Source of the DNA: Gracilariopsis chorda
Taxonomy: Eukaryota > Rhodophyta > Florideophyceae > Gracilariales > Gracilariaceae
DNA: 64,000 bases
NCBI GenBank assembly: GCA_003194525.1
Contig: NBIV01000163.1
Span: 124,001 to 188,000, forward strand
Direction: 5' to 3'
The notes beneath the pieces were generated by a model that searched no databases, had not been told where the DNA came from, and saw nothing but the letters and a program-made list of their open reading frames with translations. Shown here piece by piece: positions 1 through 64,000 of the stretch (within the stretch, counting starts at the first letter, position 1; each line of letters opens with the position of its first letter). A program made the position numbers and the translations under genes.

Positions 1-2
1 CG

Positions 3-3000
3 CCGCCGCAGCCTGCGTTGCCAAAAGCGGAACAGGAAGAACAACAGATGTCCATTCCGATGGAGGTGGAAGCGGATGAGATCACACCGGCTCCCTCACA
101 CCAGCCGCAGCATCAGCCACAGCAACGGTGTGATACGACGGTCATGCACTGTGCTGGGCGTCCTGATCGAGGACTCTATCGCGTGTACTATGCGTGGGAT
201 TCCGCGGCAGCTCAGGCGAGGAATGATCCGGCCATCCGTGCAAGCGTGCCGGAGTTTGAGACGCTTCCCACTGCAGGTCAAAGGCGATGCGGAAGATGCG
301 GCGAGCACGCACACACGCTCTCCTCCTGCCCGTACCGGGACTGGACATTGAGAATTCATAGCTGCAAGTACTGCGGATGCGTTTTGCTTGGCAAAGAGAC
401 CAATGGAGTGTGCTGTGGAATGAAAAGAATGTCAGGGTGGGGCGTCACGTTCCGCAGAAGGCATAGCAACGAGTTGGTTCGCAGTCGTTATAGTCTGAGA
501 GCCTTTCACAGCCATTTTCTCAACTTGAATACGCTCTTCGCTACGACGCAAGCGTTCATGGACGTGTCGTATGTGACGGGAGGCGGTCCCTCCTTTCTGA
601 GACTTGAGGGAAACGCAGCTCTCGCTCTGCCCACGCAGAACCAGAACAACACGCGCTACAGCTTTCTGTGGGGTACTGGTCCGCCTTCCTTGGATCCCTC
701 TCACTATACGCGTGCCAATTTGCGTGCGTTCATTCAAGATATCAACGTACGAGACATCGTGCCCAAGTTGTACAATGTGATCCAGCCAAAGCCAGACGTG
801 GTGCGTGAGCGGTACCAATCCATGCTTAGCACGCAACAACAACAACAAAATGCAGATACCGCCGTCGATATCAGCATGCAGGCAGCAGAAGAGGGAGTAG
901 TCGTACGTGGTTACGAAGGAACCCGAAGTGCCACAGTCAGTGCTCCTCACGTAGGTGCTGGGCCTCTCCCTGAAGATGCTCCTGGTGGCGGCCCAACCAT
1001 GATGAGAACGCTCGTCGTGGATCCAACTAGCATGTACCGAGTGGAGTCTCAAGTAACGCGCTTGGTAGAAGGAACCGTAACAGAAGAGCACGCCGTAGTG
1101 ACGGCTGCTGCTGCTGCTAATGCTGGAGATGGGGCGACTGCGAATGCCGCAAACAATGCGCAAGTGCGGTACCGCCTTCTAAAACCGGCATCCAAAATGG
1201 CAGAGAAAGGCACTTTTCCTCTTCTCTACCCGTACGGGGATCAGCACGAACCATTTGAAATCGGCCTGTTCCTGGAGGCAAGGAACTTCACACAGCAAAG
1301 CTCAGATCTCAGCGTCAACGAGTGGAAGCTCCGAAAGCTCACCTGGGCTCAGAACGCGGAGCGACGTTTGTACTCAGACAACATCCTCCTCAACAGTGCA
1401 CCGTTGATGCAGATGTGGATGCTCCGCACGCACACAAACATTGAGGACCTGCGACTACGCTTCCTGGAAAGAGAACAACGGGCACGCATTGTACAAGAGC
1501 AAGAAATGCAGCAAGCACAACAGCAAACCGGTCACGTGCCACAATCCCAGTTCGTGCTAATGGGACGCATCTTTCTGCCCGATGACTCGGTCAACTCAGC
1601 AGCGTACTGGAAGAACAAGCGCATGGATGTACAGGCGATCGTAGCGCGGAGAGGACCGCCTTCTCTGTTCATTACAATCACCATGAACATCTGGAGAGAG
1701 GACATCCAGCGCCTTGGTATGGATACCAGCAATCGGAGCGCATTCACGGCACAGAGTAACCGCCCTCGACCGTTTGACCGACCTGATCTGATTGCAAGGG
1801 TGTACAACCAGTACGCAAACGACTTCATGAAGGATTTGGAGAAGAACTCGGAGCAGATCTTTGGATTGAAGTGCCTGGGGCTTGCATCAAAGCTCGAGTT
1901 TCAAGAGCGCAATGTGCCTCATCACCACATGCTCGTGTGGCTCGAAGGAGGCGTGATTGAAGACGTTGATGTGATCGACGAGCTCATTCGTGCAGAACTT
2001 CCCCTTCCAGGCGAAGACGACGCGTTGCGTGCCCTCATTCGTTCCATGCACAGGCACCGCCACTCCACCTATTGCCGGAATCGCGCTGGGCGGTGCAAGT
2101 TTGGATACGACAGCAATATGATTGTGCCGGAGACGTACATTGAAGAAGGCACGAATCGCGTTATTTACCGCAGAATAAGGCAACATGACCTCAAGATTGT
2201 GCCGTACAACCCAACTCTGACCAAGAAGTACCGCTCTCATATCAACGTAGAACGCACGCAAGGAGGGGGCGCAGTGGCTTATCTGATGAAGTACGCGTTT
2301 AAGCAGCCCAAAGCTCAGGAGGTGGTGCTCAATGTGAGTGATGCTAATGAGACAGGCACACACAACGAGCAGCAACAAGAGCCACAGGTGCAGAACGACA
2401 TTCGTGCATACATGCGAGCACGTGTGGTGGGCGCCGTCAATGCATCTTGGAGACTTTTCGAGTTTCGACATGTTCACATCGTACCAAAAGTAGAGCGACT
2501 GGCCGTTCACTTGGAAGGAGAGCGCACATTTCTGCTGAGAGGTCCAAACCAGCTCTTTTCTGCATCACAGCCGTCTACACTGGAGAGATACTTTGCAAGG
2601 CCCGAAGCATACGCGAACCTCGACTACCTTTCGTACTTTGAAAAAGTGCGATTGTATCGCACGCTTACTGCCCGCGTGCTTATCCAATACGACGGAGACA
2701 GCACTCAGGTGCCCACAGACGACTGCGATCCGCCCATGTACGTGGTAGAGCGCACGGACGACGAGCAGTGTGTCGCAAGGATCAAAGGTGTTTCACCGTC
2801 GGACATTGAGCTATTTGCTCTGTGCTTGCTGCTCATGAATCACGGCTCGAGCTCTTATGAAGACGCAAGGACTTTCAACGGACAGCAGTATGGAACGTAT
2901 CGTGAAACTGCGATTGTAAGCGGACTGCTCGCGGACGGATCCGAGTTTGATATTGCATTCCAAGAAGCAGTGCAGATATACAGCACGCCCTCAGAGCTAC

Positions 3001-4808
3001 GACGTCTGGTTGTTACACTATACCAACAAGGCGCAGACCCAGAAAAAATGGCCGTCGAAAACTGGGAGGCACTATGTAGCGACATACATACAGGAGATGA
3101 GCAGCAACGAAAGCAAGAAATGTATCGACGTGTGGTGGAAATCTCAGACAAGCACGGAGGACGACTGCTTCGCGATCACAGCTTCTTCTCCCAACACCTA
3201 CAGCAGGATCATACAGCATTGACTGAGGCGAATCGAGCTACAACAACTCGAGAGGCACGAGTGGTGCGAAATTCGTCAACTTTGCAGTCAAGGTACGCCA
3301 CCTTAAAACCTCGCCAAAGACAAGTCATTCACACTGTCATTGCCGCATTGCAACAACGACAGGCGCTGCAGGAGCGAACAAGCACTCCTGGAAACGTGTT
3401 CTTTGTCCGAGGATCCGCAGGAACTGGAAAGACATACGTGCTCAACCTCCTTCGTGATATCGTTGAGTCGGAAGGAATGCTTGCTGAAATGACTGCTACA
3501 ACAGGCATTGCAGCTTCGTTGTACGAAGGTGGCCGCACTTTACATAGCCTTCTCGGACTGGGTCTAGCTGATAGGGACAGCACAAGCAGCACTACAGCCA
3601 CTTTGTCAAAGTACGGTCCCCGATCTCAACGTGCAGAACTGCTACGTGAAATACAACTGCTCGTCTTGGATGAGGCGTCCATGCTCTCACGAAAGCTCTT
3701 CGAACTCATGGATGCGTTGCTCAAAGATCTTCGCTGCAGTGGAATGGAAAACCCGCCTCCGTTTGGGGGCTTGACCATCATTCTATCCGGCGACTACTCC
3801 CAGCTGCTTCCAGTGTTGCCGCAGGTGTACATGGAGGACGAGCCAAGTGGTAATGTGAGACGAGTGTACACAAACATTCTCAACGAATTGCCGTGGAAGA
3901 GTGATCTGTGGACATTGTGCTCGGTTCAAGTGCTGTACCTCACGGAACAAGTACGCCAAGCCGATGATCCGGCATTTGCGTCGCTGTTACGTTCCATTGC
4001 ACGAAACACAATATCCAACAACGCTCCAATACCACTCAGATCTACCGGTGGCATGCAAACCGCCTACCAATTCCTGTGGAAGTGGCTCACAACACGACGC
4101 AAGGAGGATGTGGATCTCAGCAAAATGCTCATTGCCTCCACAAATCAGTTGGTCGACGAACATAATGCGGCAGCGCTAGATCTGTTTCCTGGTGAGCGCT
4201 TCACTCTTCCGTCAGCGACAACCGTGCAACCTGTTCGTGGACAGAACCCAGAGTCTGACTTTGCCAGTTCTATCGTCCCCGAGTTTGCATATCAGTATGC
4301 GCCTACTGGAGTAACGCCTCATAACTTGGACTTGAAGATTGGTGTGCCAGTTATGGTCATTCGGAACGTGCTGCATCCCGCTGTGGTCAACGGAAAGCTG
4401 TTCGTAGTCGTGCGTGTCGATCAATTTACGATGCAGGTGGCTCGATTCGACGAGAACAGACAGGTGCTCGAACGACAGCTCCTGCATCGTATCGACTTCG
4501 AGTTTTCTTTCGCAGATATTCGCATGATTCGAAGGCAGTTTCCCATTCGTCTCGCGTTTGCAGCTACCGTTCACAAAGGACAGGGAAGAACCTTGGATGG
4601 CTTGGTTGTGGATGTGCGATCCAACTTCTTCTGCGCTGGTCAGTTGTACGTCGCATTGTCGCGCATTCGAAGGAACGACCATGTGCTGCTCCTGCATGAT
4701 CCGCAGCTTACACCCGCGAATGCGCACAAAATTCATCCCATGCATGTTACCATCGCCAACCCAGTGCTGCCTGAAGCCATTCAGTTCTGCATCCCTCCAC
4801 AACCGTAA
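3..4808 (+). CDS. Helitron Rep-helicase transposase (5' end open at window edge)
   Basis: Rolling-circle transposase that nicks and unwinds DNA for Helitron movement. The frame has no stop back to the left edge, and its first ATG is at 48, so the true start may lie outside the window. Domains in order (residues counted from position 18): a CX2CX4HX4C zinc knuckle near 92-107; a second Cys cluster near 120-135; the Helitron-like N / HUH Rep region with the His triad PHHHMLVW at about 635; the catalytic tyrosine motif YLMKYAFK at 755-762, with two Tyr four residues apart; then a PIF1-family SF1 helicase with Walker A GSAGTGKT at 1132, Walker B LDEAS at 1217, GDYSQLLPVL, and motif VI HKGQGRTL followed by YVALSR near 1519. 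At about 1.6 kb of protein it has typical length for an autonomous Helitron. No frameshift or stop is seen, so it may be active. The RPA or OTU domains of some Helitrons are absent. Confidence 0.93.
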   Translation, partial: PPQPALPKAEQEEQQMSIPMEVEADEITPAPSHQPQHQPQQRCDTTVMHCAGRPDRGLYRVYYAWDSAAAQARNDPAIRASVPEFETLPTAGQRRCGRCGEHAHTLSSCPYRDWTLRIHSCKYCGCVLLGKETNGVCCGMKRMSGWGVTFRRRHSNELVRSRYSLRAFHSHFLNLNTLFATTQAFMDVSYVTGGGPSFLRLEGNAALALPTQNQNNTRYSFLWGTGPPSLDPSHYTRANLRAFIQDINVRDIVPKLYNVIQPKPDVVRERYQSMLSTQQQQQNADTAVDISMQAAEEGVVVRGYEGTRSATVSAPHVGAGPLPEDAPGGGPTMMRTLVVDPTSMYRVESQVTRLVEGTVTEEHAVVTAAAAANAGDGATANAANNAQVRYRLLKPASKMAEKGTFPLLYPYGDQHEPFEIGLFLEARNFTQQSSDLSVNEWKLRKLTWAQNAERRLYSDNILLNSAPLMQMWMLRTHTNIEDLRLRFLEREQRARIVQEQEMQQAQQQTGHVPQSQFVLMGRIFLPDDSVNSAAYWKNKRMDVQAIVARRGPPSLFITITMNIWREDIQRLGMDTSNRSAFTAQSNRPRPFDRPDLIARVYNQYANDFMKDLEKNSEQIFGLKCLGLASKLEFQERNVPHHHMLVWLEGGVIEDVDVIDELIRAELPLPGEDDALRALIRSMHRHRHSTYCRNRAGRCKFGYDSNMIVPETYIEEGTNRVIYRRIRQHDLKIVPYNPTLTKKYRSHINVERTQGGGAVAYLMKYAFKQPKAQEVVLNVSDANETGTHNEQQQEPQVQNDIRAYMRARVVGAVNASWRLFEFRHVHIVPKVERLAVHLEGERTFLLRGPNQLFSASQPSTLERYFARPEAYANLDYLSYFEKVRLYRTLTARVLIQYDGDSTQVPTDDCDPPMYVVERTDDEQCVARIKGVSPSDIELFALCLLLMNHGSSSYEDARTFNGQQYGTYRETAIVSGLLADGSEFDIAFQEAVQIYSTPSELRRLVVTLYQQGADPEKMAVENWEALCSDIHTGDEQQRKQEMYRRVVEISDKHGGRLLRDHSFFSQHLQQDHTALTEANRATTTREARVVRNSSTLQSRYATLKPRQRQVIHTVIAALQQRQALQERTSTPGNVFFVRGSAGTGKTYVLNLLRDIVESEGMLAEMTATTGIAASLYEGGRTLHSLLGLGLADRDSTSSTTATLSKYGPRSQRAELLREIQLLVLDEASMLSRKLFELMDALLKDLRCSGMENPPPFGGLTIILSGDYSQLLPVLPQVYMEDEPSGNVRRVYTNILNELPWKSDLWTLCSVQVLYLTEQVRQADDPAFASLLRSIARNTISNNAPIPLRSTGGMQTAYQFLWKWLTTRRKEDVDLSKMLIASTNQLVDEHNAAALDLFPGERFTLPSATTVQPVRGQNPESDFASSIVPEFAYQYAPTGVTPHNLDLKIGVPVMVIRNVLHPAVVNGKLFVVVRVDQFTMQVARFDENRQVLERQLLHRIDFEFSFADIRMIRRQFPIRLAFAATVHKGQGRTLDGLVVDVRSNFFCAGQLYVALSRIRRNDHVLLLHDPQLTPANAHKIHPMHVTIANPVLPEAIQFCIPPQP

Positions 4809-5101
4809 TCATATCTCTTGCATTCTTCTTTCATTGAATTAAACTACTTGCTTTTCTGCTTTTGCTTTCTCCACCCTCTTTTTTCTTCACCGCTGTTTAT
4901 CACTCCTCCACCGCGGCGCGCAGTGCCGCCCGTGGCCGAAGGCCTCTTCCTCTTGTCTCTCCGTTATGTAGATTTACAAGCGTATGAGCACCTACATCTT
5001 GATTGAACGGAGGCGTTGCGCCAATAAACACCCCCGCAAGCCCTCTTCAGCGCACGCATAAACCTCCTTTGGCGCAATGCCTCCCTGCCATTCAAAACAT
5101 T

Positions 5102-5151
5102 CACCAGCAGCAGCAGCAGCAGCATCACCAGCAGCAGCAGCAGCAAAGCTC
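5102..5151 (+). repeat. CAG/CAC trinucleotide tract
   Basis: Two runs of CAG separated by CATCAC inside the first tandem unit. The matching place in the second unit (about 5664-5683) also holds a CAG run, so the tract is part of the repeated unit. Confidence 0.85.
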
Positions 5152-5194
5152 AAACCTCATTGGCTGCTGCTGCATCTTGACTGCGGCTGCTGCT

Positions 5195-5257
5195 CAGTGG
5201 CTGGCACTACAGTATCAGTGGCCGGCACTACAACATCAGTGGCTGGCACTACAGTAA
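5195..5257 (+). repeat. 21 bp tandem repeat, three copies
   Basis: Three adjoining 21 bp units begin at 5195, 5216 and 5237. Each starts CAGTGGC[T/C]GGCACTACA. Related single CTGGCACT copies recur near 5699 and 5769. Confidence 0.85.
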
Positions 5258-5990
5258 ATGACTGAAGTGCCATCCAATTACATTCCACTGTACCCTCTAT
5301 GCACAACTGCAGTGCGCGCCAATCACAATGGCATGGGCGCTCAATTGCTACTCTATTCTGTAGTCCCTCTCGGCGCCGCGGCCCTCATGGGTCTGCAGGT
5401 CGTTTCCGAGCGTTAGCGAGCATAAGCGGCCTGCAGATCCCCCAAAGTCACCCCTACTCAGCGGCGCGCAGCGCCGCCCATGGCCGAAGGCCGTTTACAC
5501 TTGTCTCAACGCCCCACTTCACTTTTAATTATTTACACATGTATCTGGGGAGTGTTGTTGATTGACAGGAGGCGGTGCGCCAATAAGCCGCCCTGTATGC
5601 CCCTTAACGCGCTTGCAAAACTGCCATTTGGCGCAACGCCTCACTACCACTTAAAAAATTCAGCAGCAGCAGCAGCAGCAAAGCTTCCTGCTTACTGGCT
5701 GGCACTCCCATAATGACTGCAGTGCCACCCAGTTACACAAAGCAACGTGTCACGCTTTCTCATCATTGGCTGGCACTGCAGTCAATTTTAGCACCTAAAC
5801 ACAAACCCCTACGTCTCCACATACTCTCGGCGCCGCGGCGCTCCGTGGTTCTACGAGCGCTATTGCGAGCGCAAGCGAGCAAAGTGCTCGGAGAGCCTCC
5901 GAACGCTACTAAATACACAAAGCTACAAACCCAACGCGGCGCGCAGCGCCGCCCACGGCCGAAGGTCGTTTCCAATTGTTTTGGTGTAAT

Positions 5991-6690
5991 GATTTTGGCG
6001 AAATTGTCCTTCGTACTCTGGAGATCTCTGAGTTCGTATGCTCTTTATTAAGAGTGAAGCTCTAAACCGACTAAAGCAGTATAGTACTGCCATCTAATTC
6101 TTGTCTGGCTCACATACAGTGCGTGCAAATGCTTCAAGGATACTCTTGCAAACATCCTTTATTGGTGACACATACCAGACAAACAAAGGTATATTATTTT
6201 TAGATACCAGCTTTGCACGTAATAACACTACTTTCTCTGCAAAATGCATCTGCAGTCTGTGTTCAGCGCACCATACCAAGGCATAGCTGTTGCCTAACGC
6301 ATATTTTGCTGCGGCGCAGTAAAAGGCTCATCGACTTTGAGGTCATGTTTTGGGGTTTTTATCAGCGAAGGTCTTCGTGCTGCATGTTTAGCGGCATTCT
6401 CCTTTGAACGGATGCAAAAGACAAAAAATTGAAGATTTTATGCTCTGCAAAGTGTCACTATTTCACGACAGCAAAATAGCATTGTAACTGACCATGAGTG
6501 CTCTTTGCGTAGCGCAAACAATACCACAAGCAAATCTCTGAAAAGTACCAAGTTTTCCTTTTTTACTTTGTTCCTTGCGGCCTATTATCTGAAAAAAAAG
6601 CAGTCTCTGCTTCAAAAGCATTCCGATTTCCTTTCTATCTGATTAGAAGAGAGAGAAGACCACCATTATGCACTTTCGTGTGTGGATTGT
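5991..6690. other. Non-coding stretch, no feature recognised
   Basis: No convincing coding frame, RNA gene or repeat was seen. The sequence is AT-richer than the repeats to its left. It may hold further decayed 3' parts of the minus-strand copia remnant to the right, but I could not align any. Confidence 0.4.
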
Positions 6691-6699
6691 TGAGTTTCA

Positions 6700-8065
6700 T
6701 GCGATTTTGCATGGGATGTGATCGAGTGGTTTGCAAAGGTGGTATTTTACCCCTGATTTTACGCAAACTGTACTTCGTGTTTGGTCATTAAAATGTAGAT
6801 ATCAGCTAAACGTTGGTAGGAGGCTTCAAAGAACATCACATGATTCTAAAAAGGGGGGTTTATGGAAACAAAGGCCAAGGGAAGCTAAAAACATGCAAAC
6901 AGGCAAGTTGCCTGTGAAGCATTGTGAGATGTATAGTGTTTTACAGGTGAAGAGATTCCATCTCCCAAAAGCAGCATGATTGTTCCTTTCCCCTTTATCT
7001 CATACTCTCTGTCGCATGTACGCACTGATTGATTCTTCAGGGCTTTATAATCTCAGAACAGGGCTCTATCTTTAAGGAAATCATGATCGGCGGTGTATTC
7101 CAACCACGTAGCTGGCTCATGTTCGTGAACAGGTAGATTTGCCTGTTTTATCGCAACGAACCCATGAGCCTCGGTATTCTGTCTATCGGGATTGGTCTTG
7201 CTGGAATTTCTTCCGTTGCGGTCCCATTCCTTCCATATGAAGTTTCTATTACGCATTTCGTTAGAAGAGTGTTTCTGGTAATCCTCGTTGGGTTTGGATT
7301 GTTTTCTTTAACAACACTCGGATCAAATGTGGCCTAATCGTCCACAATGCCAGCATCGAACAGTTGTAGATCTCACACGTGGCTTCAAGGTGGCGGTTTT
7401 TGGACTTCCGTGCGGCCATATGGGGATATTGGGAATTACTTTTTATACCAGCGGTTTTGATGGTACTTGTGGAATCACGGTTTTCGGCGATCCATTTCAG
7501 GTTTTATCAACGAGACCACTAGGTCGTGTTCCATGTTATTGTCATCTGCAAGTAATTAGAGTTTCATAATGGAGTCTGGTAAGCTTCTCAATAAACAAGC
7601 TGTTTGCTCCTTGTCGGTTAATGGATCTCTGAAACGAGCAAACCCAAGGAATATTGTTTCCATATCGTGGAGATGTTCGAGAATACTCCCGTCATTCTTG
7701 AACACAAGACTGTTGAGACGTTGTCAAAGATTCATCTTTGTTTGAATGTTGTCCTTTTTGTACGTAATGTCAAGCTTGGTCCAAATGCATAGTGCAGAAC
7801 ATTGCGGTCTTTCAAGAGGCCCTGACACGGCAAAAAGTGGCTGGGTACCAAGTTTCTGCACAATATGTGATCGTGCTTTCCTATCCGCGTCGTGACATCG
7901 GCAGCGAGCTTAGGCAGAGCTCTCACTATCCAGTTGGCAGGCATCCGTCAATACGAATAGAAGTTTGTCAGGGTTCATTATGCATCGACCATATATTCTC
8001 CATGTATAATAAACCGCGGATCCCTTAAGGCGTGGGATCATTTTCTTGCCTTCTTCTCTACTTCC
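6700..8065 (-). pseudogene. Decayed Ty1/copia gag-protease remnant
   Basis: Read on the minus strand, this matches the copia polyprotein at 29952-33938 over gag and the start of protease, with many stops and shifts. Near 8060-7950 it gives IPRLKG and YYTWRIY. Near 7880-7740 it gives DADRKARS, QKLGTQP and KKDNIQTKMNL followed by a stop. Near 7345-7320 the zinc-knuckle start CWHCGRLGHI is followed by a stop. Near 7150-7055 it gives GFVA, a changed aspartic-protease site where the copia has DSGATHVF, and FLKD. Near 7000-6960 it gives EIKGKGTIMLLLGDG. Similarity fades below about 6700. The element is old and dead, and more diverged than the other two copia copies in the window. Confidence 0.75.
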
Positions 8066-8410
8066 ACTAATGTGTTTGAGTTAAGAGTGAAAGGATAGTG
8101 ATAAGCTCTGATTAACGAGGTTTCTTTTGAAAATCCGCTTGACTTCTACCCAGTACAAATTCAAGATATCGTTTTGATATAAAATAGACATCGCGGCAAG
8201 ACATAGGTATGATGCATGGCGGATACATAAGTGACCCTTTACTTGTATGTAAATCGTATTGCCGATGACATGTTTGATACGCTCAAGGTATAAACGTGGT
8301 ATACTTGTGATACGCACTGGCATAGTTTTCATGAGAGTTTGACATACGTTCAATATATTTCAAAGTTTCCTATATCTGAAAATGGTTCAAACCATATCAA
8401 AAACACGAGA
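8066..8410. other. Leader side of the decayed copia; nothing else recognised
   Basis: This lies upstream (minus strand) of the decayed copia gag start, so it probably includes its leader and possibly LTR remains. No second LTR copy is available to confirm that, and no coding frame is supported. Confidence 0.3.
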
Positions 8411-9319
8411 AATATATATCAGGGTTTTGCGCGACACTCGCGAATATATGCTGCCAGAATGAACAATATATCACTACTTTATCTGAGTTCCATTGGAAGT
8501 ATATCCATTCTGCTACATTCTTATCTGTATCATATCGAAGTGTTATTGTGCATTTCTACTGTGTGATGGAGCCGGAGTGGAAGCGATTTGCCATCAAGAA
8601 AATCTGAACATACGTTAGATCGTAACCTCATCAACGAAAACAGTGTTCTCTAAACAGTTTTCTAGGATTTTTACCGTGTGTTCTTCGGTTCTTACTACTC
8701 GTAAAGGCCAAGTGACTTCAATAGGAGCTTGGAAGTGATCTCTTCCACTATCAATTGGCCATATTTCTCAAACTTTGGGGTTGGAAGAGTGCCGTTTGTT
8801 GGGGTGCCGACGAAGATATAGTCCACAACTTCCACTTCGGTATATCATTGACGGTTCTTGTCAAATTACTTCATATACCGCTTCTGGGCTGCAGTTCGAT
8901 AAAGCTACAGATGGGGTTTCCGTCAACCCTCGTAGGATATCTCTTTTCACCTGAGCGGAAGACTGTGTCCCAGAGACTTGGCAGTTTACCAAACCTGCTT
9001 GGACGGAAATACCGGAAGGGTGCTCGAGCGGTATTGTACCTCGTAATCGAAGTCTGATACTCCTAACCCCCATCTGGCTAACCGTCCGGAAGCGTCGTGG
9101 AGGCCTGAAATTTACGTTCAGGCACCGGAACCTGTCTGCAGGATAAACGTCCTTCCATATAGATAAACCAGTGGAAGTGCACAATAAAACTTCGATATGA
9201 TATAGATAAGAATGTAGCAGAATGGATATACTTCCAAAGCAACTTAGATAAAGTATTAATGTATGTTTTCATTCCAGCAGCATATATGCGCGAGTGTCGC
9301 GCAAAACCCTGATACATAT
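8411..9319. mobile_element. Element with ~150 bp terminal inverted repeats
   Basis: The left arm (about 8411-8555) and right arm (about 9168-9319) are inverted copies at roughly 85-90 percent identity by eye. Both hold the outer block TATCAGGGTTTTGCGCGACA and the inner block ATATCCATTCTGCTACATTC. The ~610 bp between them has no recognisable transposase. The right arm stops exactly where the gypsy LTR begins at 9320, so the outer edge is interrupted or lost. A non-autonomous DNA transposon is most likely, but target duplications cannot be tested. Confidence 0.6.
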
Positions 9320-10146
9320 TGTAGTGCAACGCCCTCAGGGAGGGATTTTTGGTACTTGAACGCTTTCCCGATATTATCGGTTGTGTAGTGTGTATATGAA
9401 CTACGCCCCACTATGGTGGATATGGACACGTGGGACACGGTTTTGGGTCAATTGGCGGTTGGCCACAGTAGTGGATGTTGCCACGAAATGTGGAGTATTT
9501 TAGTTAATATTATTTATTATTTTCACACCCATTTCTGGGAAGCTAGTACTTAGTGCGACGGCCCACTGCCGTCGCACCAGTAAAACTTCCCCAACAAGGG
9601 ACCCCAACCTGGGGAATTGGCTCTAGTTGTTACCGCTTGCGCGCGTGCTCTACTCCTCCTTGGAGGGAAACGCCGTGAACCACGGGACATCTAACCCCCT
9701 TGCACATCTAAAGGGACCCATCACTGGGAGTATAATTGTTCCAATTGCATTGGTGTTTCGCCCTGTATAGGGAGTCCTGTCCACCCGCATCGCCGTATCT
9801 GTTCGTCGCTCTCGCGACTCACTTCGTCCTCTCTTCCTCCTCTTCGTCCTTCCTTCTTCCCCTTTTTAGGGTAGCACCTCCCGCTATCCGCGGCCCTCGT
9901 GTGCGCATCCGCTCACACACCCCCACCTACGTGGAAACATACCTCTACTGAGGATCACACCCCGCTCACGCGGATACCGATTCTTCGCCTTCACCTCCCT
10001 GCGCAAGTCGCGACAGGTGTCCCTGGTCTTACAAACCGGCTTTGCCGTGACACCTCTGGGAGGGCTCTACCGAACTGGGTTCACCTCGTGAGAGGAAGAT
10101 CCCGAACGTCTTTCGGTGTTTTTCCCCTTTGGGGCATTGCACCACT
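9320..10146 (+). repeat. LTR 1 (5' LTR of gypsy copy 1)
   Basis: 827 bp from TGTAGTGCAA to TTGCACCAC[T/A], near-perfect short inverted ends. An AT-rich TATA-like stretch lies at about 9506-9523. A 10 bp perfect stem-loop (GTGCGACGGC / GCCGTCGCAC, 5 nt loop) follows at 9553-9577, near where transcription might begin. Many shorter hairpins follow. Confidence 0.95.
9553..9577 (+). promoter_or_regulatory. Conserved LTR stem-loop, possible 5' RNA structure
   Basis: Perfect 10 bp stem with a CCACT loop. It is also present in the other LTRs. In LTR 3 and the solo LTR the loop is GCACT and the stem is unchanged. It lies about 35 nt after a TATA-like tract, so it may sit at the 5' end of the genomic RNA. 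Confidence 0.5.
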
Positions 10147-10149
10147 AAG

Positions 10150-10170
10150 TGGTCTCCCGACCTAGAATCG
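10150..10170 (+). other. Primer-binding site, gypsy copy 1
   Basis: Starts TGGTCTCCCGACC three bases after the LTR. Its reverse complement ends in CCA, preceded by a 7 nt acceptor-like strand and CTAGG plus CGATT, which fits the 3' T-arm of a tRNA. The same sequence follows LTR 2 (18986-19006). I cannot name the tRNA. Confidence 0.6.
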
Positions 10171-10484
10171 GTTTTTGTTTTCCCTCTTACGAGGTTTGTT
10201 TTTATTCACCGGAAGTTCCGTGATCGTTTCCCGTCGTAACGGTATTTTCTCATGTCGAGAAATCCCTCCGATGCAGAGCCAGTGGTTACGCGTAGTTGCT
10301 CCCGCAACAACGCGGACACCTCCGAAGTTCGGTTCGTACCCCGTATCCCTATACGGACAAGTTTCAGCCGTACTGGCCCCGCTTCATCGCGGAATGATAC
10401 CCCCGACCGGGAACCCCAGAACCTCCTTTTGCCCTCTTTATCACCCCGCAGGGGAATGCAACATCGACTCCGGCTGTTGCCGCA

Positions 10485-12425
10485 ATGCCCCAGGCACCCC
10501 AGCCTGCTCCCGCTGTCGCGGCTTCAAGCCCCCGTGGAACGGGCGATAACACCTCCCAGGGGACTTCCCTGGAATCCCAGGTCCGCGCTCTGTGGACCGC
10601 CCATGACACCCTTGTAGGGGAACTAAAATCACTCCAAGAGGTGGTCTTGGCAACGCCCGTAAAGGAGGTCGCCGAGGAACTCCGTATTTTACGGTATGAC
10701 GTCAACTCCGTGTTGGAGAGTTTGGGACAACCCGCCACCTTCATCGAAGGAGTTGAAGCCCGATTTGATCGGATTGGTGCCCGCTTGGAGACGCTGGAGC
10801 AGTTCGTCCTCATGGACAAACCATCCCCGGGTGATCCGGTAAACGAGGCATCGCACAACGACCAGCTTGCTGGGAAGCAGAAACGCCGTCATCGACGGAA
10901 ACACCACCGAAAATATTCGGACTCCGATTCTTCGACATCGTCGGACTCATCCCGAAACCATTCGGTTAGCTCGAGCTCCTCGGACTCCGACTCGGAGGAC
11001 GAGAAGCGAGGCTACTCCTCCCGCTCGAAGCGGTCATCGGCTACTGAAGGTGTGGTCCGAACCCGCCAGAAGCGGAGAAGACACCCCGGTCTTCGGGAAT
11101 TGAAACCGACAAACCCGGATTACCGGAAGCTTTTATCATACCGGTACTACCTGCTCGAAGACTCGTCACTTGGACGTACGCCCCGTGGTACGGGAAATGT
11201 GCGAGAATGCATTAAGCGAATGCAGCTCTCGCTCCGCAACCAGTATTTTACTGGAGAGGACCCAGTCCTAGTACTGGATTTCCTATCCCGCTTTGTAGCG
11301 GAGGCCGATATCCTCGGTATGAATGAGGGACAAGCCTATTTGGCTTTACCGCATTTCTTACGGGGAGTGGCGGAGGACCAATACAACTCTGTCAGAGGAT
11401 CTTCTCGTGTCTCCGAGGGAGGAGTTACTTGCTGGCCGGAGGCTGTGCAGTATCTTCTGCGCTCCTACGCCACAAACACCACTATGCAGCAGGCTATCCT
11501 CGCTTTGCGAGATACACGCCAGCGTGCTGGAAAGACCGAGACCGATTACTCGGTGCGCCTTAACAAGGCTTTCCACAGATGTGGTAACGTATACCCCGCT
11601 GGGGAGCGCAGTACCATGTTCATCGATGGTCTTGACCCAGCAATCCGGAGTTTAGTTACCCGTTATCGGGAGGACAAGCGGAGGATCACCTATCTCGAGC
11701 TACTCCAACACGCCCGAGCGGAAGGGGATGCACTTCGTGCAAGAACTCCGAACAATCGGTCTAAATCCGCCAAGGCGTTGTTGCTGGAAAGCGAAGCTTC
11801 CTCACTCCCGCTCACCGCGGATTGGAACCCTGGACAGGGATTTGATACCGTGCATTTAGTGCAGGGGGATGGTGTGTCGATATCCACCAGTGATTTACCG
11901 TCAACGACGGAGATGACCCGTGATACGGGAACGGAAGACCCCGTTTTGTACGGTGGTAACAGTCGGGTTCAACCCCAACGACTCCCGTTTTCAAACGGTC
12001 AATCCCGTTATCAACGGCCTGGATGGACTGACACCCGCCCTGTGGTTCGCTTCTCCGATACTCGGAATAATAATCCGCGTGTCGCGGTATTGGCTCTCAT
12101 TTGCCACCTGTGCTATGCCCATGGCCATACCTCACCTCACTGTATTTGTTCACTGAAGGATATGGCCAAGGTAGTGGCAAATTATGAGGCCCTCACTCCA
12201 GAGGAGAAACGTTCCGTCCCAACGGCTTCCTACCTCCGTGCTAGAACGGACTTTTCCCATGCCCTGCCACAGACCCCACGTGCGCGGCAAGCTTCATACA
12301 CCCCGATTCGGGAGATCACGCAACCATCGGTTGCAACCCCCGCTTATGCGGATAGAAACCCCCGTCAACGGGATGAAGCACTCGTTGTCGAGGAAACCAA
12401 CCCACCGCCGAAGGCGGAAAACTAA
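10485..12425 (+). CDS. gag: Gypsy copy 1 Gag
   Basis: 646-residue structural protein that packages the element RNA. Starts at the ATG at 10485; an earlier ATG at 10456 is in another frame. Order: Pro/Ala-rich start; a helical, possibly coiled-coil segment about 28-115; a basic then Ser/Asp-rich and SR-like tract about 130-200 (RRHRRKHHRK, SDSDSSTSSD); a retrotransposon gag domain about 215-420 (YFTGEDPVLVLDFLSRFV); one CX2CX4HX4C zinc knuckle (CHLCYAHGHTSPHC) near 541. It ends TAA at 12423, with pol in the -1 frame overlapping its last 49 bases. The frame is intact. Confidence 0.93.
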   Translation: MPQAPQPAPAVAASSPRGTGDNTSQGTSLESQVRALWTAHDTLVGELKSLQEVVLATPVKEVAEELRILRYDVNSVLESLGQPATFIEGVEARFDRIGARLETLEQFVLMDKPSPGDPVNEASHNDQLAGKQKRRHRRKHHRKYSDSDSSTSSDSSRNHSVSSSSSDSDSEDEKRGYSSRSKRSSATEGVVRTRQKRRRHPGLRELKPTNPDYRKLLSYRYYLLEDSSLGRTPRGTGNVRECIKRMQLSLRNQYFTGEDPVLVLDFLSRFVAEADILGMNEGQAYLALPHFLRGVAEDQYNSVRGSSRVSEGGVTCWPEAVQYLLRSYATNTTMQQAILALRDTRQRAGKTETDYSVRLNKAFHRCGNVYPAGERSTMFIDGLDPAIRSLVTRYREDKRRITYLELLQHARAEGDALRARTPNNRSKSAKALLLESEASSLPLTADWNPGQGFDTVHLVQGDGVSISTSDLPSTTEMTRDTGTEDPVLYGGNSRVQPQRLPFSNGQSRYQRPGWTDTRPVVRFSDTRNNNPRVAVLALICHLCYAHGHTSPHCICSLKDMAKVVANYEALTPEEKRSVPTASYLRARTDFSHALPQTPRARQASYTPIREITQPSVATPAYADRNPRQRDEALVVEETNPPPKAEN

Positions 12426-12505
12426 CTGAGGGAGTCTCCCCTTTGGGAGAGGCGTCCTCAAGAACGAGGCTGTTGGCGCCCGAGGCGTCCTCGCCTCGCT
12501 CCCCG
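12377..12505 (+). promoter_or_regulatory. Candidate -1 frameshift region between gag and pol
   Basis: The pol frame is open from 12377 and overlaps gag to 12425, in the -1 frame, in both copies (second copy about 21213-21261). The pol frame has no ATG near its start. Just after the gag stop is a stem TCTCCC-CTTT-GGGAGA (about 12435-12450), then GAGGCG-TCCT-CGCCTC (about 12482-12497). A canonical slippery heptamer is not present; the run GGAAAAC lies just before the stop. Confidence 0.45.
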
Positions 12506-15500
12506 GTGAAAGTCCTCTCGAGGAAAGACACCGCTGACGCGGACTCTGCGCACCCCGGTGTGTTGCGTCGCCCGTGGATACGGAGTAAAAATCCCCGGAT
12601 TCCCGGTAGAGTCTTGGTCTTGGCCAAGCGCAACTATAAGGTCTATGCAGACCTTGGCCTTGACCCCCAGTTTATGGTGAGGTTTCTCACAGTCCTGGAT
12701 GCAGTGGCAGGCCCCAACTTTGTTGTGGAATCATTGTTACCCCCGCTTATGCGGTCGCGTATCCGCTCTGACGCGGTCCCCGACATTTCGGATGCGAACA
12801 ACAATCCGTTACAAACGGTGGGCACAGTGGACCTCGTCGTGAGACTTGGTACCTCTGTGGTGAAGTTGGACTTCATCGTTTGCCGTTCATTGGCAGCACC
12901 AGTGATACTGGGATGTGATTACTGCGACAGATTTGTCGACGCAATCAGGCCCCGCCTCAGGCGTGTAGAACTTGACGACGGATCGTCGGTTCCGATTGTT
13001 CGCCGCCCGCTAAAGCGGTCCTCTCGGAAACAAGTTCCGCTCCCTGCTGCGCAGGAACCACCGCCGGCGTCCCGCGAGTCCACCAAACTCCGCGTCGCTG
13101 CCTCGGTTTCTATACCGGCTGAGTCCCAAGTCTGGGTGCAGGTAAATTCCCGTCAACACGGTCTTCGGGTTATACAACCCATCGCCTCGTTGTACGAGAA
13201 ATCCCAGCTGGCGCTGGCTTATGGAATTGTCTCCATTTCCCCGGATGTTCCTTTCCGGATATTGGTTGCCAACCTTGGCAAACACCCCCAGTATCTGGTA
13301 AAACACCAAGTAACTGGGAGTGTAACCCCCCATCGTATGGGAATGCTGCCAACGAAGATGACAGCCGCCGATGTACTCGGAGTTACCACCTCTTCTGAGG
13401 AGTTCGCCCCGCCGTCCGAAGTCGTCAAGTCTAAGGAGAGGGAGGAAACCGCTACTTCAGCGTCGAACATACCGAGTAACTCGGAATTGCGAACCACACC
13501 TGTTCCACAGGACAATGCTACATCGAGCAACGACCGGATTGATCCGGAAAAAGCACTTGAAGCGCTGGACTTCAGCCACGTGCCAGAGTTGCACCGCGAC
13601 AAACTCCGTACCATGTTACGCGAATTCACCACAATGTGGTATGGCTCGCTTGGCGAGATTAATGCAACGGAAGACCGGATCGATTTAGTCCCCGGTGCGC
13701 GACCGGTTGCACAGCTCCCTTACAGGGCAGGTCCGAAAGCTCGGGAAGAGGAGCAGTCCCAAGTGGACAAGATGCTCTGCACAGGTGTGATTGAGCCCGC
13801 TCAATCACCCTGGGCATCCCCAGTGGTACTGGCTTTAGAGGCCGACGGAACCTGGAGGTTCTGTGTCGACTACCGCCGGCTCAATGCCGTGACCGTTAGG
13901 GACACGTACCCTATCCCTCGTATGGACGAGTGCATTGACTCCCTTGGAGACGCCACCGTGTTCACGGCCCTTGATGCCAATTGGGGATATTGGCAAGTAC
14001 CTGTCAGACAGGAGGATCGCGACAAAACCGCATTCACCTGCCACGCAGGAACGTACCGCTTCAAGCGGATGCCATTTGGTTTACCAAACGCCCCCGCCAC
14101 CTTTCAGCGTGCAGTAGATATTCTACTCAACTGCTTAAAGTGGCGGAGCTGTCTGGTCTACCTTGATGATATTATCATCTTCTCCAACTCGTTGGACGAC
14201 CATCTCACTCACGTCCGAGACGTGCTGACCGTACTCCGCGATGCGGGAATTACCCTCAAGTTGAGGAAATGCGAGTTTTTCACAGATACTGTGAAGTATC
14301 TGGGTCACATTATCCGTCCTGGACGGTTAGCGATCGAGAAAGCTCGAGTCAAATCCCTCGTCGAGGCGAAAGAGCCCCGTACTCAAACGGAACTGCGCTC
14401 CTTTCCGCGGCTGGTCAACGTCTACAGACGGTTTATCCCGAACTTTTCGGATACTGCGGCCCCCTGAACGCGTTGTTGCGAAAGGGGAACCCCCCAAAAC
14501 TGGGAACATTTACGCCCGAGCAATCGGAAGCCTTCAACTCCTTAAAGGAGGCTGTCACATCAGCACCAATCCTACATCTCCCAAAACTTGGGTTGCCATA
14601 CTCCGTAGATACGGACTCGAGCGACTACCAAGTCGGGTGTGCTCTTTTTCAAACCACCCCCGAGGGGGAACGACATCCAATTGGTTATTGGTCGCGCTCG
14701 CTCAATGTTCATGAGCGGAACTACTCCGTATCGGAGAAAGAGTGCCTCGCCGTCGTATGGGCGATGACCACTCTGCGCCCCTACCTTATGGGAATTCACT
14801 TCACCGTATACACGGATCATTCCTCATTGAGGTGGTTGATGAATATCTCCGACCCGTCGGGACGCCTCATGCACTGGAGACTCCGCCTCGCGGAATATGA
14901 CTTTCAAGTCATTTATAAAAAGGGCGCGCAGAACACCCAAGCCGACGCTCTGTCGCGGTTACACACAAGTGGGGAAGCACTCCCAACGGAGGATGATGAA
15001 GTCCCATGTTTCATGGCCACAGACCCGGATGATCCGGAATGTGCCATCGAGGCTGGGCCAGAAAACTGGGACGAGGATGCTGACTTTGACGAACTACTCG
15101 CATCGCGAGATAAATCTGAGAACCCGTTACCGGGAAACTTTGTACCGGTATCACCGGAAGAAATGATCCGAGAACAATTCGGCGACCCATTCTGTACGAG
15201 GATTCGTGCCCGTATCAACGGTGGTGAAGATCTCCCTTTCGGGGTAAACGACAAAGGCTACCTCGTAAGGAAGGTCGAAGCCCGCCCACAGATTGTGGTA
15301 CCACATTCCCTGCAATCGCGGGTGTTACATCTATCACACTACGCCCCAATCGGAGGTCACCCAAGTGGGAGGAAACTCTACCTAACCCTGCGAAGGGATT
15401 TCTATTGGCCCGCCATGGCGGTGGATTGCTACGCCACTGTGCGGTTCTGTAGCGAATGCGCGAAGAATCGCGCCAAGCTCCGCAAAAATGCGAAGATGAT

Positions 15501-17936
15501 GAAACTATTCCCCGCAAGGGCGCCGCTCGAGTTTATCGCGATCGATATTCTCGGACCACTACTCACCACGAAACGTGGAAACAAGTTTCTACTTGTCATT
15601 ATCGACCACTTTTCTAAGCTGGTACGGACTGTCCCTCTTCGGAGGATAACCGCTCTCACGGTGGCCCAGGCTCTGGTGACGCACTGGATTATCGTCTACG
15701 GTCTCCCTGTGGAGGTGCTCTCCGATAACGGGAAACAGTTCGTGAGCAAGGTCTTCCAGGATGTTTGTCGCATCCTGGATGTCAAGTACTTGTTCACGAC
15801 TTCCTACTACCCCCAGTGAAATGGGCAAGTTGAACGGTTTAACCGGACGTTACTCGCGGCGTTACGTTCCTACGTCGCAGACCACCCAAAGAACTGGGAC
15901 ATGTACGCTGATGCGGTAACCTACGCGTACAATACGCAGGTACACCGGACTACCGGAGTTTCGCCATTCGAGTTGGTTCTATCTACAACACCCCCGCCTG
16001 TGGCGCTGGAACCCCAAGCTACCTTGGACAATTTCCCATCTGTGGGTATCTACCGGCAGCAATGGAAGCAATGGCTTTCCAAGCTGGTCCCCGCTGCGCG
16101 GATGTCGATGGCACGGGCCCAAGCCGCTTACAAGCGGGATTTTGATGCTCGCTTGCGAGGGAAACCGTCCCCGCTTCGGGCGAATAACTACGTCTTCATC
16201 AGGAAGGAGTACTACAACCCGGAACGGGAGAAGCGCCATAAACTCTCGCCTGTGGCGGATGGACCATTCAAGGTCATCTCTGTAAACACCAACACTGTCG
16301 TGGTAGAGATTGGCGACACGCACGAACGGATTTCCCGTGATCGTGTTGTCCTTGCCCCTCCTCCCTCGTCAGAGGTAGTCCTGGATCCAGGCAACCCCGT
16401 TTCTACGGACTCTGCAACACCGGAACCATCCGGCAGTACTAGGCCTACGGTACCACCACACCCCAGCCGGGGACTCTCAGACCTACCGACTCTGTCGGAC
16501 TCACCGGCTCAGCTGGGTAATTCGGGCCTCTCAGCGCCCGCCCCTACCACGTCTGCTCCACTGGCGCGCATTTATGCCCGCCAGGCGGGGAATGTTATCC
16601 ATTATCCCGCCGCTCCGTCTAAGAAGGGGGAGGAGAACACTCGTTTTCGAGGAACGATATCGCCGTCGCAACGGGAAGTTGAAACGCAGCTACTGCACAC
16701 CCCCGTCAGGGAAGGATCCCCGTTACGGTAGTAAGGCGACGATCGCCCTCAATCCCCTGAGCAGGGCGACGCCTCGAACCCGCCGTTGGCGGAAGTCCCC
16801 GCGGAAGCGGTTCAATCAGGCCAATCAGACCCGCGCCTTGCGGAGAAGAGGAGCCCAGATACACCAGCGCCGCTGGGAAATCCCCACACCCAACCTGGGG
16901 AAAAAGGCAGCCAAGCCGCAGCCGAAGCTTCGGGCCCTGGCCCACAAGCGCCGGAAACGCCTCCCGTCGTCGACGGAATTGAAGCCCCCATTCCGGGGAA
17001 TAATTTGCGCCACCTCCCGCAACGCTGCGGGGAAGAACCGAGGAACTCGGAAAAAGCGCACGCCATCGCACGCTCGAAACCGGTCATACCGGACGCTGCT
17101 CCTCCGCGTGGAGACGGTGCACCGCACTTAGCCGCCAAGCCCCTGAAAAGGGTGTCATCGGCACCTGCCCGGCACCCCCCAAAGGGGAATTTTGACCAAA
17201 ATACCGGTGTACCGGACTTAGCCCCAGGCAACCCGTCAGTAGCCGGGGACACCACGGCGTCGCCGGAACGTATGGTGCAGAGCGCTCGTGCGCCTGGCAG
17301 GGAGGCGGTTTCCACCCAATCACCGTGTCGCACGGCACCCCCTAGGGGATTGTGGAAATGCCGATTCCGCAGGAGCGGTCATCTTCCCGCAAACTCGCGG
17401 TTCGTGAGCTCAACCGCGAAGGCGGAGCCCAAGTCCCCCGCCGACTGGCGGTTCGCCCGCATTACCGCGAAAGCGGAAATGAACCTGCCCCCATGGGGAA
17501 TGACTTGCCGATGAAAACCGTGGCACCACACACCCTCTTGAGGGATATCTTCCCGCATGAGCAGCGGCCGCTATCACAGCGCACGGCAACGCCGGAGTTA
17601 TCGCCGAACACCCTGCTAAGGGACATTATACCGCACAGCGGGCAGCCCCCGCAAGGAAGTACAGCCACCACCCGGCACGGCCGGCAGGTCTACAAACGAG
17701 AGTTCGTAGTAGACCGACTTGTCAGACACACCTGGGACCAGGATGGTATTCTACAATACCGCGTCCGCTGGTACAGGTACGACCCCAGTGGGGATACGTC
17801 GGAGCCAATTGAACACCTCCCACGGTCGCAGGTCCTGCGATACCACCGTCAAACGGGAACTGCAGCCCCGCCACGCTGGTTAATGCCCAAGTTGGGTAAC
17901 GTTGCCGCGCGAGCGGAGGGCGATAGGAAAGTATAA
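12377..17936 (+). pseudogene. pol: Gypsy copy 1 Pol: protease-RT-RNase H-integrase-linker-chromodomain, broken
   Basis: Protease region near 12690-12960 has active-site D-A-V-A-G where copy 2 has D-T-V-A-G. RT follows, with FCVDYRRLNAVT and YLDD (about 14158). A one-base loss in a C run (14460-14464, five C against six in copy 2) ends the frame at 14467. RNase H (YTDHSSLRWL) and integrase with HHCC finger and Asp residues continue in the next frame to a TGA at 15817-15819, just before the Glu-bearing segment. The C-terminal integrase (GPY/F-like) runs to TAG at 16729. A Pro/Ala/Arg-rich linker of about 1 kb follows, with a further one-base loss near 17310 and 248 bp missing relative to copy 2 near 16677. 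A chromodomain ends it (about 17698-17865). It can no longer make a full polyprotein. Confidence 0.9.
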
Positions 17937-18155
17937 CAAGGCATGGTCCGTCGAAGACGGGGAACTCAACCGAGAAACACCGTTCTAAACGGGAAAGTTT
18001 ATTCAAGGGAGCAGCTAGCTCCCCACAACACTATACTACAATAGCCGGCTATGCCAGGAAAGAAGAACCAGAGACGGCGTACGCGCTTTTATCACCCATT
18101 TTCGTCTGGGAACCCTCCGCGTCCGCGCTCGTTTTCCCGTCTTAGGGGGGGGATA
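17937..18155 (+). other. Gypsy copy 1 3' UTR with remnant of antisense ORF start and polypurine tract
   Basis: It matches both ends of the 3' region of copy 2 but lacks the ~1.78 kb between them. On the minus strand the ATG and first codons of the antisense ORF survive (MGDKSA...), then run into unrelated sequence. Eight G followed by ATA (18145-18155) directly before the LTR is the polypurine tract. Confidence 0.75.
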
Positions 18156-18982
18156 TGTAGTGCAACGCCCTCAGGGAGGGATTTTTGGTACTTGAACGCT
18201 TTCCCGATATTATCGGTTGTGTAGTGTGTATATGAACTACGCCCCACTATGGTGGATATGGACACGTGGGACACGGTTTTGGGTCAATTGGCGGTTGGCC
18301 ACAGTAGTGGATGTTGCCACGAAATGTGGAGTATTTTAGTTAATATTATTTATTATTTTCACACCCATTTCTGGGAAGCTAGTACTTAGTGCGACGGCCC
18401 ACTGCCGTCGCACCAGTAAAACTTCCCCAACAAGGGACCCCAACCTGGGGAATTGGCTCTAGTTGTTACCGCTTGCGCGCGTGCTCTACTCCTCCTTGGA
18501 GGGAAACGCCGTGAACCACGGGACATCTAACCCCCTTGCACATCTAAAGGGACCCATCACTGGGAGTATAATTGTTCCAATTGCATTGGTGTTTCGCCCT
18601 GTATAGGGAGTCCTGTCCACCCGCATCGCCATATCTGTTCGTCGCTCTCGCGACTCACTTCGTCCTCTCTTCCTCCTCTTCGTCCTTCCTTCTTCCCCTT
18701 TTTAGGGTAGCACCTCCCGCTATCCGCGGCCCTCGTGTGCGCATCCGCTCACACACCCCCACTTACGTGGAAACATACCTCTACTGAGGATCACACCCCG
18801 CTCACGCGGATACCGATTCTTCGCCTTCACCTCCCTGCGCAAGTCGCGACAGGTGTCCCTGGTCTTACAAACCGGCTTTGCCGTGACACCTCTGGGAGGG
18901 CTCTACCGAACTGGGTTCACCTCGTGAGAGGAAGATCCCGAACGTCTTTCGGTGCTTTTCCCCTTTGGGGCATTGCACCACA
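18156..18982 (+). repeat. LTR 2 (shared middle LTR)
   Basis: 827 bp, TGTAGTGCAA to TTGCACCACA. It is preceded by the polypurine tract of copy 1 and followed by the primer-binding site of copy 2, so it serves as 3' LTR of one and 5' LTR of the other. By eye about four differences from LTR 1. Confidence 0.95.
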
Positions 18983-18985
18983 AAG

Positions 18986-19006
18986 TGGTCTCCCGACCTA
19001 GAATCG
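18986..19006 (+). other. Primer-binding site, gypsy copy 2
   Basis: Identical to the site at 10150, three bases after LTR 2, starting TGGTCTCCCGACC. Confidence 0.6.
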
Positions 19007-19320
19007 GTTTTTGTTTTCCCTCTTACGAGGTTTGTTTTTATTCACCGGAAGTTCCGTGATCGTTTCCCGTCGTAACGGTATTTTCTCATGTCGAGAAATC
19101 CCTCCGATGCAGAGCCAGTGGTTACGCGTAGTTGCTCCCGCAACAACGCGGACACCTCCGAAGTTCGGTTCGTACCCCGTATCCCTATACGGACAAGTTT
19201 CAGCCGTACTGGCCCCGCTTCATCGCGGAATGATACCCCCGACCGGGAACCCCAGAACCTCCTTTTGCCCTCGTTATCACCCCGCAGGGGAATGCAACAT
19301 CGACTCCGGCTGTTGCCGCA

Positions 19321-21261
19321 ATGCCCCAGGCACCCCAGCCTGCTCCCGCTGTCGCGGCTTCAAGCCCCCGTGGAACGGGCGATAACACCTCCCAGGGGAC
19401 TTCCCTGGAATCCCAGGTCCGCGCTCTGTGGACCGCCCATGGCACCCTTGTAGGGGAACTAAAATCACTCCAAGAGGTGGTCTTGGCAACGCCCGTAAAG
19501 GAGGTCGCCGAGGAACTCCGTATTTTACGGTATGACGTCAACTCCGTGTTGGAGAGTTTGGGACAACCCGCCACCTTCATCGAAGGAGTTGAAGCCCGAT
19601 TTGATCGGATTGGTGCCCGCTTGGAGACGCTGGAGCAGTTCGTCCTCATGGACAAACCATCCCCGGGTGATCCGGTAAACGAGGCATCGCACAACGACCA
19701 GCTTGCTGGGAAGAAGAAACGACGTCATCGACGGAAACACCACCGAAAATATTCGGACTCCGATTCTTCGACATCGTCGGACTCATCCCGAAACCATTCG
19801 GTTAGCTCGAGCTCCTCGGACTCCGACTCGGAGGACGAGAAGCGAGGCTACTCCTCCCGCTCGAAGCGGTCATCGGCTACTGAAGGTGTGGTCCGAACCC
19901 GCCAGAAGCGGAGAAGACACCCCGGTCTTCGGGAATTGAAACCGACAAACCCGGATTACCGGAAGCTTTTATCATACCGGTACTACCTGCTCGAAGACTC
20001 GTCACTTGGACGTACGCCCCGTGGTACGGGAAATGTGCGAGAATGCATTAAGCGAATGCAGCTCTCGCTCCGCAACCAGTATTTTACTGGAGAGGACCCA
20101 GTCCTAGTACTGGATTTCCTATCCCGCTTTGTAGCGGAGGCCGATATCCTCGGTATGAATGAGGGACAAGCCTATTTGGCTTTACCGCATTTCTTACGGG
20201 GAGTGGCGGAGGACCAATACAACTCTGTCAGAGGATCTTCTCGTGTCTCCGAGGGAGGAGTTACTTGCTGGCCGGAGGCTGTGCAGTATCTTCTGCGCTC
20301 CTACGCCACAAACACCACTATGCAGCAGGCTATCCTCGCTTTGCGAGATACACGCCAGCGTGCTGGAAAGACCGAGACCGATTACTCGGTGCGCCTTAAC
20401 AAGGCTTTCCACAGATGTGGTAACGTATACCCCGCTGGGGAGCGCAGTACCATGTTCATCGATGGTCTTGACCCAGCAATCCGGAGTTTAGTTACCCGTT
20501 ATCGGGAGGACAAGCGGAGGATCACCTATCTCGAGCTACTCCAACACGCCCGAGCGGAAGGGGATGCACTTCGTGCAAGAACTCCGAACAATCGGTCTAA
20601 ATCCGCCAAGGCGTTGTTGCTGGAAAGCGAAGCTTCCTCACTCCCGCTCACCGCGGATTGGAACCCTGGACAGGGATTTGATACCGTGCATTTAGTGCAG
20701 GGGGATGGTGTGTCGATATCCACCAGTGATTTACCGTCAACGACGGAGATGACCCGTGATACGGGAACGGAAGACCCCGTTTTGTACGGTGGTAGCAGTC
20801 GGGTTCAACCCCAACGACTCCCGTTTTCAAACGGTCAATCCCGTTATCAACGGCCTGGATGGACTGACACCCGCCCTGTGGTTCGCTTCTCCGATACTCG
20901 GAATAATAATCCGCGTGTCGCGGTATTGGCTCTCATTTGCCACCTGTGCTATGCCCATGGCCATACCTCACCTCACTGTATTTGTTCACTGAAGGATATG
21001 GCCAAGGTAGTGGCAAATTATGAGGCCCTCACTCCAGAGGAGAAACGTTCCGTCCCAACGGCTTCCTACCTCCGTGCTAGAACGGACTTTTCCCATGCCC
21101 TGCCACAGACCCCACGTGCGCGGCAAGCTTCATACACCCCGATTCGGGAGATCACGCAACCATCGGTTGCAACCCCCGCTTATGCGGATAGAAACCCCCG
21201 TCAACGGGATGAAGCACTCGTTGTCGAGGAAACCAACCCACCGCCGAAGGCGGAAAACTAA
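19321..21261 (+). CDS. gag: Gypsy copy 2 Gag
   Basis: 646 residues, same length and layout as the Gag of copy 1 with only a few substitutions: helical N-terminal segment, basic and Ser/Asp-rich tract, gag domain, and one CX2CX4HX4C knuckle near residue 541. Starts at the ATG at 19321. The stop TAA is followed by the same two hairpins as in copy 1, and pol again overlaps in the -1 frame. The frame is intact, so two nearly identical Gag genes lie 8.8 kb apart. Confidence 0.93.
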   Translation: MPQAPQPAPAVAASSPRGTGDNTSQGTSLESQVRALWTAHGTLVGELKSLQEVVLATPVKEVAEELRILRYDVNSVLESLGQPATFIEGVEARFDRIGARLETLEQFVLMDKPSPGDPVNEASHNDQLAGKKKRRHRRKHHRKYSDSDSSTSSDSSRNHSVSSSSSDSDSEDEKRGYSSRSKRSSATEGVVRTRQKRRRHPGLRELKPTNPDYRKLLSYRYYLLEDSSLGRTPRGTGNVRECIKRMQLSLRNQYFTGEDPVLVLDFLSRFVAEADILGMNEGQAYLALPHFLRGVAEDQYNSVRGSSRVSEGGVTCWPEAVQYLLRSYATNTTMQQAILALRDTRQRAGKTETDYSVRLNKAFHRCGNVYPAGERSTMFIDGLDPAIRSLVTRYREDKRRITYLELLQHARAEGDALRARTPNNRSKSAKALLLESEASSLPLTADWNPGQGFDTVHLVQGDGVSISTSDLPSTTEMTRDTGTEDPVLYGGSSRVQPQRLPFSNGQSRYQRPGWTDTRPVVRFSDTRNNNPRVAVLALICHLCYAHGHTSPHCICSLKDMAKVVANYEALTPEEKRSVPTASYLRARTDFSHALPQTPRARQASYTPIREITQPSVATPAYADRNPRQRDEALVVEETNPPPKAEN

Positions 21262-24200
21262 CTGAGGGAGTCTCCCCTTTGGGAGAGGCGTCCTCAAGAA
21301 CGAGGCTGTTGGCGCCCGAGGCGTCCTCGCCTCGCTCCCCGGTGAAAGTCCTCTCGAGGAAAGACACCGCTGACGCAGACTCTGCGCACCCCGGTGTGTT
21401 GCGTCGCCCGTGGATACGGAGTAAAAATCCCCGGATTCCCGGTAGAGTCTTGGTCTTGGCCAAGCGCAACTATAAGGTCTATGCAGACCTTGGCCTTGAC
21501 CCCCAGTTTATGGTGAGGTTTCTCACCGTCCTGGATACAGTGGCAGGCCCCAACTTTGTTGTGGAATCATTGTTACCCCCGCTTGTGCGGTCTCGTATCC
21601 GCCCTGACGCGGTCCCCGACATTTCGGATGCGAACAACAATCCGTTACAAACGGTGGGCACAGTGGACCTCGTCGTGAGTCTTGGTACCTCTGTGGTGAA
21701 GTTGGAATTCATCGTTTGCCGTTCATTGGCAGCACCAGTGATACTGGGATGTGATTACTGCGACAGATTTGTCGACGCAATCAGGCCCCGCCTCAGGCGT
21801 GTAGAACTTGACGACGGATCGTCGGTTCCGATTGTTCGCCGCCCGCTAAAGCGGTCCTCTCGGAAACAAGTTCCGCTCCCTGCTGCGCAGGAACCACCGC
21901 CCGCGTCCCGCGAGTCCACCAAACTCCGCGTCGCTGCCTCGGTTCCTATACCGGCTGAGTCCCAAGTCTGGGTGCAGGTAAATTCCCGTCAACACGGTCT
22001 TCGGGTTATACAACCCATCGCCTCGTTGTACGAGAAATCCCAGCTGGCGCTGGCTAATGGAATTGTCTCCATTTCCCCGGATGTTCCTTTCCGGATATTG
22101 GTTGCCAACCTTGGCAAACACCCCCAGTATCTGTTAAAACACCAAGTAATTGGGAGTGTAACCCCCCATCGTATGGGAATGCTGCCAACGAAGATGACAG
22201 CCGCCGATGTACTCGGAGTTACCACCTCTTCTGAGGAGTTCGCCCCGCCGTCCGAAGTCGTCAAGTCTAAGGAGAGGGAGGAAACCGCTACTTCAGCGTC
22301 GAACATACCGAGTAACTCGGAATTACGAACCACACCTGTTCCACAGGGCAATGCTCCGTCGAGCAACGACCGGATTGATCCGGAAAAAGCACTTGAAGCG
22401 CTGGACTTCAGCCACGTGCCAGAGTCGCACCGCGACAAACTCCGTACCATGTTACGCGAATTCACCACAATGTGGTATGGCTCGCTTGGCGAGATTAATG
22501 CAACGGAACACCGGATCGATTTAATCCCCGGTGCGCGACCGGTTGCACAACCCCCTTACAGGGCAGGTCCGAAAGCTCGGGAAGAGGAGCAGTCCCAAGT
22601 GGACAAGATGCTCTGCACAGGTGTGATTGAGACCGCTCAATCACCCTGGGCATCCCCAGTTGTACTGGCTTTAGAGGCCGACGGAACCTGGAGGTTCTGT
22701 GTCGACTACCGCCGGCTCAATGCCGTGACCGTTAGGGACACGTACCCTATCCCTCGTATGGACGAGTGCATTGACTCCCTTGGAGACGCCACCGTGTTCA
22801 CGGCCCTTGATGCCAATTGGGGATATTGGCAAGTACCTGTCAGACAGGAGGATCGCGACAAAACCGCATTCACCTGCCACGCAGGAACGTACCGCTTCAA
22901 GCGGATGCCATTTGGTTTACCAAACGCCCCCGCCACCTTTCAGCGTGCAGTAGATATTCTACTCAACTGCTTAAAGTGGCGGAGCTGTCTGGTCTACCTT
23001 GATGATATTATCATCTTCTCCAACTCGTTGGACGACCATCTCACTCACGTCCGAGACGTGCTGACCGTACTCCGTGATGCGGGAATTACCCTCAAGTTGA
23101 GGAAATGCGAGTTTTTCACAGATACTGTGAAGTATCTGGGTCACATTATCCGTCCTGGACGGTTAGCGATCGAGAAAGCTCGAGTCAAATCCCTCGTCGA
23201 GGCGAAAGAGCCCCGTACTCAAACGGAACTGCGCTCCTTTCCGCGGCTGGTCAACGTCTACAGACGGTTTATCCCAAACGTTTCGGATACTGCGGCCCCC
23301 CTGAACGCGTTGTTGCGAAAGGGGAACCCCCCAAAACTGGGAACATTTACGCCCGAGCAATCGGAAGCCTTCAACTCCTTAAAGGAGGCTGTCACATCAG
23401 CACCAATCCTACATCTCCCAAAACTTGGGTTGCCATACTCCGTAGATACGGACTCGAGCGACTACCAAGTCGGGTGTGCTCTTTTTCAAACCACCCCGAG
23501 GGGGAACGACATCCAATTGGTTATTGGTCGCGCTCGCTCAATGTTCATGAGCGGAACTACTCCGTATCGGAGAAAGAGTGCCTCGCCGTCGTATGGGCGA
23601 TGACCACTCTGCGCCCCTACCTTATGGGAATTCACTTCACCGTATACACGGATCATTCCTCATTGAGGTGGTTGATGAATATCTCCGACCCGTCGGGACG
23701 CCTCATGCACTGGAGACTCCGCCTCGCGGAATATGACTTTCAAGTCATTTATAAAAAGGGCGCGCAGAACACCCAAGCCGACGCTCTGTCGCGGTTACAC
23801 ACAAGTGGGGAAGCACTCCCAACGGAGGATGATGAAGTCCCATGTTTCATGGCCACAGACCCGGATGATCCGGAATGTGCCATCGAGGCTGGGCCAGAAA
23901 ACTGGGACGAGGATGCTGACTTTGACGAACTACTCGCATCGCGAGATAAATCTGAGAACCCGTTACCGGGAAACTTTGTACCGGTATCACCGGAAGAAAT
24001 GATCCGAGAACAATTCGGCGACCCATTCTGTACGAGGATTCGTGCCCGTATCAACGGTGGTGAAGATCTCCCTTTCGGGGTAAACGACAAAGGCTACCTC
24101 GTAAGGAAGGTCGAAGCCCGCCCACAGATTGTGGTACCACATTCCCTGCAATCGCGGGTGTTACATCTATCACACTACGCCCCAATCGGAGGTCACCCAA

Positions 24201-26985
24201 GTGGGAGGAAACTCTACCTAACCCTGCGAAGGGATTTCTATTGGCCCGCCATGGCGGTGGATTGTTACGCCACTGTGCGGTTCTGTAGCGAATGCGCGAA
24301 GAATCGCGCCAAGCTCCGCAAAAATGCGAAGATGATGAAACTATTCCCCGCAAGGGCGCCGCTCGAGTTTATCGCGATCGATATTCTCGGACCACTACTC
24401 ACCACGAAACGTGGAAACAAGTTTCTACTTGTCATTATCGACCACTTTTTTAAGCTGGTACGGACTGTCCCTCTTCGGAGGATAACCGCTCTCACGGTGG
24501 CCCAGGCTCTGGTGACGCACTGGATTATCGTCTACGGTCCCCCTGTGGAGGTGCTCTCCGATAACGGGAAGCAGTTAGTGAGCAAGTTCTTCCAGGATGT
24601 TTGTCGCATCCTGGATGTCAAGAACGTGTTCACGACTACTTACCACCCCCATTGTAATGGGCAAGTTGAACAGTTTAACCGGACGTTACTCGCGGCGTTA
24701 CGTTCCTACGTCGCTGACCACCCAACGAATTGGGATCTCTACGCTGATGCGGTAACCTACGCGTACCATACGCAGGTACACCGGACTACCGGAGTTTCGC
24801 CATCCGAGTTGGTTCTATCTAGAACACCCCCGCCTATGGCGCTGGAACCCCAAGCTACCTTGGACAATTTCCCATCAGTGGGTATCTACCGGCAGCAATG
24901 GAAGCCATGGCTTTCCAAGCTGGTCCCCGCTGCGGGGAAGTCTATGGCACGTGCGCAAGCCGCGTACAAGCGGAATTTCGACACTCGCTTGCGAGGGAAA
25001 CCGTCCCTGATTCGGGCGAATAACTACGTCTTCATCAGGAAGGAGTACTACAACCCGGAACGGGAGAAGCGCCATAAACTCTCGCCTATGGCGGATGGAT
25101 CATTCAAGGTCATCTCTGTAAACACCGACACTGTCGTGGTAGAGATGGGCGACACGCACGAACGGATTTCCCGTGATCGTGTTGTCCTTGCCCCTCCTCC
25201 CTCGTCAGAGGTAGTCCTGGATCCAGGCAACCCCGTTTCTACGGACTCTGCAACACCGGAACCATCCGGGAGTACTAGACCTACGGTACTACCAAACCCC
25301 AGCTGGGGACTCTCAGACCTACCGACTCTGTCGGACTCACCGGCTCAGCCGGGTAATTCGGGCCCCTCAGCGCCCGCACCTACCACGTCCGCCCCACTGG
25401 CGCGCATCTATACCCGCCAGGCGGGGAATGTTATCCCTTATCCCGCCGCTCCGTCTAAGGAGGGGGAGGAGAACACTCGTTTTCGAGGAACGATATCGCC
25501 GTCGCAACGGGAAACACACCGTAACATACGGAACACTGACCGTGGAGCACGGAGTATGTCACGCGACACTAATCCCCGTTCCCGGGCAGTGCTGTGCAAC
25601 AGGAACCAGACGCGCAGGCCCCGCAAAAGCGGCAAATACACCGTTTGTCACGGGAAAACGAGAAGCCTCACTCCAATACCGCAGCAGCGGAAAGGCAATC
25701 GCCCAATCCATCCCCGGAGGCATCGCCACAAACGCGGAAAACATACCGTGCTACACAGGAAGTTGAAGCGCAACTACCGCACACCCCTGTCAGGGAAGGA
25801 TCCCCGACAAGGGAGTATGGTGACGATTGCACCCAATCCCCTGAGCAGGGCGATGCCTCGAAGCCGCCGTTGGCGGAAGTCCCCGCGGAAGCGGTTCAAT
25901 CAGGTCGATCAGACCCGCGCCTTGCGGAGAAGGGGCGCCCAGATACGCCGGCCTCACAGGGAAATACCCACACCCCTGTTGGGGAAAAAGGCAGCCAAGC
26001 CGCAGTCGAAGCTTTAAGCCCTGCCTCGCAAGCACCGGAAACGCCTCCCGTCGTTGACGGAATCGAAGCCCCCGCTACGGGGAATAATTTGCGCCAACCC
26101 CCGCAACGCTGCGGCGAAGAACCGAGGAACTCGGGAATAACGCGCGCCATCGCACGCTCGAAACCGGTCGTACCGGACGCTGCTCCTCCTCATGGAGAAG
26201 GTGCACCGCGCTTAGCGGCAATTCCCCTGAAAAGGGTGTCATCGGCACCTGCCCGGCACCCCCCAAAGGGGAATTTTGACCAAAATACCGGTGTACCGGA
26301 GTTAGCCCCAGGCAACCCGTCAGTAGCCGGGGACACCACGGCATCACCGGAACGTATGGTGCAGAGCGCTCGTGCGCCTGGCAGGGAGGCGGTTTGCCAC
26401 CCAATCACCGTGTCGCACGGGACCCCCCAGGGGATTGTGGAAATGCCGATCCCGCAGGAGCGGTCATCTTCCCGCAAACTCGCGGTTCGTGAGCTCAACC
26501 GCGAAGGCGGAGCCCAAATCCCCCGCCGACTGGCGGTTCGCCCGCAATACCGCGAAAGCGGAAATGAACCTGCCCCAATGGGGAATGACTCACCGGTGAA
26601 AACCGTGGCACCACACACCCTCTTGAGGGATATCTTCCCGAATGAACAGCGGCCGCTATCACAGCGCACGGCAACGCCGGAGTTATCGCCGAACACCCTG
26701 CTAAGGGACATTATACCGCACAGCGGGCAGCCCCCGCAAGGAAGTACAGCCACCACCCGGCACGGCCGGCATGTCTACAAACGAGAGTTTGTAGTGGACC
26801 GACTTGTCGGACACACCTGGGACCAGGATGGTATTCTACAATACCGCGTCCGCTGGTACGGGTATGACCCCAGTGGGGATACGTCGGAGCCAATCGAACA
26901 CCTCCCACGGTCGCAGGTCCTGCGATACCACCGTCAAACGGGAACTGCAGCCTCAGTCACGCTGGTTAATGTCCAAGTTGGGTAA
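21213..26985 (+). pseudogene. pol: Gypsy copy 2 Pol: protease-RT-RNase H-integrase-linker-chromodomain, one clear break
   Basis: Protease keeps the D-T-V-A-G active site and the ILGCDYCDRF end. RT has YLDD near 22994. A one-base loss in a C run at about 23503-23506 (four C against five in copy 1) moves RNase H and integrase into the next frame. Integrase keeps the HHCC finger, both Asp and the Glu (IDILGP, SDNGKQ, NGQVEQFNR), with a GPY/F-like end. The linker and chromodomain (REFVVDRLV ... YRVRWYGYDP ... TSEPIEHL, about 26785-26950) lie in the -1 frame relative to integrase. The two frames overlap between 25594 and 26017. The chromodomain has Ser where the usual TWEP motif has Trp. Confidence 0.9.
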
Positions 26986-27176
26986 CGTTGCGGCGCGAGC
27001 GGAGAGCGAAAGGAAAGGATAACAAGGCAAAGTCCGTCGAAGACGGGGAACTCAACCGAGAAGCACCGTTCTAAACAGGAAAGTTTATTCAAGGGAGCAG
27101 CTAGCTCCCCACAATACTACACTACACTAACTGGCATAGCCAGGGAAAGAAGAACCAGGAAACTGGACTAGAGGGT

Positions 27177-28964
27177 TCACTCACCCCCATCGTCCGGGGC
27201 GTAACCCCCAGCAAGGCGGTAGGCCAACGCGTCCGCCATGGTGGTGACATCCCCCGATACCTCGGCAGCGCTAAGACCGGCACCCCGGAGGAAACGTGCG
27301 ATGATTTCGTTTTCATTCGCCGTCAACCCGCTGGGGATAGAAGGTCCAGCACTTGCCGCCGAAGGGTCAGCAGCCGGCTCGGCCGGAGATACCCCCTCTG
27401 GGAAAGCTTCCGCGCTAGCGCCGGTTTCCTCTACGTCCATCTCCCCGGGTTCTTCCGGTTCGTTATCGACCATTGGGTCATCCCCGCCGTATGCGCGGTA
27501 GTAGTCGTCAGAATCGACGTACCCCACCGGGTGGTCTTCCGGCACATGCTGGGGCGTATCGCGAAGCTCGCGCGCCTCCTCGGAGGAAATTTCCCGGAAC
27601 TCTTAGGGGTCAAAATAGATAAAATCCCCCGCAAGGGCGGTGTTTCTACCGAGTCCCGGACCACCGGTGTTACCGCTGCCGCCATCCAGACGACCGCTTT
27701 GCTCCAGCGGGACCTCACTCCAGCTAACGCTGTCGATGTACCCAAGTAATTGGAGGACCTCTTCATTGTTGGCCTGGCCCCCAAGGGGGATGCGAAGATC
27801 CAGGTTTCGGATCGCTGCCCGCACACGCGGTTGAAGGAACCAGAGACGATACTGGTCGTACGCCTCGTTGAGGATATAAGCCGCAGTGCGGGCCGCCCAC
27901 TCCGTAACCACTACGGACCACAACCCCGACCGGGGATCCTGCATGAGCAGCGAACCGAGATACGTAGGTACCGGCGGGAGTTCTATGTAGCATCCCCGGC
28001 AGGCTTCATGGAAGCGCCACCACTCGGGGAGTGCTACATACCGACCTAGTCGGTGAGGCGGCGCAATCCGCTCTATCTCCACGTTCTGATACGGGATAAA
28101 ATACCCGAATCGGGATCGCCAACGCCGCTCGTAGCGGATGAAGTTTTGGAGAAAGCTGGACCGGTATTGCCGGGGAAGGTACCTGAACTCCGCCCGAATA
28201 ATCGGTCGCTCCCAGCAAAGGGCTTCTTGCCGCGCTGCGGGGAAATTCCTCCAAGCGAGGGTCTCGAGGCGGAACAGGTTCTCGCCGTACCCAATCTCCC
28301 GGCGAGTGCCGAAGTAGCTAACGTCGAAGCCAAACTCCGGTGGGACCGGTACATCGAATGGAGCCCGGCTCTGCCGTTGATACGCCATGCGCGTCAACGC
28401 AGTCTGTGCCGCAGCGACGGTCTCGCCCGAATTTCTTCGGAGGTGGTGACGCGGAATCGCAATCCGGTGACGCCAATCCCACGATGTGGTGACTGCTCTG
28501 GGCAGATCCCCCGGAAGGGTGTCTGAGCCATCCGCATAAGCGGTGACCAATCCCTCATTGAGGACAGCGACCGGGTGAAACCACGGGGCAAGGCGCAGGC
28601 GCGACGCGTGATTCCGATTCATCGGGTTGAGCCCCACGAGGGTGTTGTAAGTTGGCCAGTTGGACACCGGAGTGGTTCCGGAGGACACCACCGAAGGTGG
28701 TAATGCGAAGGGATGGTCGGCTGCAGCAGCCATATTCCCCGGTTGTACCGGATTTCGATCGCCCTGAGGCAGGGGAACTGACCGGAAACCGGTGGTGTAT
28801 CGCCCGAGAAGTTTCGGAGGTTGGCTGTGGTTGTTGATGTTGTTGTCGTCGTTCGTTTTTCCCTTTTGGAGGGTGGCTGTTGTTGTTGTTTGTGCACTCG
28901 GTGACTCTGATGCAGAGGGATTTACCGGAGAACCAGAGACAGAGCACGCGCTTTTATCACCCAT
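27177..28964 (-). CDS. Antisense ORF in the 3' region of gypsy copy 2 (one in-frame stop)
   Basis: Between chromodomain and 3' LTR, on the opposite strand. From the ATG at 28964 a 453-residue frame runs to TAA at 27603-27605, and the same frame then stays open for about 141 more codons to 27177. The first part has a Thr/Asn-rich N-terminus (about 25-50), then an Arg-, Trp- and Tyr-rich body (RYERRWRSRFGYF, LPEWWRFHEACRGCYIEL). The part after the stop is strongly acidic (DDYYRAYGGDD, EPEEPGEMDVEE) and ends in an Ala/Gly-rich segment. I recognise no domain. Antisense ORFs at this place are known in some plant gypsy elements (Ogre/Retand-type); homology here is not shown. A promoter would have to lie in or near the 3' LTR. 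Confidence 0.6.
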
Positions 28965-29008
28965 TTTCGTCTGGGAATCCTCCGCGTCCGCGGTCGTTTT
29001 CCCTTCTT

Positions 29009-29021
29009 AAGGGGGGGGATA
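29009..29021 (+). other. Polypurine tract, gypsy copy 2
   Basis: AA, eight G, ATA directly before the TG of LTR 3. It matches the tract before LTR 2. Confidence 0.75.
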
Positions 29022-29828
29022 TGAAGTGCAACGCCCTCACGGAGGGATTCTTGGTACTTGAACGCTTTCCCGATATTATCGGTTGTGTAGTGTGTATATG
29101 AACTACGCCCCACTATGGTGGATATGGACACGTGGGACACGGTTTTGGGTCAATTGGCGGCTGGCCACAGTAGTGGATGTTGCCACGAAATGTGGAGTAT
29201 TTTAGTTAATATCATTTATTATTTTCACACCCATTTCTGGGAAGCTAGTACTTAGTGCGACGGCGCACTGCCGTCGCACCAGTAAATCTTCCCCAACAAG
29301 GGACCCCAACCTGGGGATTTGGCTCTAGTTGTTGCCGCTTGCGCGCGTACTCTACTCCTCCTTGGAGGGAAACGCCGTAAACCACGGGACATCTAACCCC
29401 CTTGCACATCTAAAGAAACCCATCACTGGGAGTATAATTGTTCCAATCATATTGGTGTTTCGCCCTGTATAGGGAGTCCTGTCCACCGGCATTGCCGTAT
29501 CTGCTCCTCGCTCTCGCGACCCACTTCGTCCTTCCTTCTTCCCCTTTTTAGGGTAGCACCTCCCGCTATCCGCGGCCCTCGTGTGCGCATCCGCTCACAC
29601 TTCCCCACTTACGTGGAAACATACCTCTACTGAGGATCACACCCCGCTCACGCGGATACCGATTCTTTGCCTTCACCTCCCTGCGCGAGTCGCGACAGGT
29701 GTCCCTAGTCTTACAAACCGGCTTCGCTGTGACACCTCTGGGAGGGCTCTACCCAACTGGGTTCACCTCGTGAGAGGAAGATCCCGAACGTCTTTCGGTG
29801 TTTTTCCCCTTTGGGGCATTGCACCACA
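29022..29828 (+). repeat. LTR 3 (3' LTR of gypsy copy 2)
   Basis: 807 bp, starting TGAAGTGCAA and ending TTGCACCACA. It has more differences from LTR 2 than LTR 1 has, plus a ~20 bp deletion in the CT-rich part. It abuts the leader of the copia element directly. Confidence 0.93.
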
Positions 29829-32800
29829 AAACCCGTGTCAGTGGCCCCGGCTACTCACTGAGTAGTAGAAGAATCCCTCGCCCAGTAGGGGACTGGTGAA
29901 GATCAACCAAGAAGACTTCATCGTGCGCTCTCGCGTCGAGTAAGCTCCGCGATGGAAGTGGACAAGGACCCTGAGTCGAGACGCATCCCTCGTCTCAAGG
30001 GTAACGCCGACTACTATACATGGCGTATATATGTACGGGACCTTATGCATTCTCAGGACACACTTTTTGTTCTGAGCGTCCCGCGGCCCGACGACGGAAC
30101 TGCCCAGGCACGCAGAAGATGGGACGACGCAGACAGGAAGGCACGATCTGCCATCGTCCAAAACCTCGGCACTCAACCCATCGTTGCCGTTTCCGAGTTG
30201 CTGGAACGGGAAACATGTTCCGCACTCGAGGTATGGAGGAAACTGGAGTCCACTTTCAAAAAGGACAACATCCAGTCGAAACTCAACCTTCGGCAAAAGT
30301 TGAACAGCCTTTCGTTCAACGACAACGATGATGTCCAGAAGCACCTGTTGGAACTGGAAACGATATTCATCGAACTGGCTCGTCTCGGGGACCCGATGTC
30401 AGATAGAGAACGAACGGTTACTTTATTGCGTACGTTGCCTGACTCACTAATGGCAATCACCCTACTGGCCGACGCAAACAACATGGAGTGCGATCAAGGC
30501 GTATCACTTGTTCGATCGGAGATGGACCGTCGCAAACACCGGAAATCCAAGGCGACGACAAAGAGCTCCGAAAGCCAAGGAAGCACGAAGCACCCGTACC
30601 CCTCGGCAAAGAAGTCCTCGACGAACAAAAGGCCGCGAGGAAAGCGCAACAAGAAAAAGGGTGTCAGGTGCTGGAAATGTGGCCGCATTGGACACATTCG
30701 TTCTGAATGTCGACAAAACAACAGTTTCACGCCCAATAACAAAAACCACGTAAAAAGTAGTGGAAACTCCTGGAGAGATTACAACCAGCCCTCCGATAGA
30801 GAATATCACCACTGGGAGTCAGAACGCAACTCTCGTAACAACCATTATCGCCACCACAACAACAACAACAACAACAACCACACACCCCGTGGTTTCGTTG
30901 CGCGCGCTCAGTCCAGTTGTCTCAGCGCAAAAGAAACTCGGACTTACCTAGATTCTGGCGCCACTCACGTTTTCATAAACGACAAGGATCTCCTTACGGA
31001 TTTCGTCGAAACCAACGACGAAGTTGTGCGAACATGTGACCAACACACTGACATTAAAGGCAAAGGAACAATACTACTACCCCTTGGCGACGGCGTTAGA
31101 CTGCCAGCCAAGTACACTCCATCATTTGACTCGAACCTAGTCTCACTCAAGGTTCTTTCGGACTACATGGACGTGGAGTACTTATCCATAAACGGTTTCG
31201 AAATAAAAGATCGCTCCTCCGGTCGAATGATATACCAAGTCCCATCAAGAAACGGATTGTATATACTACCAAACCCGACTCGACCAGAACTCGCACAGGT
31301 AGCCATGCGCCGACCCGGAGACACAGCTAAGGATTGGCATGACAAACTTGGCCACCCAGGGACGGACCGACTGCTGCAAAGCATCGACAAGTCCGATGGC
31401 ATCCCGAAGCTATCTCCAGATGAACTCCGGAACATTCACTGCTCTCCATGCATTGAGGGAGGAACCAGACGCGCGCCACTTACACAATCACTTGATGTGG
31501 CACGCCGTCCATTGGAACTAACCCATACGGACCTAACTGGACCCATAAGTCCCCCGTCGTTACAAGGATCGACATATATCCAAGCCCTGCTTGACGACAA
31601 TAGCAGGGCTTGCGCACTCTACTTCTTAACTTCAAAGTCGCATTTCTTCGAATCGGTCCGATGGTACAAGGCTCGCGCGGAAAACGAACAAGCCCCAATT
31701 CGACTGTTTCGCGTTCGCCTTGACGGGGCGGGTGAGAATCGATCGGACGACTTTGTAACATTTGCAAAGGAAAACGGATTGATCCTAGAATACGCACCCC
31801 CCTATGCGCACCAATCTGACGGAGCTGCGGAAAAGATCATACAAGATCTGTGGAGGATGACACGAATATTCCTGCATGCCGCAAAACTACCACCGGAGCT
31901 ATGGGAAGAGGCAATATCCCACGCCAACTATCTGGGCAATCGCCTACCCAACTCTAGAGTTGGAATGGAAGTGCCATACACCATATGGTTCGGTAGGAAG
32001 CCGGACTTCTCGAACTTACTCAAGTTCGTACAACACGGGCACGCTTTCATCTATCGCCCAGAGACTGCGAAGAACAAGAAGTTGCTCCCGCGTGCTCTAC
32101 CGGGACACTTCGTTGGCATGCAGAGTCACCGCACTCTGTATAGGATCTATGTCCCCACTGAGCGCAAGGTCATCATCACACGCGCACAGGACTTCAAGGT
32201 CACCAAGGAACAGCTTCCTTCAATCCATGACCTCATCGACTTCTCGTCGTTAAGGAGATCCGAGGCCGAAATGACTGGTCAAGAGAATGTCGAGGAACAT
32301 TTTGACGCGGCACTAGCCCTATGCATGGTTTCTCACTCGCGCTCCAAGTACCTCAGGGATAATGGCAGCATCCCCAGGAACTTTGACGAGGCACGAAGAA
32401 TACCAATGTGGGCGGAGGCGATCGACCGGGAATATAACGCGCTCGTCGATAGGAAGACTTGGGTACTGGTGAATAGAGAACCAGGGATGCGAACACTCCC
32501 CTTTCTCTGGACATTCATCGCCAAGATTCTTGGCCCAGACCCTCACCAAATCTTACCGAAAGCACGATGTGTTGCACGGGGCGACCTACAACGCCCATAC
32601 ATGGACTACGACCCGGACGGACTATATGCCCCAGTTGCAAGGCAGGAAACAATTCGCCTTCTACTTGCAAAGGCTGCTGCTCAAGGACTCATACTGGAAA
32701 CGCTGGATATTAGCAATGCGTACCTGTATGGGGACCTGGAAGAGCCGCTGATCATGGAACAGCCACAGGATTCGACGGGATCGGGATATGTTCCTGGAAA

Positions 32801-33938
32801 GGTCTGCTTGCTCCAAAAGTCAATCTATGGGGCAAAGCAGGCAGGACATATTTGGGGATCGCTGTTCCACAAGGAACTGATCCGCCTCCGATACAGGCAG
32901 TCCACAACAGACAGCCGCTTGTACATGTACAAGTCTGGCAGTGGGTTTGTTATCCTGGTAGTGGTGGTTGACGACGTTCTCATGTCATCAGACTCTCGAA
33001 GCCTCCTGGAAGATTTCAAAGAAGAAATGAAAAAACTTTTTAAAGTAAAGCTTTTGGGTGAAGCCCAGTCTTTCATTGGACTGGAAATAGAAAGGAAAGA
33101 GCGGGGAATAAAGGTCCGGCGGAGCAAGTAAATAGAGAAGATACTTAAAGAGTATGGACTCTCTCACTGCAACACCGCAAGCACTCCTTTACATGCGAAT
33201 ACCGACCTGTCCGCTCGTGGCGAAACTGAAAGTCGCCTGGCTCCTGCGCTTCACCGGAGGTACCGACAGCTCGTTGGTCATTTGATGTACCTTGCCGTAT
33301 CATGCAGGCCGGAAATCATGTTTGCGTCATCGATGTTGGCACGACAAGTCCATGATCCGTGCATGAGGCACGTTGGACTTGGTAAACGGGTGCTACGATA
33401 CCTGCACGGGACCAAGGGTCTTGGTTTGTTCTACCCCTCGGACACCCGTACCCCTATGGAAGCATTCTGTGATGCGGACTGGGCTGGATGTCGTGACACT
33501 CGGAAGTCTACGACTGGAATCCTAGTAAAGGTAAACAAAGCCCCGGTGCTTTGGACGACAAAGAAGCAATCTATGATTGCACTCTCGTCCGGCGAAGCAG
33601 AATACATCGCACTCTCGTATTGCGGTAAGACTCTGCGATGGCTGTGTAGATTGTTTTGGGAACTTCTTCGTGAAAAAGTATTGGCGGACGAGCCAGAGAT
33701 GTACCCTGTATCCATTTTCACTGATAGCTCAACCGCTATGTCTATTGTTGAAAAGCCTAAGTCTTCGGAAAGGAACAAACATATTGATATTAAGCTCCAC
33801 GACATTAAGGAGCTGGTGAAGACAGGTGTTGTAAATGTTAAGGACATATCTACAGAAATGCAACCAGCAGATGTGATGACAAAGAGCGTGGATCACGCAA
33901 AACTTCAACGACTCAGGTTTGTTTGTGGTTTACATTAA
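29829..33938 (+). mobile_element. Ty1/copia element, internal region joined to a gypsy LTR
   Basis: Leader of about 123 bp, then a single gag-pol frame. No copia 5' LTR is seen: the sequence to the left is gypsy LTR 3. No 3' LTR could be proven; a purine-rich stretch GGAGCGGGGGAGC lies at about 34240. The leader aligns with that of the minus-strand copia near 52150-52300. Confidence 0.8.
29952..33938 (+). pseudogene. Copia Gag-Pol polyprotein with one in-frame stop
   Basis: 1059 codons from ATG 29952 to TAA at 33129-33131, then the same frame is open to 33938. Order: UBN2-type gag about 40-200; CCHC knuckle CWKCGRIGHIRSEC near 238; Asn/His-rich spacer; aspartic protease LDSGATHVF near 336; GAG-pre-integrase DWHDKLGHP; integrase with HTDLTGP, RLDGAGEN and SDGAAEK; RT with LDISNAYLYGDLEEP and VVVDDVL near 1012; then, after the stop, RNase H with DADWAG, SSGEAEY and FTDSSTA. 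The stop falls between RT and RNase H, in a segment that normally has a Tyr or similar residue. Apart from that the frame is intact, so the element is young or only just dead. Confidence 0.92.
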
Positions 33939-34259
33939 CGACTTATTTCTGACTTTTTTTCTTTTTTCCGTTCTATGTTTGCGTTTTGCTCATATAGTTT
34001 TAGTGGTTTTATTGTTAAGATCTTTGAGTTAGACCAGTGGCTATACCTTTTCCTTGTGTTTGGGCTTTTTATCCTACGTGGTTTTTGCCAAGCTTAAGGT
34101 TTTTAATGGTAGCTACTGTAGAAAAGTATAGTCTATGAGTTACTTTTTTCGCTAAGTCTTCGCCGTTCTTTGCCAGCTTAGCGAGGGACGGTGAAAAGTA
34201 GCTTAGTATTACTCGTTAGATTTTAATTGTAGGCATCATGGAGCGGGGGAGCTCGCCTG
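33939..34259. other. AT-rich 3' flank of the copia element
   Basis: T-rich sequence with no coding frame, probably the copia 3' untranslated end. No LTR is confirmed. Confidence 0.4.
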
Positions 34260-34287
34260 ACAGTGAGCTCCCCACGGAGCTCACTGT
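34260..34287. repeat. Perfect 12 bp stem-loop
   Basis: ACAGTGAGCTCC and its exact complement around a 4 nt CCAC loop. No T-run follows, and it lies about 320 bp after the copia frame. It may mark a transposon end. Confidence 0.7.
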
Positions 34288-34406
34288 ACCGTAACGATAA
34301 TTAAATGCTAGCTCTCCGCCGGTGGCGCCCGCCACTGTCGGGGGGGGGGAAACGAGCCCGAACGTACCATTACTGTCATGATTGACATGTTTACAGCTGT
34401 ATATGT

Positions 34407-34668
34407 AGCTGTTGTCATTTCCACTGTCTGTTTGCTCCGTCATTCTGGGAAGGGCAGATCAGCGAGGTCATTTATTTACTGCAACCAGTTGGAACGAATG
34501 GACTATAAACTACGTGGACTATAAACTACGTTCGACTATAAACTACGGTCGACTATAAACTACGTGGACTATAAACTACGTTCCAACTGGTGGCAGTAAA
34601 TAAATGACCTCGCTGATCTGCCCTCCCTGGAATGACGGAGAGGACAGACAGTGGGAAAGACAACAGCT
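34407..34668. mobile_element. Foldback element: ~90 bp inverted arms around a 5-unit tandem repeat
   Basis: The left arm 34407-34496 and right arm 34579-34668 are inverted copies at about 90 percent by eye. Both share the 20 bp GCAGATCAGCGAGGTCATTT and neighbouring blocks. Between them GACTATAAACTACG occurs at 34501, 34517, 34534, 34551 and 34567 (period 16-17). The whole can form a long cruciform. No coding capacity. Confidence 0.8.
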
Positions 34669-34712
34669 ATAGTATAGCCTCGCTGTCACCATTAGTTTGC
34701 TGCGCATCACTA

Positions 34713-35082
34713 GTGTCTATCCGCCCGGATGTAATGTTGCCAAATGATTATTTTTTGAAGGTTTTGAACCTTTCATACACGTGTCAAAAACGGTGTTTTT
34801 GAATCAAAAGTACGTTTTTGATATCAAAAAAGCCGGTTTTCTGAAGCTCTGTAGTAAATTAGCCATATTTCACAAGCACATCTCTATCAACCCATTTGGT
34901 TGTCTTAAGTTTCTGCTTCTCACCTAGCATAAACAACAGAAGCTTAGAATTTTTGCAATACAAAAACAAGTTGCATAACTTATACGGACTACAAACGGCG
35001 AAAAATTCCGATCAAAATAACTAAAATTAAACGTTAAGTTGATTGTTTTGACCTCATATGAGGTCAGCGGTCGGATAGACAC
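34713..35082. mobile_element. 370 bp MITE with TA target duplication
   Basis: Ends GTGTCTATCCGCCCG at 34713 and its inverted match ending at 35082 (one mismatch in about 15), each flanked by TA (34711-34712 and 35083-35084). The TA duplication suggests Tc1/mariner-type mobilisation. A perfect 18 bp palindrome, TGACCTCATATGAGGTCA, lies inside the right end. No ORF of note. Confidence 0.65.
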
Positions 35083-35380
35083 TAGTCAAAACTGTCAAGT
35101 TTCGTCTTTCAGAAAATCAAGGCCTGTCATAGCGTGCATCTCTGATTGTCCATTCGTGTTGTTCTTGTATTTTATCCTCCCACATGCAATAAGTTGCCCT
35201 CAAAAGACTTATAATAGTCAAGACAGGTATAGTTGGTGCCACACCACACACGTCTTCTTTCACATACTGTACATCATTGATGACTATTCTACTGTTCGTC
35301 TTTGACATACATGCATTGGGCCCAAGCAGAACCACTTGTGACGTTGCGAGTAGAACTACTCAGCGTCACACACTACAGAC

Positions 35381-36646
35381 ATGAATAACTTCGTTTATCG
35401 CGTTCGAGCTGTCCCAGAAGGAGTTATTATTCCTCTTCGACCACTCACAACGCAGCTCATATTCACGGTCATCATGGCCGTTTCCGAGATTGTCTTTGCT
35501 TCAGCGGTATTAGTGCTTCATGCGCTTGCAGAGTGCCACGTTCTGAAAAAAGGAAAAGCGCTGAGCGTGAAATCCAATGGACATCGAATCCGGGTGATCA
35601 ACGTGTTGGCGCTGCTCATGTTCGTGGGACTCGAAGTGCTCCTCTCTGTGTACACGGTCGGAACGGACACGGCGGTGAACTCGGAGCAGAATTGCGTGAG
35701 GCTGTTTCGCAGAAATGTTTCCGGCACGGAGTTCGACATTCTAGACAAATGGGCGAACCATGAGTCGATTTTCTTCGGGTGCCTGCGACCAGGATTGAAT
35801 CAAACCATCTCGGTGTCAGGCGGGAGCTACAGTCTGGACAGCGGGTGGGTGCAATGCAACGAGGGAACTCTGTTATCGTACCGACACTTCGCAGTGTCTA
35901 CGGAAATGTTTACAGGCAGGGAGCTTGAGCAAAAGAAGTGCGATGAGATTCGTTGCGCCGGCATGTTCTTCGAGCAGGGCTCGATGTTCTCCGAGCAGGG
36001 CTCGATGTTCTTCTCGCATTCGCTGAACGTGACGGAGACGTTTCAAGGCACAGTTGCCGGCAGACGCACAAATCTGTCGTTCACGCCCAGCGCAGCGGAG
36101 CTGGAGGTGATGACAGACATGCTGTTGACTCTGTACCGCATGGGGATCTCTAATGAACACGAGCTGCGACGAGTCGTGTTCAGCTTGGTGAGGGAGCAGC
36201 GCTGCAGCATGATCACATTCTTGCGCAGACACACGGTACTGCCGGTATGGATGCTGACGCTGACGGCGCTGCTGTGCGCGCTGTCGATGGTGGCGTTCGC
36301 GGCGGCACAGCTAGGGAAGGGGTGGGTGTTCTTCGACATGCGCGACCCGGCGCATTGGAGCCGAAAAGCGTCGAGCCCGCATGCGCGCGGCGGCATCGCC
36401 ACGGAGCTCGACACCACGGAGCTCGACGCCGCGCACTTGAAGCTGTACGGCAGCGGAGCGCAGCGAGAGGTGCGGGTGGTTGGCAGTGCGTATGCAAGCC
36501 GGGAGGAGGACCCGTACGCGCAAACGTGGACAGGGTATCTCGCAGCCGATTCGCGGTATGCGGAATTGCCGCGGCCGGCTTTCGTGCTGCGGGCATGTGA
36601 GTGCAGCTCGCGGACAAGGGTATCTTCACTTGACGACGTCAAGTGA
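35381..36646 (+). CDS. Orphan multi-pass membrane protein with glycosylated loop
   Basis: 421 residues from ATG 35381. I do not recognise the family. Hydrophobic segments at about 24-50, 72-92 and 286-311 suggest three membrane spans. Between the second and third is a ~190-residue loop with several Cys and four N-glycosylation sequons (NVSG, NQTI, NVTE, NLSF), so it is probably luminal or extracellular. A 21 bp duplication (35971 and 35992) gives EQGSMFS then EQGSMFF. The ~110-residue C-terminal tail is charged and probably cytoplasmic. GC content rises toward the 3' end. The stop codon lies inside a perfect 31 bp palindrome. The neighbours are transposons on the left and a reductase on the right, which gives no functional clue. 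Confidence 0.7.
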   Translation: MNNFVYRVRAVPEGVIIPLRPLTTQLIFTVIMAVSEIVFASAVLVLHALAECHVLKKGKALSVKSNGHRIRVINVLALLMFVGLEVLLSVYTVGTDTAVNSEQNCVRLFRRNVSGTEFDILDKWANHESIFFGCLRPGLNQTISVSGGSYSLDSGWVQCNEGTLLSYRHFAVSTEMFTGRELEQKKCDEIRCAGMFFEQGSMFSEQGSMFFSHSLNVTETFQGTVAGRRTNLSFTPSAAELEVMTDMLLTLYRMGISNEHELRRVVFSLVREQRCSMITFLRRHTVLPVWMLTLTALLCALSMVAFAAAQLGKGWVFFDMRDPAHWSRKASSPHARGGIATELDTTELDAAHLKLYGSGAQREVRVVGSAYASREEDPYAQTWTGYLAADSRYAELPRPAFVLRACECSSRTRVSSLDDVK

Positions 36647-36675
36647 AGATAAGGGTTAGCAGTGCTACCCTTGTC
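36613..36675. repeat. Nested palindrome across the stop codon of the membrane protein gene
   Basis: The inner palindrome at 36621-36651 has perfect 15 bp arms around one base. Outer arms GACAAGGGTA (36613) and TACCCTTGTC (36666) also pair. The half-site TTCACTTGACGTCGTAC recurs near 36685. It could end the transcript, or be a small transposon that supplied the gene's last codons. Confidence 0.7.
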
Positions 36676-36773
36676 TGTTGTACGTTCACTTGACGTCGTA
36701 CTGAAAACTTTTCTCACCGCCACTCGCGTGACGCCCTGGCCTTATACAAAGGTTCCCATAGTACTGTTCACAT

Positions 36774-36853
36774 TGTGAGACGACTGGGCTACAAAAGTGT
36801 CCGGCCAGACACTGATGCGAGCTTGTCCAGCGATACTTGTAGTGAGCTTCCAC
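36774..36853 (+). repeat. 80 bp direct repeat, copy A
   Basis: Almost identical to 37138-37217 (copy B), 364 bp downstream in the same direction. It starts TGTGAGACGACTGGGCTAC. Confidence 0.85.
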
Positions 36854-36963
36854 GAGCGTAGGCGGAACCGAGTTTGAATGAACGAATCAGCTTGTAGTGA
36901 GCTCCCACACTCCCCGGTCAAACTCGTTGGAGCCGAAGCGAAGCGTACGTAACGTTCTGACGA

Positions 36964-37005
36964 TGTGTTGTGTAGATGTGTAGATGTGTAGATGTGTAGG
37001 TGTGA
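36964..37005 (+). repeat. GTGTAGAT octamer array
   Basis: About four tandem GTGTAGAT/GTGTAGGT units between the two 80 bp repeats, then decayed versions to about 37024. Confidence 0.75.
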
Positions 37006-37137
37006 TTGTAGTGTAGACGTGTAATACTCCCCGGTGGTCGGTATGACTTTGTGCGACGGAAAGTGCGGAGCAGAGGCAATGGCGACTGGTGAGAATCGAA
37101 CTGTGTACCACAGCGGCAGCGATGAGGGCCCATAACC

Positions 37138-37217
37138 TGTGAGACGACTGGGCTACAAAAGTGTCCGGCCAGACACTGATGCGAGCTTGTCCAGCGATAC
37201 TTGTAGTGAGCTCCCAC
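37138..37217 (+). repeat. 80 bp direct repeat, copy B
   Basis: Second copy of the repeat at 36774, with one or two differences at the 3' end. Confidence 0.85.
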
Positions 37218-38061
37218 ACACATAACGCCAGTGGCCATAACCATGTCGTGTAAGCCCATCCAGCGCTCTGACCTCCGCCACTGTTGTACACGAATCTTCT
37301 TCCCAAGCTTAATGGCGCAGAACAGGTAGCAAGTAGCAGGCACACTCGCAAGCGTGATGCGAAAAATGGGAGCACACAGCACGAAGAGCAGCAACAAGAG
37401 AAAGAAGGGTGGAGAAAGCGCCCATGGTGCGCTCTAATCCACTGAACGATTGCTTTTGGCGCGATTCAATGCCCATTTTGCCACCTGTGGCAACCTTTCC
37501 GCTGTTCACGGTGAAAAGTTTGTCTACTTGAAGCTATCAGAAGCTAATCGGAGCAAGATATGCGCACAGCCGCCAGTTTGGCATTTACCGAAAAGCTCCC
37601 GCCCGCCCTCCTCACTCCCGCTCGTCACCCCCATCTCTGCAACCATGCGCTCCGCCAAGACATCCATCAAGCGCTCACGGGCCCGCGTGGAGCCCGCTCT
37701 GCAGCACGATAGGTTCCGCTGTCACATTGGCCTGCAAAGAGACAGTGGCCATTCAACGCGGTTGATTCCAATTTGTTCAAAAGTTTGGAATCTTGGCGCC
37801 ACGTACAACACGGTGGTGACGTTGCAGCCCGATAGAAAAGTTTTCTTGAGGGGTTGAAAACTTATACTGGACCTAGAACGCGGTTCACGCGTCCTCGGGG
37901 CGCGCAAGTTAACAATCTAACTCTTAAAGTTCGTGTCCTCGCACATTGTGTGAAACGCAGGTTAGCGTTCCTACCTTCGCGAAGCTCCCCCTTTCACGTT
38001 AACAGTCTAGGAAGAGGCTAAGGTGATCGATGTGTGATGTTCTGCTCAGTGGACACTCAAG

Positions 38062-39447
38062 ATGCGTATTGCGGTAGTCGGTGCGGGCCCGGCAGGATTT
38101 TATGCCACCCAGTCCCTACTAAAACGCTTCCCAGACTGTACCGTTGACCTCATTGAACGCCTGCCAGTTCCTTTCGGTCTTGTTCGCTATGGCGTGGCAC
38201 CAGATCATCCTGCGACGAAAAAGGTGATCAACACGTTTTCCGCTTTCGTGAATTCCAACCGCAGCAGGATTAACTTTTATGGTAATGTTGCAGTAGGAGA
38301 TGACCAACCACTCAAACCCAGCCATTTGAAAGACTTTTACAACCTTACTATTTATGCTACGGGGGCTGCACATCCCAGAACACTGCCTGGTGTGCACATC
38401 CCCTCCCGTTTTGTGTACGGGGCACAAGATTTCGCATTCTGGGCAAACGGTCATCCAGATATCCATTCAACGTCTGCTCAAGGCAAACTAAGTGAGCGCA
38501 TCGAGCGCGATGTCAAAGGTACCGAAAATGTAGCTGTTATTGGTGTTGGTAACGTGGCCATCGATATTGCCCGCCTATTACTCCGTCCTGTCGACGATCT
38601 TCGCAGCACTGACATCAGTCCATCTGTCTTGGAACTGCTCAGTGAATCACCGATTAAGTCAGTATCTCTGTTTGGACGAAAGAGTCCCTCAGGAGCTGCG
38701 TGGACAACGGCAGCGCTGCGAGAAGTAGTTACCAAAATACCCGGTATAATCACCACTTGCGATCACGGGTTGCTGCGAAAGGATATGGAGATGTCCCAGC
38801 TTTCTCGTTCAAAGAAGTCAATGCTAAAGGTCCTATCTGAAAAAACCGTGGACCTCAATTCGGCAGAACTGCACCATCACGAGCATCAAGGGTCTAGAAT
38901 TCTGCGCTTAGAGTTTCTTAAAACACCTATTGCGTTCTCTGAGAATGTCGAGTCTGTGAATCTACGGCTACAGTGCTCTCAGCCTGCCAAAGATATGGTT
39001 GGAGAACACTTGAATCCTGCCACCAAATCGTGTGAGGTTCGTGATACTATCGAAAGCGTTTGCGGAGTGGTGTTTCTCAGCCTAGGCTATGTTGGAGGAC
39101 AAGGGTCAGGTTACAGAGTTGGTTGGGCAAATGGAAAGGGGGCAGGCATTATCGGGGATAACAAGTGGGATGCTGAAACCGTGATCAGTTCATTGTCGAT
39201 TCCGGACACAATGAACGCCGTTGGTATATCTCATTGGCTGTCGTCAACAGGTCATAGATTTGTAAGCTGGGAAGGATGGGAATGCATTGACGCAGTAGAA
39301 AAGAAAAGAGGCTCCGAATATGGAAGGAAGGATGAACGTGTAAAACTTGAGTCTGTCGAAGAGATGCTGCAGGTGGCTGAACGGCAAGCGCAAAACATGA
39401 ACGGGTTTAATCAGCAATTCAGGACTCACTGCGAATCACGGTCTTGA
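38062..39447 (+). CDS. FDXR: NADPH:ferredoxin (adrenodoxin) oxidoreductase, mitochondrial type
   Basis: 461 residues. FAD enzyme that passes electrons from NADPH to a [2Fe-2S] ferredoxin, which in mitochondria serves iron-sulfur cluster and heme A synthesis. Seen: N-terminal FAD Rossmann motif GAGPAGFYA at 7-15; the family signature VRYGVAPDHPATKKVIN at 42-58; NADP Rossmann motif GVGNVAIDIARLL near 161; FGRKSPSGAAWTTAALRE near 212; and a C-terminal GWANGKGAGIIGDNKWDAET. Length is normal for the family. The frame starts right at the FAD motif with no targeting presequence, and an in-frame stop 24 bases upstream (38035) leaves no room for one unless an upstream exon exists. The gene has no introns. 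Confidence 0.93.
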   Translation: MRIAVVGAGPAGFYATQSLLKRFPDCTVDLIERLPVPFGLVRYGVAPDHPATKKVINTFSAFVNSNRSRINFYGNVAVGDDQPLKPSHLKDFYNLTIYATGAAHPRTLPGVHIPSRFVYGAQDFAFWANGHPDIHSTSAQGKLSERIERDVKGTENVAVIGVGNVAIDIARLLLRPVDDLRSTDISPSVLELLSESPIKSVSLFGRKSPSGAAWTTAALREVVTKIPGIITTCDHGLLRKDMEMSQLSRSKKSMLKVLSEKTVDLNSAELHHHEHQGSRILRLEFLKTPIAFSENVESVNLRLQCSQPAKDMVGEHLNPATKSCEVRDTIESVCGVVFLSLGYVGGQGSGYRVGWANGKGAGIIGDNKWDAETVISSLSIPDTMNAVGISHWLSSTGHRFVSWEGWECIDAVEKKRGSEYGRKDERVKLESVEEMLQVAERQAQNMNGFNQQFRTHCESRS

Positions 39448-41902
39448 GAGACGTACGGGCTGAGGAACTCTGTGACGCCTATGTCCAGTGAGCACTTTTT
39501 CCCCTCTCGATAACGGTATTATGGCTTCCACATCTCGCCTGTGCCCCTCTGCTACATGTGATGATGATGGGGATGGTTTAGGGCCCTGGAGAGTGAAGGG
39601 TTCTTCGGTGAAGAACCTGCCGGGCATGCACAAAATGAGAGACGCAAGCCTTGATGTGTGATACATTCAAATATGATACACCACCTGCACGCGGAGATGT
39701 TTTGCTCAGCTGGATGCTGGCGCCCGGGCTTTCAATCCGCAGAACGCACAGTTTGGGCTTGGCTGCCTTGAGCTTTTTGAAAGTGGGGCTTGTCATGAAG
39801 GCCGACTAGGTCAAAGCGTGGTAGCGACTGGTGGGCATGTTTAAGGGTTCATCCCGTTTCTCCTTCAGCACATCAATGCTGGTATTAACTTACAAAATAC
39901 GACGTTGGAACAGTTCGAATGCAGGTTATGCGAGGAAAAAGTGAATCGGCAACACCTCAAGGCGCACCACTCACAGAAGACACCTTAAATCGGCCGTCTA
40001 AGTGTAGGGATATTCCAGGGCGCCAGTGGTATGGGGACACATCCGCATTCTTGAACTTCTTTGCTATCAGCTCATGAATTTTTGATTGCGACTCTCAGCA
40101 GATGATTTCAGTCTATTGCGCTCTAGAGAAGCCAACAACCTTCACGGCCTTTCCCTTAGGAACAGCTGCGGTTTTCGTTCCTCTATCCCACCTCCGATGC
40201 CTCATTCTCACCACAGTATCTCTTCACGTGAATATATTGAGCTGCTCCACTTTTGAGCAAAAGATAAGGTTCTAGTGGGATTGATTTCCTTGGGATCAAT
40301 CCTCTAAGAGAGGGAAGGCAATTTTCAAGCCGTTCTGTGAAGAAGGGGACGCAATAGTTTGAACCCATGCGGTAACTATGTTTCTTTTTTTTGTGTAAAT
40401 CGGAGCCGAGAATAACCTACGCATGGGACGTCACTTAAGTCGGCCCCAGTGGGTGATCAGCATAATCGCCTGTGCCGAACTGCGCTTTAGAAGGCCACAG
40501 CCAGAAAGAGACCCCTGGCAATCTGTGCTTCAACAGTTGGCCACGGACAGAACGCTATCCAAGGATCTCAGCAACATGACGTACTCTTTCCCTGATGTCC
40601 TCGGGAGAATAAGAAAGGAATAGCTGATAGATAAAAGATGAAGCGAAGAGCGTCATCAGCGGCGAAATGGGTCTGACATCAAGTCTCCCTGCAGACGCTT
40701 GCTGCTCACTGACCGTGTACTATGCTGCCGTAAGTGGACGGAGAGCGCAACACGATTGTTGTACTGGGTAGAGAGATAGTGTGTAGAAGCCATTTGCTAC
40801 AACGGAATGAAAGCTCACAAAGGTGTAACAGGGACCTACCTGGCTGCAACATCATGGTTCTTGAAACCCCTTAAAACCCTTTCACTGCGTCGTAACGTAG
40901 TGTTTAGTTGAAGTATCGAAATGCAATTTGAGATGTATTAAACTGTAGTAAAGTAATGACGAACGAGAAAAACGAAATCTGCACCTGCACAGGTAAGATG
41001 CGAGGAATGCGTCAAAACTGTTTGTGTCGATTTGAGTACGCAAGTATACATCGTATTGTGCCAGATGTCGAGATGCTAGTTCCCGGCTCCCTCGCAGTGG
41101 TGCTAATCTTCCCCAGCTCCGTATCATCAGAGATGCGATACGGCAGTGAGTTAAAACAACAGTTAGAAACCCTGCTGCGTTCCAAGGACAATGCAAGTTT
41201 AAACGATGGAGTTCTTCTTTCAAACGTCATGTCTTCAACATACAAGAATTAATTACATGAGTGTATCAGCTCCACGAAACTCGATATTGTAGCAGTCAAA
41301 CATGCAGTTAGACCGTGACGCACTCAGCTTCACTTGGCTTGAGAAAATGAAGAATGATCAACTCTGAAGAGTGTTGAGAACGAGGAAGGATCGACTCTGA
41401 AGTTGATCGCCTTGAAGTTTCAGGCCTGCGCTGGAACCTGCCGTGAAGCCCTTCAGTTGCAAGAAACCCATGTTGGGAAAAAACCTTTTTCGCAATATCA
41501 GAGCTAGTAGAGCCAAGTCTGACAACTATTCCAAGTTGATCGTTCTTCATGTTCTCAAGCACGTTCTTGTTCATAAAGTTCTTCTGCGCCAGAAGTTACG
41601 AAAGACGTTCTTTGACATCAGTGGAGTGGCTACCCCTTTAGACAATGTCGCTTCCTGTGGCTAACTCAGTATGTTACGGCTGTGCAACTAATACTGCTTT
41701 TGAATGACAAGGGATTCAAACGATACCGAAACGTTCCTCATTCTCAGTTCACAGATACAGGGGTAGCCTTCTACCGCTGTACCCAGGTATTTTGCTTGGA
41801 ATCCGCCCTTTTACTTCGTACACAATTGGACCAACGTCGCGAAATACTTAATGGTCGCGAACCTACGTACATTTCTGACACGAAGGTACGATATTCAAGT
41901 AC
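39448..41902. other. Intergenic region between the reductase and Argonaute genes
   Basis: No supported gene. A short frame at 39905-39988 reads FECRLCEEKVNRQHLKAHH, resembling part of a C2H2 zinc finger, but it is only 27 codons and the spacing is imperfect. A frame at 40956-41252 (98 codons) is unrecognised. No repeats or RNA genes seen. Confidence 0.4.
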
Positions 41903-44716
41903 CTACACGTAGAAGAAGCGCTTTGTCAGGTTCGCGTGTATTGAAGGTACCTGACCGGATGAAAACTGCACTGGAAGCGGCTCATCGCTTTGCATAGATG
42001 GCTGTCCAGGAATTAGTTCAAACCGCGCTGAACTACGGGCCGCAAGGAAGGCCCTGCCTCGCTGTGCAAGAAGATCGGCGTAATACACAGCAGGCACCAT
42101 TGACACACTGCGCGAAGCCCTGGTGAACAAGTAACACAACCGATACGTCAAGCCTTGGATTTCATCTGGTTCAAATCCGATTTCATCTTTCAGAACAGTG
42201 TATCGCATCGGTCGTGAGGTGCCTTGGATACCGTTATGGCTAATGAGGTAGAAGTCATAATGCTGGGGGTGGGTGACGTCGGTGTCAATGACAGTTCCCG
42301 GAACGCAATTGCTAGAGCGATCTTTTGGCCCGTCATCCATGGGGAAGAAGCGCATGTGGTGTCCACGCTGCATAACGATGAACGTGATCTTTGGCTGATA
42401 GTCTGGTACACCATGTTGTCGCCCAAACTCAATCGCACAAGTCCTTGCGCTGTCCAGCTCGCTCCTCAAGATCTTAGCAAACTGCCCATCAGCGACACCA
42501 TTCCTATAAATGAGAATGTTCTCCGGACAGAACTTTTCATGCGCGTGGAAGAGGGTGAGAATAGAGTTAAGCATGGGCCCAAACGATACGATGCCTTCTT
42601 CAGTGGGCATCTGGACTTTTATGGCACCTCCAAACCTCCCACATCTCTTATCCAGGCTACCAACCATGGAAGCAATTGACGGAACATCGCCCGTTTGCTC
42701 CACCGCGGAAGCATGGGAAACAGTTGCACCGACGACAAGGAATCGGTCCCCTAGGCATTGGAAATGATCCCCGGGAATACGCGCAGTGAGGCCTCCAAGC
42801 TTTGCGTTGATTTTCATGCATAGATTAAGGCAGTAGAGTAACGTTGGCTGCTTGACCTGACTCGCAACAACGCACTGTGACGGAATTCCAAGATATGTAT
42901 CACTCACATTCTTAATCTTGTTGTAATCCCTGGTTGCAGTAGTCTCTTTGATAACCATGATCAGTTGGCACTCTGGAGTTGCTGGATCATTGTCAATCTC
43001 TTGCTTCAAGCTGATCATATCCTTGACCAGAATGGGCGTATGACTGAACTTGATTCGTGGTTCTTTCACCTCCATCCCATACCCGCGAAGAACATGAGTA
43101 ACAGCGAATACAAACTGTTTCACATCAAACTTCTGAACACTCTGCGCCAACACAAGTACACCCCAAGACAGCAAAGGTTCACCGGTTTGGAACACCTCAC
43201 GGTCCTTCATGCTCCATGAGTACTCATTTTCAGCATTAGTTGAAAGATCTAAAGCAACGTCCTGTCCCACGATGATCCTCGGCGGTTCTAGAATTCGGGC
43301 ACGAACAGATAACTTATTCATGTTGACCTTGACACCAAACGCATTCAAGTACTCTTGCGTGGACGCGTTGACGTCTTCAAGAACGTCAGCAATTCTGCTC
43401 ATACGCGAAACGGGAGCTTGCGCAGCGATGTGAGCCATGCGCTCCTTCATTGGATGACTGAGCATGGCTCGACGACGCTGGCCCGCAATGATACGGGCCA
43501 TTTCCAATGGAATGTAGACGTGGCTTTTGCCGGCTGAGATATCAATACATGGCATATCAGGATGATTGAGGGTACTACCCATGTCTGCAAAATGATTCGC
43601 AACCGACATACGAGCATGCTGAGATTCGAACTCCAGATCGGAGGCTGGTACCAGCGAAAGTCTCTTGACAACATGGGGTTTGCGCTCAGTCTCTTGCACG
43701 TAGATTTGCTCGACCTTGATGCCACGAAGTTCATTCTCCAGTTGGGCAATCTGCTGTTTGGTGAGGGGACCCTTTAGGGGCGGTTCATCCATGCGATCTT
43801 CAGAAGGCGGTGCATTGGGAGCAAGAATCTCGACAGCAAAATCATACACGGTTTGTGCCGTGTAAAACGCACTGTAGTTGACATCAAAGGACAGGAACAT
43901 TCCATTGTCCTTGGGACGAAATGCTTGATAGTAGCACATCCAGGCCTCACATCCCTGCCCCAGACGGTTTTCCGCGGTACCCGTAGGCTGCACGGCAAAT
44001 GTCTTGCCCGTGTAAATCCATTCACGAAGTGGACAGGTGCGGAGAGCAATATCCAATACGGTGATTGCCTCCTGAGGAACGTTGGTGAGATTCTTATTAA
44101 TGAACTCTGAAAGCTCACTCATGTTAATCTGGTTGACGACGGTAAAGGTGACCTTGTACTTCTTGCCTTCCCACTGGGCCATGAATTGCTTGCGGGGGCT
44201 TTCCCAGGCGGGATGAGTGGAGGTGTATGCATTCTTGCGGCCATCATGGGCAATCCTAGAATTGCCAAAGTCAAAGGCGTAATCGGCCTCGATGCTGCGA
44301 ACGAGCTTGGTGGCAATTCCAATCGGGAGCGGTTTCTCTGTCTGGCCGCCGGCGCCGCGATCGCCGCGACCGCGACCTCGTCCGCGACCCCTGCCGCGTC
44401 CTCCGCGACCACCGCGTCCTCCGCCAGGAGGCTCTTCCTCGATCTCCTCAAAGACGAGATCGTAGTGCGTGACTAGCTGGCTGAGATTGGAAATGTCGAC
44501 TGGGTAACAGTTGACTTTGACGTCGGTTGGACGCCCTAGCTTACCGAAGCGGCCGTTCCTGGTTGCAGCGCCAATGTCGCGAAGATCGCGAAGGACTTCG
44601 GCTGGGGAGGGACGGGGCACGGGCGCAGGGGGTTGGGCTGAGCGATCGGCGCCTCGCGGTTGAAAGCCACCTCGGCCCTGAAAAGAGCCGCCTCTTGGTG
44701 GACCTCCGTATGACAT
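41903..44716 (-). CDS. AGO: Argonaute protein, predicted catalytically inactive (slicer-dead)
   Basis: 937 residues from the first ATG, at 44716; the frame stays open upstream but without ATG, over CT-rich leader. Domains: RGG-rich start (1-22); N domain from about 60, interrupted by an RG tract at 98-124; linker and PAZ about 235-420 (PHVVKRLSLVPAS, MPCIDISAGKSHVYIPLEMARIIAGQ); MID about 555-650; PIWI about 655-905; C-terminus FFYV. The guide 5'-phosphate residues match human AGO2: Y598, K602, Q614 and K639. The catalytic tetrad does not: Asp, Glu and Asp are T664 (GATVSHAS), S718 and N739 (YRNGVADGQF). Only His827 (SHNGIQGTSRP) remains. So it should bind small-RNA guides but not cut targets, pointing to recruitment-based silencing. 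The gene has no introns. Confidence 0.95.
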   Translation of the reverse strand: MSYGGPPRGGSFQGRGGFQPRGADRSAQPPAPVPRPSPAEVLRDLRDIGAATRNGRFGKLGRPTDVKVNCYPVDISNLSQLVTHYDLVFEEIEEEPPGGGRGGRGGRGRGRGRGRGRGDRGAGGQTEKPLPIGIATKLVRSIEADYAFDFGNSRIAHDGRKNAYTSTHPAWESPRKQFMAQWEGKKYKVTFTVVNQINMSELSEFINKNLTNVPQEAITVLDIALRTCPLREWIYTGKTFAVQPTGTAENRLGQGCEAWMCYYQAFRPKDNGMFLSFDVNYSAFYTAQTVYDFAVEILAPNAPPSEDRMDEPPLKGPLTKQQIAQLENELRGIKVEQIYVQETERKPHVVKRLSLVPASDLEFESQHARMSVANHFADMGSTLNHPDMPCIDISAGKSHVYIPLEMARIIAGQRRRAMLSHPMKERMAHIAAQAPVSRMSRIADVLEDVNASTQEYLNAFGVKVNMNKLSVRARILEPPRIIVGQDVALDLSTNAENEYSWSMKDREVFQTGEPLLSWGVLVLAQSVQKFDVKQFVFAVTHVLRGYGMEVKEPRIKFSHTPILVKDMISLKQEIDNDPATPECQLIMVIKETTATRDYNKIKNVSDTYLGIPSQCVVASQVKQPTLLYCLNLCMKINAKLGGLTARIPGDHFQCLGDRFLVVGATVSHASAVEQTGDVPSIASMVGSLDKRCGRFGGAIKVQMPTEEGIVSFGPMLNSILTLFHAHEKFCPENILIYRNGVADGQFAKILRSELDSARTCAIEFGRQHGVPDYQPKITFIVMQRGHHMRFFPMDDGPKDRSSNCVPGTVIDTDVTHPQHYDFYLISHNGIQGTSRPMRYTVLKDEIGFEPDEIQGLTYRLCYLFTRASRSVSMVPAVYYADLLAQRGRAFLAARSSARFELIPGQPSMQSDEPLPVQFSSGQVPSIHANLTKRFFYV

Positions 44717-45360
44717 GATGGGTTGATGAAGACTGACTGAGTAGCGAAGGGCAAAAGGAACGACAGAGTAGAACGACTGAACAGGTGGAAGGTTGATGAG
44801 CAAGGTGAGAGAAGAGTAGGGGTTTTGGGGGAGGCAGAACAGGCTGCGGAGGCTGAGATGAGAAGGCTGAGATGAGAAGGCTGAGATGAGAAGGCTGAAA
44901 TGAGAAGACGAACGGCTAAAGTGAGAATGGAGTAAGAATGGAGTGTACAGACACGGACAAGATTTATGAAGTGGGAAGTAAAACGAGGCGATATTCGGAC
45001 GGATCAACAACGGAAACAGGGATCAGAGCCGGAGGAGGCGAGTGAAGGGGATGAAAACGTGTGAGGCAGAGAAGATGGGTGCTGCAGAGCTGACGACAGC
45101 AGTTTGGGTGAAATAATGATGTTGAAGGGGGCGGGGGTGGGGGTTGAGATATGGGGAGAAGACGGGCGGTAGGGGTAGCGGTCGGGGGAAGGGGGGGGGG
45201 GGGGGAGTGCTGTTGGGAAAGCGATTGGTGGGCGATGTGCGGGGGTTGGTGCAAATTAGCGGCGATTTGCGTTGATTTGCGTTTGGCGCGATTGCGGCGC
45301 TGTGAAACGAAAAAAAGGAGGGGGTGAGGGGATGGGGGGGGGGGGGGGGTGATAGGGCAC
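44717..45360. promoter_or_regulatory. CT-rich leader and G-run region upstream of Argonaute
   Basis: On the coding (minus) strand this is strongly CT-rich with C runs of 15 (45191-45205) and 16 (45334-45349). TGAGATGAGAAGGC repeats occur three times near 44862-44900. It is the likely promoter and 5' UTR. The other strand has G-quadruplex potential. Confidence 0.5.
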
Positions 45361-46385
45361 GCGTGGCAGCGTATGAGCCTGTGAGGGGAGCGTGACGCGC
45401 GGCTGCACGCCCATGCAGACCAGCAGCGAAAAGCGCGCGCGTTTGACCGTTCGGATCGTCCGGGGTCTATCTTGGTGCTGATGGGCGGCGCGGCCGCAGA
45501 CAGCAGCGCTCGGAGCACCAGCTGCGCCACGTACAGTAATGCCCCTTTTCGTTTGGCGTCTGCGAACGCGTTGTCGCGTTCGTACGGAAAACCCTAAGGT
45601 GCTCCGAAGAGCCTCTTACGCAGTGCAGTTTCTACCATTTTGGCGCCAATCGCAATTTGCCGCGAATACGGCGCTGCGCCCGCGTCGTAAGCTGCTCTGT
45701 TGAGGGAGGTCTGCCCGTATCAGTGCGCAGCTGCTTCAAGCCTGAGCATACGCTGCGGTTCGCACTCGAATGCTCCCGTCGGGATCGAAGTTCGCAAGCG
45801 TGAGGGGTGCATAGATCTACTGTACTGGCAGAAGCCGGGCGCCGAGATGAACGCTATTCCGTGCTTTTTAGCTTCCAAACAAGGCGCAAGTCGAAGGCTG
45901 CTCGGTATGAGCAGCGCCAGTTCCCGGTGCCGCAAATCAGTTTGGCGCCTCCGTTGCGCAATGTGCGTTTCCACAATTGTTTCGCAATGCCTGCAAAATC
46001 CCTTTCTCTCCTCCTATCACGCCGCTGTCGATCAGCTACGGCTTACTTCAAGCCGCGCCCCTCGCCAACACTCGCCCTGCGAGGCGCCGCACATCAACGG
46101 CCAAAGCTAACAGCGTTGAGGTTTAACCCTTTGCTATCTACGAGTTGTACTGCGAGAAGGTCAACGTTTTCGCATCTGTCACCACACCCGAGTCGCTTTC
46201 CTTACACGAGCGAGGCAGCTCAAGCTAAATAATTGCAGCACAGGTGCCACTGTAAGTCTTTTTCGTTTGTCTTCGTTGTCATTTCTGACGCAAGCCCACG
46301 TGGAACCTGCCAAGCATATCGCAATCCTAACAGTTCTGTCAGCACACATTAGAAAAAAACTCCAAAATTAGCTTTCTGCTTACAG
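45361..46385. other. Non-coding stretch, nothing recognised
   Basis: GC-rich on the left, AT-richer on the right. Overlapping short frames near 45700-46230 show no known motif. Confidence 0.35.
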
Positions 46386-46528
46386 TGAAGAGATCGGCGG
46401 CTTTCTTCCCTCTTCCGGGGAGTCGAGGCTGGTGGAACCGCCGGCCGCGCGTTTACAGTGCACAAAAAAGAGTAACGTGTGGACAGCACTGCGCGTGCCA
46501 ACGTATGGCTCAAGTTGCGTCATTCACA
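46386..46528. repeat. 142 bp dispersed repeat, copy A
   Basis: About 90 percent identical by eye to 52803-52944, same direction. Read on the minus strand both begin TGTGAATGACGCAACTTGAG. They bracket the minus-strand copia, so they could be LTR starts, but the similarity does not extend further. Confidence 0.75.
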
Positions 46529-47205
46529 CCGTCCCTCGCAAACATGCTCGATAGCAATGATTTGCGTACTAGACTAACAATACATGGGAGCGTACGGTAT
46601 CTACCGTTAAAAACCTTATGAAGCTGCAAAACCCAGTAGGAAAAATCTGCGTCATAAAGGAAAAGGTATAGTACTCTTGCTTAAAATCGGAGACCATGTT
46701 CACCAATACGAAAAACAAAAACCAAACAACATCCGCAATAAGATTCAAAAGAAACAAATCAAAAAAAAGGTATAGGTCAAATGATTGTAACAGAACTAAT
46801 AAAAAAGAATAAGTATGGTCAACAATTTTTGCAACTTGTCACGTCGCAAAGATTTTTTTCGACAACTATGCAGGTTGCATGTCAGTTTGAATATTTTGCA
46901 CATTCACCACGCCAGACTTCATCAGCTGTTTCACATGATGATAATTTAGAGCTATATATTTCTTCCCTTCCGATGTATTCGTATTTGAAGACATCGACAA
47001 TGCAGTCAAGCGTACTGTAAAAATATAGATCGGGTCCATATTTGAATCATCTTGTAGAACCTTATCTCCGCGTAGCTCTCAGAAAATCTTTCTAAGCGTT
47101 ACAAGCATCTTTTAACTATATGATATTGCGATGTATTCTGCTTAACCAGACGACAAAGCAAGGAGTGTCTGTCTTCTTGTCGTCGACATTACGGGTGCTT
47201 CATTA
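46529..47205. other. AT-rich sequence, probably 3' end of the minus-strand copia
   Basis: No coding frame with known motifs. It lies between the copia RNase H remnant and the 142 bp repeat. Confidence 0.35.
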
Positions 47206-48952
47206 ACTTTCACCAGATTTCCAGTCGTAGACCTCCTTTTCTCAACACAACCAGCCCAGTCTGCATCAAAATATGCTCCCAAATATGCCATATTGATATA
47301 GTGATAGCGGGTAAGAACAAACTAGAACCCGCCGTACCCTCCAAGTACGGTAGTACTCTCTTTCCAAGTCCCAAGTGCCTTATGCACGGATCGTGGACTT
47401 CTCTCACGAGCATAGAAGCTGCGAGCATCACGTCCAGTTTCACAGACACAGAAAGATACATTAGATGTCCTATCATTCTTTGGTAGCGACTTTGAAGCAC
47501 AGGGGTCAGGACCGCTTTGTCTTTACTGCAACACCCCAGATCGCACCGTGCTAGTAATGGCGTTCGGGTAATGTTGGGGTTCAAAAGCCTATACTCATTC
47601 AAGATGTTTTCCAGTTACCTAGTTTGTTGAACCATAATGCCATTCCTATCAAGTTCAATATCTAGTCCAATGAAGGACTTCGTTTCAAAGAGGAGCCTGA
47701 CCTAAAAAAGCTTCTGCATTTCCTTCTTGAAGTCTTTGAGGAGATAATACGAGTTCGACAACATCAAATTTTCATCGAAAACGACGCCTAAGTTCAAAAT
47801 GACACCTTCAGACTTTCAAGGGTAAAGGCGGCTGTCTGTGCTTGGTTTTGTAAAGACATGGCGCAGTTATTTGTCGTATAACAGTAATCCCCAAATTTTT
47901 TCGGCTGGCCTTGCTCTGTAAATTGACTTCTCCAAGAGAAAACCTTTCCTGGAACGTACGAAGAGCGTGAAGCGTTTGTTCGCTGTTCCAGGATTAGAGG
48001 TTCTTCTAGATAACCGTATGGGTATGCGTTACTTATATCCATCGTTTCCAGTATGAGATCTTGGGCGGCTGCTTTTATAATTGCAAGTAGAACAGTTTCC
48101 AAGCGAGCCACCGGTGCATACAGATTGTCAGGATCGAAGTCTAAGTACGGTCGTTGCATGTGACCTCGTACAACACATCGTGCCTTCAGCAGGATCCTTT
48201 GTGGAGCTGAGCTTAATTATTTGGCTAGGAAGGTCCACAAAAATTGTAATGGCCTCATTTCAGGCCTTATATCCACCAATATCCAAGTTTTAGTTTGCAT
48301 GAGCGCGTTATACTCCCTGTCGATTGCCTCTGCACATCCACGCATAAATCTGGCTTTCTCAAAGTTTTTTGGGACTTTGCCAAGATCCCTGAGATCTTTG
48401 AAGCGCGAGTGGGCGACCATACAGTGAGACTGAGCAGCGTCGAGGTGTTCCTTGTCTTCTTTATTAGTTTTCCTCTCGGCATAGTTTCTTTGCAGAGAGG
48501 AGAATTCCATTAGGTAATCAATGGATGGGAGTTGTTCCCTAGCCACTTTGACGTCTAGTTCCCGATAATTAATAACTTTCCGCATGGACGGTATGTAGAT
48601 CATTTTTAGAGTTCGTAGGCTGTGCATGCCGACGAAATGTCCGGGTACTGCTTGGGGTAACAACTTTTTGTTTGGTGCGGTTTTGGGTCTGTATATAAGA
48701 ACGTGACCTTTCTGTCCGAACTTCAATAAGTTCGAGAAGTCAGGCTTTTGCCCAAACCTGAGAGTAAACGGTATTCTCATTCCTCCTCGGGAGCTAGGCA
48801 GCCGCTTGCGCAAGTAGTTCGCGTGAGAGATGGCTTCCTCCCATAGTTCGGGTGGGAACTGAGAGGCCTGCAGGAGTGTTCGTGCCGTTCTCCAAAAGTC
48901 CTGAATGATCTTCTAGGCAGCCCCATTTGATTGATGTGCGTATGAAGGAGTA

Positions 48953-49472
48953 TTGTAGGAGAATGACCATTGGGCAGGTGCAGTGGTGAAGTAACCATGG
49001 GGCTGGGCTGGCAGAGGTCAGAGCATTGCTGGCCGAAATATTCCATGTGGCCAAGCTGGGTGCCTATGCAGGAGATACGAGGGGACAGTGCGAGTGCCAA
49101 GGCACTAGGTTTTATTATGTAGCTAATTTTATGTAATTTGTTAGGATAGTGTCCGGAGGTCAGAGCGCATCGCCAGCCATATACGTTGGATCGAGTGCCG
49201 CCGATCTCTGAAGTGTAAAGACAAGCATTCTCACCGTCTTCTTGCCGCCATATGCAGCCAGTAGGACTCCAAAGGCCTCCAAGCCATCGCTACCATTCTC
49301 CAGACCTGTAGGGACTTGAGGTAGCGCCCGCCCATTGCGCCTCGCTGCCAGTTGGTGCCCGCGTCACTATTAGACCCAGTGGATTGTCACCCCAGTGGCT
49401 GGCTCTCTGCCGCTACTACCCTCCAGTACACTACTACCCCAGCTGGCCAAAAGAGGTAGTATTCTACTACAA
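48953..49472. mobile_element. 520 bp MITE inserted in copia integrase
   Basis: Inverted ends TTGTAGGAGAAT (48953) and ATTCTACTACAA (ending 49472) match at 11 of 12 positions. The 3 bp GTA (48950-48952 and 49473-49475) is duplicated. Taking the insert and one GTA out leaves the copia integrase frame continuous at this point, which confirms the edges. No transposase inside. A 3 bp duplication is seen in PIF/Harbinger and CACTA groups; the ends match neither consensus clearly. Confidence 0.8.
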
Positions 49473-50053
49473 GTATATTCGACAATCATTCCATTTTCCG
49501 TTGCAAGCGTGAGGAAGACATCCGAACGGTTTTAACCCGCTCCATCAAGGCGAACGCGGTAAACACGGTTACGGAGTACTTTTTCTGGGAGAGCCTTGTA
49601 AAACCTCACTGCTTGAAAGAATTGGGACTTCTGATCCAGGAAGTAAACGGAGCACACTCGTGTATTATTGTCCAAGAGAACCTGGATGTATCGGGAGCCT
49701 TGTAATGAAGGTGGATTGATGGGACCTGTGAGAATCGTGTGAGTCAGTTCCAGAGGTGTGGAGGCAGTAGACGCAGATTTTTGAAGAGGTGCGCGTCTCA
49801 AACCAGCTTCAATGCACGGAGAGCAGTAAATATTATTGACTTCAGTCAAGGAGAGCTGAGGGAGACCTTCGCATAGTTCAAGGCATGACAGCAGTCTCTC
49901 CTTTCCTGGATGTCCGAGTTTATCGTGCCAGTCTTTGACCGCTTGTCCTGGGGACGGCAGTACAATTTTTGCACGTAGTGGAGAAACGGGATTTGGTAAC
50001 GGATGTATTCCGTCCCTCGCTGAGGTCTGGTAAAGTTCCGCATTAGAAGTGAG

Positions 50054-50878
50054 TGTGGTGCAATGCCCCAAAGGGGAAAAACACCGAAAGACGTTCGGGA
50101 TCTTCCTCTCACGAGGAGAACCCAGTTGGGTAGAGCCCTCCCAGAGGTGTCAAGGCGAAGCCAGTTTGTAAGACCAGGGGCACCTGTCGCGACTCGCGCA
50201 GGGAGGTGAAGGCGAAGAATCGGTATCCGCGTGAGCGGGGTGTGATCCTCAGTAGAGGTATGTTTCCACGTAAGTGGGGGTGTGTGAGCGGATGCGCACA
50301 CGAGGGCCGCGGATAGCGGGAGGTGCTACCCTAAAAAGGGGAAAAACGAAGGGCGAAGAGGAGAAAAAGAGGGCGAAGTGAGTCGCGAGAGCGACGGGGA
50401 CGAACGGCGATGCCGGTAACAATATCCCTATACAGGGGGAAACACCAATGCAATTGGAACAATTATACTCCCAGTGATGAGTCCCTTTAGATGTGCAAGG
50501 GGGTTAGATGTCCCGTGGTTTACGGCGTTTCCCTCCAAGGAGGAGTAGAGTACGCGCGCAAGCGGTAACAACTAGAGCCAATTCCCCAGGTTGGGGTCCC
50601 TTGTTGGGGATGTTTTACTGGTGCGACGGCAGTGCGCCGTCGCACTAAGTACTAGCTTCCCAGAAATGGGTGTGAAAATAATAAATAATATTAACTAAAG
50701 TACTCCACATTTCGTGGCAACATCCACTACTGTGGCCAACCGCCAATTGACCCAAAACCGTGTCCCACGTGTCCATACCCACCATTGTGGGGCGTAGTTC
50801 ATATAAACACTACACAACCGATAATATCGGGAAAACGATCAAGTACCAAGAATCCCTCCTTCAGGGCATTGCACTACA
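50054..50878 (-). mobile_element. Solo gypsy LTR with GTGAG target duplication
   Basis: 825 bp, minus-strand copy of the LTR at 9320, from TGTAGTGCAA (50878) to TTGCACCACA (50054). It is flanked on both sides by GTGAG (50049-50053 and 50879-50883). It interrupts the copia frame between protease and GAG-pre-integrase. It arose by insertion of a full element and later LTR-LTR recombination. Confidence 0.93.
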
Positions 50879-52142
50879 GTGAGGTCTTTCAATGTGAATC
50901 ATGTGAAGTCCTTTCGTGTCTCGAATGGAATGTTCACATGGCCAGAGAGAACTGAGAGCTATACCAGGTTCGAGTCAGACGAGGGGTGCAATTTGCCAGA
51001 AGAGTTATTCCGTCACCTCAAGGTAGATGGATAGTTCTGTAGACGTTCCCTATCACAAATTCTTACGGTTTGGTTCCGTGTCGGGTGGTAGTCCCAAAGT
51101 AGGGATCTGTCGTTCACAAAAACGTGTGTCGCTCCACAATCTAACCATGTCCGAGTGTCAAGAGTAAAGTAGGATGTTGCTTGTAAAATGGCGATGAAGC
51201 CACACGGTTCCCGATCGTAATCTTTGTTGTTCCGGTTATTTTGCTGAGGGTCTTTGCGGATGTTCTGGTAATTGGAACCATGTTGTGCTTCCCAGCTACT
51301 GTTGTTAGAATCATTCTGGTTGTTTTGATGCCGATTTCGTCCATCACCATTTCTGGAGTCCCCGTTCGATTAGTTGTTGTTGGACTTTCACTTCGACCAA
51401 TACTCGGCACGGGTATATCCAAGTTTTCCGCAGTTCTAACACTCAACGCTTTCATTCTTACGTGAGCGCTGATTCTCTGAGACAGATTTACGTACCGATG
51501 TGTATTAGTGCGACTGGTCCTTTTCACCGTCCGTATTTTTCTCTTTTTTGCGGAAGCAGAGGTGCCATGGTTTCTCCTGTCTATCTCTGAACGGATAAGA
51601 GAAACTACTTGATCGTACTCCAAGTTTTTCGCCTCTGCGAGAAGAGTGATTGCCATAAGTGAGTCGGGCAAGGTTTCCAGTAAGGTAGTAGTACGTTTAC
51701 GATCGGTCAGTGGACCCCCTAGACGTGTAGGCTCTATTAACGTAGTTTTGAGCTCAATTAGAGTGTGTTGCATGTCTTCGCCTTCCTCTAACAAAAACGT
51801 ACTAAGCTTCTGCCTAAACTCATTTTGGACTGGATTTTGTCCTTTCTATACTTTGCTTCACGTTTCTTCCATACCTCAAGAGCAGAAAATTAATTCCGCT
51901 CTAACAGTTCAGAGACAGCCACAACTGGTTGAGTCTTTAGCTTTTGCACAAATGCAGATCTGGTTTTGGGGTCTGCGTCCTCCCGACGACGACGTTCTTG
52001 TCCGGGTTTAGGGCGCGGTTTCGTCAGGATAAAACCGAAATGTAGAGAATGCGTTAGATCTCTTACAAATATTCGCCAAATGTAGTGGTCAGCACTTCTT
52101 TTTAGTTGGGGGATACGCTTAGAGTCTTTTTTCTGTCGGCAT

Positions 52143-52802
52143 CTATCTAGGAGTATGCTCAACTCGAGATGGAAAAGCTCCAATTAAATAGCCTTCACCA
52201 GTTGCCAAACAGATGAGGGGTTTTTCTTCAACTTCTGCACTTCGAGTGTCAGATCCTCGGCTTCGAGTGATACTCTCTCTGTGATACGCAATTTCTTTCC
52301 TCCTACCTGAGCCCATGCGTACCAGGGCTTTGTACTTATGTGTCTTTACGGGTGGTACAGAGAATGTAACTATTCTAAAGGTATGTGTCCACCAGTTGTA
52401 ACTCTCCGCGCCCTTCCACAACCCAAAACTATTTCAAGTAGATGTTATTATTGTTGACAAAAAAGGTTGTTGTAGTTAGAGGAGCGAACTTCGAGTCCAG
52501 TATGTCAACTTCGTTACGGAGTCACGTAGTGACGTCGCCCTTCTGCAAAATGCACCTGTATGATGAGTAGGGGACCCTCTTTTGGACGCTATAATACCTG
52601 GAATAGACTCGGTCCAGATAGCGTTTTGCAATTGTGAATGGTTCCCAGGGCGACGGACACTCGTGGCGTGGCGCTTACGAAGAGGCGGAACGGAGTCAAA
52701 ACGTTGAGTGGAGGCGCGGTAATGCGCGGGAGATGGGTAGGGAGGCCGAGATGTCGCCAAGTTGGAGGGCGGTCGGAGGGGTCGGGAAGGCAATTGCTAC
52801 CA
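52143..52802. other. Leader of the minus-strand copia and unassigned sequence
   Basis: The part next to gag (to about 52300) aligns with the leader of the other copia (shared ACTGGTGAAG). The rest is unassigned and has no supported gene. Confidence 0.4.
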
Positions 52803-52944
52803 TGAAGAGATCTGCGGCTTTCTTCCCTCTTCCGGGGAGTCGAGGCTGGCGGAACCGCAGGCCGCGCTCTTACAGTGCACAATAAAGAGTAGCGGTGGAC
52901 AGCACCGCGCGTGCCAACGTATGGCTCAAGTTGCGTCATTCACA
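52803..52944. repeat. 142 bp dispersed repeat, copy B
   Basis: Matches 46386-46528 in the same orientation. Similarity stops sharply at TCATTCACA on the right. Confidence 0.75.
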
Positions 52945-55900
52945 TACAGCATCTTATCCTTCGACAGAGCCAATCCTCTTAGAACTATTTAAATTTCCAA
53001 CAAATTATATCCAAACTGCGGATTTGGCACTTTCATGCACGTTCATCCGCACCATGTGCTTCGTTCGATCCGCCGAATCTATCACTGATCGTACGATACG
53101 AGTCGTATCATATCGTTTAAAAGGATAAAGGGCTAACCCTTGGTACCCATTACCCCCAGTGCCCACGTTCTTCAACAGTGATCCACGGCAGATAGGCACT
53201 ATAGAATCTACAGTGTATCGTAGACACCACGCTGTAAGATTTCCAGCATATCCATCGCTCTCCTTGGTGGCCGGACTGTCTCCACTCACATTCCGAATTC
53301 GAGACCATCCCAGCGGAGTCCAAAGTTTTCCCATCCCCGTTCACAAGTGCTACAACCCTAGCTCTCAATGGATAGATAACCTCTTCGAAACACTTCCAAC
53401 TTTCAATCGTAGGACCGTAGCAAGTGTGCAACCCTTCCCACCGCTCTCGAGTCAACTGCTCCGTGACCGTTGCACAACTACCGTCACACAGCATGCTGCA
53501 CAACGGCGTACATCCATGTAGCGCAATTGCATTCATGTTCCATCGCATGTATCCCGAAAACTACCTCACAGAACGCGTACTCTCAAAACATGTCAAACCC
53601 CGTCTTGTTCCGATTAGCTCGGGCATCTCGAAACGAACATTACCGCCAGCATGACGTCAAAAGAGAAAAATATTCTTGTCTGCACAACAAACCGTTAACG
53701 CTAGAAGGATAAACGTACACACTCACTAACATAGTGTCAAATCTATTTCGCGGCACGTGAACGTGACGAATTGTAGATCATCACGGTTCAGCTGATGCAA
53801 TGATTTCGCCCGGGGCACAGTTTTGTTTGTTATTTGGAAGAAAGGACATAACTTCGTAATTTTACGAAGGTAAATTGTTAAAGGGTTAGACAGCTAGGTA
53901 AAGGGTTACCGCTAACCCTACTCCAACGGTATCGACGGTACAAAGTCGTAGGTGCTATTGTACAACGACGTGCTTCGCAGTGGTCTCAGACCGCAAGCCA
54001 CACGGGTGCAAACTCAACAAATGTGATTGGAAAAGAGTCCAGATTTTCTTTGCACGCAATCGTTCAATCTCGTTCCTCGCTTTTTCCGAAAAGTGAAGTG
54101 ATCTCCGGCGAGTCGCGAAGACAAATATGACATGTGTGCAGGGCGTCTACGTGAACACCTCGTGAGCGTGGCAGGGGGTACACGTTCGTGCCATGCAGGG
54201 TAAACCCTGCTTTGGCACTCTGCCTGGCGTTTTCTTGACAGAGCCCAGGGAATTGACGCGTAGTTCTACCTTCTTCTTCTTCACGTCTCTCTTGCTCAAA
54301 CCTGCATGTGTGGGCGTCTGGCCGCTGCACTTCGCAACGACAAATACCTCTGCGAGCCGCGGAAGGGCACTTTGCGTTTCACCTCACGACGAACTTTCAC
54401 ATATCTCATGTGCAGCCTGTAAACCACAACCGTAGCAGCCACGTTTCCTCTACGCGCTCGCCAACAAGAAACCAGCATCATGCTGCGAAGCCATGATGGC
54501 TTCGCAGAACACTCAACGCTGACTTCTGAACTAACGCGACCATCAAAGTTGTCACTGTTTTCCTCCGCATTCTTGCGATGCTCTCTCGCTGTTGGGAACC
54601 AGCGCGCGATATCATTATGCTCAGCTTCACAGCCATGGCGGAGTACCGCATTGTAGTCGCCAGGGTTTCTTTCTCTGTTCGGAAACGAACTGCAGGCAAC
54701 GATTATAGGCTATCCCCACTGGACCCCGGCGCCAACAAACAAGTTCGCAGTGTACCCTGGAATGGGCACGTCTCAGCAAGGTGCAATTCGCTTACCAAGT
54801 GCAAAAAAGCTGCTGCAGTGCTTCGAGTCTCGCAATCGTAGTAATAATATCTTCAGCCAGTTGACATTGTTTTCTCATCAAGACTTCCAACTCGACATAC
54901 TCTGCACTGCCGTCCCTACAACGATGAGCCCTGCAACGGTCTCACGCAACGATGCCACTGCTCATCGGCCTCTGAATACGACCGCGTCCTGATGATGCAC
55001 GTGCCAGCTACATATGAACGCTCGACCAGTGCTCGTCTCCAGCAGTACACGTGCTCTCCAAGCTGCAAGCTGGGAGTCGCACTGACTCCGCCAACCGATC
55101 GCTGTAGCTCGCAATTCCTGTCATCAGCCAATTGCGGTGCTGGCGGGGCTCGCACTGGTTACTTTTAAACTCCGGCAACATTACATCAATCTGCCTTGGC
55201 AATTACCGCTGTAGCTACACCAGTGATTTCCTCTTGTGTCAAGCAGCTTTTTTTCAACTCACGGTAGGATGCTTGCCCCACTTCACAACACGACGTATCG
55301 CTCGACTGATGCGCAGTTTCTAACAATAGCCAGTGGCACCGAAAGTGTCGAGAATTAATCAATTGCAGTTTGGAAATGTGGTGAGCACCCAGCTAGACAT
55401 TCAAAAAGGCCTGTCTGGGAAGATATGCTCTCCCACCATTTTTTTGCGCAATAGAAGCTTTCGCAAGGATATGCGATATTAGGTATGAATGTACGGCGCG
55501 TGAAGAGCCACGTTGCATTTCGCCGGTTGCCTTTACCAATGGCTGTCGGCAATGGATCAACCATTTCGCACAGTGCTCTGTATTCCTTATCTACCGTTGG
55601 TACCGTCGTACTACCAACAGTACTTACAGCCTTTGTTCTCTATTCATTTCATACGTGTTATCTACTTGCCGAGCTCCACGCAGAAGATAGATAGGCCAAG
55701 GATAACCTCTTCACTGGATTCTCTTTGCGAGTTTGCGTCATTCAGCGTTGCACCAACGTGCCGCCAAATTCAATTGCCTTTATAGTAGATCTGCACTGCC
55801 ACGGTCCTCAATGTTACTTCACCTCGAGCAACGTCACCGCAGTGCCGAAGAATAGTTGGCAGTTGTCGAACCGTTGTACTCCGCGCTCCAACTTCCTAGC

Positions 55901-56424
55901 ACTGGCACTATGTTGCAAGAATGCATTCCATGCTTCGCTCAATGTACAGCAGTAGTTCGATACCAAAAACATTGTCAGCGCATGGATATCGCTGTTTGCG
56001 CATTCGAAGTCTACCTCTGTATCCAACACGAATACCAGTGTCAAACCTCTCGTTCCGTAAGCACCTTCAGTCATATGCAGTCGCGAAAGACCGCGAGGTA
56101 CAGCTACCATCGAGCTTCCAAGACTAAGCGATACAGACAGAGATACGTCGCAGCCCTCATGTTGTCTTCATATTATCGACGCAATAAGGGACACCTGTTG
56201 GATGTCACTGTGAACTGAACTCCAATGATGTACCCAGGTAGCTCACCATTTTCATCCCCTTTACACCCGCATATGTTCCTTCTTAGCCGCACATCTATCT
56301 ATCTTGTGAGTGACACGACTTCTCATTCCCCTCGACTACTATTTGTACCGATCACCCGATGCATTTAAGGCCAAGACTATCGAAATGCATGAGATCCCTG
56401 CACATCAAACCAGCCTCTTGAACC
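52945..56424. other. 3.5 kb without a supported gene
   Basis: Many short overlapping frames on both strands (longest about 130 codons at 53150-53548, minus) but none with a motif I know. The longest is Cys-rich, without the spacing of a zinc finger. Short CTAACCCT...CCAACGGTAT-like strings occur near 53128 and 53919. A spliced gene cannot be excluded. Confidence 0.4.
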
Positions 56425-58026
56425 ATGGCTCGTTTCATCCTCATTCCCCACGTGGTGCGCGTAGCTCTTATTTTCCGTTTCCTGCTCAGTAGCGTTGAAG
56501 CATCCAAATGCAAACGAGTGAAAGATGCTGCGTACTACCTCGCCCTGCCTGATAACGAACTTCTTGCTGTTGCCGCTTCAAAGTCTCGTATCGGGGATTG
56601 CTATCTTCAGAAGACGTCCCCGTCAGCCTCCGCTACTTGTGATCTCTACGTCAAATCAGCATTTGTCGGAAATGATGGAGATAGAGGCTGGCCGAAGAGT
56701 CTTCAAGACACGGGAACTGGTTGCGTGCGTGCTCCAAGCCTTCGGCGACGAGTGCGATCATGCCCTTATGCCAACTCTGTTTATAATATCTCCTCCTCAA
56801 TTGCTCAGTTGTTTTGCACGGATGATGGAGATGCGAACGCAGTCTCCATGCTCAGACATGCCATTCGTAACAAGGCATGTAATATTTCTTCCAGTTCACC
56901 TCAAGTGGAGAGCTGTAGACAAGGTACAACTGCTTGTCGATGTGATCTTCGAAGTTCCTGCCCTGCCCGTGGTCCACCAGTGATACTTCCAACCACCTTA
57001 ACACTTGATCGCATACGAAGATGTCGCACCAGTTCCTTTTTTTCCTGCGATTCTACACTCGTTCGCCCGGAATATCGTGTGTTTGACGACAGTGGGATGA
57101 GCAAAAGCCATCAGAAGCAAGTTTATCTGACTCAAGTCAATTCCCCGCGCAAGAGCAAAACCAGAAATCTTGTGCTTGGAATCGCCGGTCAGCAATTTAG
57201 AGTTAATGCTATGATTGGTGATGTCCAAGTTGGCAGACTAGGAGACGCGAGTGGTGTTACCGGACAGAAGGAGGCGTACAGCTCTGGATTTGATAAAACT
57301 CAAGGATCGCTCAGGAAAGACATTAGCCCAGAAGGGTTGATATCTCAAATCATGAAGACGGGCTACTTCTCGCTAGAAGATACTTTCGTAGGCCTCATTT
57401 TCGATGCGCGGTTTAACTATGAGTTCCGAAAGAAGGCAAAGGACAGGAATGAGGAAGGCTACTACAAATTCATTATGAAGAAGCTGGGGAATGATGTTGG
57501 AACGATCTATCTCGCTGGGCACAGTAGAGGAGGATGCCTCGCAATGAGGTTGGCTTCCCGATTGAACGCCCGGTTCCCTAAGGCTAGAATAGTCGTGCAC
57601 AACTTTGACGCGGTTTGCACGAAGCCCAGCATTATTACATCTAGCGAGTTTGGGGTAACTGCGTCTCCTATTCGATACAACCCCTTGAACAGAAAGTATT
57701 TCGTTTACATGACTAATTTGAAAGAACGGTTTGTTAACAGAGACTGCTTGTCGGTTCGGGCGTTTCTGTCTGGGGAACAACCCGTCAATATTGGAATACT
57801 GAACTCTATTTTCCGAAGGTTCCGAGCTTTTGGACATCTTGGATTCGTGTCTAGCGAAAAGACTGAGGATTACTTGTGGAACAACAAGGGTATTACCTGG
57901 TACACGGAGTCAATGCACAACGATACTCACGGTCGAATCGACAACAACTACCATGACTTAGCTGTACAGCATTTTGTAGCATCCATGAAGTTGCTACCAT
58001 GTGCGTGTGGAACAAAATTAGAGTGA
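56425..58026 (+). CDS. Secreted lipase-like alpha/beta hydrolase with Cys-rich N-terminal half
   Basis: 533 residues from ATG 56425 in good start context (AACCATGGC). Residues 1-27 look like a signal peptide (basic start, hydrophobic VALIFRFLL, likely cut after VEA). Residues 28-210 are Cys-rich and of no family I know, with sequons NISS. The second half fits a class 3-type lipase fold: LVLGIAGQQ near 253 as the oxyanion-side strand, and the nucleophile elbow GHSRGG with Ser367, followed by a helix of small residues. Likely acid and base partners lie in VHNFDAVC (about 396) and the region HGRIDNNYHD (about 505), but I cannot fix them. It probably acts outside the cell on lipid esters; substrate unknown. 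No introns. Confidence 0.75.
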   Translation: MARFILIPHVVRVALIFRFLLSSVEASKCKRVKDAAYYLALPDNELLAVAASKSRIGDCYLQKTSPSASATCDLYVKSAFVGNDGDRGWPKSLQDTGTGCVRAPSLRRRVRSCPYANSVYNISSSIAQLFCTDDGDANAVSMLRHAIRNKACNISSSSPQVESCRQGTTACRCDLRSSCPARGPPVILPTTLTLDRIRRCRTSSFFSCDSTLVRPEYRVFDDSGMSKSHQKQVYLTQVNSPRKSKTRNLVLGIAGQQFRVNAMIGDVQVGRLGDASGVTGQKEAYSSGFDKTQGSLRKDISPEGLISQIMKTGYFSLEDTFVGLIFDARFNYEFRKKAKDRNEEGYYKFIMKKLGNDVGTIYLAGHSRGGCLAMRLASRLNARFPKARIVVHNFDAVCTKPSIITSSEFGVTASPIRYNPLNRKYFVYMTNLKERFVNRDCLSVRAFLSGEQPVNIGILNSIFRRFRAFGHLGFVSSEKTEDYLWNNKGITWYTESMHNDTHGRIDNNYHDLAVQHFVASMKLLPCACGTKLE

Positions 58027-59838
58027 CTCATGTCCTTAGTGTCATCACTGGTACCTTGGTTGCTCTAGAACCCTCCCGTTGACCTTCGCGCCTCGAACAC
58101 TTGAGTCTTCCGGAATCGCTCCCATCGAATTGCACTGGCCCCTTTTTCAACATCGTCGGCTACTTGTGTGAATAGAAACCCCAAAGCAGACTGCGCAGTG
58201 AACTGCCCAAAATCCTGCCTCATGACTTACCAACCTGTCGCCAGTAATGGTCGATAATTTTGTTAAGTATGCGAACCAAAAGATTTGAGGGCAGCTGGGA
58301 CACAGACCACGTGTTCTTCGGATCCATGGTGCAGCAACGATTGGAATACCACATCTGGGTTCTGAAGAGCAGCCATTTGCTAACGCATCTCGTTAGGGCA
58401 CGTGCATCTCGCCTTCACGTGGTGTGCCTGACTCCGACCCCTTTTCGCTGGGGCGGAGCGAAATGAGAACGCAGACGGATCTCCAACGGAGGCCTAGAAC
58501 GGATGTGAAAGGTTCAAAATCGGAAACGACATGAGCCACAGAAGTTCTTGGCCTCTCTGAAAAGAGAAAGCTTTTACTGAAAGCTCTCCTTCTGCTTAGT
58601 AATAGAAAGCTGTTGTCCACAATAAAGAAGAAGAAGAAGTGGCTAGATTGTGTAGATTTATGCATCACATGTACCTAATGTTTCTAAGGAAGATAGAAGC
58701 GCTGTTGAGCGTTTCGTTTTGATAGATGTCTAACTTATCGCACTGCTCGGGTGAGGATTACAGATACTTTAGAGGTCCATGGTATTCACACTCAATTATG
58801 AGGATTTCAAGTGACGACTGAGCTAAAGGAAGTGCCCCGGCCAGGGCACCTGAGGGGCGGATACTACTGTACTTACATAGCAAGTTCCCACAAATGAGCG
58901 GCGGAGGAGACAAATTTGAGAGAAGGGAGCGGAGCGTAGCGAGTTCCCACATTTCATTCGGGACAACCCATGAACCTTGATTATCTTACGATATCGGTCG
59001 TTTGACTTCGATATCTTTTTCTTTTCATTTCTCAAGCATGCCTGCCTTGCTGTTGCTAACTTACCAGATGGGCAAAAGTGCGATACCTCGTTATATAGAA
59101 GAACTCGTGCAGTTACGGGTCCTTTTAAGGGACGATGGGCAGCTAACAATCCTAACCCTTTACGGCATCCCCAACGGTATGCGCAAATCTCAACCTAAAT
59201 AAGAGACGTAGATAATCCCAGTCTGGAGTTCCCCCAACATTCTGCGGTACCTTGCGCGGTGCAGAAAGCTAAATCATGTTCCGGAGGTAGCGGTCCGCTA
59301 ACCCTTAGATGCAGTGTATCGACGAACGCGAATGCGGACTTCAGGGCACGAGAAGGGCCGATAGCTCGAAGCTGTTTACAGCGGATGGGGTCTTTGTAAG
59401 TCCATAGTTATGGCCCATAACCTGTGGGAACGCTTAGAAAGGAGCCAATAGCTTGAAGCTGTTTACGAAGAGGCTTCGGCGGCTGTGCCGTGTGCCGGCT
59501 ACGTGTGACAACAGGGCTGTTGGGTTTTTGCGATATGTTCTCTGATCCTGTTTTATTTTGGTGTATTTGCTAGCGGTCCCCTTTAGCCCTTAGTGGGTAG
59601 TCGAAGGGCCCTTTACCCTTCGTAGAGGGCGTGTTACAAATGACAATAAACTCTACTAGCCAGCAGTCGCCTTCAACAATGAAGCAGCGGCTGCGCAATA
59701 GACGGCTTCTACCTTGGCTTCTCGCGAGCTTCTCGTTGCATCCCTCACTCCATTCCCCTTCGTCCTCCAACGAAGGCAATCCTTTCGCTGTACCCACCAC
59801 ATCTGAGCCAGCTGTGGGCAATTGGACGCTCAGCTAAT
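58027..59838. other. Intergenic region before the NB-ARC gene
   Basis: No supported gene. A GAA/AAG run lies at 58626-58640. A stem CGAAGGG / CCCTTCG with 7 nt loop lies at 59602-59622. GAAGCTGTTTAC occurs twice (about 59367 and 59455). A short frame from 59679 (MKQRLRNRRLLPWLLASF...) ends two bases before the next gene's ATG and could be an upstream ORF. Confidence 0.4.
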
Positions 59839-62800
59839 ATGGAAGGCGTAGGTATACCAGCCGCCACCAAAGCCACTGTTTCGCTTGCGAAGATTCCGTT
59901 TGATTTTCATCGCCGAGTGCGAATAGGTAAGAGAATTCCTCAAGACCTTAAAGGTCTCCGTAGCTATCGTGATTGGCTTCTGAGAGGGATTGAGAGCTGC
60001 CGACCAGCCCTTGATAAAAAAGACGTGCAGTCATGGTTAGAGCAACTTTCGGATGCCGAAAAGCGATTAGATAAGGTAAAGCCTGAGCATAGGAAAGGCA
60101 TCCGTGACCGTCACGTTGACAGGGATAATGAGAGCCTTGCCCAAGCCGAGGAGATAATATCTCGAGTTAAAGATCAACTTGACAACACCTTTAAGTTCGT
60201 AGAGATGTCGACAGACACTTTTGAGGTTTATTACTGCAAGCCGGACATGGAACGGAAATCGTACAGTCACTGCGACCAAGCAGACCATCAAGGTAGGACA
60301 GTTCGCGAGGGAAAGCTGCGACAGCTTTTGTTATCAGCAAAGAAACCTCCTAGCTTCACCGCGTTGTACTGCGCTTATGGACCGGGGGGAATGGGCAAAA
60401 CCGTAGCCCTTGAATGGCTGTCTTCTGATTCAGATGTTCGTAAGTACTTCAAGCATGGAATTCACTGGTTTGCATTCGGATCAGACATTGAAGATGGACA
60501 GCTCATGGAACAGATTCGAATATGTGCTCTGAATTGTGGTTGGAAACAGCTAGCAGATGATTTGATGAACGAAGCAAGTTTGAAAGTGGCTATTCACAAG
60601 CTTGGAGCCAAATTCTTGGGAAAGACGCTTCTATTCATTATTGATGATGTGTGGGACAGAAGGAGAGAAGACGTTCTTTCATTCAGAAAGGCTCTTCATG
60701 GAGGACAGAATTGTGCGATGGTAATCTCATGCCGTGAAGGCAGCGTTTCGAAGATGTGTGACAAGATTGTGCCTTTTGACTTCTTGGAACCAATGGGGGA
60801 TGTTTCGAGAGATATACTTCTATCATGCGTAGATGAGAACAGGAATGGCAATCTATTGCAGTGGTTGAAGAAGAGCAAAGAATGCACAGAAAGTCTCAAG
60901 GCGGGCCTTCAGGAGTGCGGTGGATGGGTGCTAATTCTTTCAATTGTTGGTGCGATGTTAAGAGAAGAGATTGAAAATTGCGAAGACGTTGAGGAGGCAA
61001 CAGAAGTTCTACGCCGTTGGGCACATAGCGTAGTTGAAGAAGCGGATCTCACCGGAGAAGGGACTCGAGAATATCCGGGTGGGTTACACCACATTGTCGG
61101 ACAGGGCTTGAAGCACGCGAAACAGAACTTGATTAAACGAGGCTTCCCGGAGAGTTTATCATCGTCTGTGGCGGAAAACTTCAGACGATTATGTGTGATA
61201 CAGAAACAGAAGGCGATGCCGGTACACGTCTTGATGAAAGTTTGGAGCCTCGGGTTGAGGGAAACCAGGCGAATAGCAAAGACGATGAAGGAAATGTCAC
61301 TGATAGAATTTGGTTTTGATAAGAGTACGGTAGAAGTTATTCGTGTACACGATAAGATCATTGATCTATGTCGAGAACAGATGGGGACAGAAGCGTTTCG
61401 ATATCATGAAGAACTTTTGGAGTCATTTGTGAGCCATTCAAAGCGAATTCACTGGCACAAAGATGTGTGGTATCGTCCGTGGTGGGTCCTTTCCGGCAGA
61501 GATGAGTATTTGATGGAGAATCTAGAATATCACTTGGCAGAAGCAAATCTGGTGAAGGAGTTATGGGGAGTGGTATGTGACGCCAGATTCATAATGCGAT
61601 GGTTGGAGGATGGACGCCAATGGGTTGGGCTGGCAGATAAATTCGCGAGAGTTGTTCGGGCTGGTCTTGGAGTTAACGAAGGTCTAGAGGAGCTGCAAAG
61701 AGCACTACAGAGCTCATGGACAAGAGTAAGAATGTCCAGGTATTCACTAGGATTCCATATGTTTGGTCATCTTGACAAGCGAGAGAATAAGCGCGGAAGT
61801 GACAGTGTTTGTCGATTTCTGGAAACCATGGAGCTTTTTGAGACTGGTCCGTGGGTTCAACCCGTAAAACCGTTCCTGGAGCCATCAAATAGTCAAGAGA
61901 AGCAGTGCTACCGACTGGGAAACAAGGAAGACCCTCTTTGGATTTCGGAGGACGTTTCTATTGTGGTTTTATTGGATATGCATGGTCTGATTAATGTGCT
62001 TAACTTGAGAAACCAAGAGTACGTGCGTCAGTTCGAAGAACTAGAAATGTGGTGTATGGGAGTTATTGCGTTTAGTATCGATGGAAAATATGCATTGGTG
62101 GATATGAAGAGAAGAAATGGCCGCAATGCGTATGTGATGGACCTGCAAAGAAATGGAGCACCTCCATTGGTTGTCAAGGGAGTGACCAGGAACAGGCCAC
62201 TCACAGCATGTGCCATTCATTCTCGAAATCTGTATGCCATTGGATACGAGGATGGTACTCTGGTATTGACATCCATGCGCGCTGATGGGACCGAGAAGCG
62301 CACACACCTCTCTGCACCCACAGCATGCAAATGTGCTTCGTTTAGCACAGATGGAAAGTGCATGGCTTCAGGACACCACTACGGGGCTGTGAAATTATGG
62401 AGGGTTGTGGATGGGCAAAATATGTGCTCGTTCTCATGCGGCTGGGGTAACGTGACGTGTGTATCGTTCAACGCAGATGGTAACCGCATTGCTTCAGCAT
62501 CAAGTGGCAACATCGTGCATGTGTGGAGCATTAGTGATAAAGAAGGACTTTGCTGGCTCTCCGGACATGAGGGTCGGGTGAATTGCGTGGTGTTAAGCTC
62601 GGATGGGACTATCGTAGCTTCAGGATCGGACGACTGGACCGTGAGGGTGTGGAGAGTGAGCGACAGGAAACAACTGTGCTTGTTCTCTGGACACTACCGA
62701 CCAGTTAGAACCTTGAAGTTCAGTGCGGATGGGAAATTCCTTGCAATAGGTGGCGGTGACCACACCGTGCGAGTGTGGAGCGTGAGCGATGACCCAAAGC

Positions 62801-64000
62801 ATCGTTCGCTCTCTGGACATAAAGAGATTGTATATGGTTTCAAGTTCTGCGAGGATGGGATGCGTGTGGCTTCGCTGTCAAGCGGCAAAAACTTGCGAGT
62901 ATGGAACGTGAAGGACGGCAAAAAGCGTTTCGGGGTCTCTTGTGGACAACTGTATCTGGGTTCGGAAAGATGGGACATAAGTGCGGATGGGACGCTTGTA
63001 GCTTCAGGGTGCAGCGACAACACCGTACGGTTGTGGAGTGTGAATGACGACAAACAGCTGTGTTCGCTCCTTGTCCAAGGAGGAGGGGTGAAATCCGTGA
63101 GGTTCAGCGCGGATGGGACGCGCCTAGCTTCAGAATCGTGGAACAACGGCTTGCGGATATGGAGAGCGAGTGACGGCAAACAGTTGTGCTCGCTTCATGA
63201 AGATCGGATTAATCTCTGGACCTTAAGCGCGGATGGGACGCGTGTGGCCTTTGTGTCGGCTGATAACGTCGTGCAGGTGTGGAGCGTCAGAAACAGCAAA
63301 CAGCTGTGCTCTCTTTCTGGACATGAAGGATATGTACATTGCGTCACGTTTAACGCGGATGGGACGCGCGTGGCGTCGGGAGCGGCGGACAATACCGTTC
63401 GCGTATGGAGCGTACACGAAGACAAACAGGTGTGCTCGCTCTCCGGACACGAAGGACATGTGGTTTCCGTTGCGTTTAGTGCGGATGGGAGTCGCGTGGC
63501 TTCAGGGTCGAAAGACAAAACGGTGCGTATATGGCGTGTTGAGAGTGATACCTGTGAAGCAGAACATGTACGCCGCTTACCAGCTGAAGCTTCGGAAATA
63601 CGTTTTGTGTCAGGTGGTGGAGAGATTGCGGCTTTCTTGGATGACGGCAGTGTTTTGACGTTGAACTTTCCGCACTCTGCATACAGCACTTCGACGAGCG
63701 ACGAGCAATCACGGACAGGCGGCGCAATATGTTGGCAAGTCACAAAGGACGAGATTTGTGTTCGGCGCGAGACTGATGGACAACGCAATGTTTCTGTAGC
63801 TACTTTCCCGCCGTCACGTAATTTTGCATCAAATTGGCGCTCGAAGAGCACCGCGCATCAGATGCTTGATGGAAAACTTGTCATCTGCCGGTTGCGAGGT
63901 GCGGAAAAGGGCTCAGTCAGGCACTCTCTTCGTTGGTCCAGTCAATGCTCTATGTACGTATGTATCTTTCTATGTAGTTTACTTGGAATTGTGGTTTACC
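59839..64000 (+). CDS. STAND ATPase: NB-ARC domain plus WD40 repeats (3' end beyond window)
   Basis: At least 1387 codons from ATG 59839, open to the right edge; the frame has a stop upstream at 59680 and no other ATG between. Residues 1-160 are helical and charged, unrecognised. NB-ARC: P-loop GPGGMGKT at 181, kinase-2 LLFIIDDVWD near 264, sensor-like MVISCR near 294, a GLPL-like CGGWVLILSIVG near 362, then a winged-helix-like part. From about 829 to 1248 come ten WD40 repeats of 40-45 residues, such as SADGTRVASGSxDxTVRVWSV, very alike at DNA level. The layout matches APAF-1-type signalling ATPases: ligand sensed by the propeller, ATP-driven oligomerisation. Near the edge is a hydrophobic stretch (SMYVCIFLCSLLGIVVY) that also contains GTATGT, a possible splice donor, so the true C-terminus is uncertain. 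Confidence 0.9.
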   Translation, partial: MEGVGIPAATKATVSLAKIPFDFHRRVRIGKRIPQDLKGLRSYRDWLLRGIESCRPALDKKDVQSWLEQLSDAEKRLDKVKPEHRKGIRDRHVDRDNESLAQAEEIISRVKDQLDNTFKFVEMSTDTFEVYYCKPDMERKSYSHCDQADHQGRTVREGKLRQLLLSAKKPPSFTALYCAYGPGGMGKTVALEWLSSDSDVRKYFKHGIHWFAFGSDIEDGQLMEQIRICALNCGWKQLADDLMNEASLKVAIHKLGAKFLGKTLLFIIDDVWDRRREDVLSFRKALHGGQNCAMVISCREGSVSKMCDKIVPFDFLEPMGDVSRDILLSCVDENRNGNLLQWLKKSKECTESLKAGLQECGGWVLILSIVGAMLREEIENCEDVEEATEVLRRWAHSVVEEADLTGEGTREYPGGLHHIVGQGLKHAKQNLIKRGFPESLSSSVAENFRRLCVIQKQKAMPVHVLMKVWSLGLRETRRIAKTMKEMSLIEFGFDKSTVEVIRVHDKIIDLCREQMGTEAFRYHEELLESFVSHSKRIHWHKDVWYRPWWVLSGRDEYLMENLEYHLAEANLVKELWGVVCDARFIMRWLEDGRQWVGLADKFARVVRAGLGVNEGLEELQRALQSSWTRVRMSRYSLGFHMFGHLDKRENKRGSDSVCRFLETMELFETGPWVQPVKPFLEPSNSQEKQCYRLGNKEDPLWISEDVSIVVLLDMHGLINVLNLRNQEYVRQFEELEMWCMGVIAFSIDGKYALVDMKRRNGRNAYVMDLQRNGAPPLVVKGVTRNRPLTACAIHSRNLYAIGYEDGTLVLTSMRADGTEKRTHLSAPTACKCASFSTDGKCMASGHHYGAVKLWRVVDGQNMCSFSCGWGNVTCVSFNADGNRIASASSGNIVHVWSISDKEGLCWLSGHEGRVNCVVLSSDGTIVASGSDDWTVRVWRVSDRKQLCLFSGHYRPVRTLKFSADGKFLAIGGGDHTVRVWSVSDDPKHRSLSGHKEIVYGFKFCEDGMRVASLSSGKNLRVWNVKDGKKRFGVSCGQLYLGSERWDISADGTLVASGCSDNTVRLWSVNDDKQLCSLLVQGGGVKSVRFSADGTRLASESWNNGLRIWRASDGKQLCSLHEDRINLWTLSADGTRVAFVSADNVVQVWSVRNSKQLCSLSGHEGYVHCVTFNADGTRVASGAADNTVRVWSVHEDKQVCSLSGHEGHVVSVAFSADGSRVASGSKDKTVRIWRVESDTCEAEHVRRLPAEASEIRFVSGGGEIAAFLDDGSVLTLNFPHSAYSTSTSDEQSRTGGAICWQVTKDEICVRRETDGQRNVSVATFPPSRNFASNWRSKSTAHQMLDGKLVICRLRGAEKGSVRHSLRWSSQCSMYVCIFLCSLLGIVVY

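What the first reader, a model, noticed from the sequence alone, without database searches (positions are those of the whole stretch)
9320..29828. Gypsy family saturated with short perfect hairpins in LTR, UTR, gag, pol and antisense ORF
Short perfect inverted repeats, mostly CC-ended 4-5 bp stems with 3-5 nt loops, occur about once per 40 bp by eye. Examples in gag: CCGTATTTTACGG (10682), CCGATTTGATCGG (10760), CCGTCATCGACGG (10886), CCGCTCGAAGCGG (11021), CCAGTATTTTACTGG (11240), CCGCTTTGTAGCGG (11288). Of 11 I placed in 10682-11301, 8 start at a third codon position, yet LTRs and the leader carry them too (CCTCCTTGGAGG, CCGTGAACCACGG, CCTCTTACGAGG). Between LTR copies several changes fall in loops: AGG/ACG in the first hairpin, TAT/AAT in the second, CCACT/GCACT in the long stem, C/T in CCAC[C/T]TACGTGG. 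Nearby copia and host genes show no such density on spot checks. Coding need alone does not explain it. It may be an RNA-packaging or anti-silencing structure, or the result of a mutational process that makes short hairpins.
Basis: partly seen in the sequence, partly recalled or inferred. Interest (0 to 1): 0.88.

Follow-up and report, generated by a model that had tools for sequence, protein, structure and literature searches.

The report
Jumping gene saturated with tiny hairpins
A family of jumping genes in a red seaweed carries hundreds of tiny self-complementary hairpins, far more than chance allows, in a pattern that fits no known kind of genome-wide structure well, so it may be a new sort of structural code used while the element copies itself.

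Summary
Element 1 (9320-18155) has 379 perfect hairpins of 4 bp or more against 130 in dinucleotide shuffles; those with a CC/GG base number 181 against 15. Codon shuffles do not explain it. Copia, helitron, Argonaute and reductase ORFs are at chance. The host is a red alga.

Related gypsy families in the same genome, and one relative from another record, are enriched too, but base motifs differ and most positions are not shared. Favoured loops are 3-4 nt.

Singleton (mostly post-insertion) mutations hit stems and loops alike. Inherited LTR variants almost avoid CC-hairpin stems: 0.8 of 150 stem, 6.5 of 68 loop, 28.7 of 455 outside sites. So the hairpins seem to be kept during replication. Gag CC stems show no depletion relative to loops.

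Pairing is close to strictly Watson-Crick: G-U versions are near background, also at matched RNA stability, which argues against plain sense-RNA folding; the RNA-phage yardstick is mixed.

Best guess: a selected array of docking hairpins read by the element's own Gag/nucleocapsid where DNA, or both strands, count.

The parts
9320..10141 (+). LTR 1 of element 1 (822 bp), hairpin-rich
   Evidence: repeats, alignment over 822 bp; bases 9320-9915: 24 hairpins against 7.4, CC 14 against 0.9
10142..10484 (+). leader of element 1, hairpin-rich
   Evidence: bases 10000-10484: 25 against 6.9, CC 11 against 0.6
10485..12425 (+). gag ORF of element 1, 646 aa, with the six gag hairpins quoted in the finding
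   Evidence: CC 42 against 3.2 in dinucleotide shuffles and 4.3 in codon shuffles
12102..12143 (+). CCHC zinc-knuckle-like motif of Gag (aa 540-553), candidate reader of the hairpins (inferred)
   Evidence: translation; its C and H columns are invariant or nearly so among 19 Gag relatives; motif name recalled, no Pfam hit
12443..15819 (+). pol of element 1, lying in ORFs of different frames: RT, RNase H, integrase zinc-binding and core domains
   Evidence: CC hairpins 35 against 2.6 (12443-14464) and 26 against 1.8 (14269-15816)
15817..18155 (+). 3' part of element 1, with chromodomain ORF 17352-17936
   Evidence: bases 15817-17936: CC 51 against 4.7
18156..18977 (+). LTR shared by elements 1 and 2
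19321..26985 (+). gag and pol ORFs of element 2, again in several frames, with RT, RNase H, integrase and chromodomain
27603..28964 (-). antisense ORF of element 2, 453 aa, hairpin-rich
   Evidence: CC 27 against 3.1; a relative in another hairpin-rich locus, L051, 54% aa identity over 402 aa in one frame
29022..29823 (+). third LTR (802 bp)
50059..50878 (-). further family-A LTR, 94.9% identical to LTR 1
   Evidence: sequence read

Best explanation
A clade of red-algal Ty3/gypsy chromoviruses carries an element-wide array of micro-hairpins: stem of 4-5 bp, loop of 3-4 nt, a family-specific base (CC/GG in family A and the L009 family; TC and CC in the L014 family) and usually at least 6 nt of linker. 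SHOWN: the excess; its physical-hairpin geometry; near-strict Watson-Crick pairing; different positions and base motifs between families; no protection against singleton (mostly post-insertion) mutations; and, in the LTR, strong avoidance of CC stems by inherited variants. INFERRED: selection acts while the element is a single-stranded replication intermediate, and the hairpins are docking sites for an element-encoded nucleic-acid-binding protein, most likely the zinc-knuckle part of Gag, used to recognise, coat or condense the element's own genome. Because a G-U hairpin seems to be worth no more than an A-C one, the form that counts is probably single-stranded cDNA, or both strands, rather than the sense RNA alone.
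For: Excess over dinucleotide and codon shuffles and over window and flanking controls. Loops of 3 and 4 nt dominate; the smaller excess at 1-2 nt is about what chance pairing of the loop ends would give (my estimate). Inherited LTR variants: CC stems 0.8 of 150 sites, loops 6.5 of 68, outside 28.7 of 455; singletons .264/.284/.241. Pooled with W1 as reference 10 of 972 stem sites against 81 of 2131 others, p 5e-6. Within-family gain/loss mostly by single bases. Family-specific base motifs. Linkers under 6 nt rare, 6 of 237. Watson-Crick 176 against 13.1, single G-U 12 against 10.7, single A-C 21 against 13.3. Enrichment is lowest (4.8) when both inner pairs are A-T. Gag carries basic stretches and a CCHC knuckle.
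Against: Gag CC stems show no depletion of inherited variants against loops (8.2 of 338 and 3.1 of 133), and leader stems none. With three other reference copies the pooled odds ratio is only .55-.63, p .01-.05. Hairpin positions are mostly not conserved between families (20 of 107, 19 of 107, 20 of 90 shared centres). The sense-strand A after the base is modest (.49 against .35 at other GG sites, p 5e-4) and absent in the antisense-ORF part. G-U intolerance is odd for a simple RNA-packaging signal, and a DNA-stage function has no direct support.
Confidence: 0.4

Rival explanations
1. Mutational origin: the element's reverse transcriptase folds the nascent DNA strand back on itself and copies one arm, turning imperfect hairpins into perfect ones over many rounds (quasi-palindrome correction). 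The CC/GG base would be the anchor for returning to the template.
For: Strict Watson-Crick pairing whatever the mismatch type; enrichment hardly falls with RNA stability; absent from copia, helitron and host ORFs; positions turn over between families; arm homogenisation of short inverted repeats by template switching is documented in yeast (PMC8604942, found passages).
Against: Inherited LTR variants avoid CC stems; by my estimate a correction rate that fits the enrichment (about 8-9 times the point-mutation rate) would barely deplete them at this divergence. 17 of 18 inherited hairpin-lacking forms differ by one base and one compensatory switch was found, although one-mismatch correction would also look like single changes. 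Two clustered changes between elements 1 and 2 did not fit one-arm copying. Stems are not faster evolving between families. A fixed CC/GG base needs an extra assumption.
Confidence: 0.22
2. Sense-RNA signals: dispersed packaging or genome-wide ordered RNA structure, as in RNA viruses, selected in the genomic RNA only.
For: Hairpin geometry, whole-transcript spread, modest sense-strand A after the base, folding energy lower than shuffles on both strands (z -1.41 plus, -1.14 minus).
Against: At matched RNA stability near -3 kcal/mol Watson-Crick is 78 against 4.0 and one-G-U 5 against 3.4; over the listed bins one-G-U is 16 against about 12, with one bin (-1.0) at 4 against 1.0. G-U and A-C are equal in family A (1.11 and 1.11). 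The copia element also has a plus-strand folding z of -0.95, so the energy signal is not distinctive. The yardstick is weak: five RNA phages pooled give G-U 1.21 and A-C 1.09, but MS2 (1.19, 1.18) and Qbeta (1.13, 1.23) alone show no such difference.
Confidence: 0.2
3. Shield against RNA silencing: hairpins in both sense and antisense transcripts slow sense-antisense pairing and so the production of small RNAs.
For: A requirement on both strands would give strict Watson-Crick pairing; the host has an Argonaute and element 2 has an antisense ORF that is conserved in another locus.
Against: Does not explain the family-specific base or the 3-4 nt loop preference; antisense transcription and small RNAs were not examined.
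Confidence: 0.08
4. Artefact of base composition, codon use or selective reading.
For: The elements are GC-richer than most of the window.
Against: Dinucleotide and codon shuffles, distant-spacing controls and near-chance GG-based hairpins (20 against 14.4) exclude it.
Confidence: 0.01

Closest known systems
Ty3/gypsy chromoviruses
   Same: LTRs, gag, RT, RNase H, integrase and chromodomain
   Different: Hairpin saturation. Of 20 gypsy-like loci found in other records only the closest relative, L080, reaches 2.0; L081 is 1.22 and the other 18 range from 0.78 to 1.35
Multiple dispersed packaging signals of RNA viruses (review PMC6281560, found passages)
   Same: Many short stem-loops with a shared recognition feature spread over the genome
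   Different: Here the shared feature is the stem base, pairing is near-strictly Watson-Crick with G-U no better than A-C, and no coat or Gag binding is shown
Genome-scale ordered RNA structure (name recalled; search listing only)
   Same: Structure along the whole genome
   Different: Here defined micro-hairpins with a fixed base and size rather than a general folding-energy excess; the energy z is modest and similar on both strands
Template-switch homogenised inverted repeats (PMC8604942, found passages)
   Same: Perfect short inverted repeats at the DNA level
   Different: The yeast study searched arms of at least 7 bp and multi-base changes; here arms are mostly 4-5 bp, within-family changes are mostly single bases and LTR stems avoid inherited variants

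Membership tests
Ty3/gypsy chromovirus | RT and RNase H before integrase, with LTRs | tested here: met
   Pfam matches RVT_1, RT_RNaseH, Integrase_H2C2, rve in order; LTRs
Ty3/gypsy chromovirus | Chromodomain at the C-terminal end of the integrase region | tested here: met
   PF00385 in ORFs 17352-17936 and 25594-26985
Ty3/gypsy chromovirus | tRNA primer-binding site next to the 5' LTR | not tested
   Only looked at by eye at 10142-10160; no tRNA comparison made
Dispersed RNA packaging signals | Many stem-loops along the genome sharing a recognition motif | tested here: met
Dispersed RNA packaging signals | Selection on the RNA fold, so that G-U pairs are partly accepted | tested here: not met
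   the phage yardstick is mixed, so the expectation itself is only loosely calibrated
Dispersed RNA packaging signals | Binding by the coat or Gag protein promotes assembly | not testable with these tools
   No binding data
Genome-scale ordered RNA structure | Folding energy below sequence-order controls, beyond that of ordinary genes | tested here: inconclusive
   z -1.41 in element 1, but -0.95 in the copia element
Template-switch homogenised inverted repeats | Perfect arms irrespective of mismatch type | tested here: met
   All single-mismatch classes near background
Template-switch homogenised inverted repeats | Multi-base changes that replace one arm by the complement of the other | tested here: not met
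   17 of 18 inherited hairpin-lacking forms differ by one base; one compensatory pair

The most novel reading that the evidence does not exclude
A retroelement clade has turned its whole genome, LTRs and both coding strands included, into a strict Watson-Crick hairpin code with a family-specific base. The code is read in single-stranded cDNA, or on both strands, by an element-encoded protein, and it drifts between families together with that protein.
Probability: 0.35. Interest if true: 0.92.

Novelty: categorically new. Interest (0 to 1): 0.85.

Why it matters
In element 1 about 43% of the bases lie in a perfect short hairpin (23% in CC-based ones), while the same DNA codes for proteins, and the pattern departs from RNA-fold selection in a testable way. 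If an element protein reads it, it gives a clean system for the open question of how retroelements recognise and condense their own genomes, with a natural experiment in families that use different base motifs. If instead the reverse transcriptase makes it, a polymerase error signature would dominate a whole element. Nine literature searches listed no paper whose title or abstract start describes such a pattern; the library lacks most subscription journals and two of these papers were looked into by passages only.

Tried and rejected
Codon-phase effect: rejected. Protein need: rejected by codon shuffles. Dimer-type palindromic DNA-binding sites: rejected, because loops of 3-4 nt dominate and loop 0 is at background (39 against about 37). 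RNA thermodynamic selection: disfavoured by energy-matched G-U counts. A-rich sense flank as a strong polarity signal: looked strong, shrank against other GG sites. Lattice periodicity: spacing variation is like random placement (CV .72 against .76) apart from a minimum linker. Known RNA families in 9300-29900: none at gathering thresholds. Relatives in viral contigs: none encoding a relative. Compensatory change between families: 22 changed stems at shared centres in three comparisons against about 15 chance coincidences, weak. My first idea that missing one-mismatch relics exclude a mutational origin was dropped: by my reasoning an equilibrium of either model leaves one-mismatch forms at background. 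The comparison of correction and selection rates is my own estimate, not a simulation.
Full report
What was checked. The window is part of a 91.3-Mb genome in 1081 contigs. Relatives of Gag and RT include Agarophyton chilense proteins, and the best match of the window's Argonaute is Chondrus crispus, 54% identity over 87%; the host is therefore taken to be a red alga, species not identified. Two tandem Ty3/gypsy chromoviruses share the middle LTR: LTRs 9320-10141, 18156-18977 and 29022-29823, with RT, RNase H, integrase and chromodomain matches.

Is the density real? Yes. With loops of 3-6 nt, element 1 has 379 perfect stems of 4 bp or more against 129.8 in dinucleotide shuffles, and 181 with a CC base against 15.4; element 2 has 454 against 161.5 and 215 against 18.8. 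GG-based hairpins are near chance in element 1 (20 against 14.4) and slightly raised in element 2 (29 against 18.6). The parts tested, including LTR, leader and antisense-ORF region, are all enriched. Helitron, copia, reductase, thioesterase-like, 35-kb and Argonaute ORFs are at chance. Over 144 non-family 600-bp windows the ratio is 1.14, over 154 family windows 4.01; the strongest non-family windows lie in L051, L074 and L053, of which L051 and L074 are hairpin-rich over longer stretches and look like further kin. Shuffling synonymous codons 200 times gives a mean of 4.3 CC hairpins in gag against 42 observed.

What kind of repeat? Inverted repeats stand out. Direct and mirror repeats show no comparable excess, though single spacings are raised (for instance direct repeats in L014, 34 against 14.3), and simple complements are mildly raised in element 1 (69 and 74 against 35). 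Loops whose ends cannot pair peak at 3 and 4 nt (105 and 101; 29 at loop 7). The CC-to-GG length peaks at 12-13. Inner pairs take all four Watson-Crick types. Non-overlapping hairpins of all kinds cover 43% of element 1, CC ones 23%. Linkers under 6 nt are rare (6 of 237).

Who else has it? RVT_1 hits in the same genome gave 30 loci, L009-L038. Seven of them are of the L009 type (about 69% nucleotide identity), with CC bases 12-15 times over shuffles; 23 are of the L014 type (about 67%), as hairpin-rich overall, with CC 5-7 times over shuffles and, in L014 itself, TC (29 against 5.2) beside CC (28 against 2.5) at the base. L078, 74% identical, is at 41 against 16.8; a gypsy without nucleotide similarity, L077, at 10 against 18.8; a copia, L079, at 34 against 25.0; each is only 1.2 kb. 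A scan of bacterial and archaeal genome records found 20 gypsy-like loci, apparently eukaryotic contaminants of MAGs. The closest relative, L080 (49% aa identity), is at 151 against 75.3, L081 at 1.22, the other 18 from 0.78 to 1.35; L080 has no CC excess in codon shuffles (5 against 4.2) though its total is raised (71 against 39.5). Shared hairpin centres between families are 20 of 107, 19 of 107 and 20 of 90, against about 5 by chance. The trait is thus found across this clade while sites turn over.

When is it maintained? 43 LTRs, 19 leaders and 18 gags of family A were aligned as separate pieces. Singletons, mostly post-insertion, fall about equally in stems, loops and outside. So do differences between eight LTR pairs assigned to one insertion by coordinates (stem .0223, loop .0224, outside .0158); three of these pairs differ at 25-31 sites and may not be true pairs. 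Inherited variants (minor allele in 4 or more LTRs) are in CC stems at 0.8 of 150 sites, in their loops 6.5 of 68, outside 28.7 of 455, averaged over every copy as reference. The averaging undercounts stem variants somewhat, since a copy that lacks the hairpin counts the site as outside, but hardly by the factor seen. In gag the CC stems show no depletion against loops (8.2 of 338, 3.1 of 133; outside 37.6 of 1077) and leader stems are not depleted. Pooled with W1 as reference: 10 of 972 stem sites against 81 of 2131 others, p 5e-6; three other references gave odds ratios .55-.63, p .01-.05. One compensatory C-G/T-A switch was found, and 17 of 18 inherited hairpin-lacking forms differ by one base.

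RNA or DNA? For CC..GG at length 12-13 in family A, both inner pairs Watson-Crick: 176 against 13.1; one G-U beside one Watson-Crick: 12 against 10.7; one A-C: 21 against 13.3; one other mismatch: 48 against 48.7. At equal RNA stability near -3 kcal/mol (family A plus L009) Watson-Crick is 78 against 4.0 and one-G-U 5 against 3.4; at -1 it is 9 against 0.9 and 4 against 1.0. Enrichment is lowest, 4.8-fold, when both inner pairs are A-T. As a yardstick, five RNA phages gave Watson-Crick 1.68, G-U 1.21, A-C 1.09, and family A 3.55, 1.11, 1.11; but MS2 and Qbeta alone show no G-U over A-C difference, so the yardstick is loose. RNA folding energy is modestly below shuffles on both strands of element 1 (z -1.41 and -1.14), while copia has -0.95 and -0.49. 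This suits a DNA hairpin, a requirement on both strands, or arm copying, better than a sense-RNA fold. The sense-strand A after the base is modest and absent in the antisense-ORF part.

Interpretation. Ordinary purifying selection on perfect hairpins accounts for the enrichment, for one-mismatch forms at background and for the LTR polymorphism. Arm copying accounts for strict pairing but, by my estimate, not for the LTR polymorphism. The family-specific base points to a reader that changes with the family; Gag carries basic stretches and a CCHC knuckle and is the natural candidate, but nothing here shows binding. It works like a dispersed binding-site array; it is not filed as a packaging-signal system because the RNA-level feature was tested and not met.

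Noticed in passing
27603-28964 (- strand); L051:1921-3075: The antisense ORF of element 2 (453 aa, no Pfam or NCBIfam match) has a relative in L051 at 54% aa identity over 402 aa in a single frame, so it looks like a real gene; in L044 it lies in three frames.
   Followed up: partly
9320-29823: Tandem arrangement of two elements that share the middle LTR; element 1 lacks a stretch of about 250 bp and the antisense-ORF region present in element 2.
   Followed up: partly
10142-10152: A CC hairpin (CCAC-TAA-GTGG) directly follows the end of LTR 1, where a primer-binding site would be expected.
   Followed up: no
L080-L099: Gypsy-like elements in records titled as bacterial or archaeal MAGs, apparently eukaryotic contamination; L080 (in a record titled Robiginitomaculum) is the closest relative of the window's element.
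   Followed up: partly
L080: Its enrichment favours odd spacers (5-bp stems: loop 1, 21; loop 3, 27; background 5.0) without a clear base motif.
   Followed up: partly
L081: A weaker relative (36% aa identity) with CG-based inverted repeats raised, 38 against 16.5.
   Followed up: no
36774-36853 and 37138-37217: Two 80-bp copies 99% identical, 364 bp apart; not explained.
   Followed up: no
46381-46477 and 52798-52894: Two 97-bp copies 91% identical, 6.4 kb apart; not explained.
   Followed up: no
41903-45010 (- strand): Argonaute in one uninterrupted ORF of 1035 aa with ArgoN, PAZ and Piwi matches; best match Chondrus crispus, 54%.
   Followed up: partly
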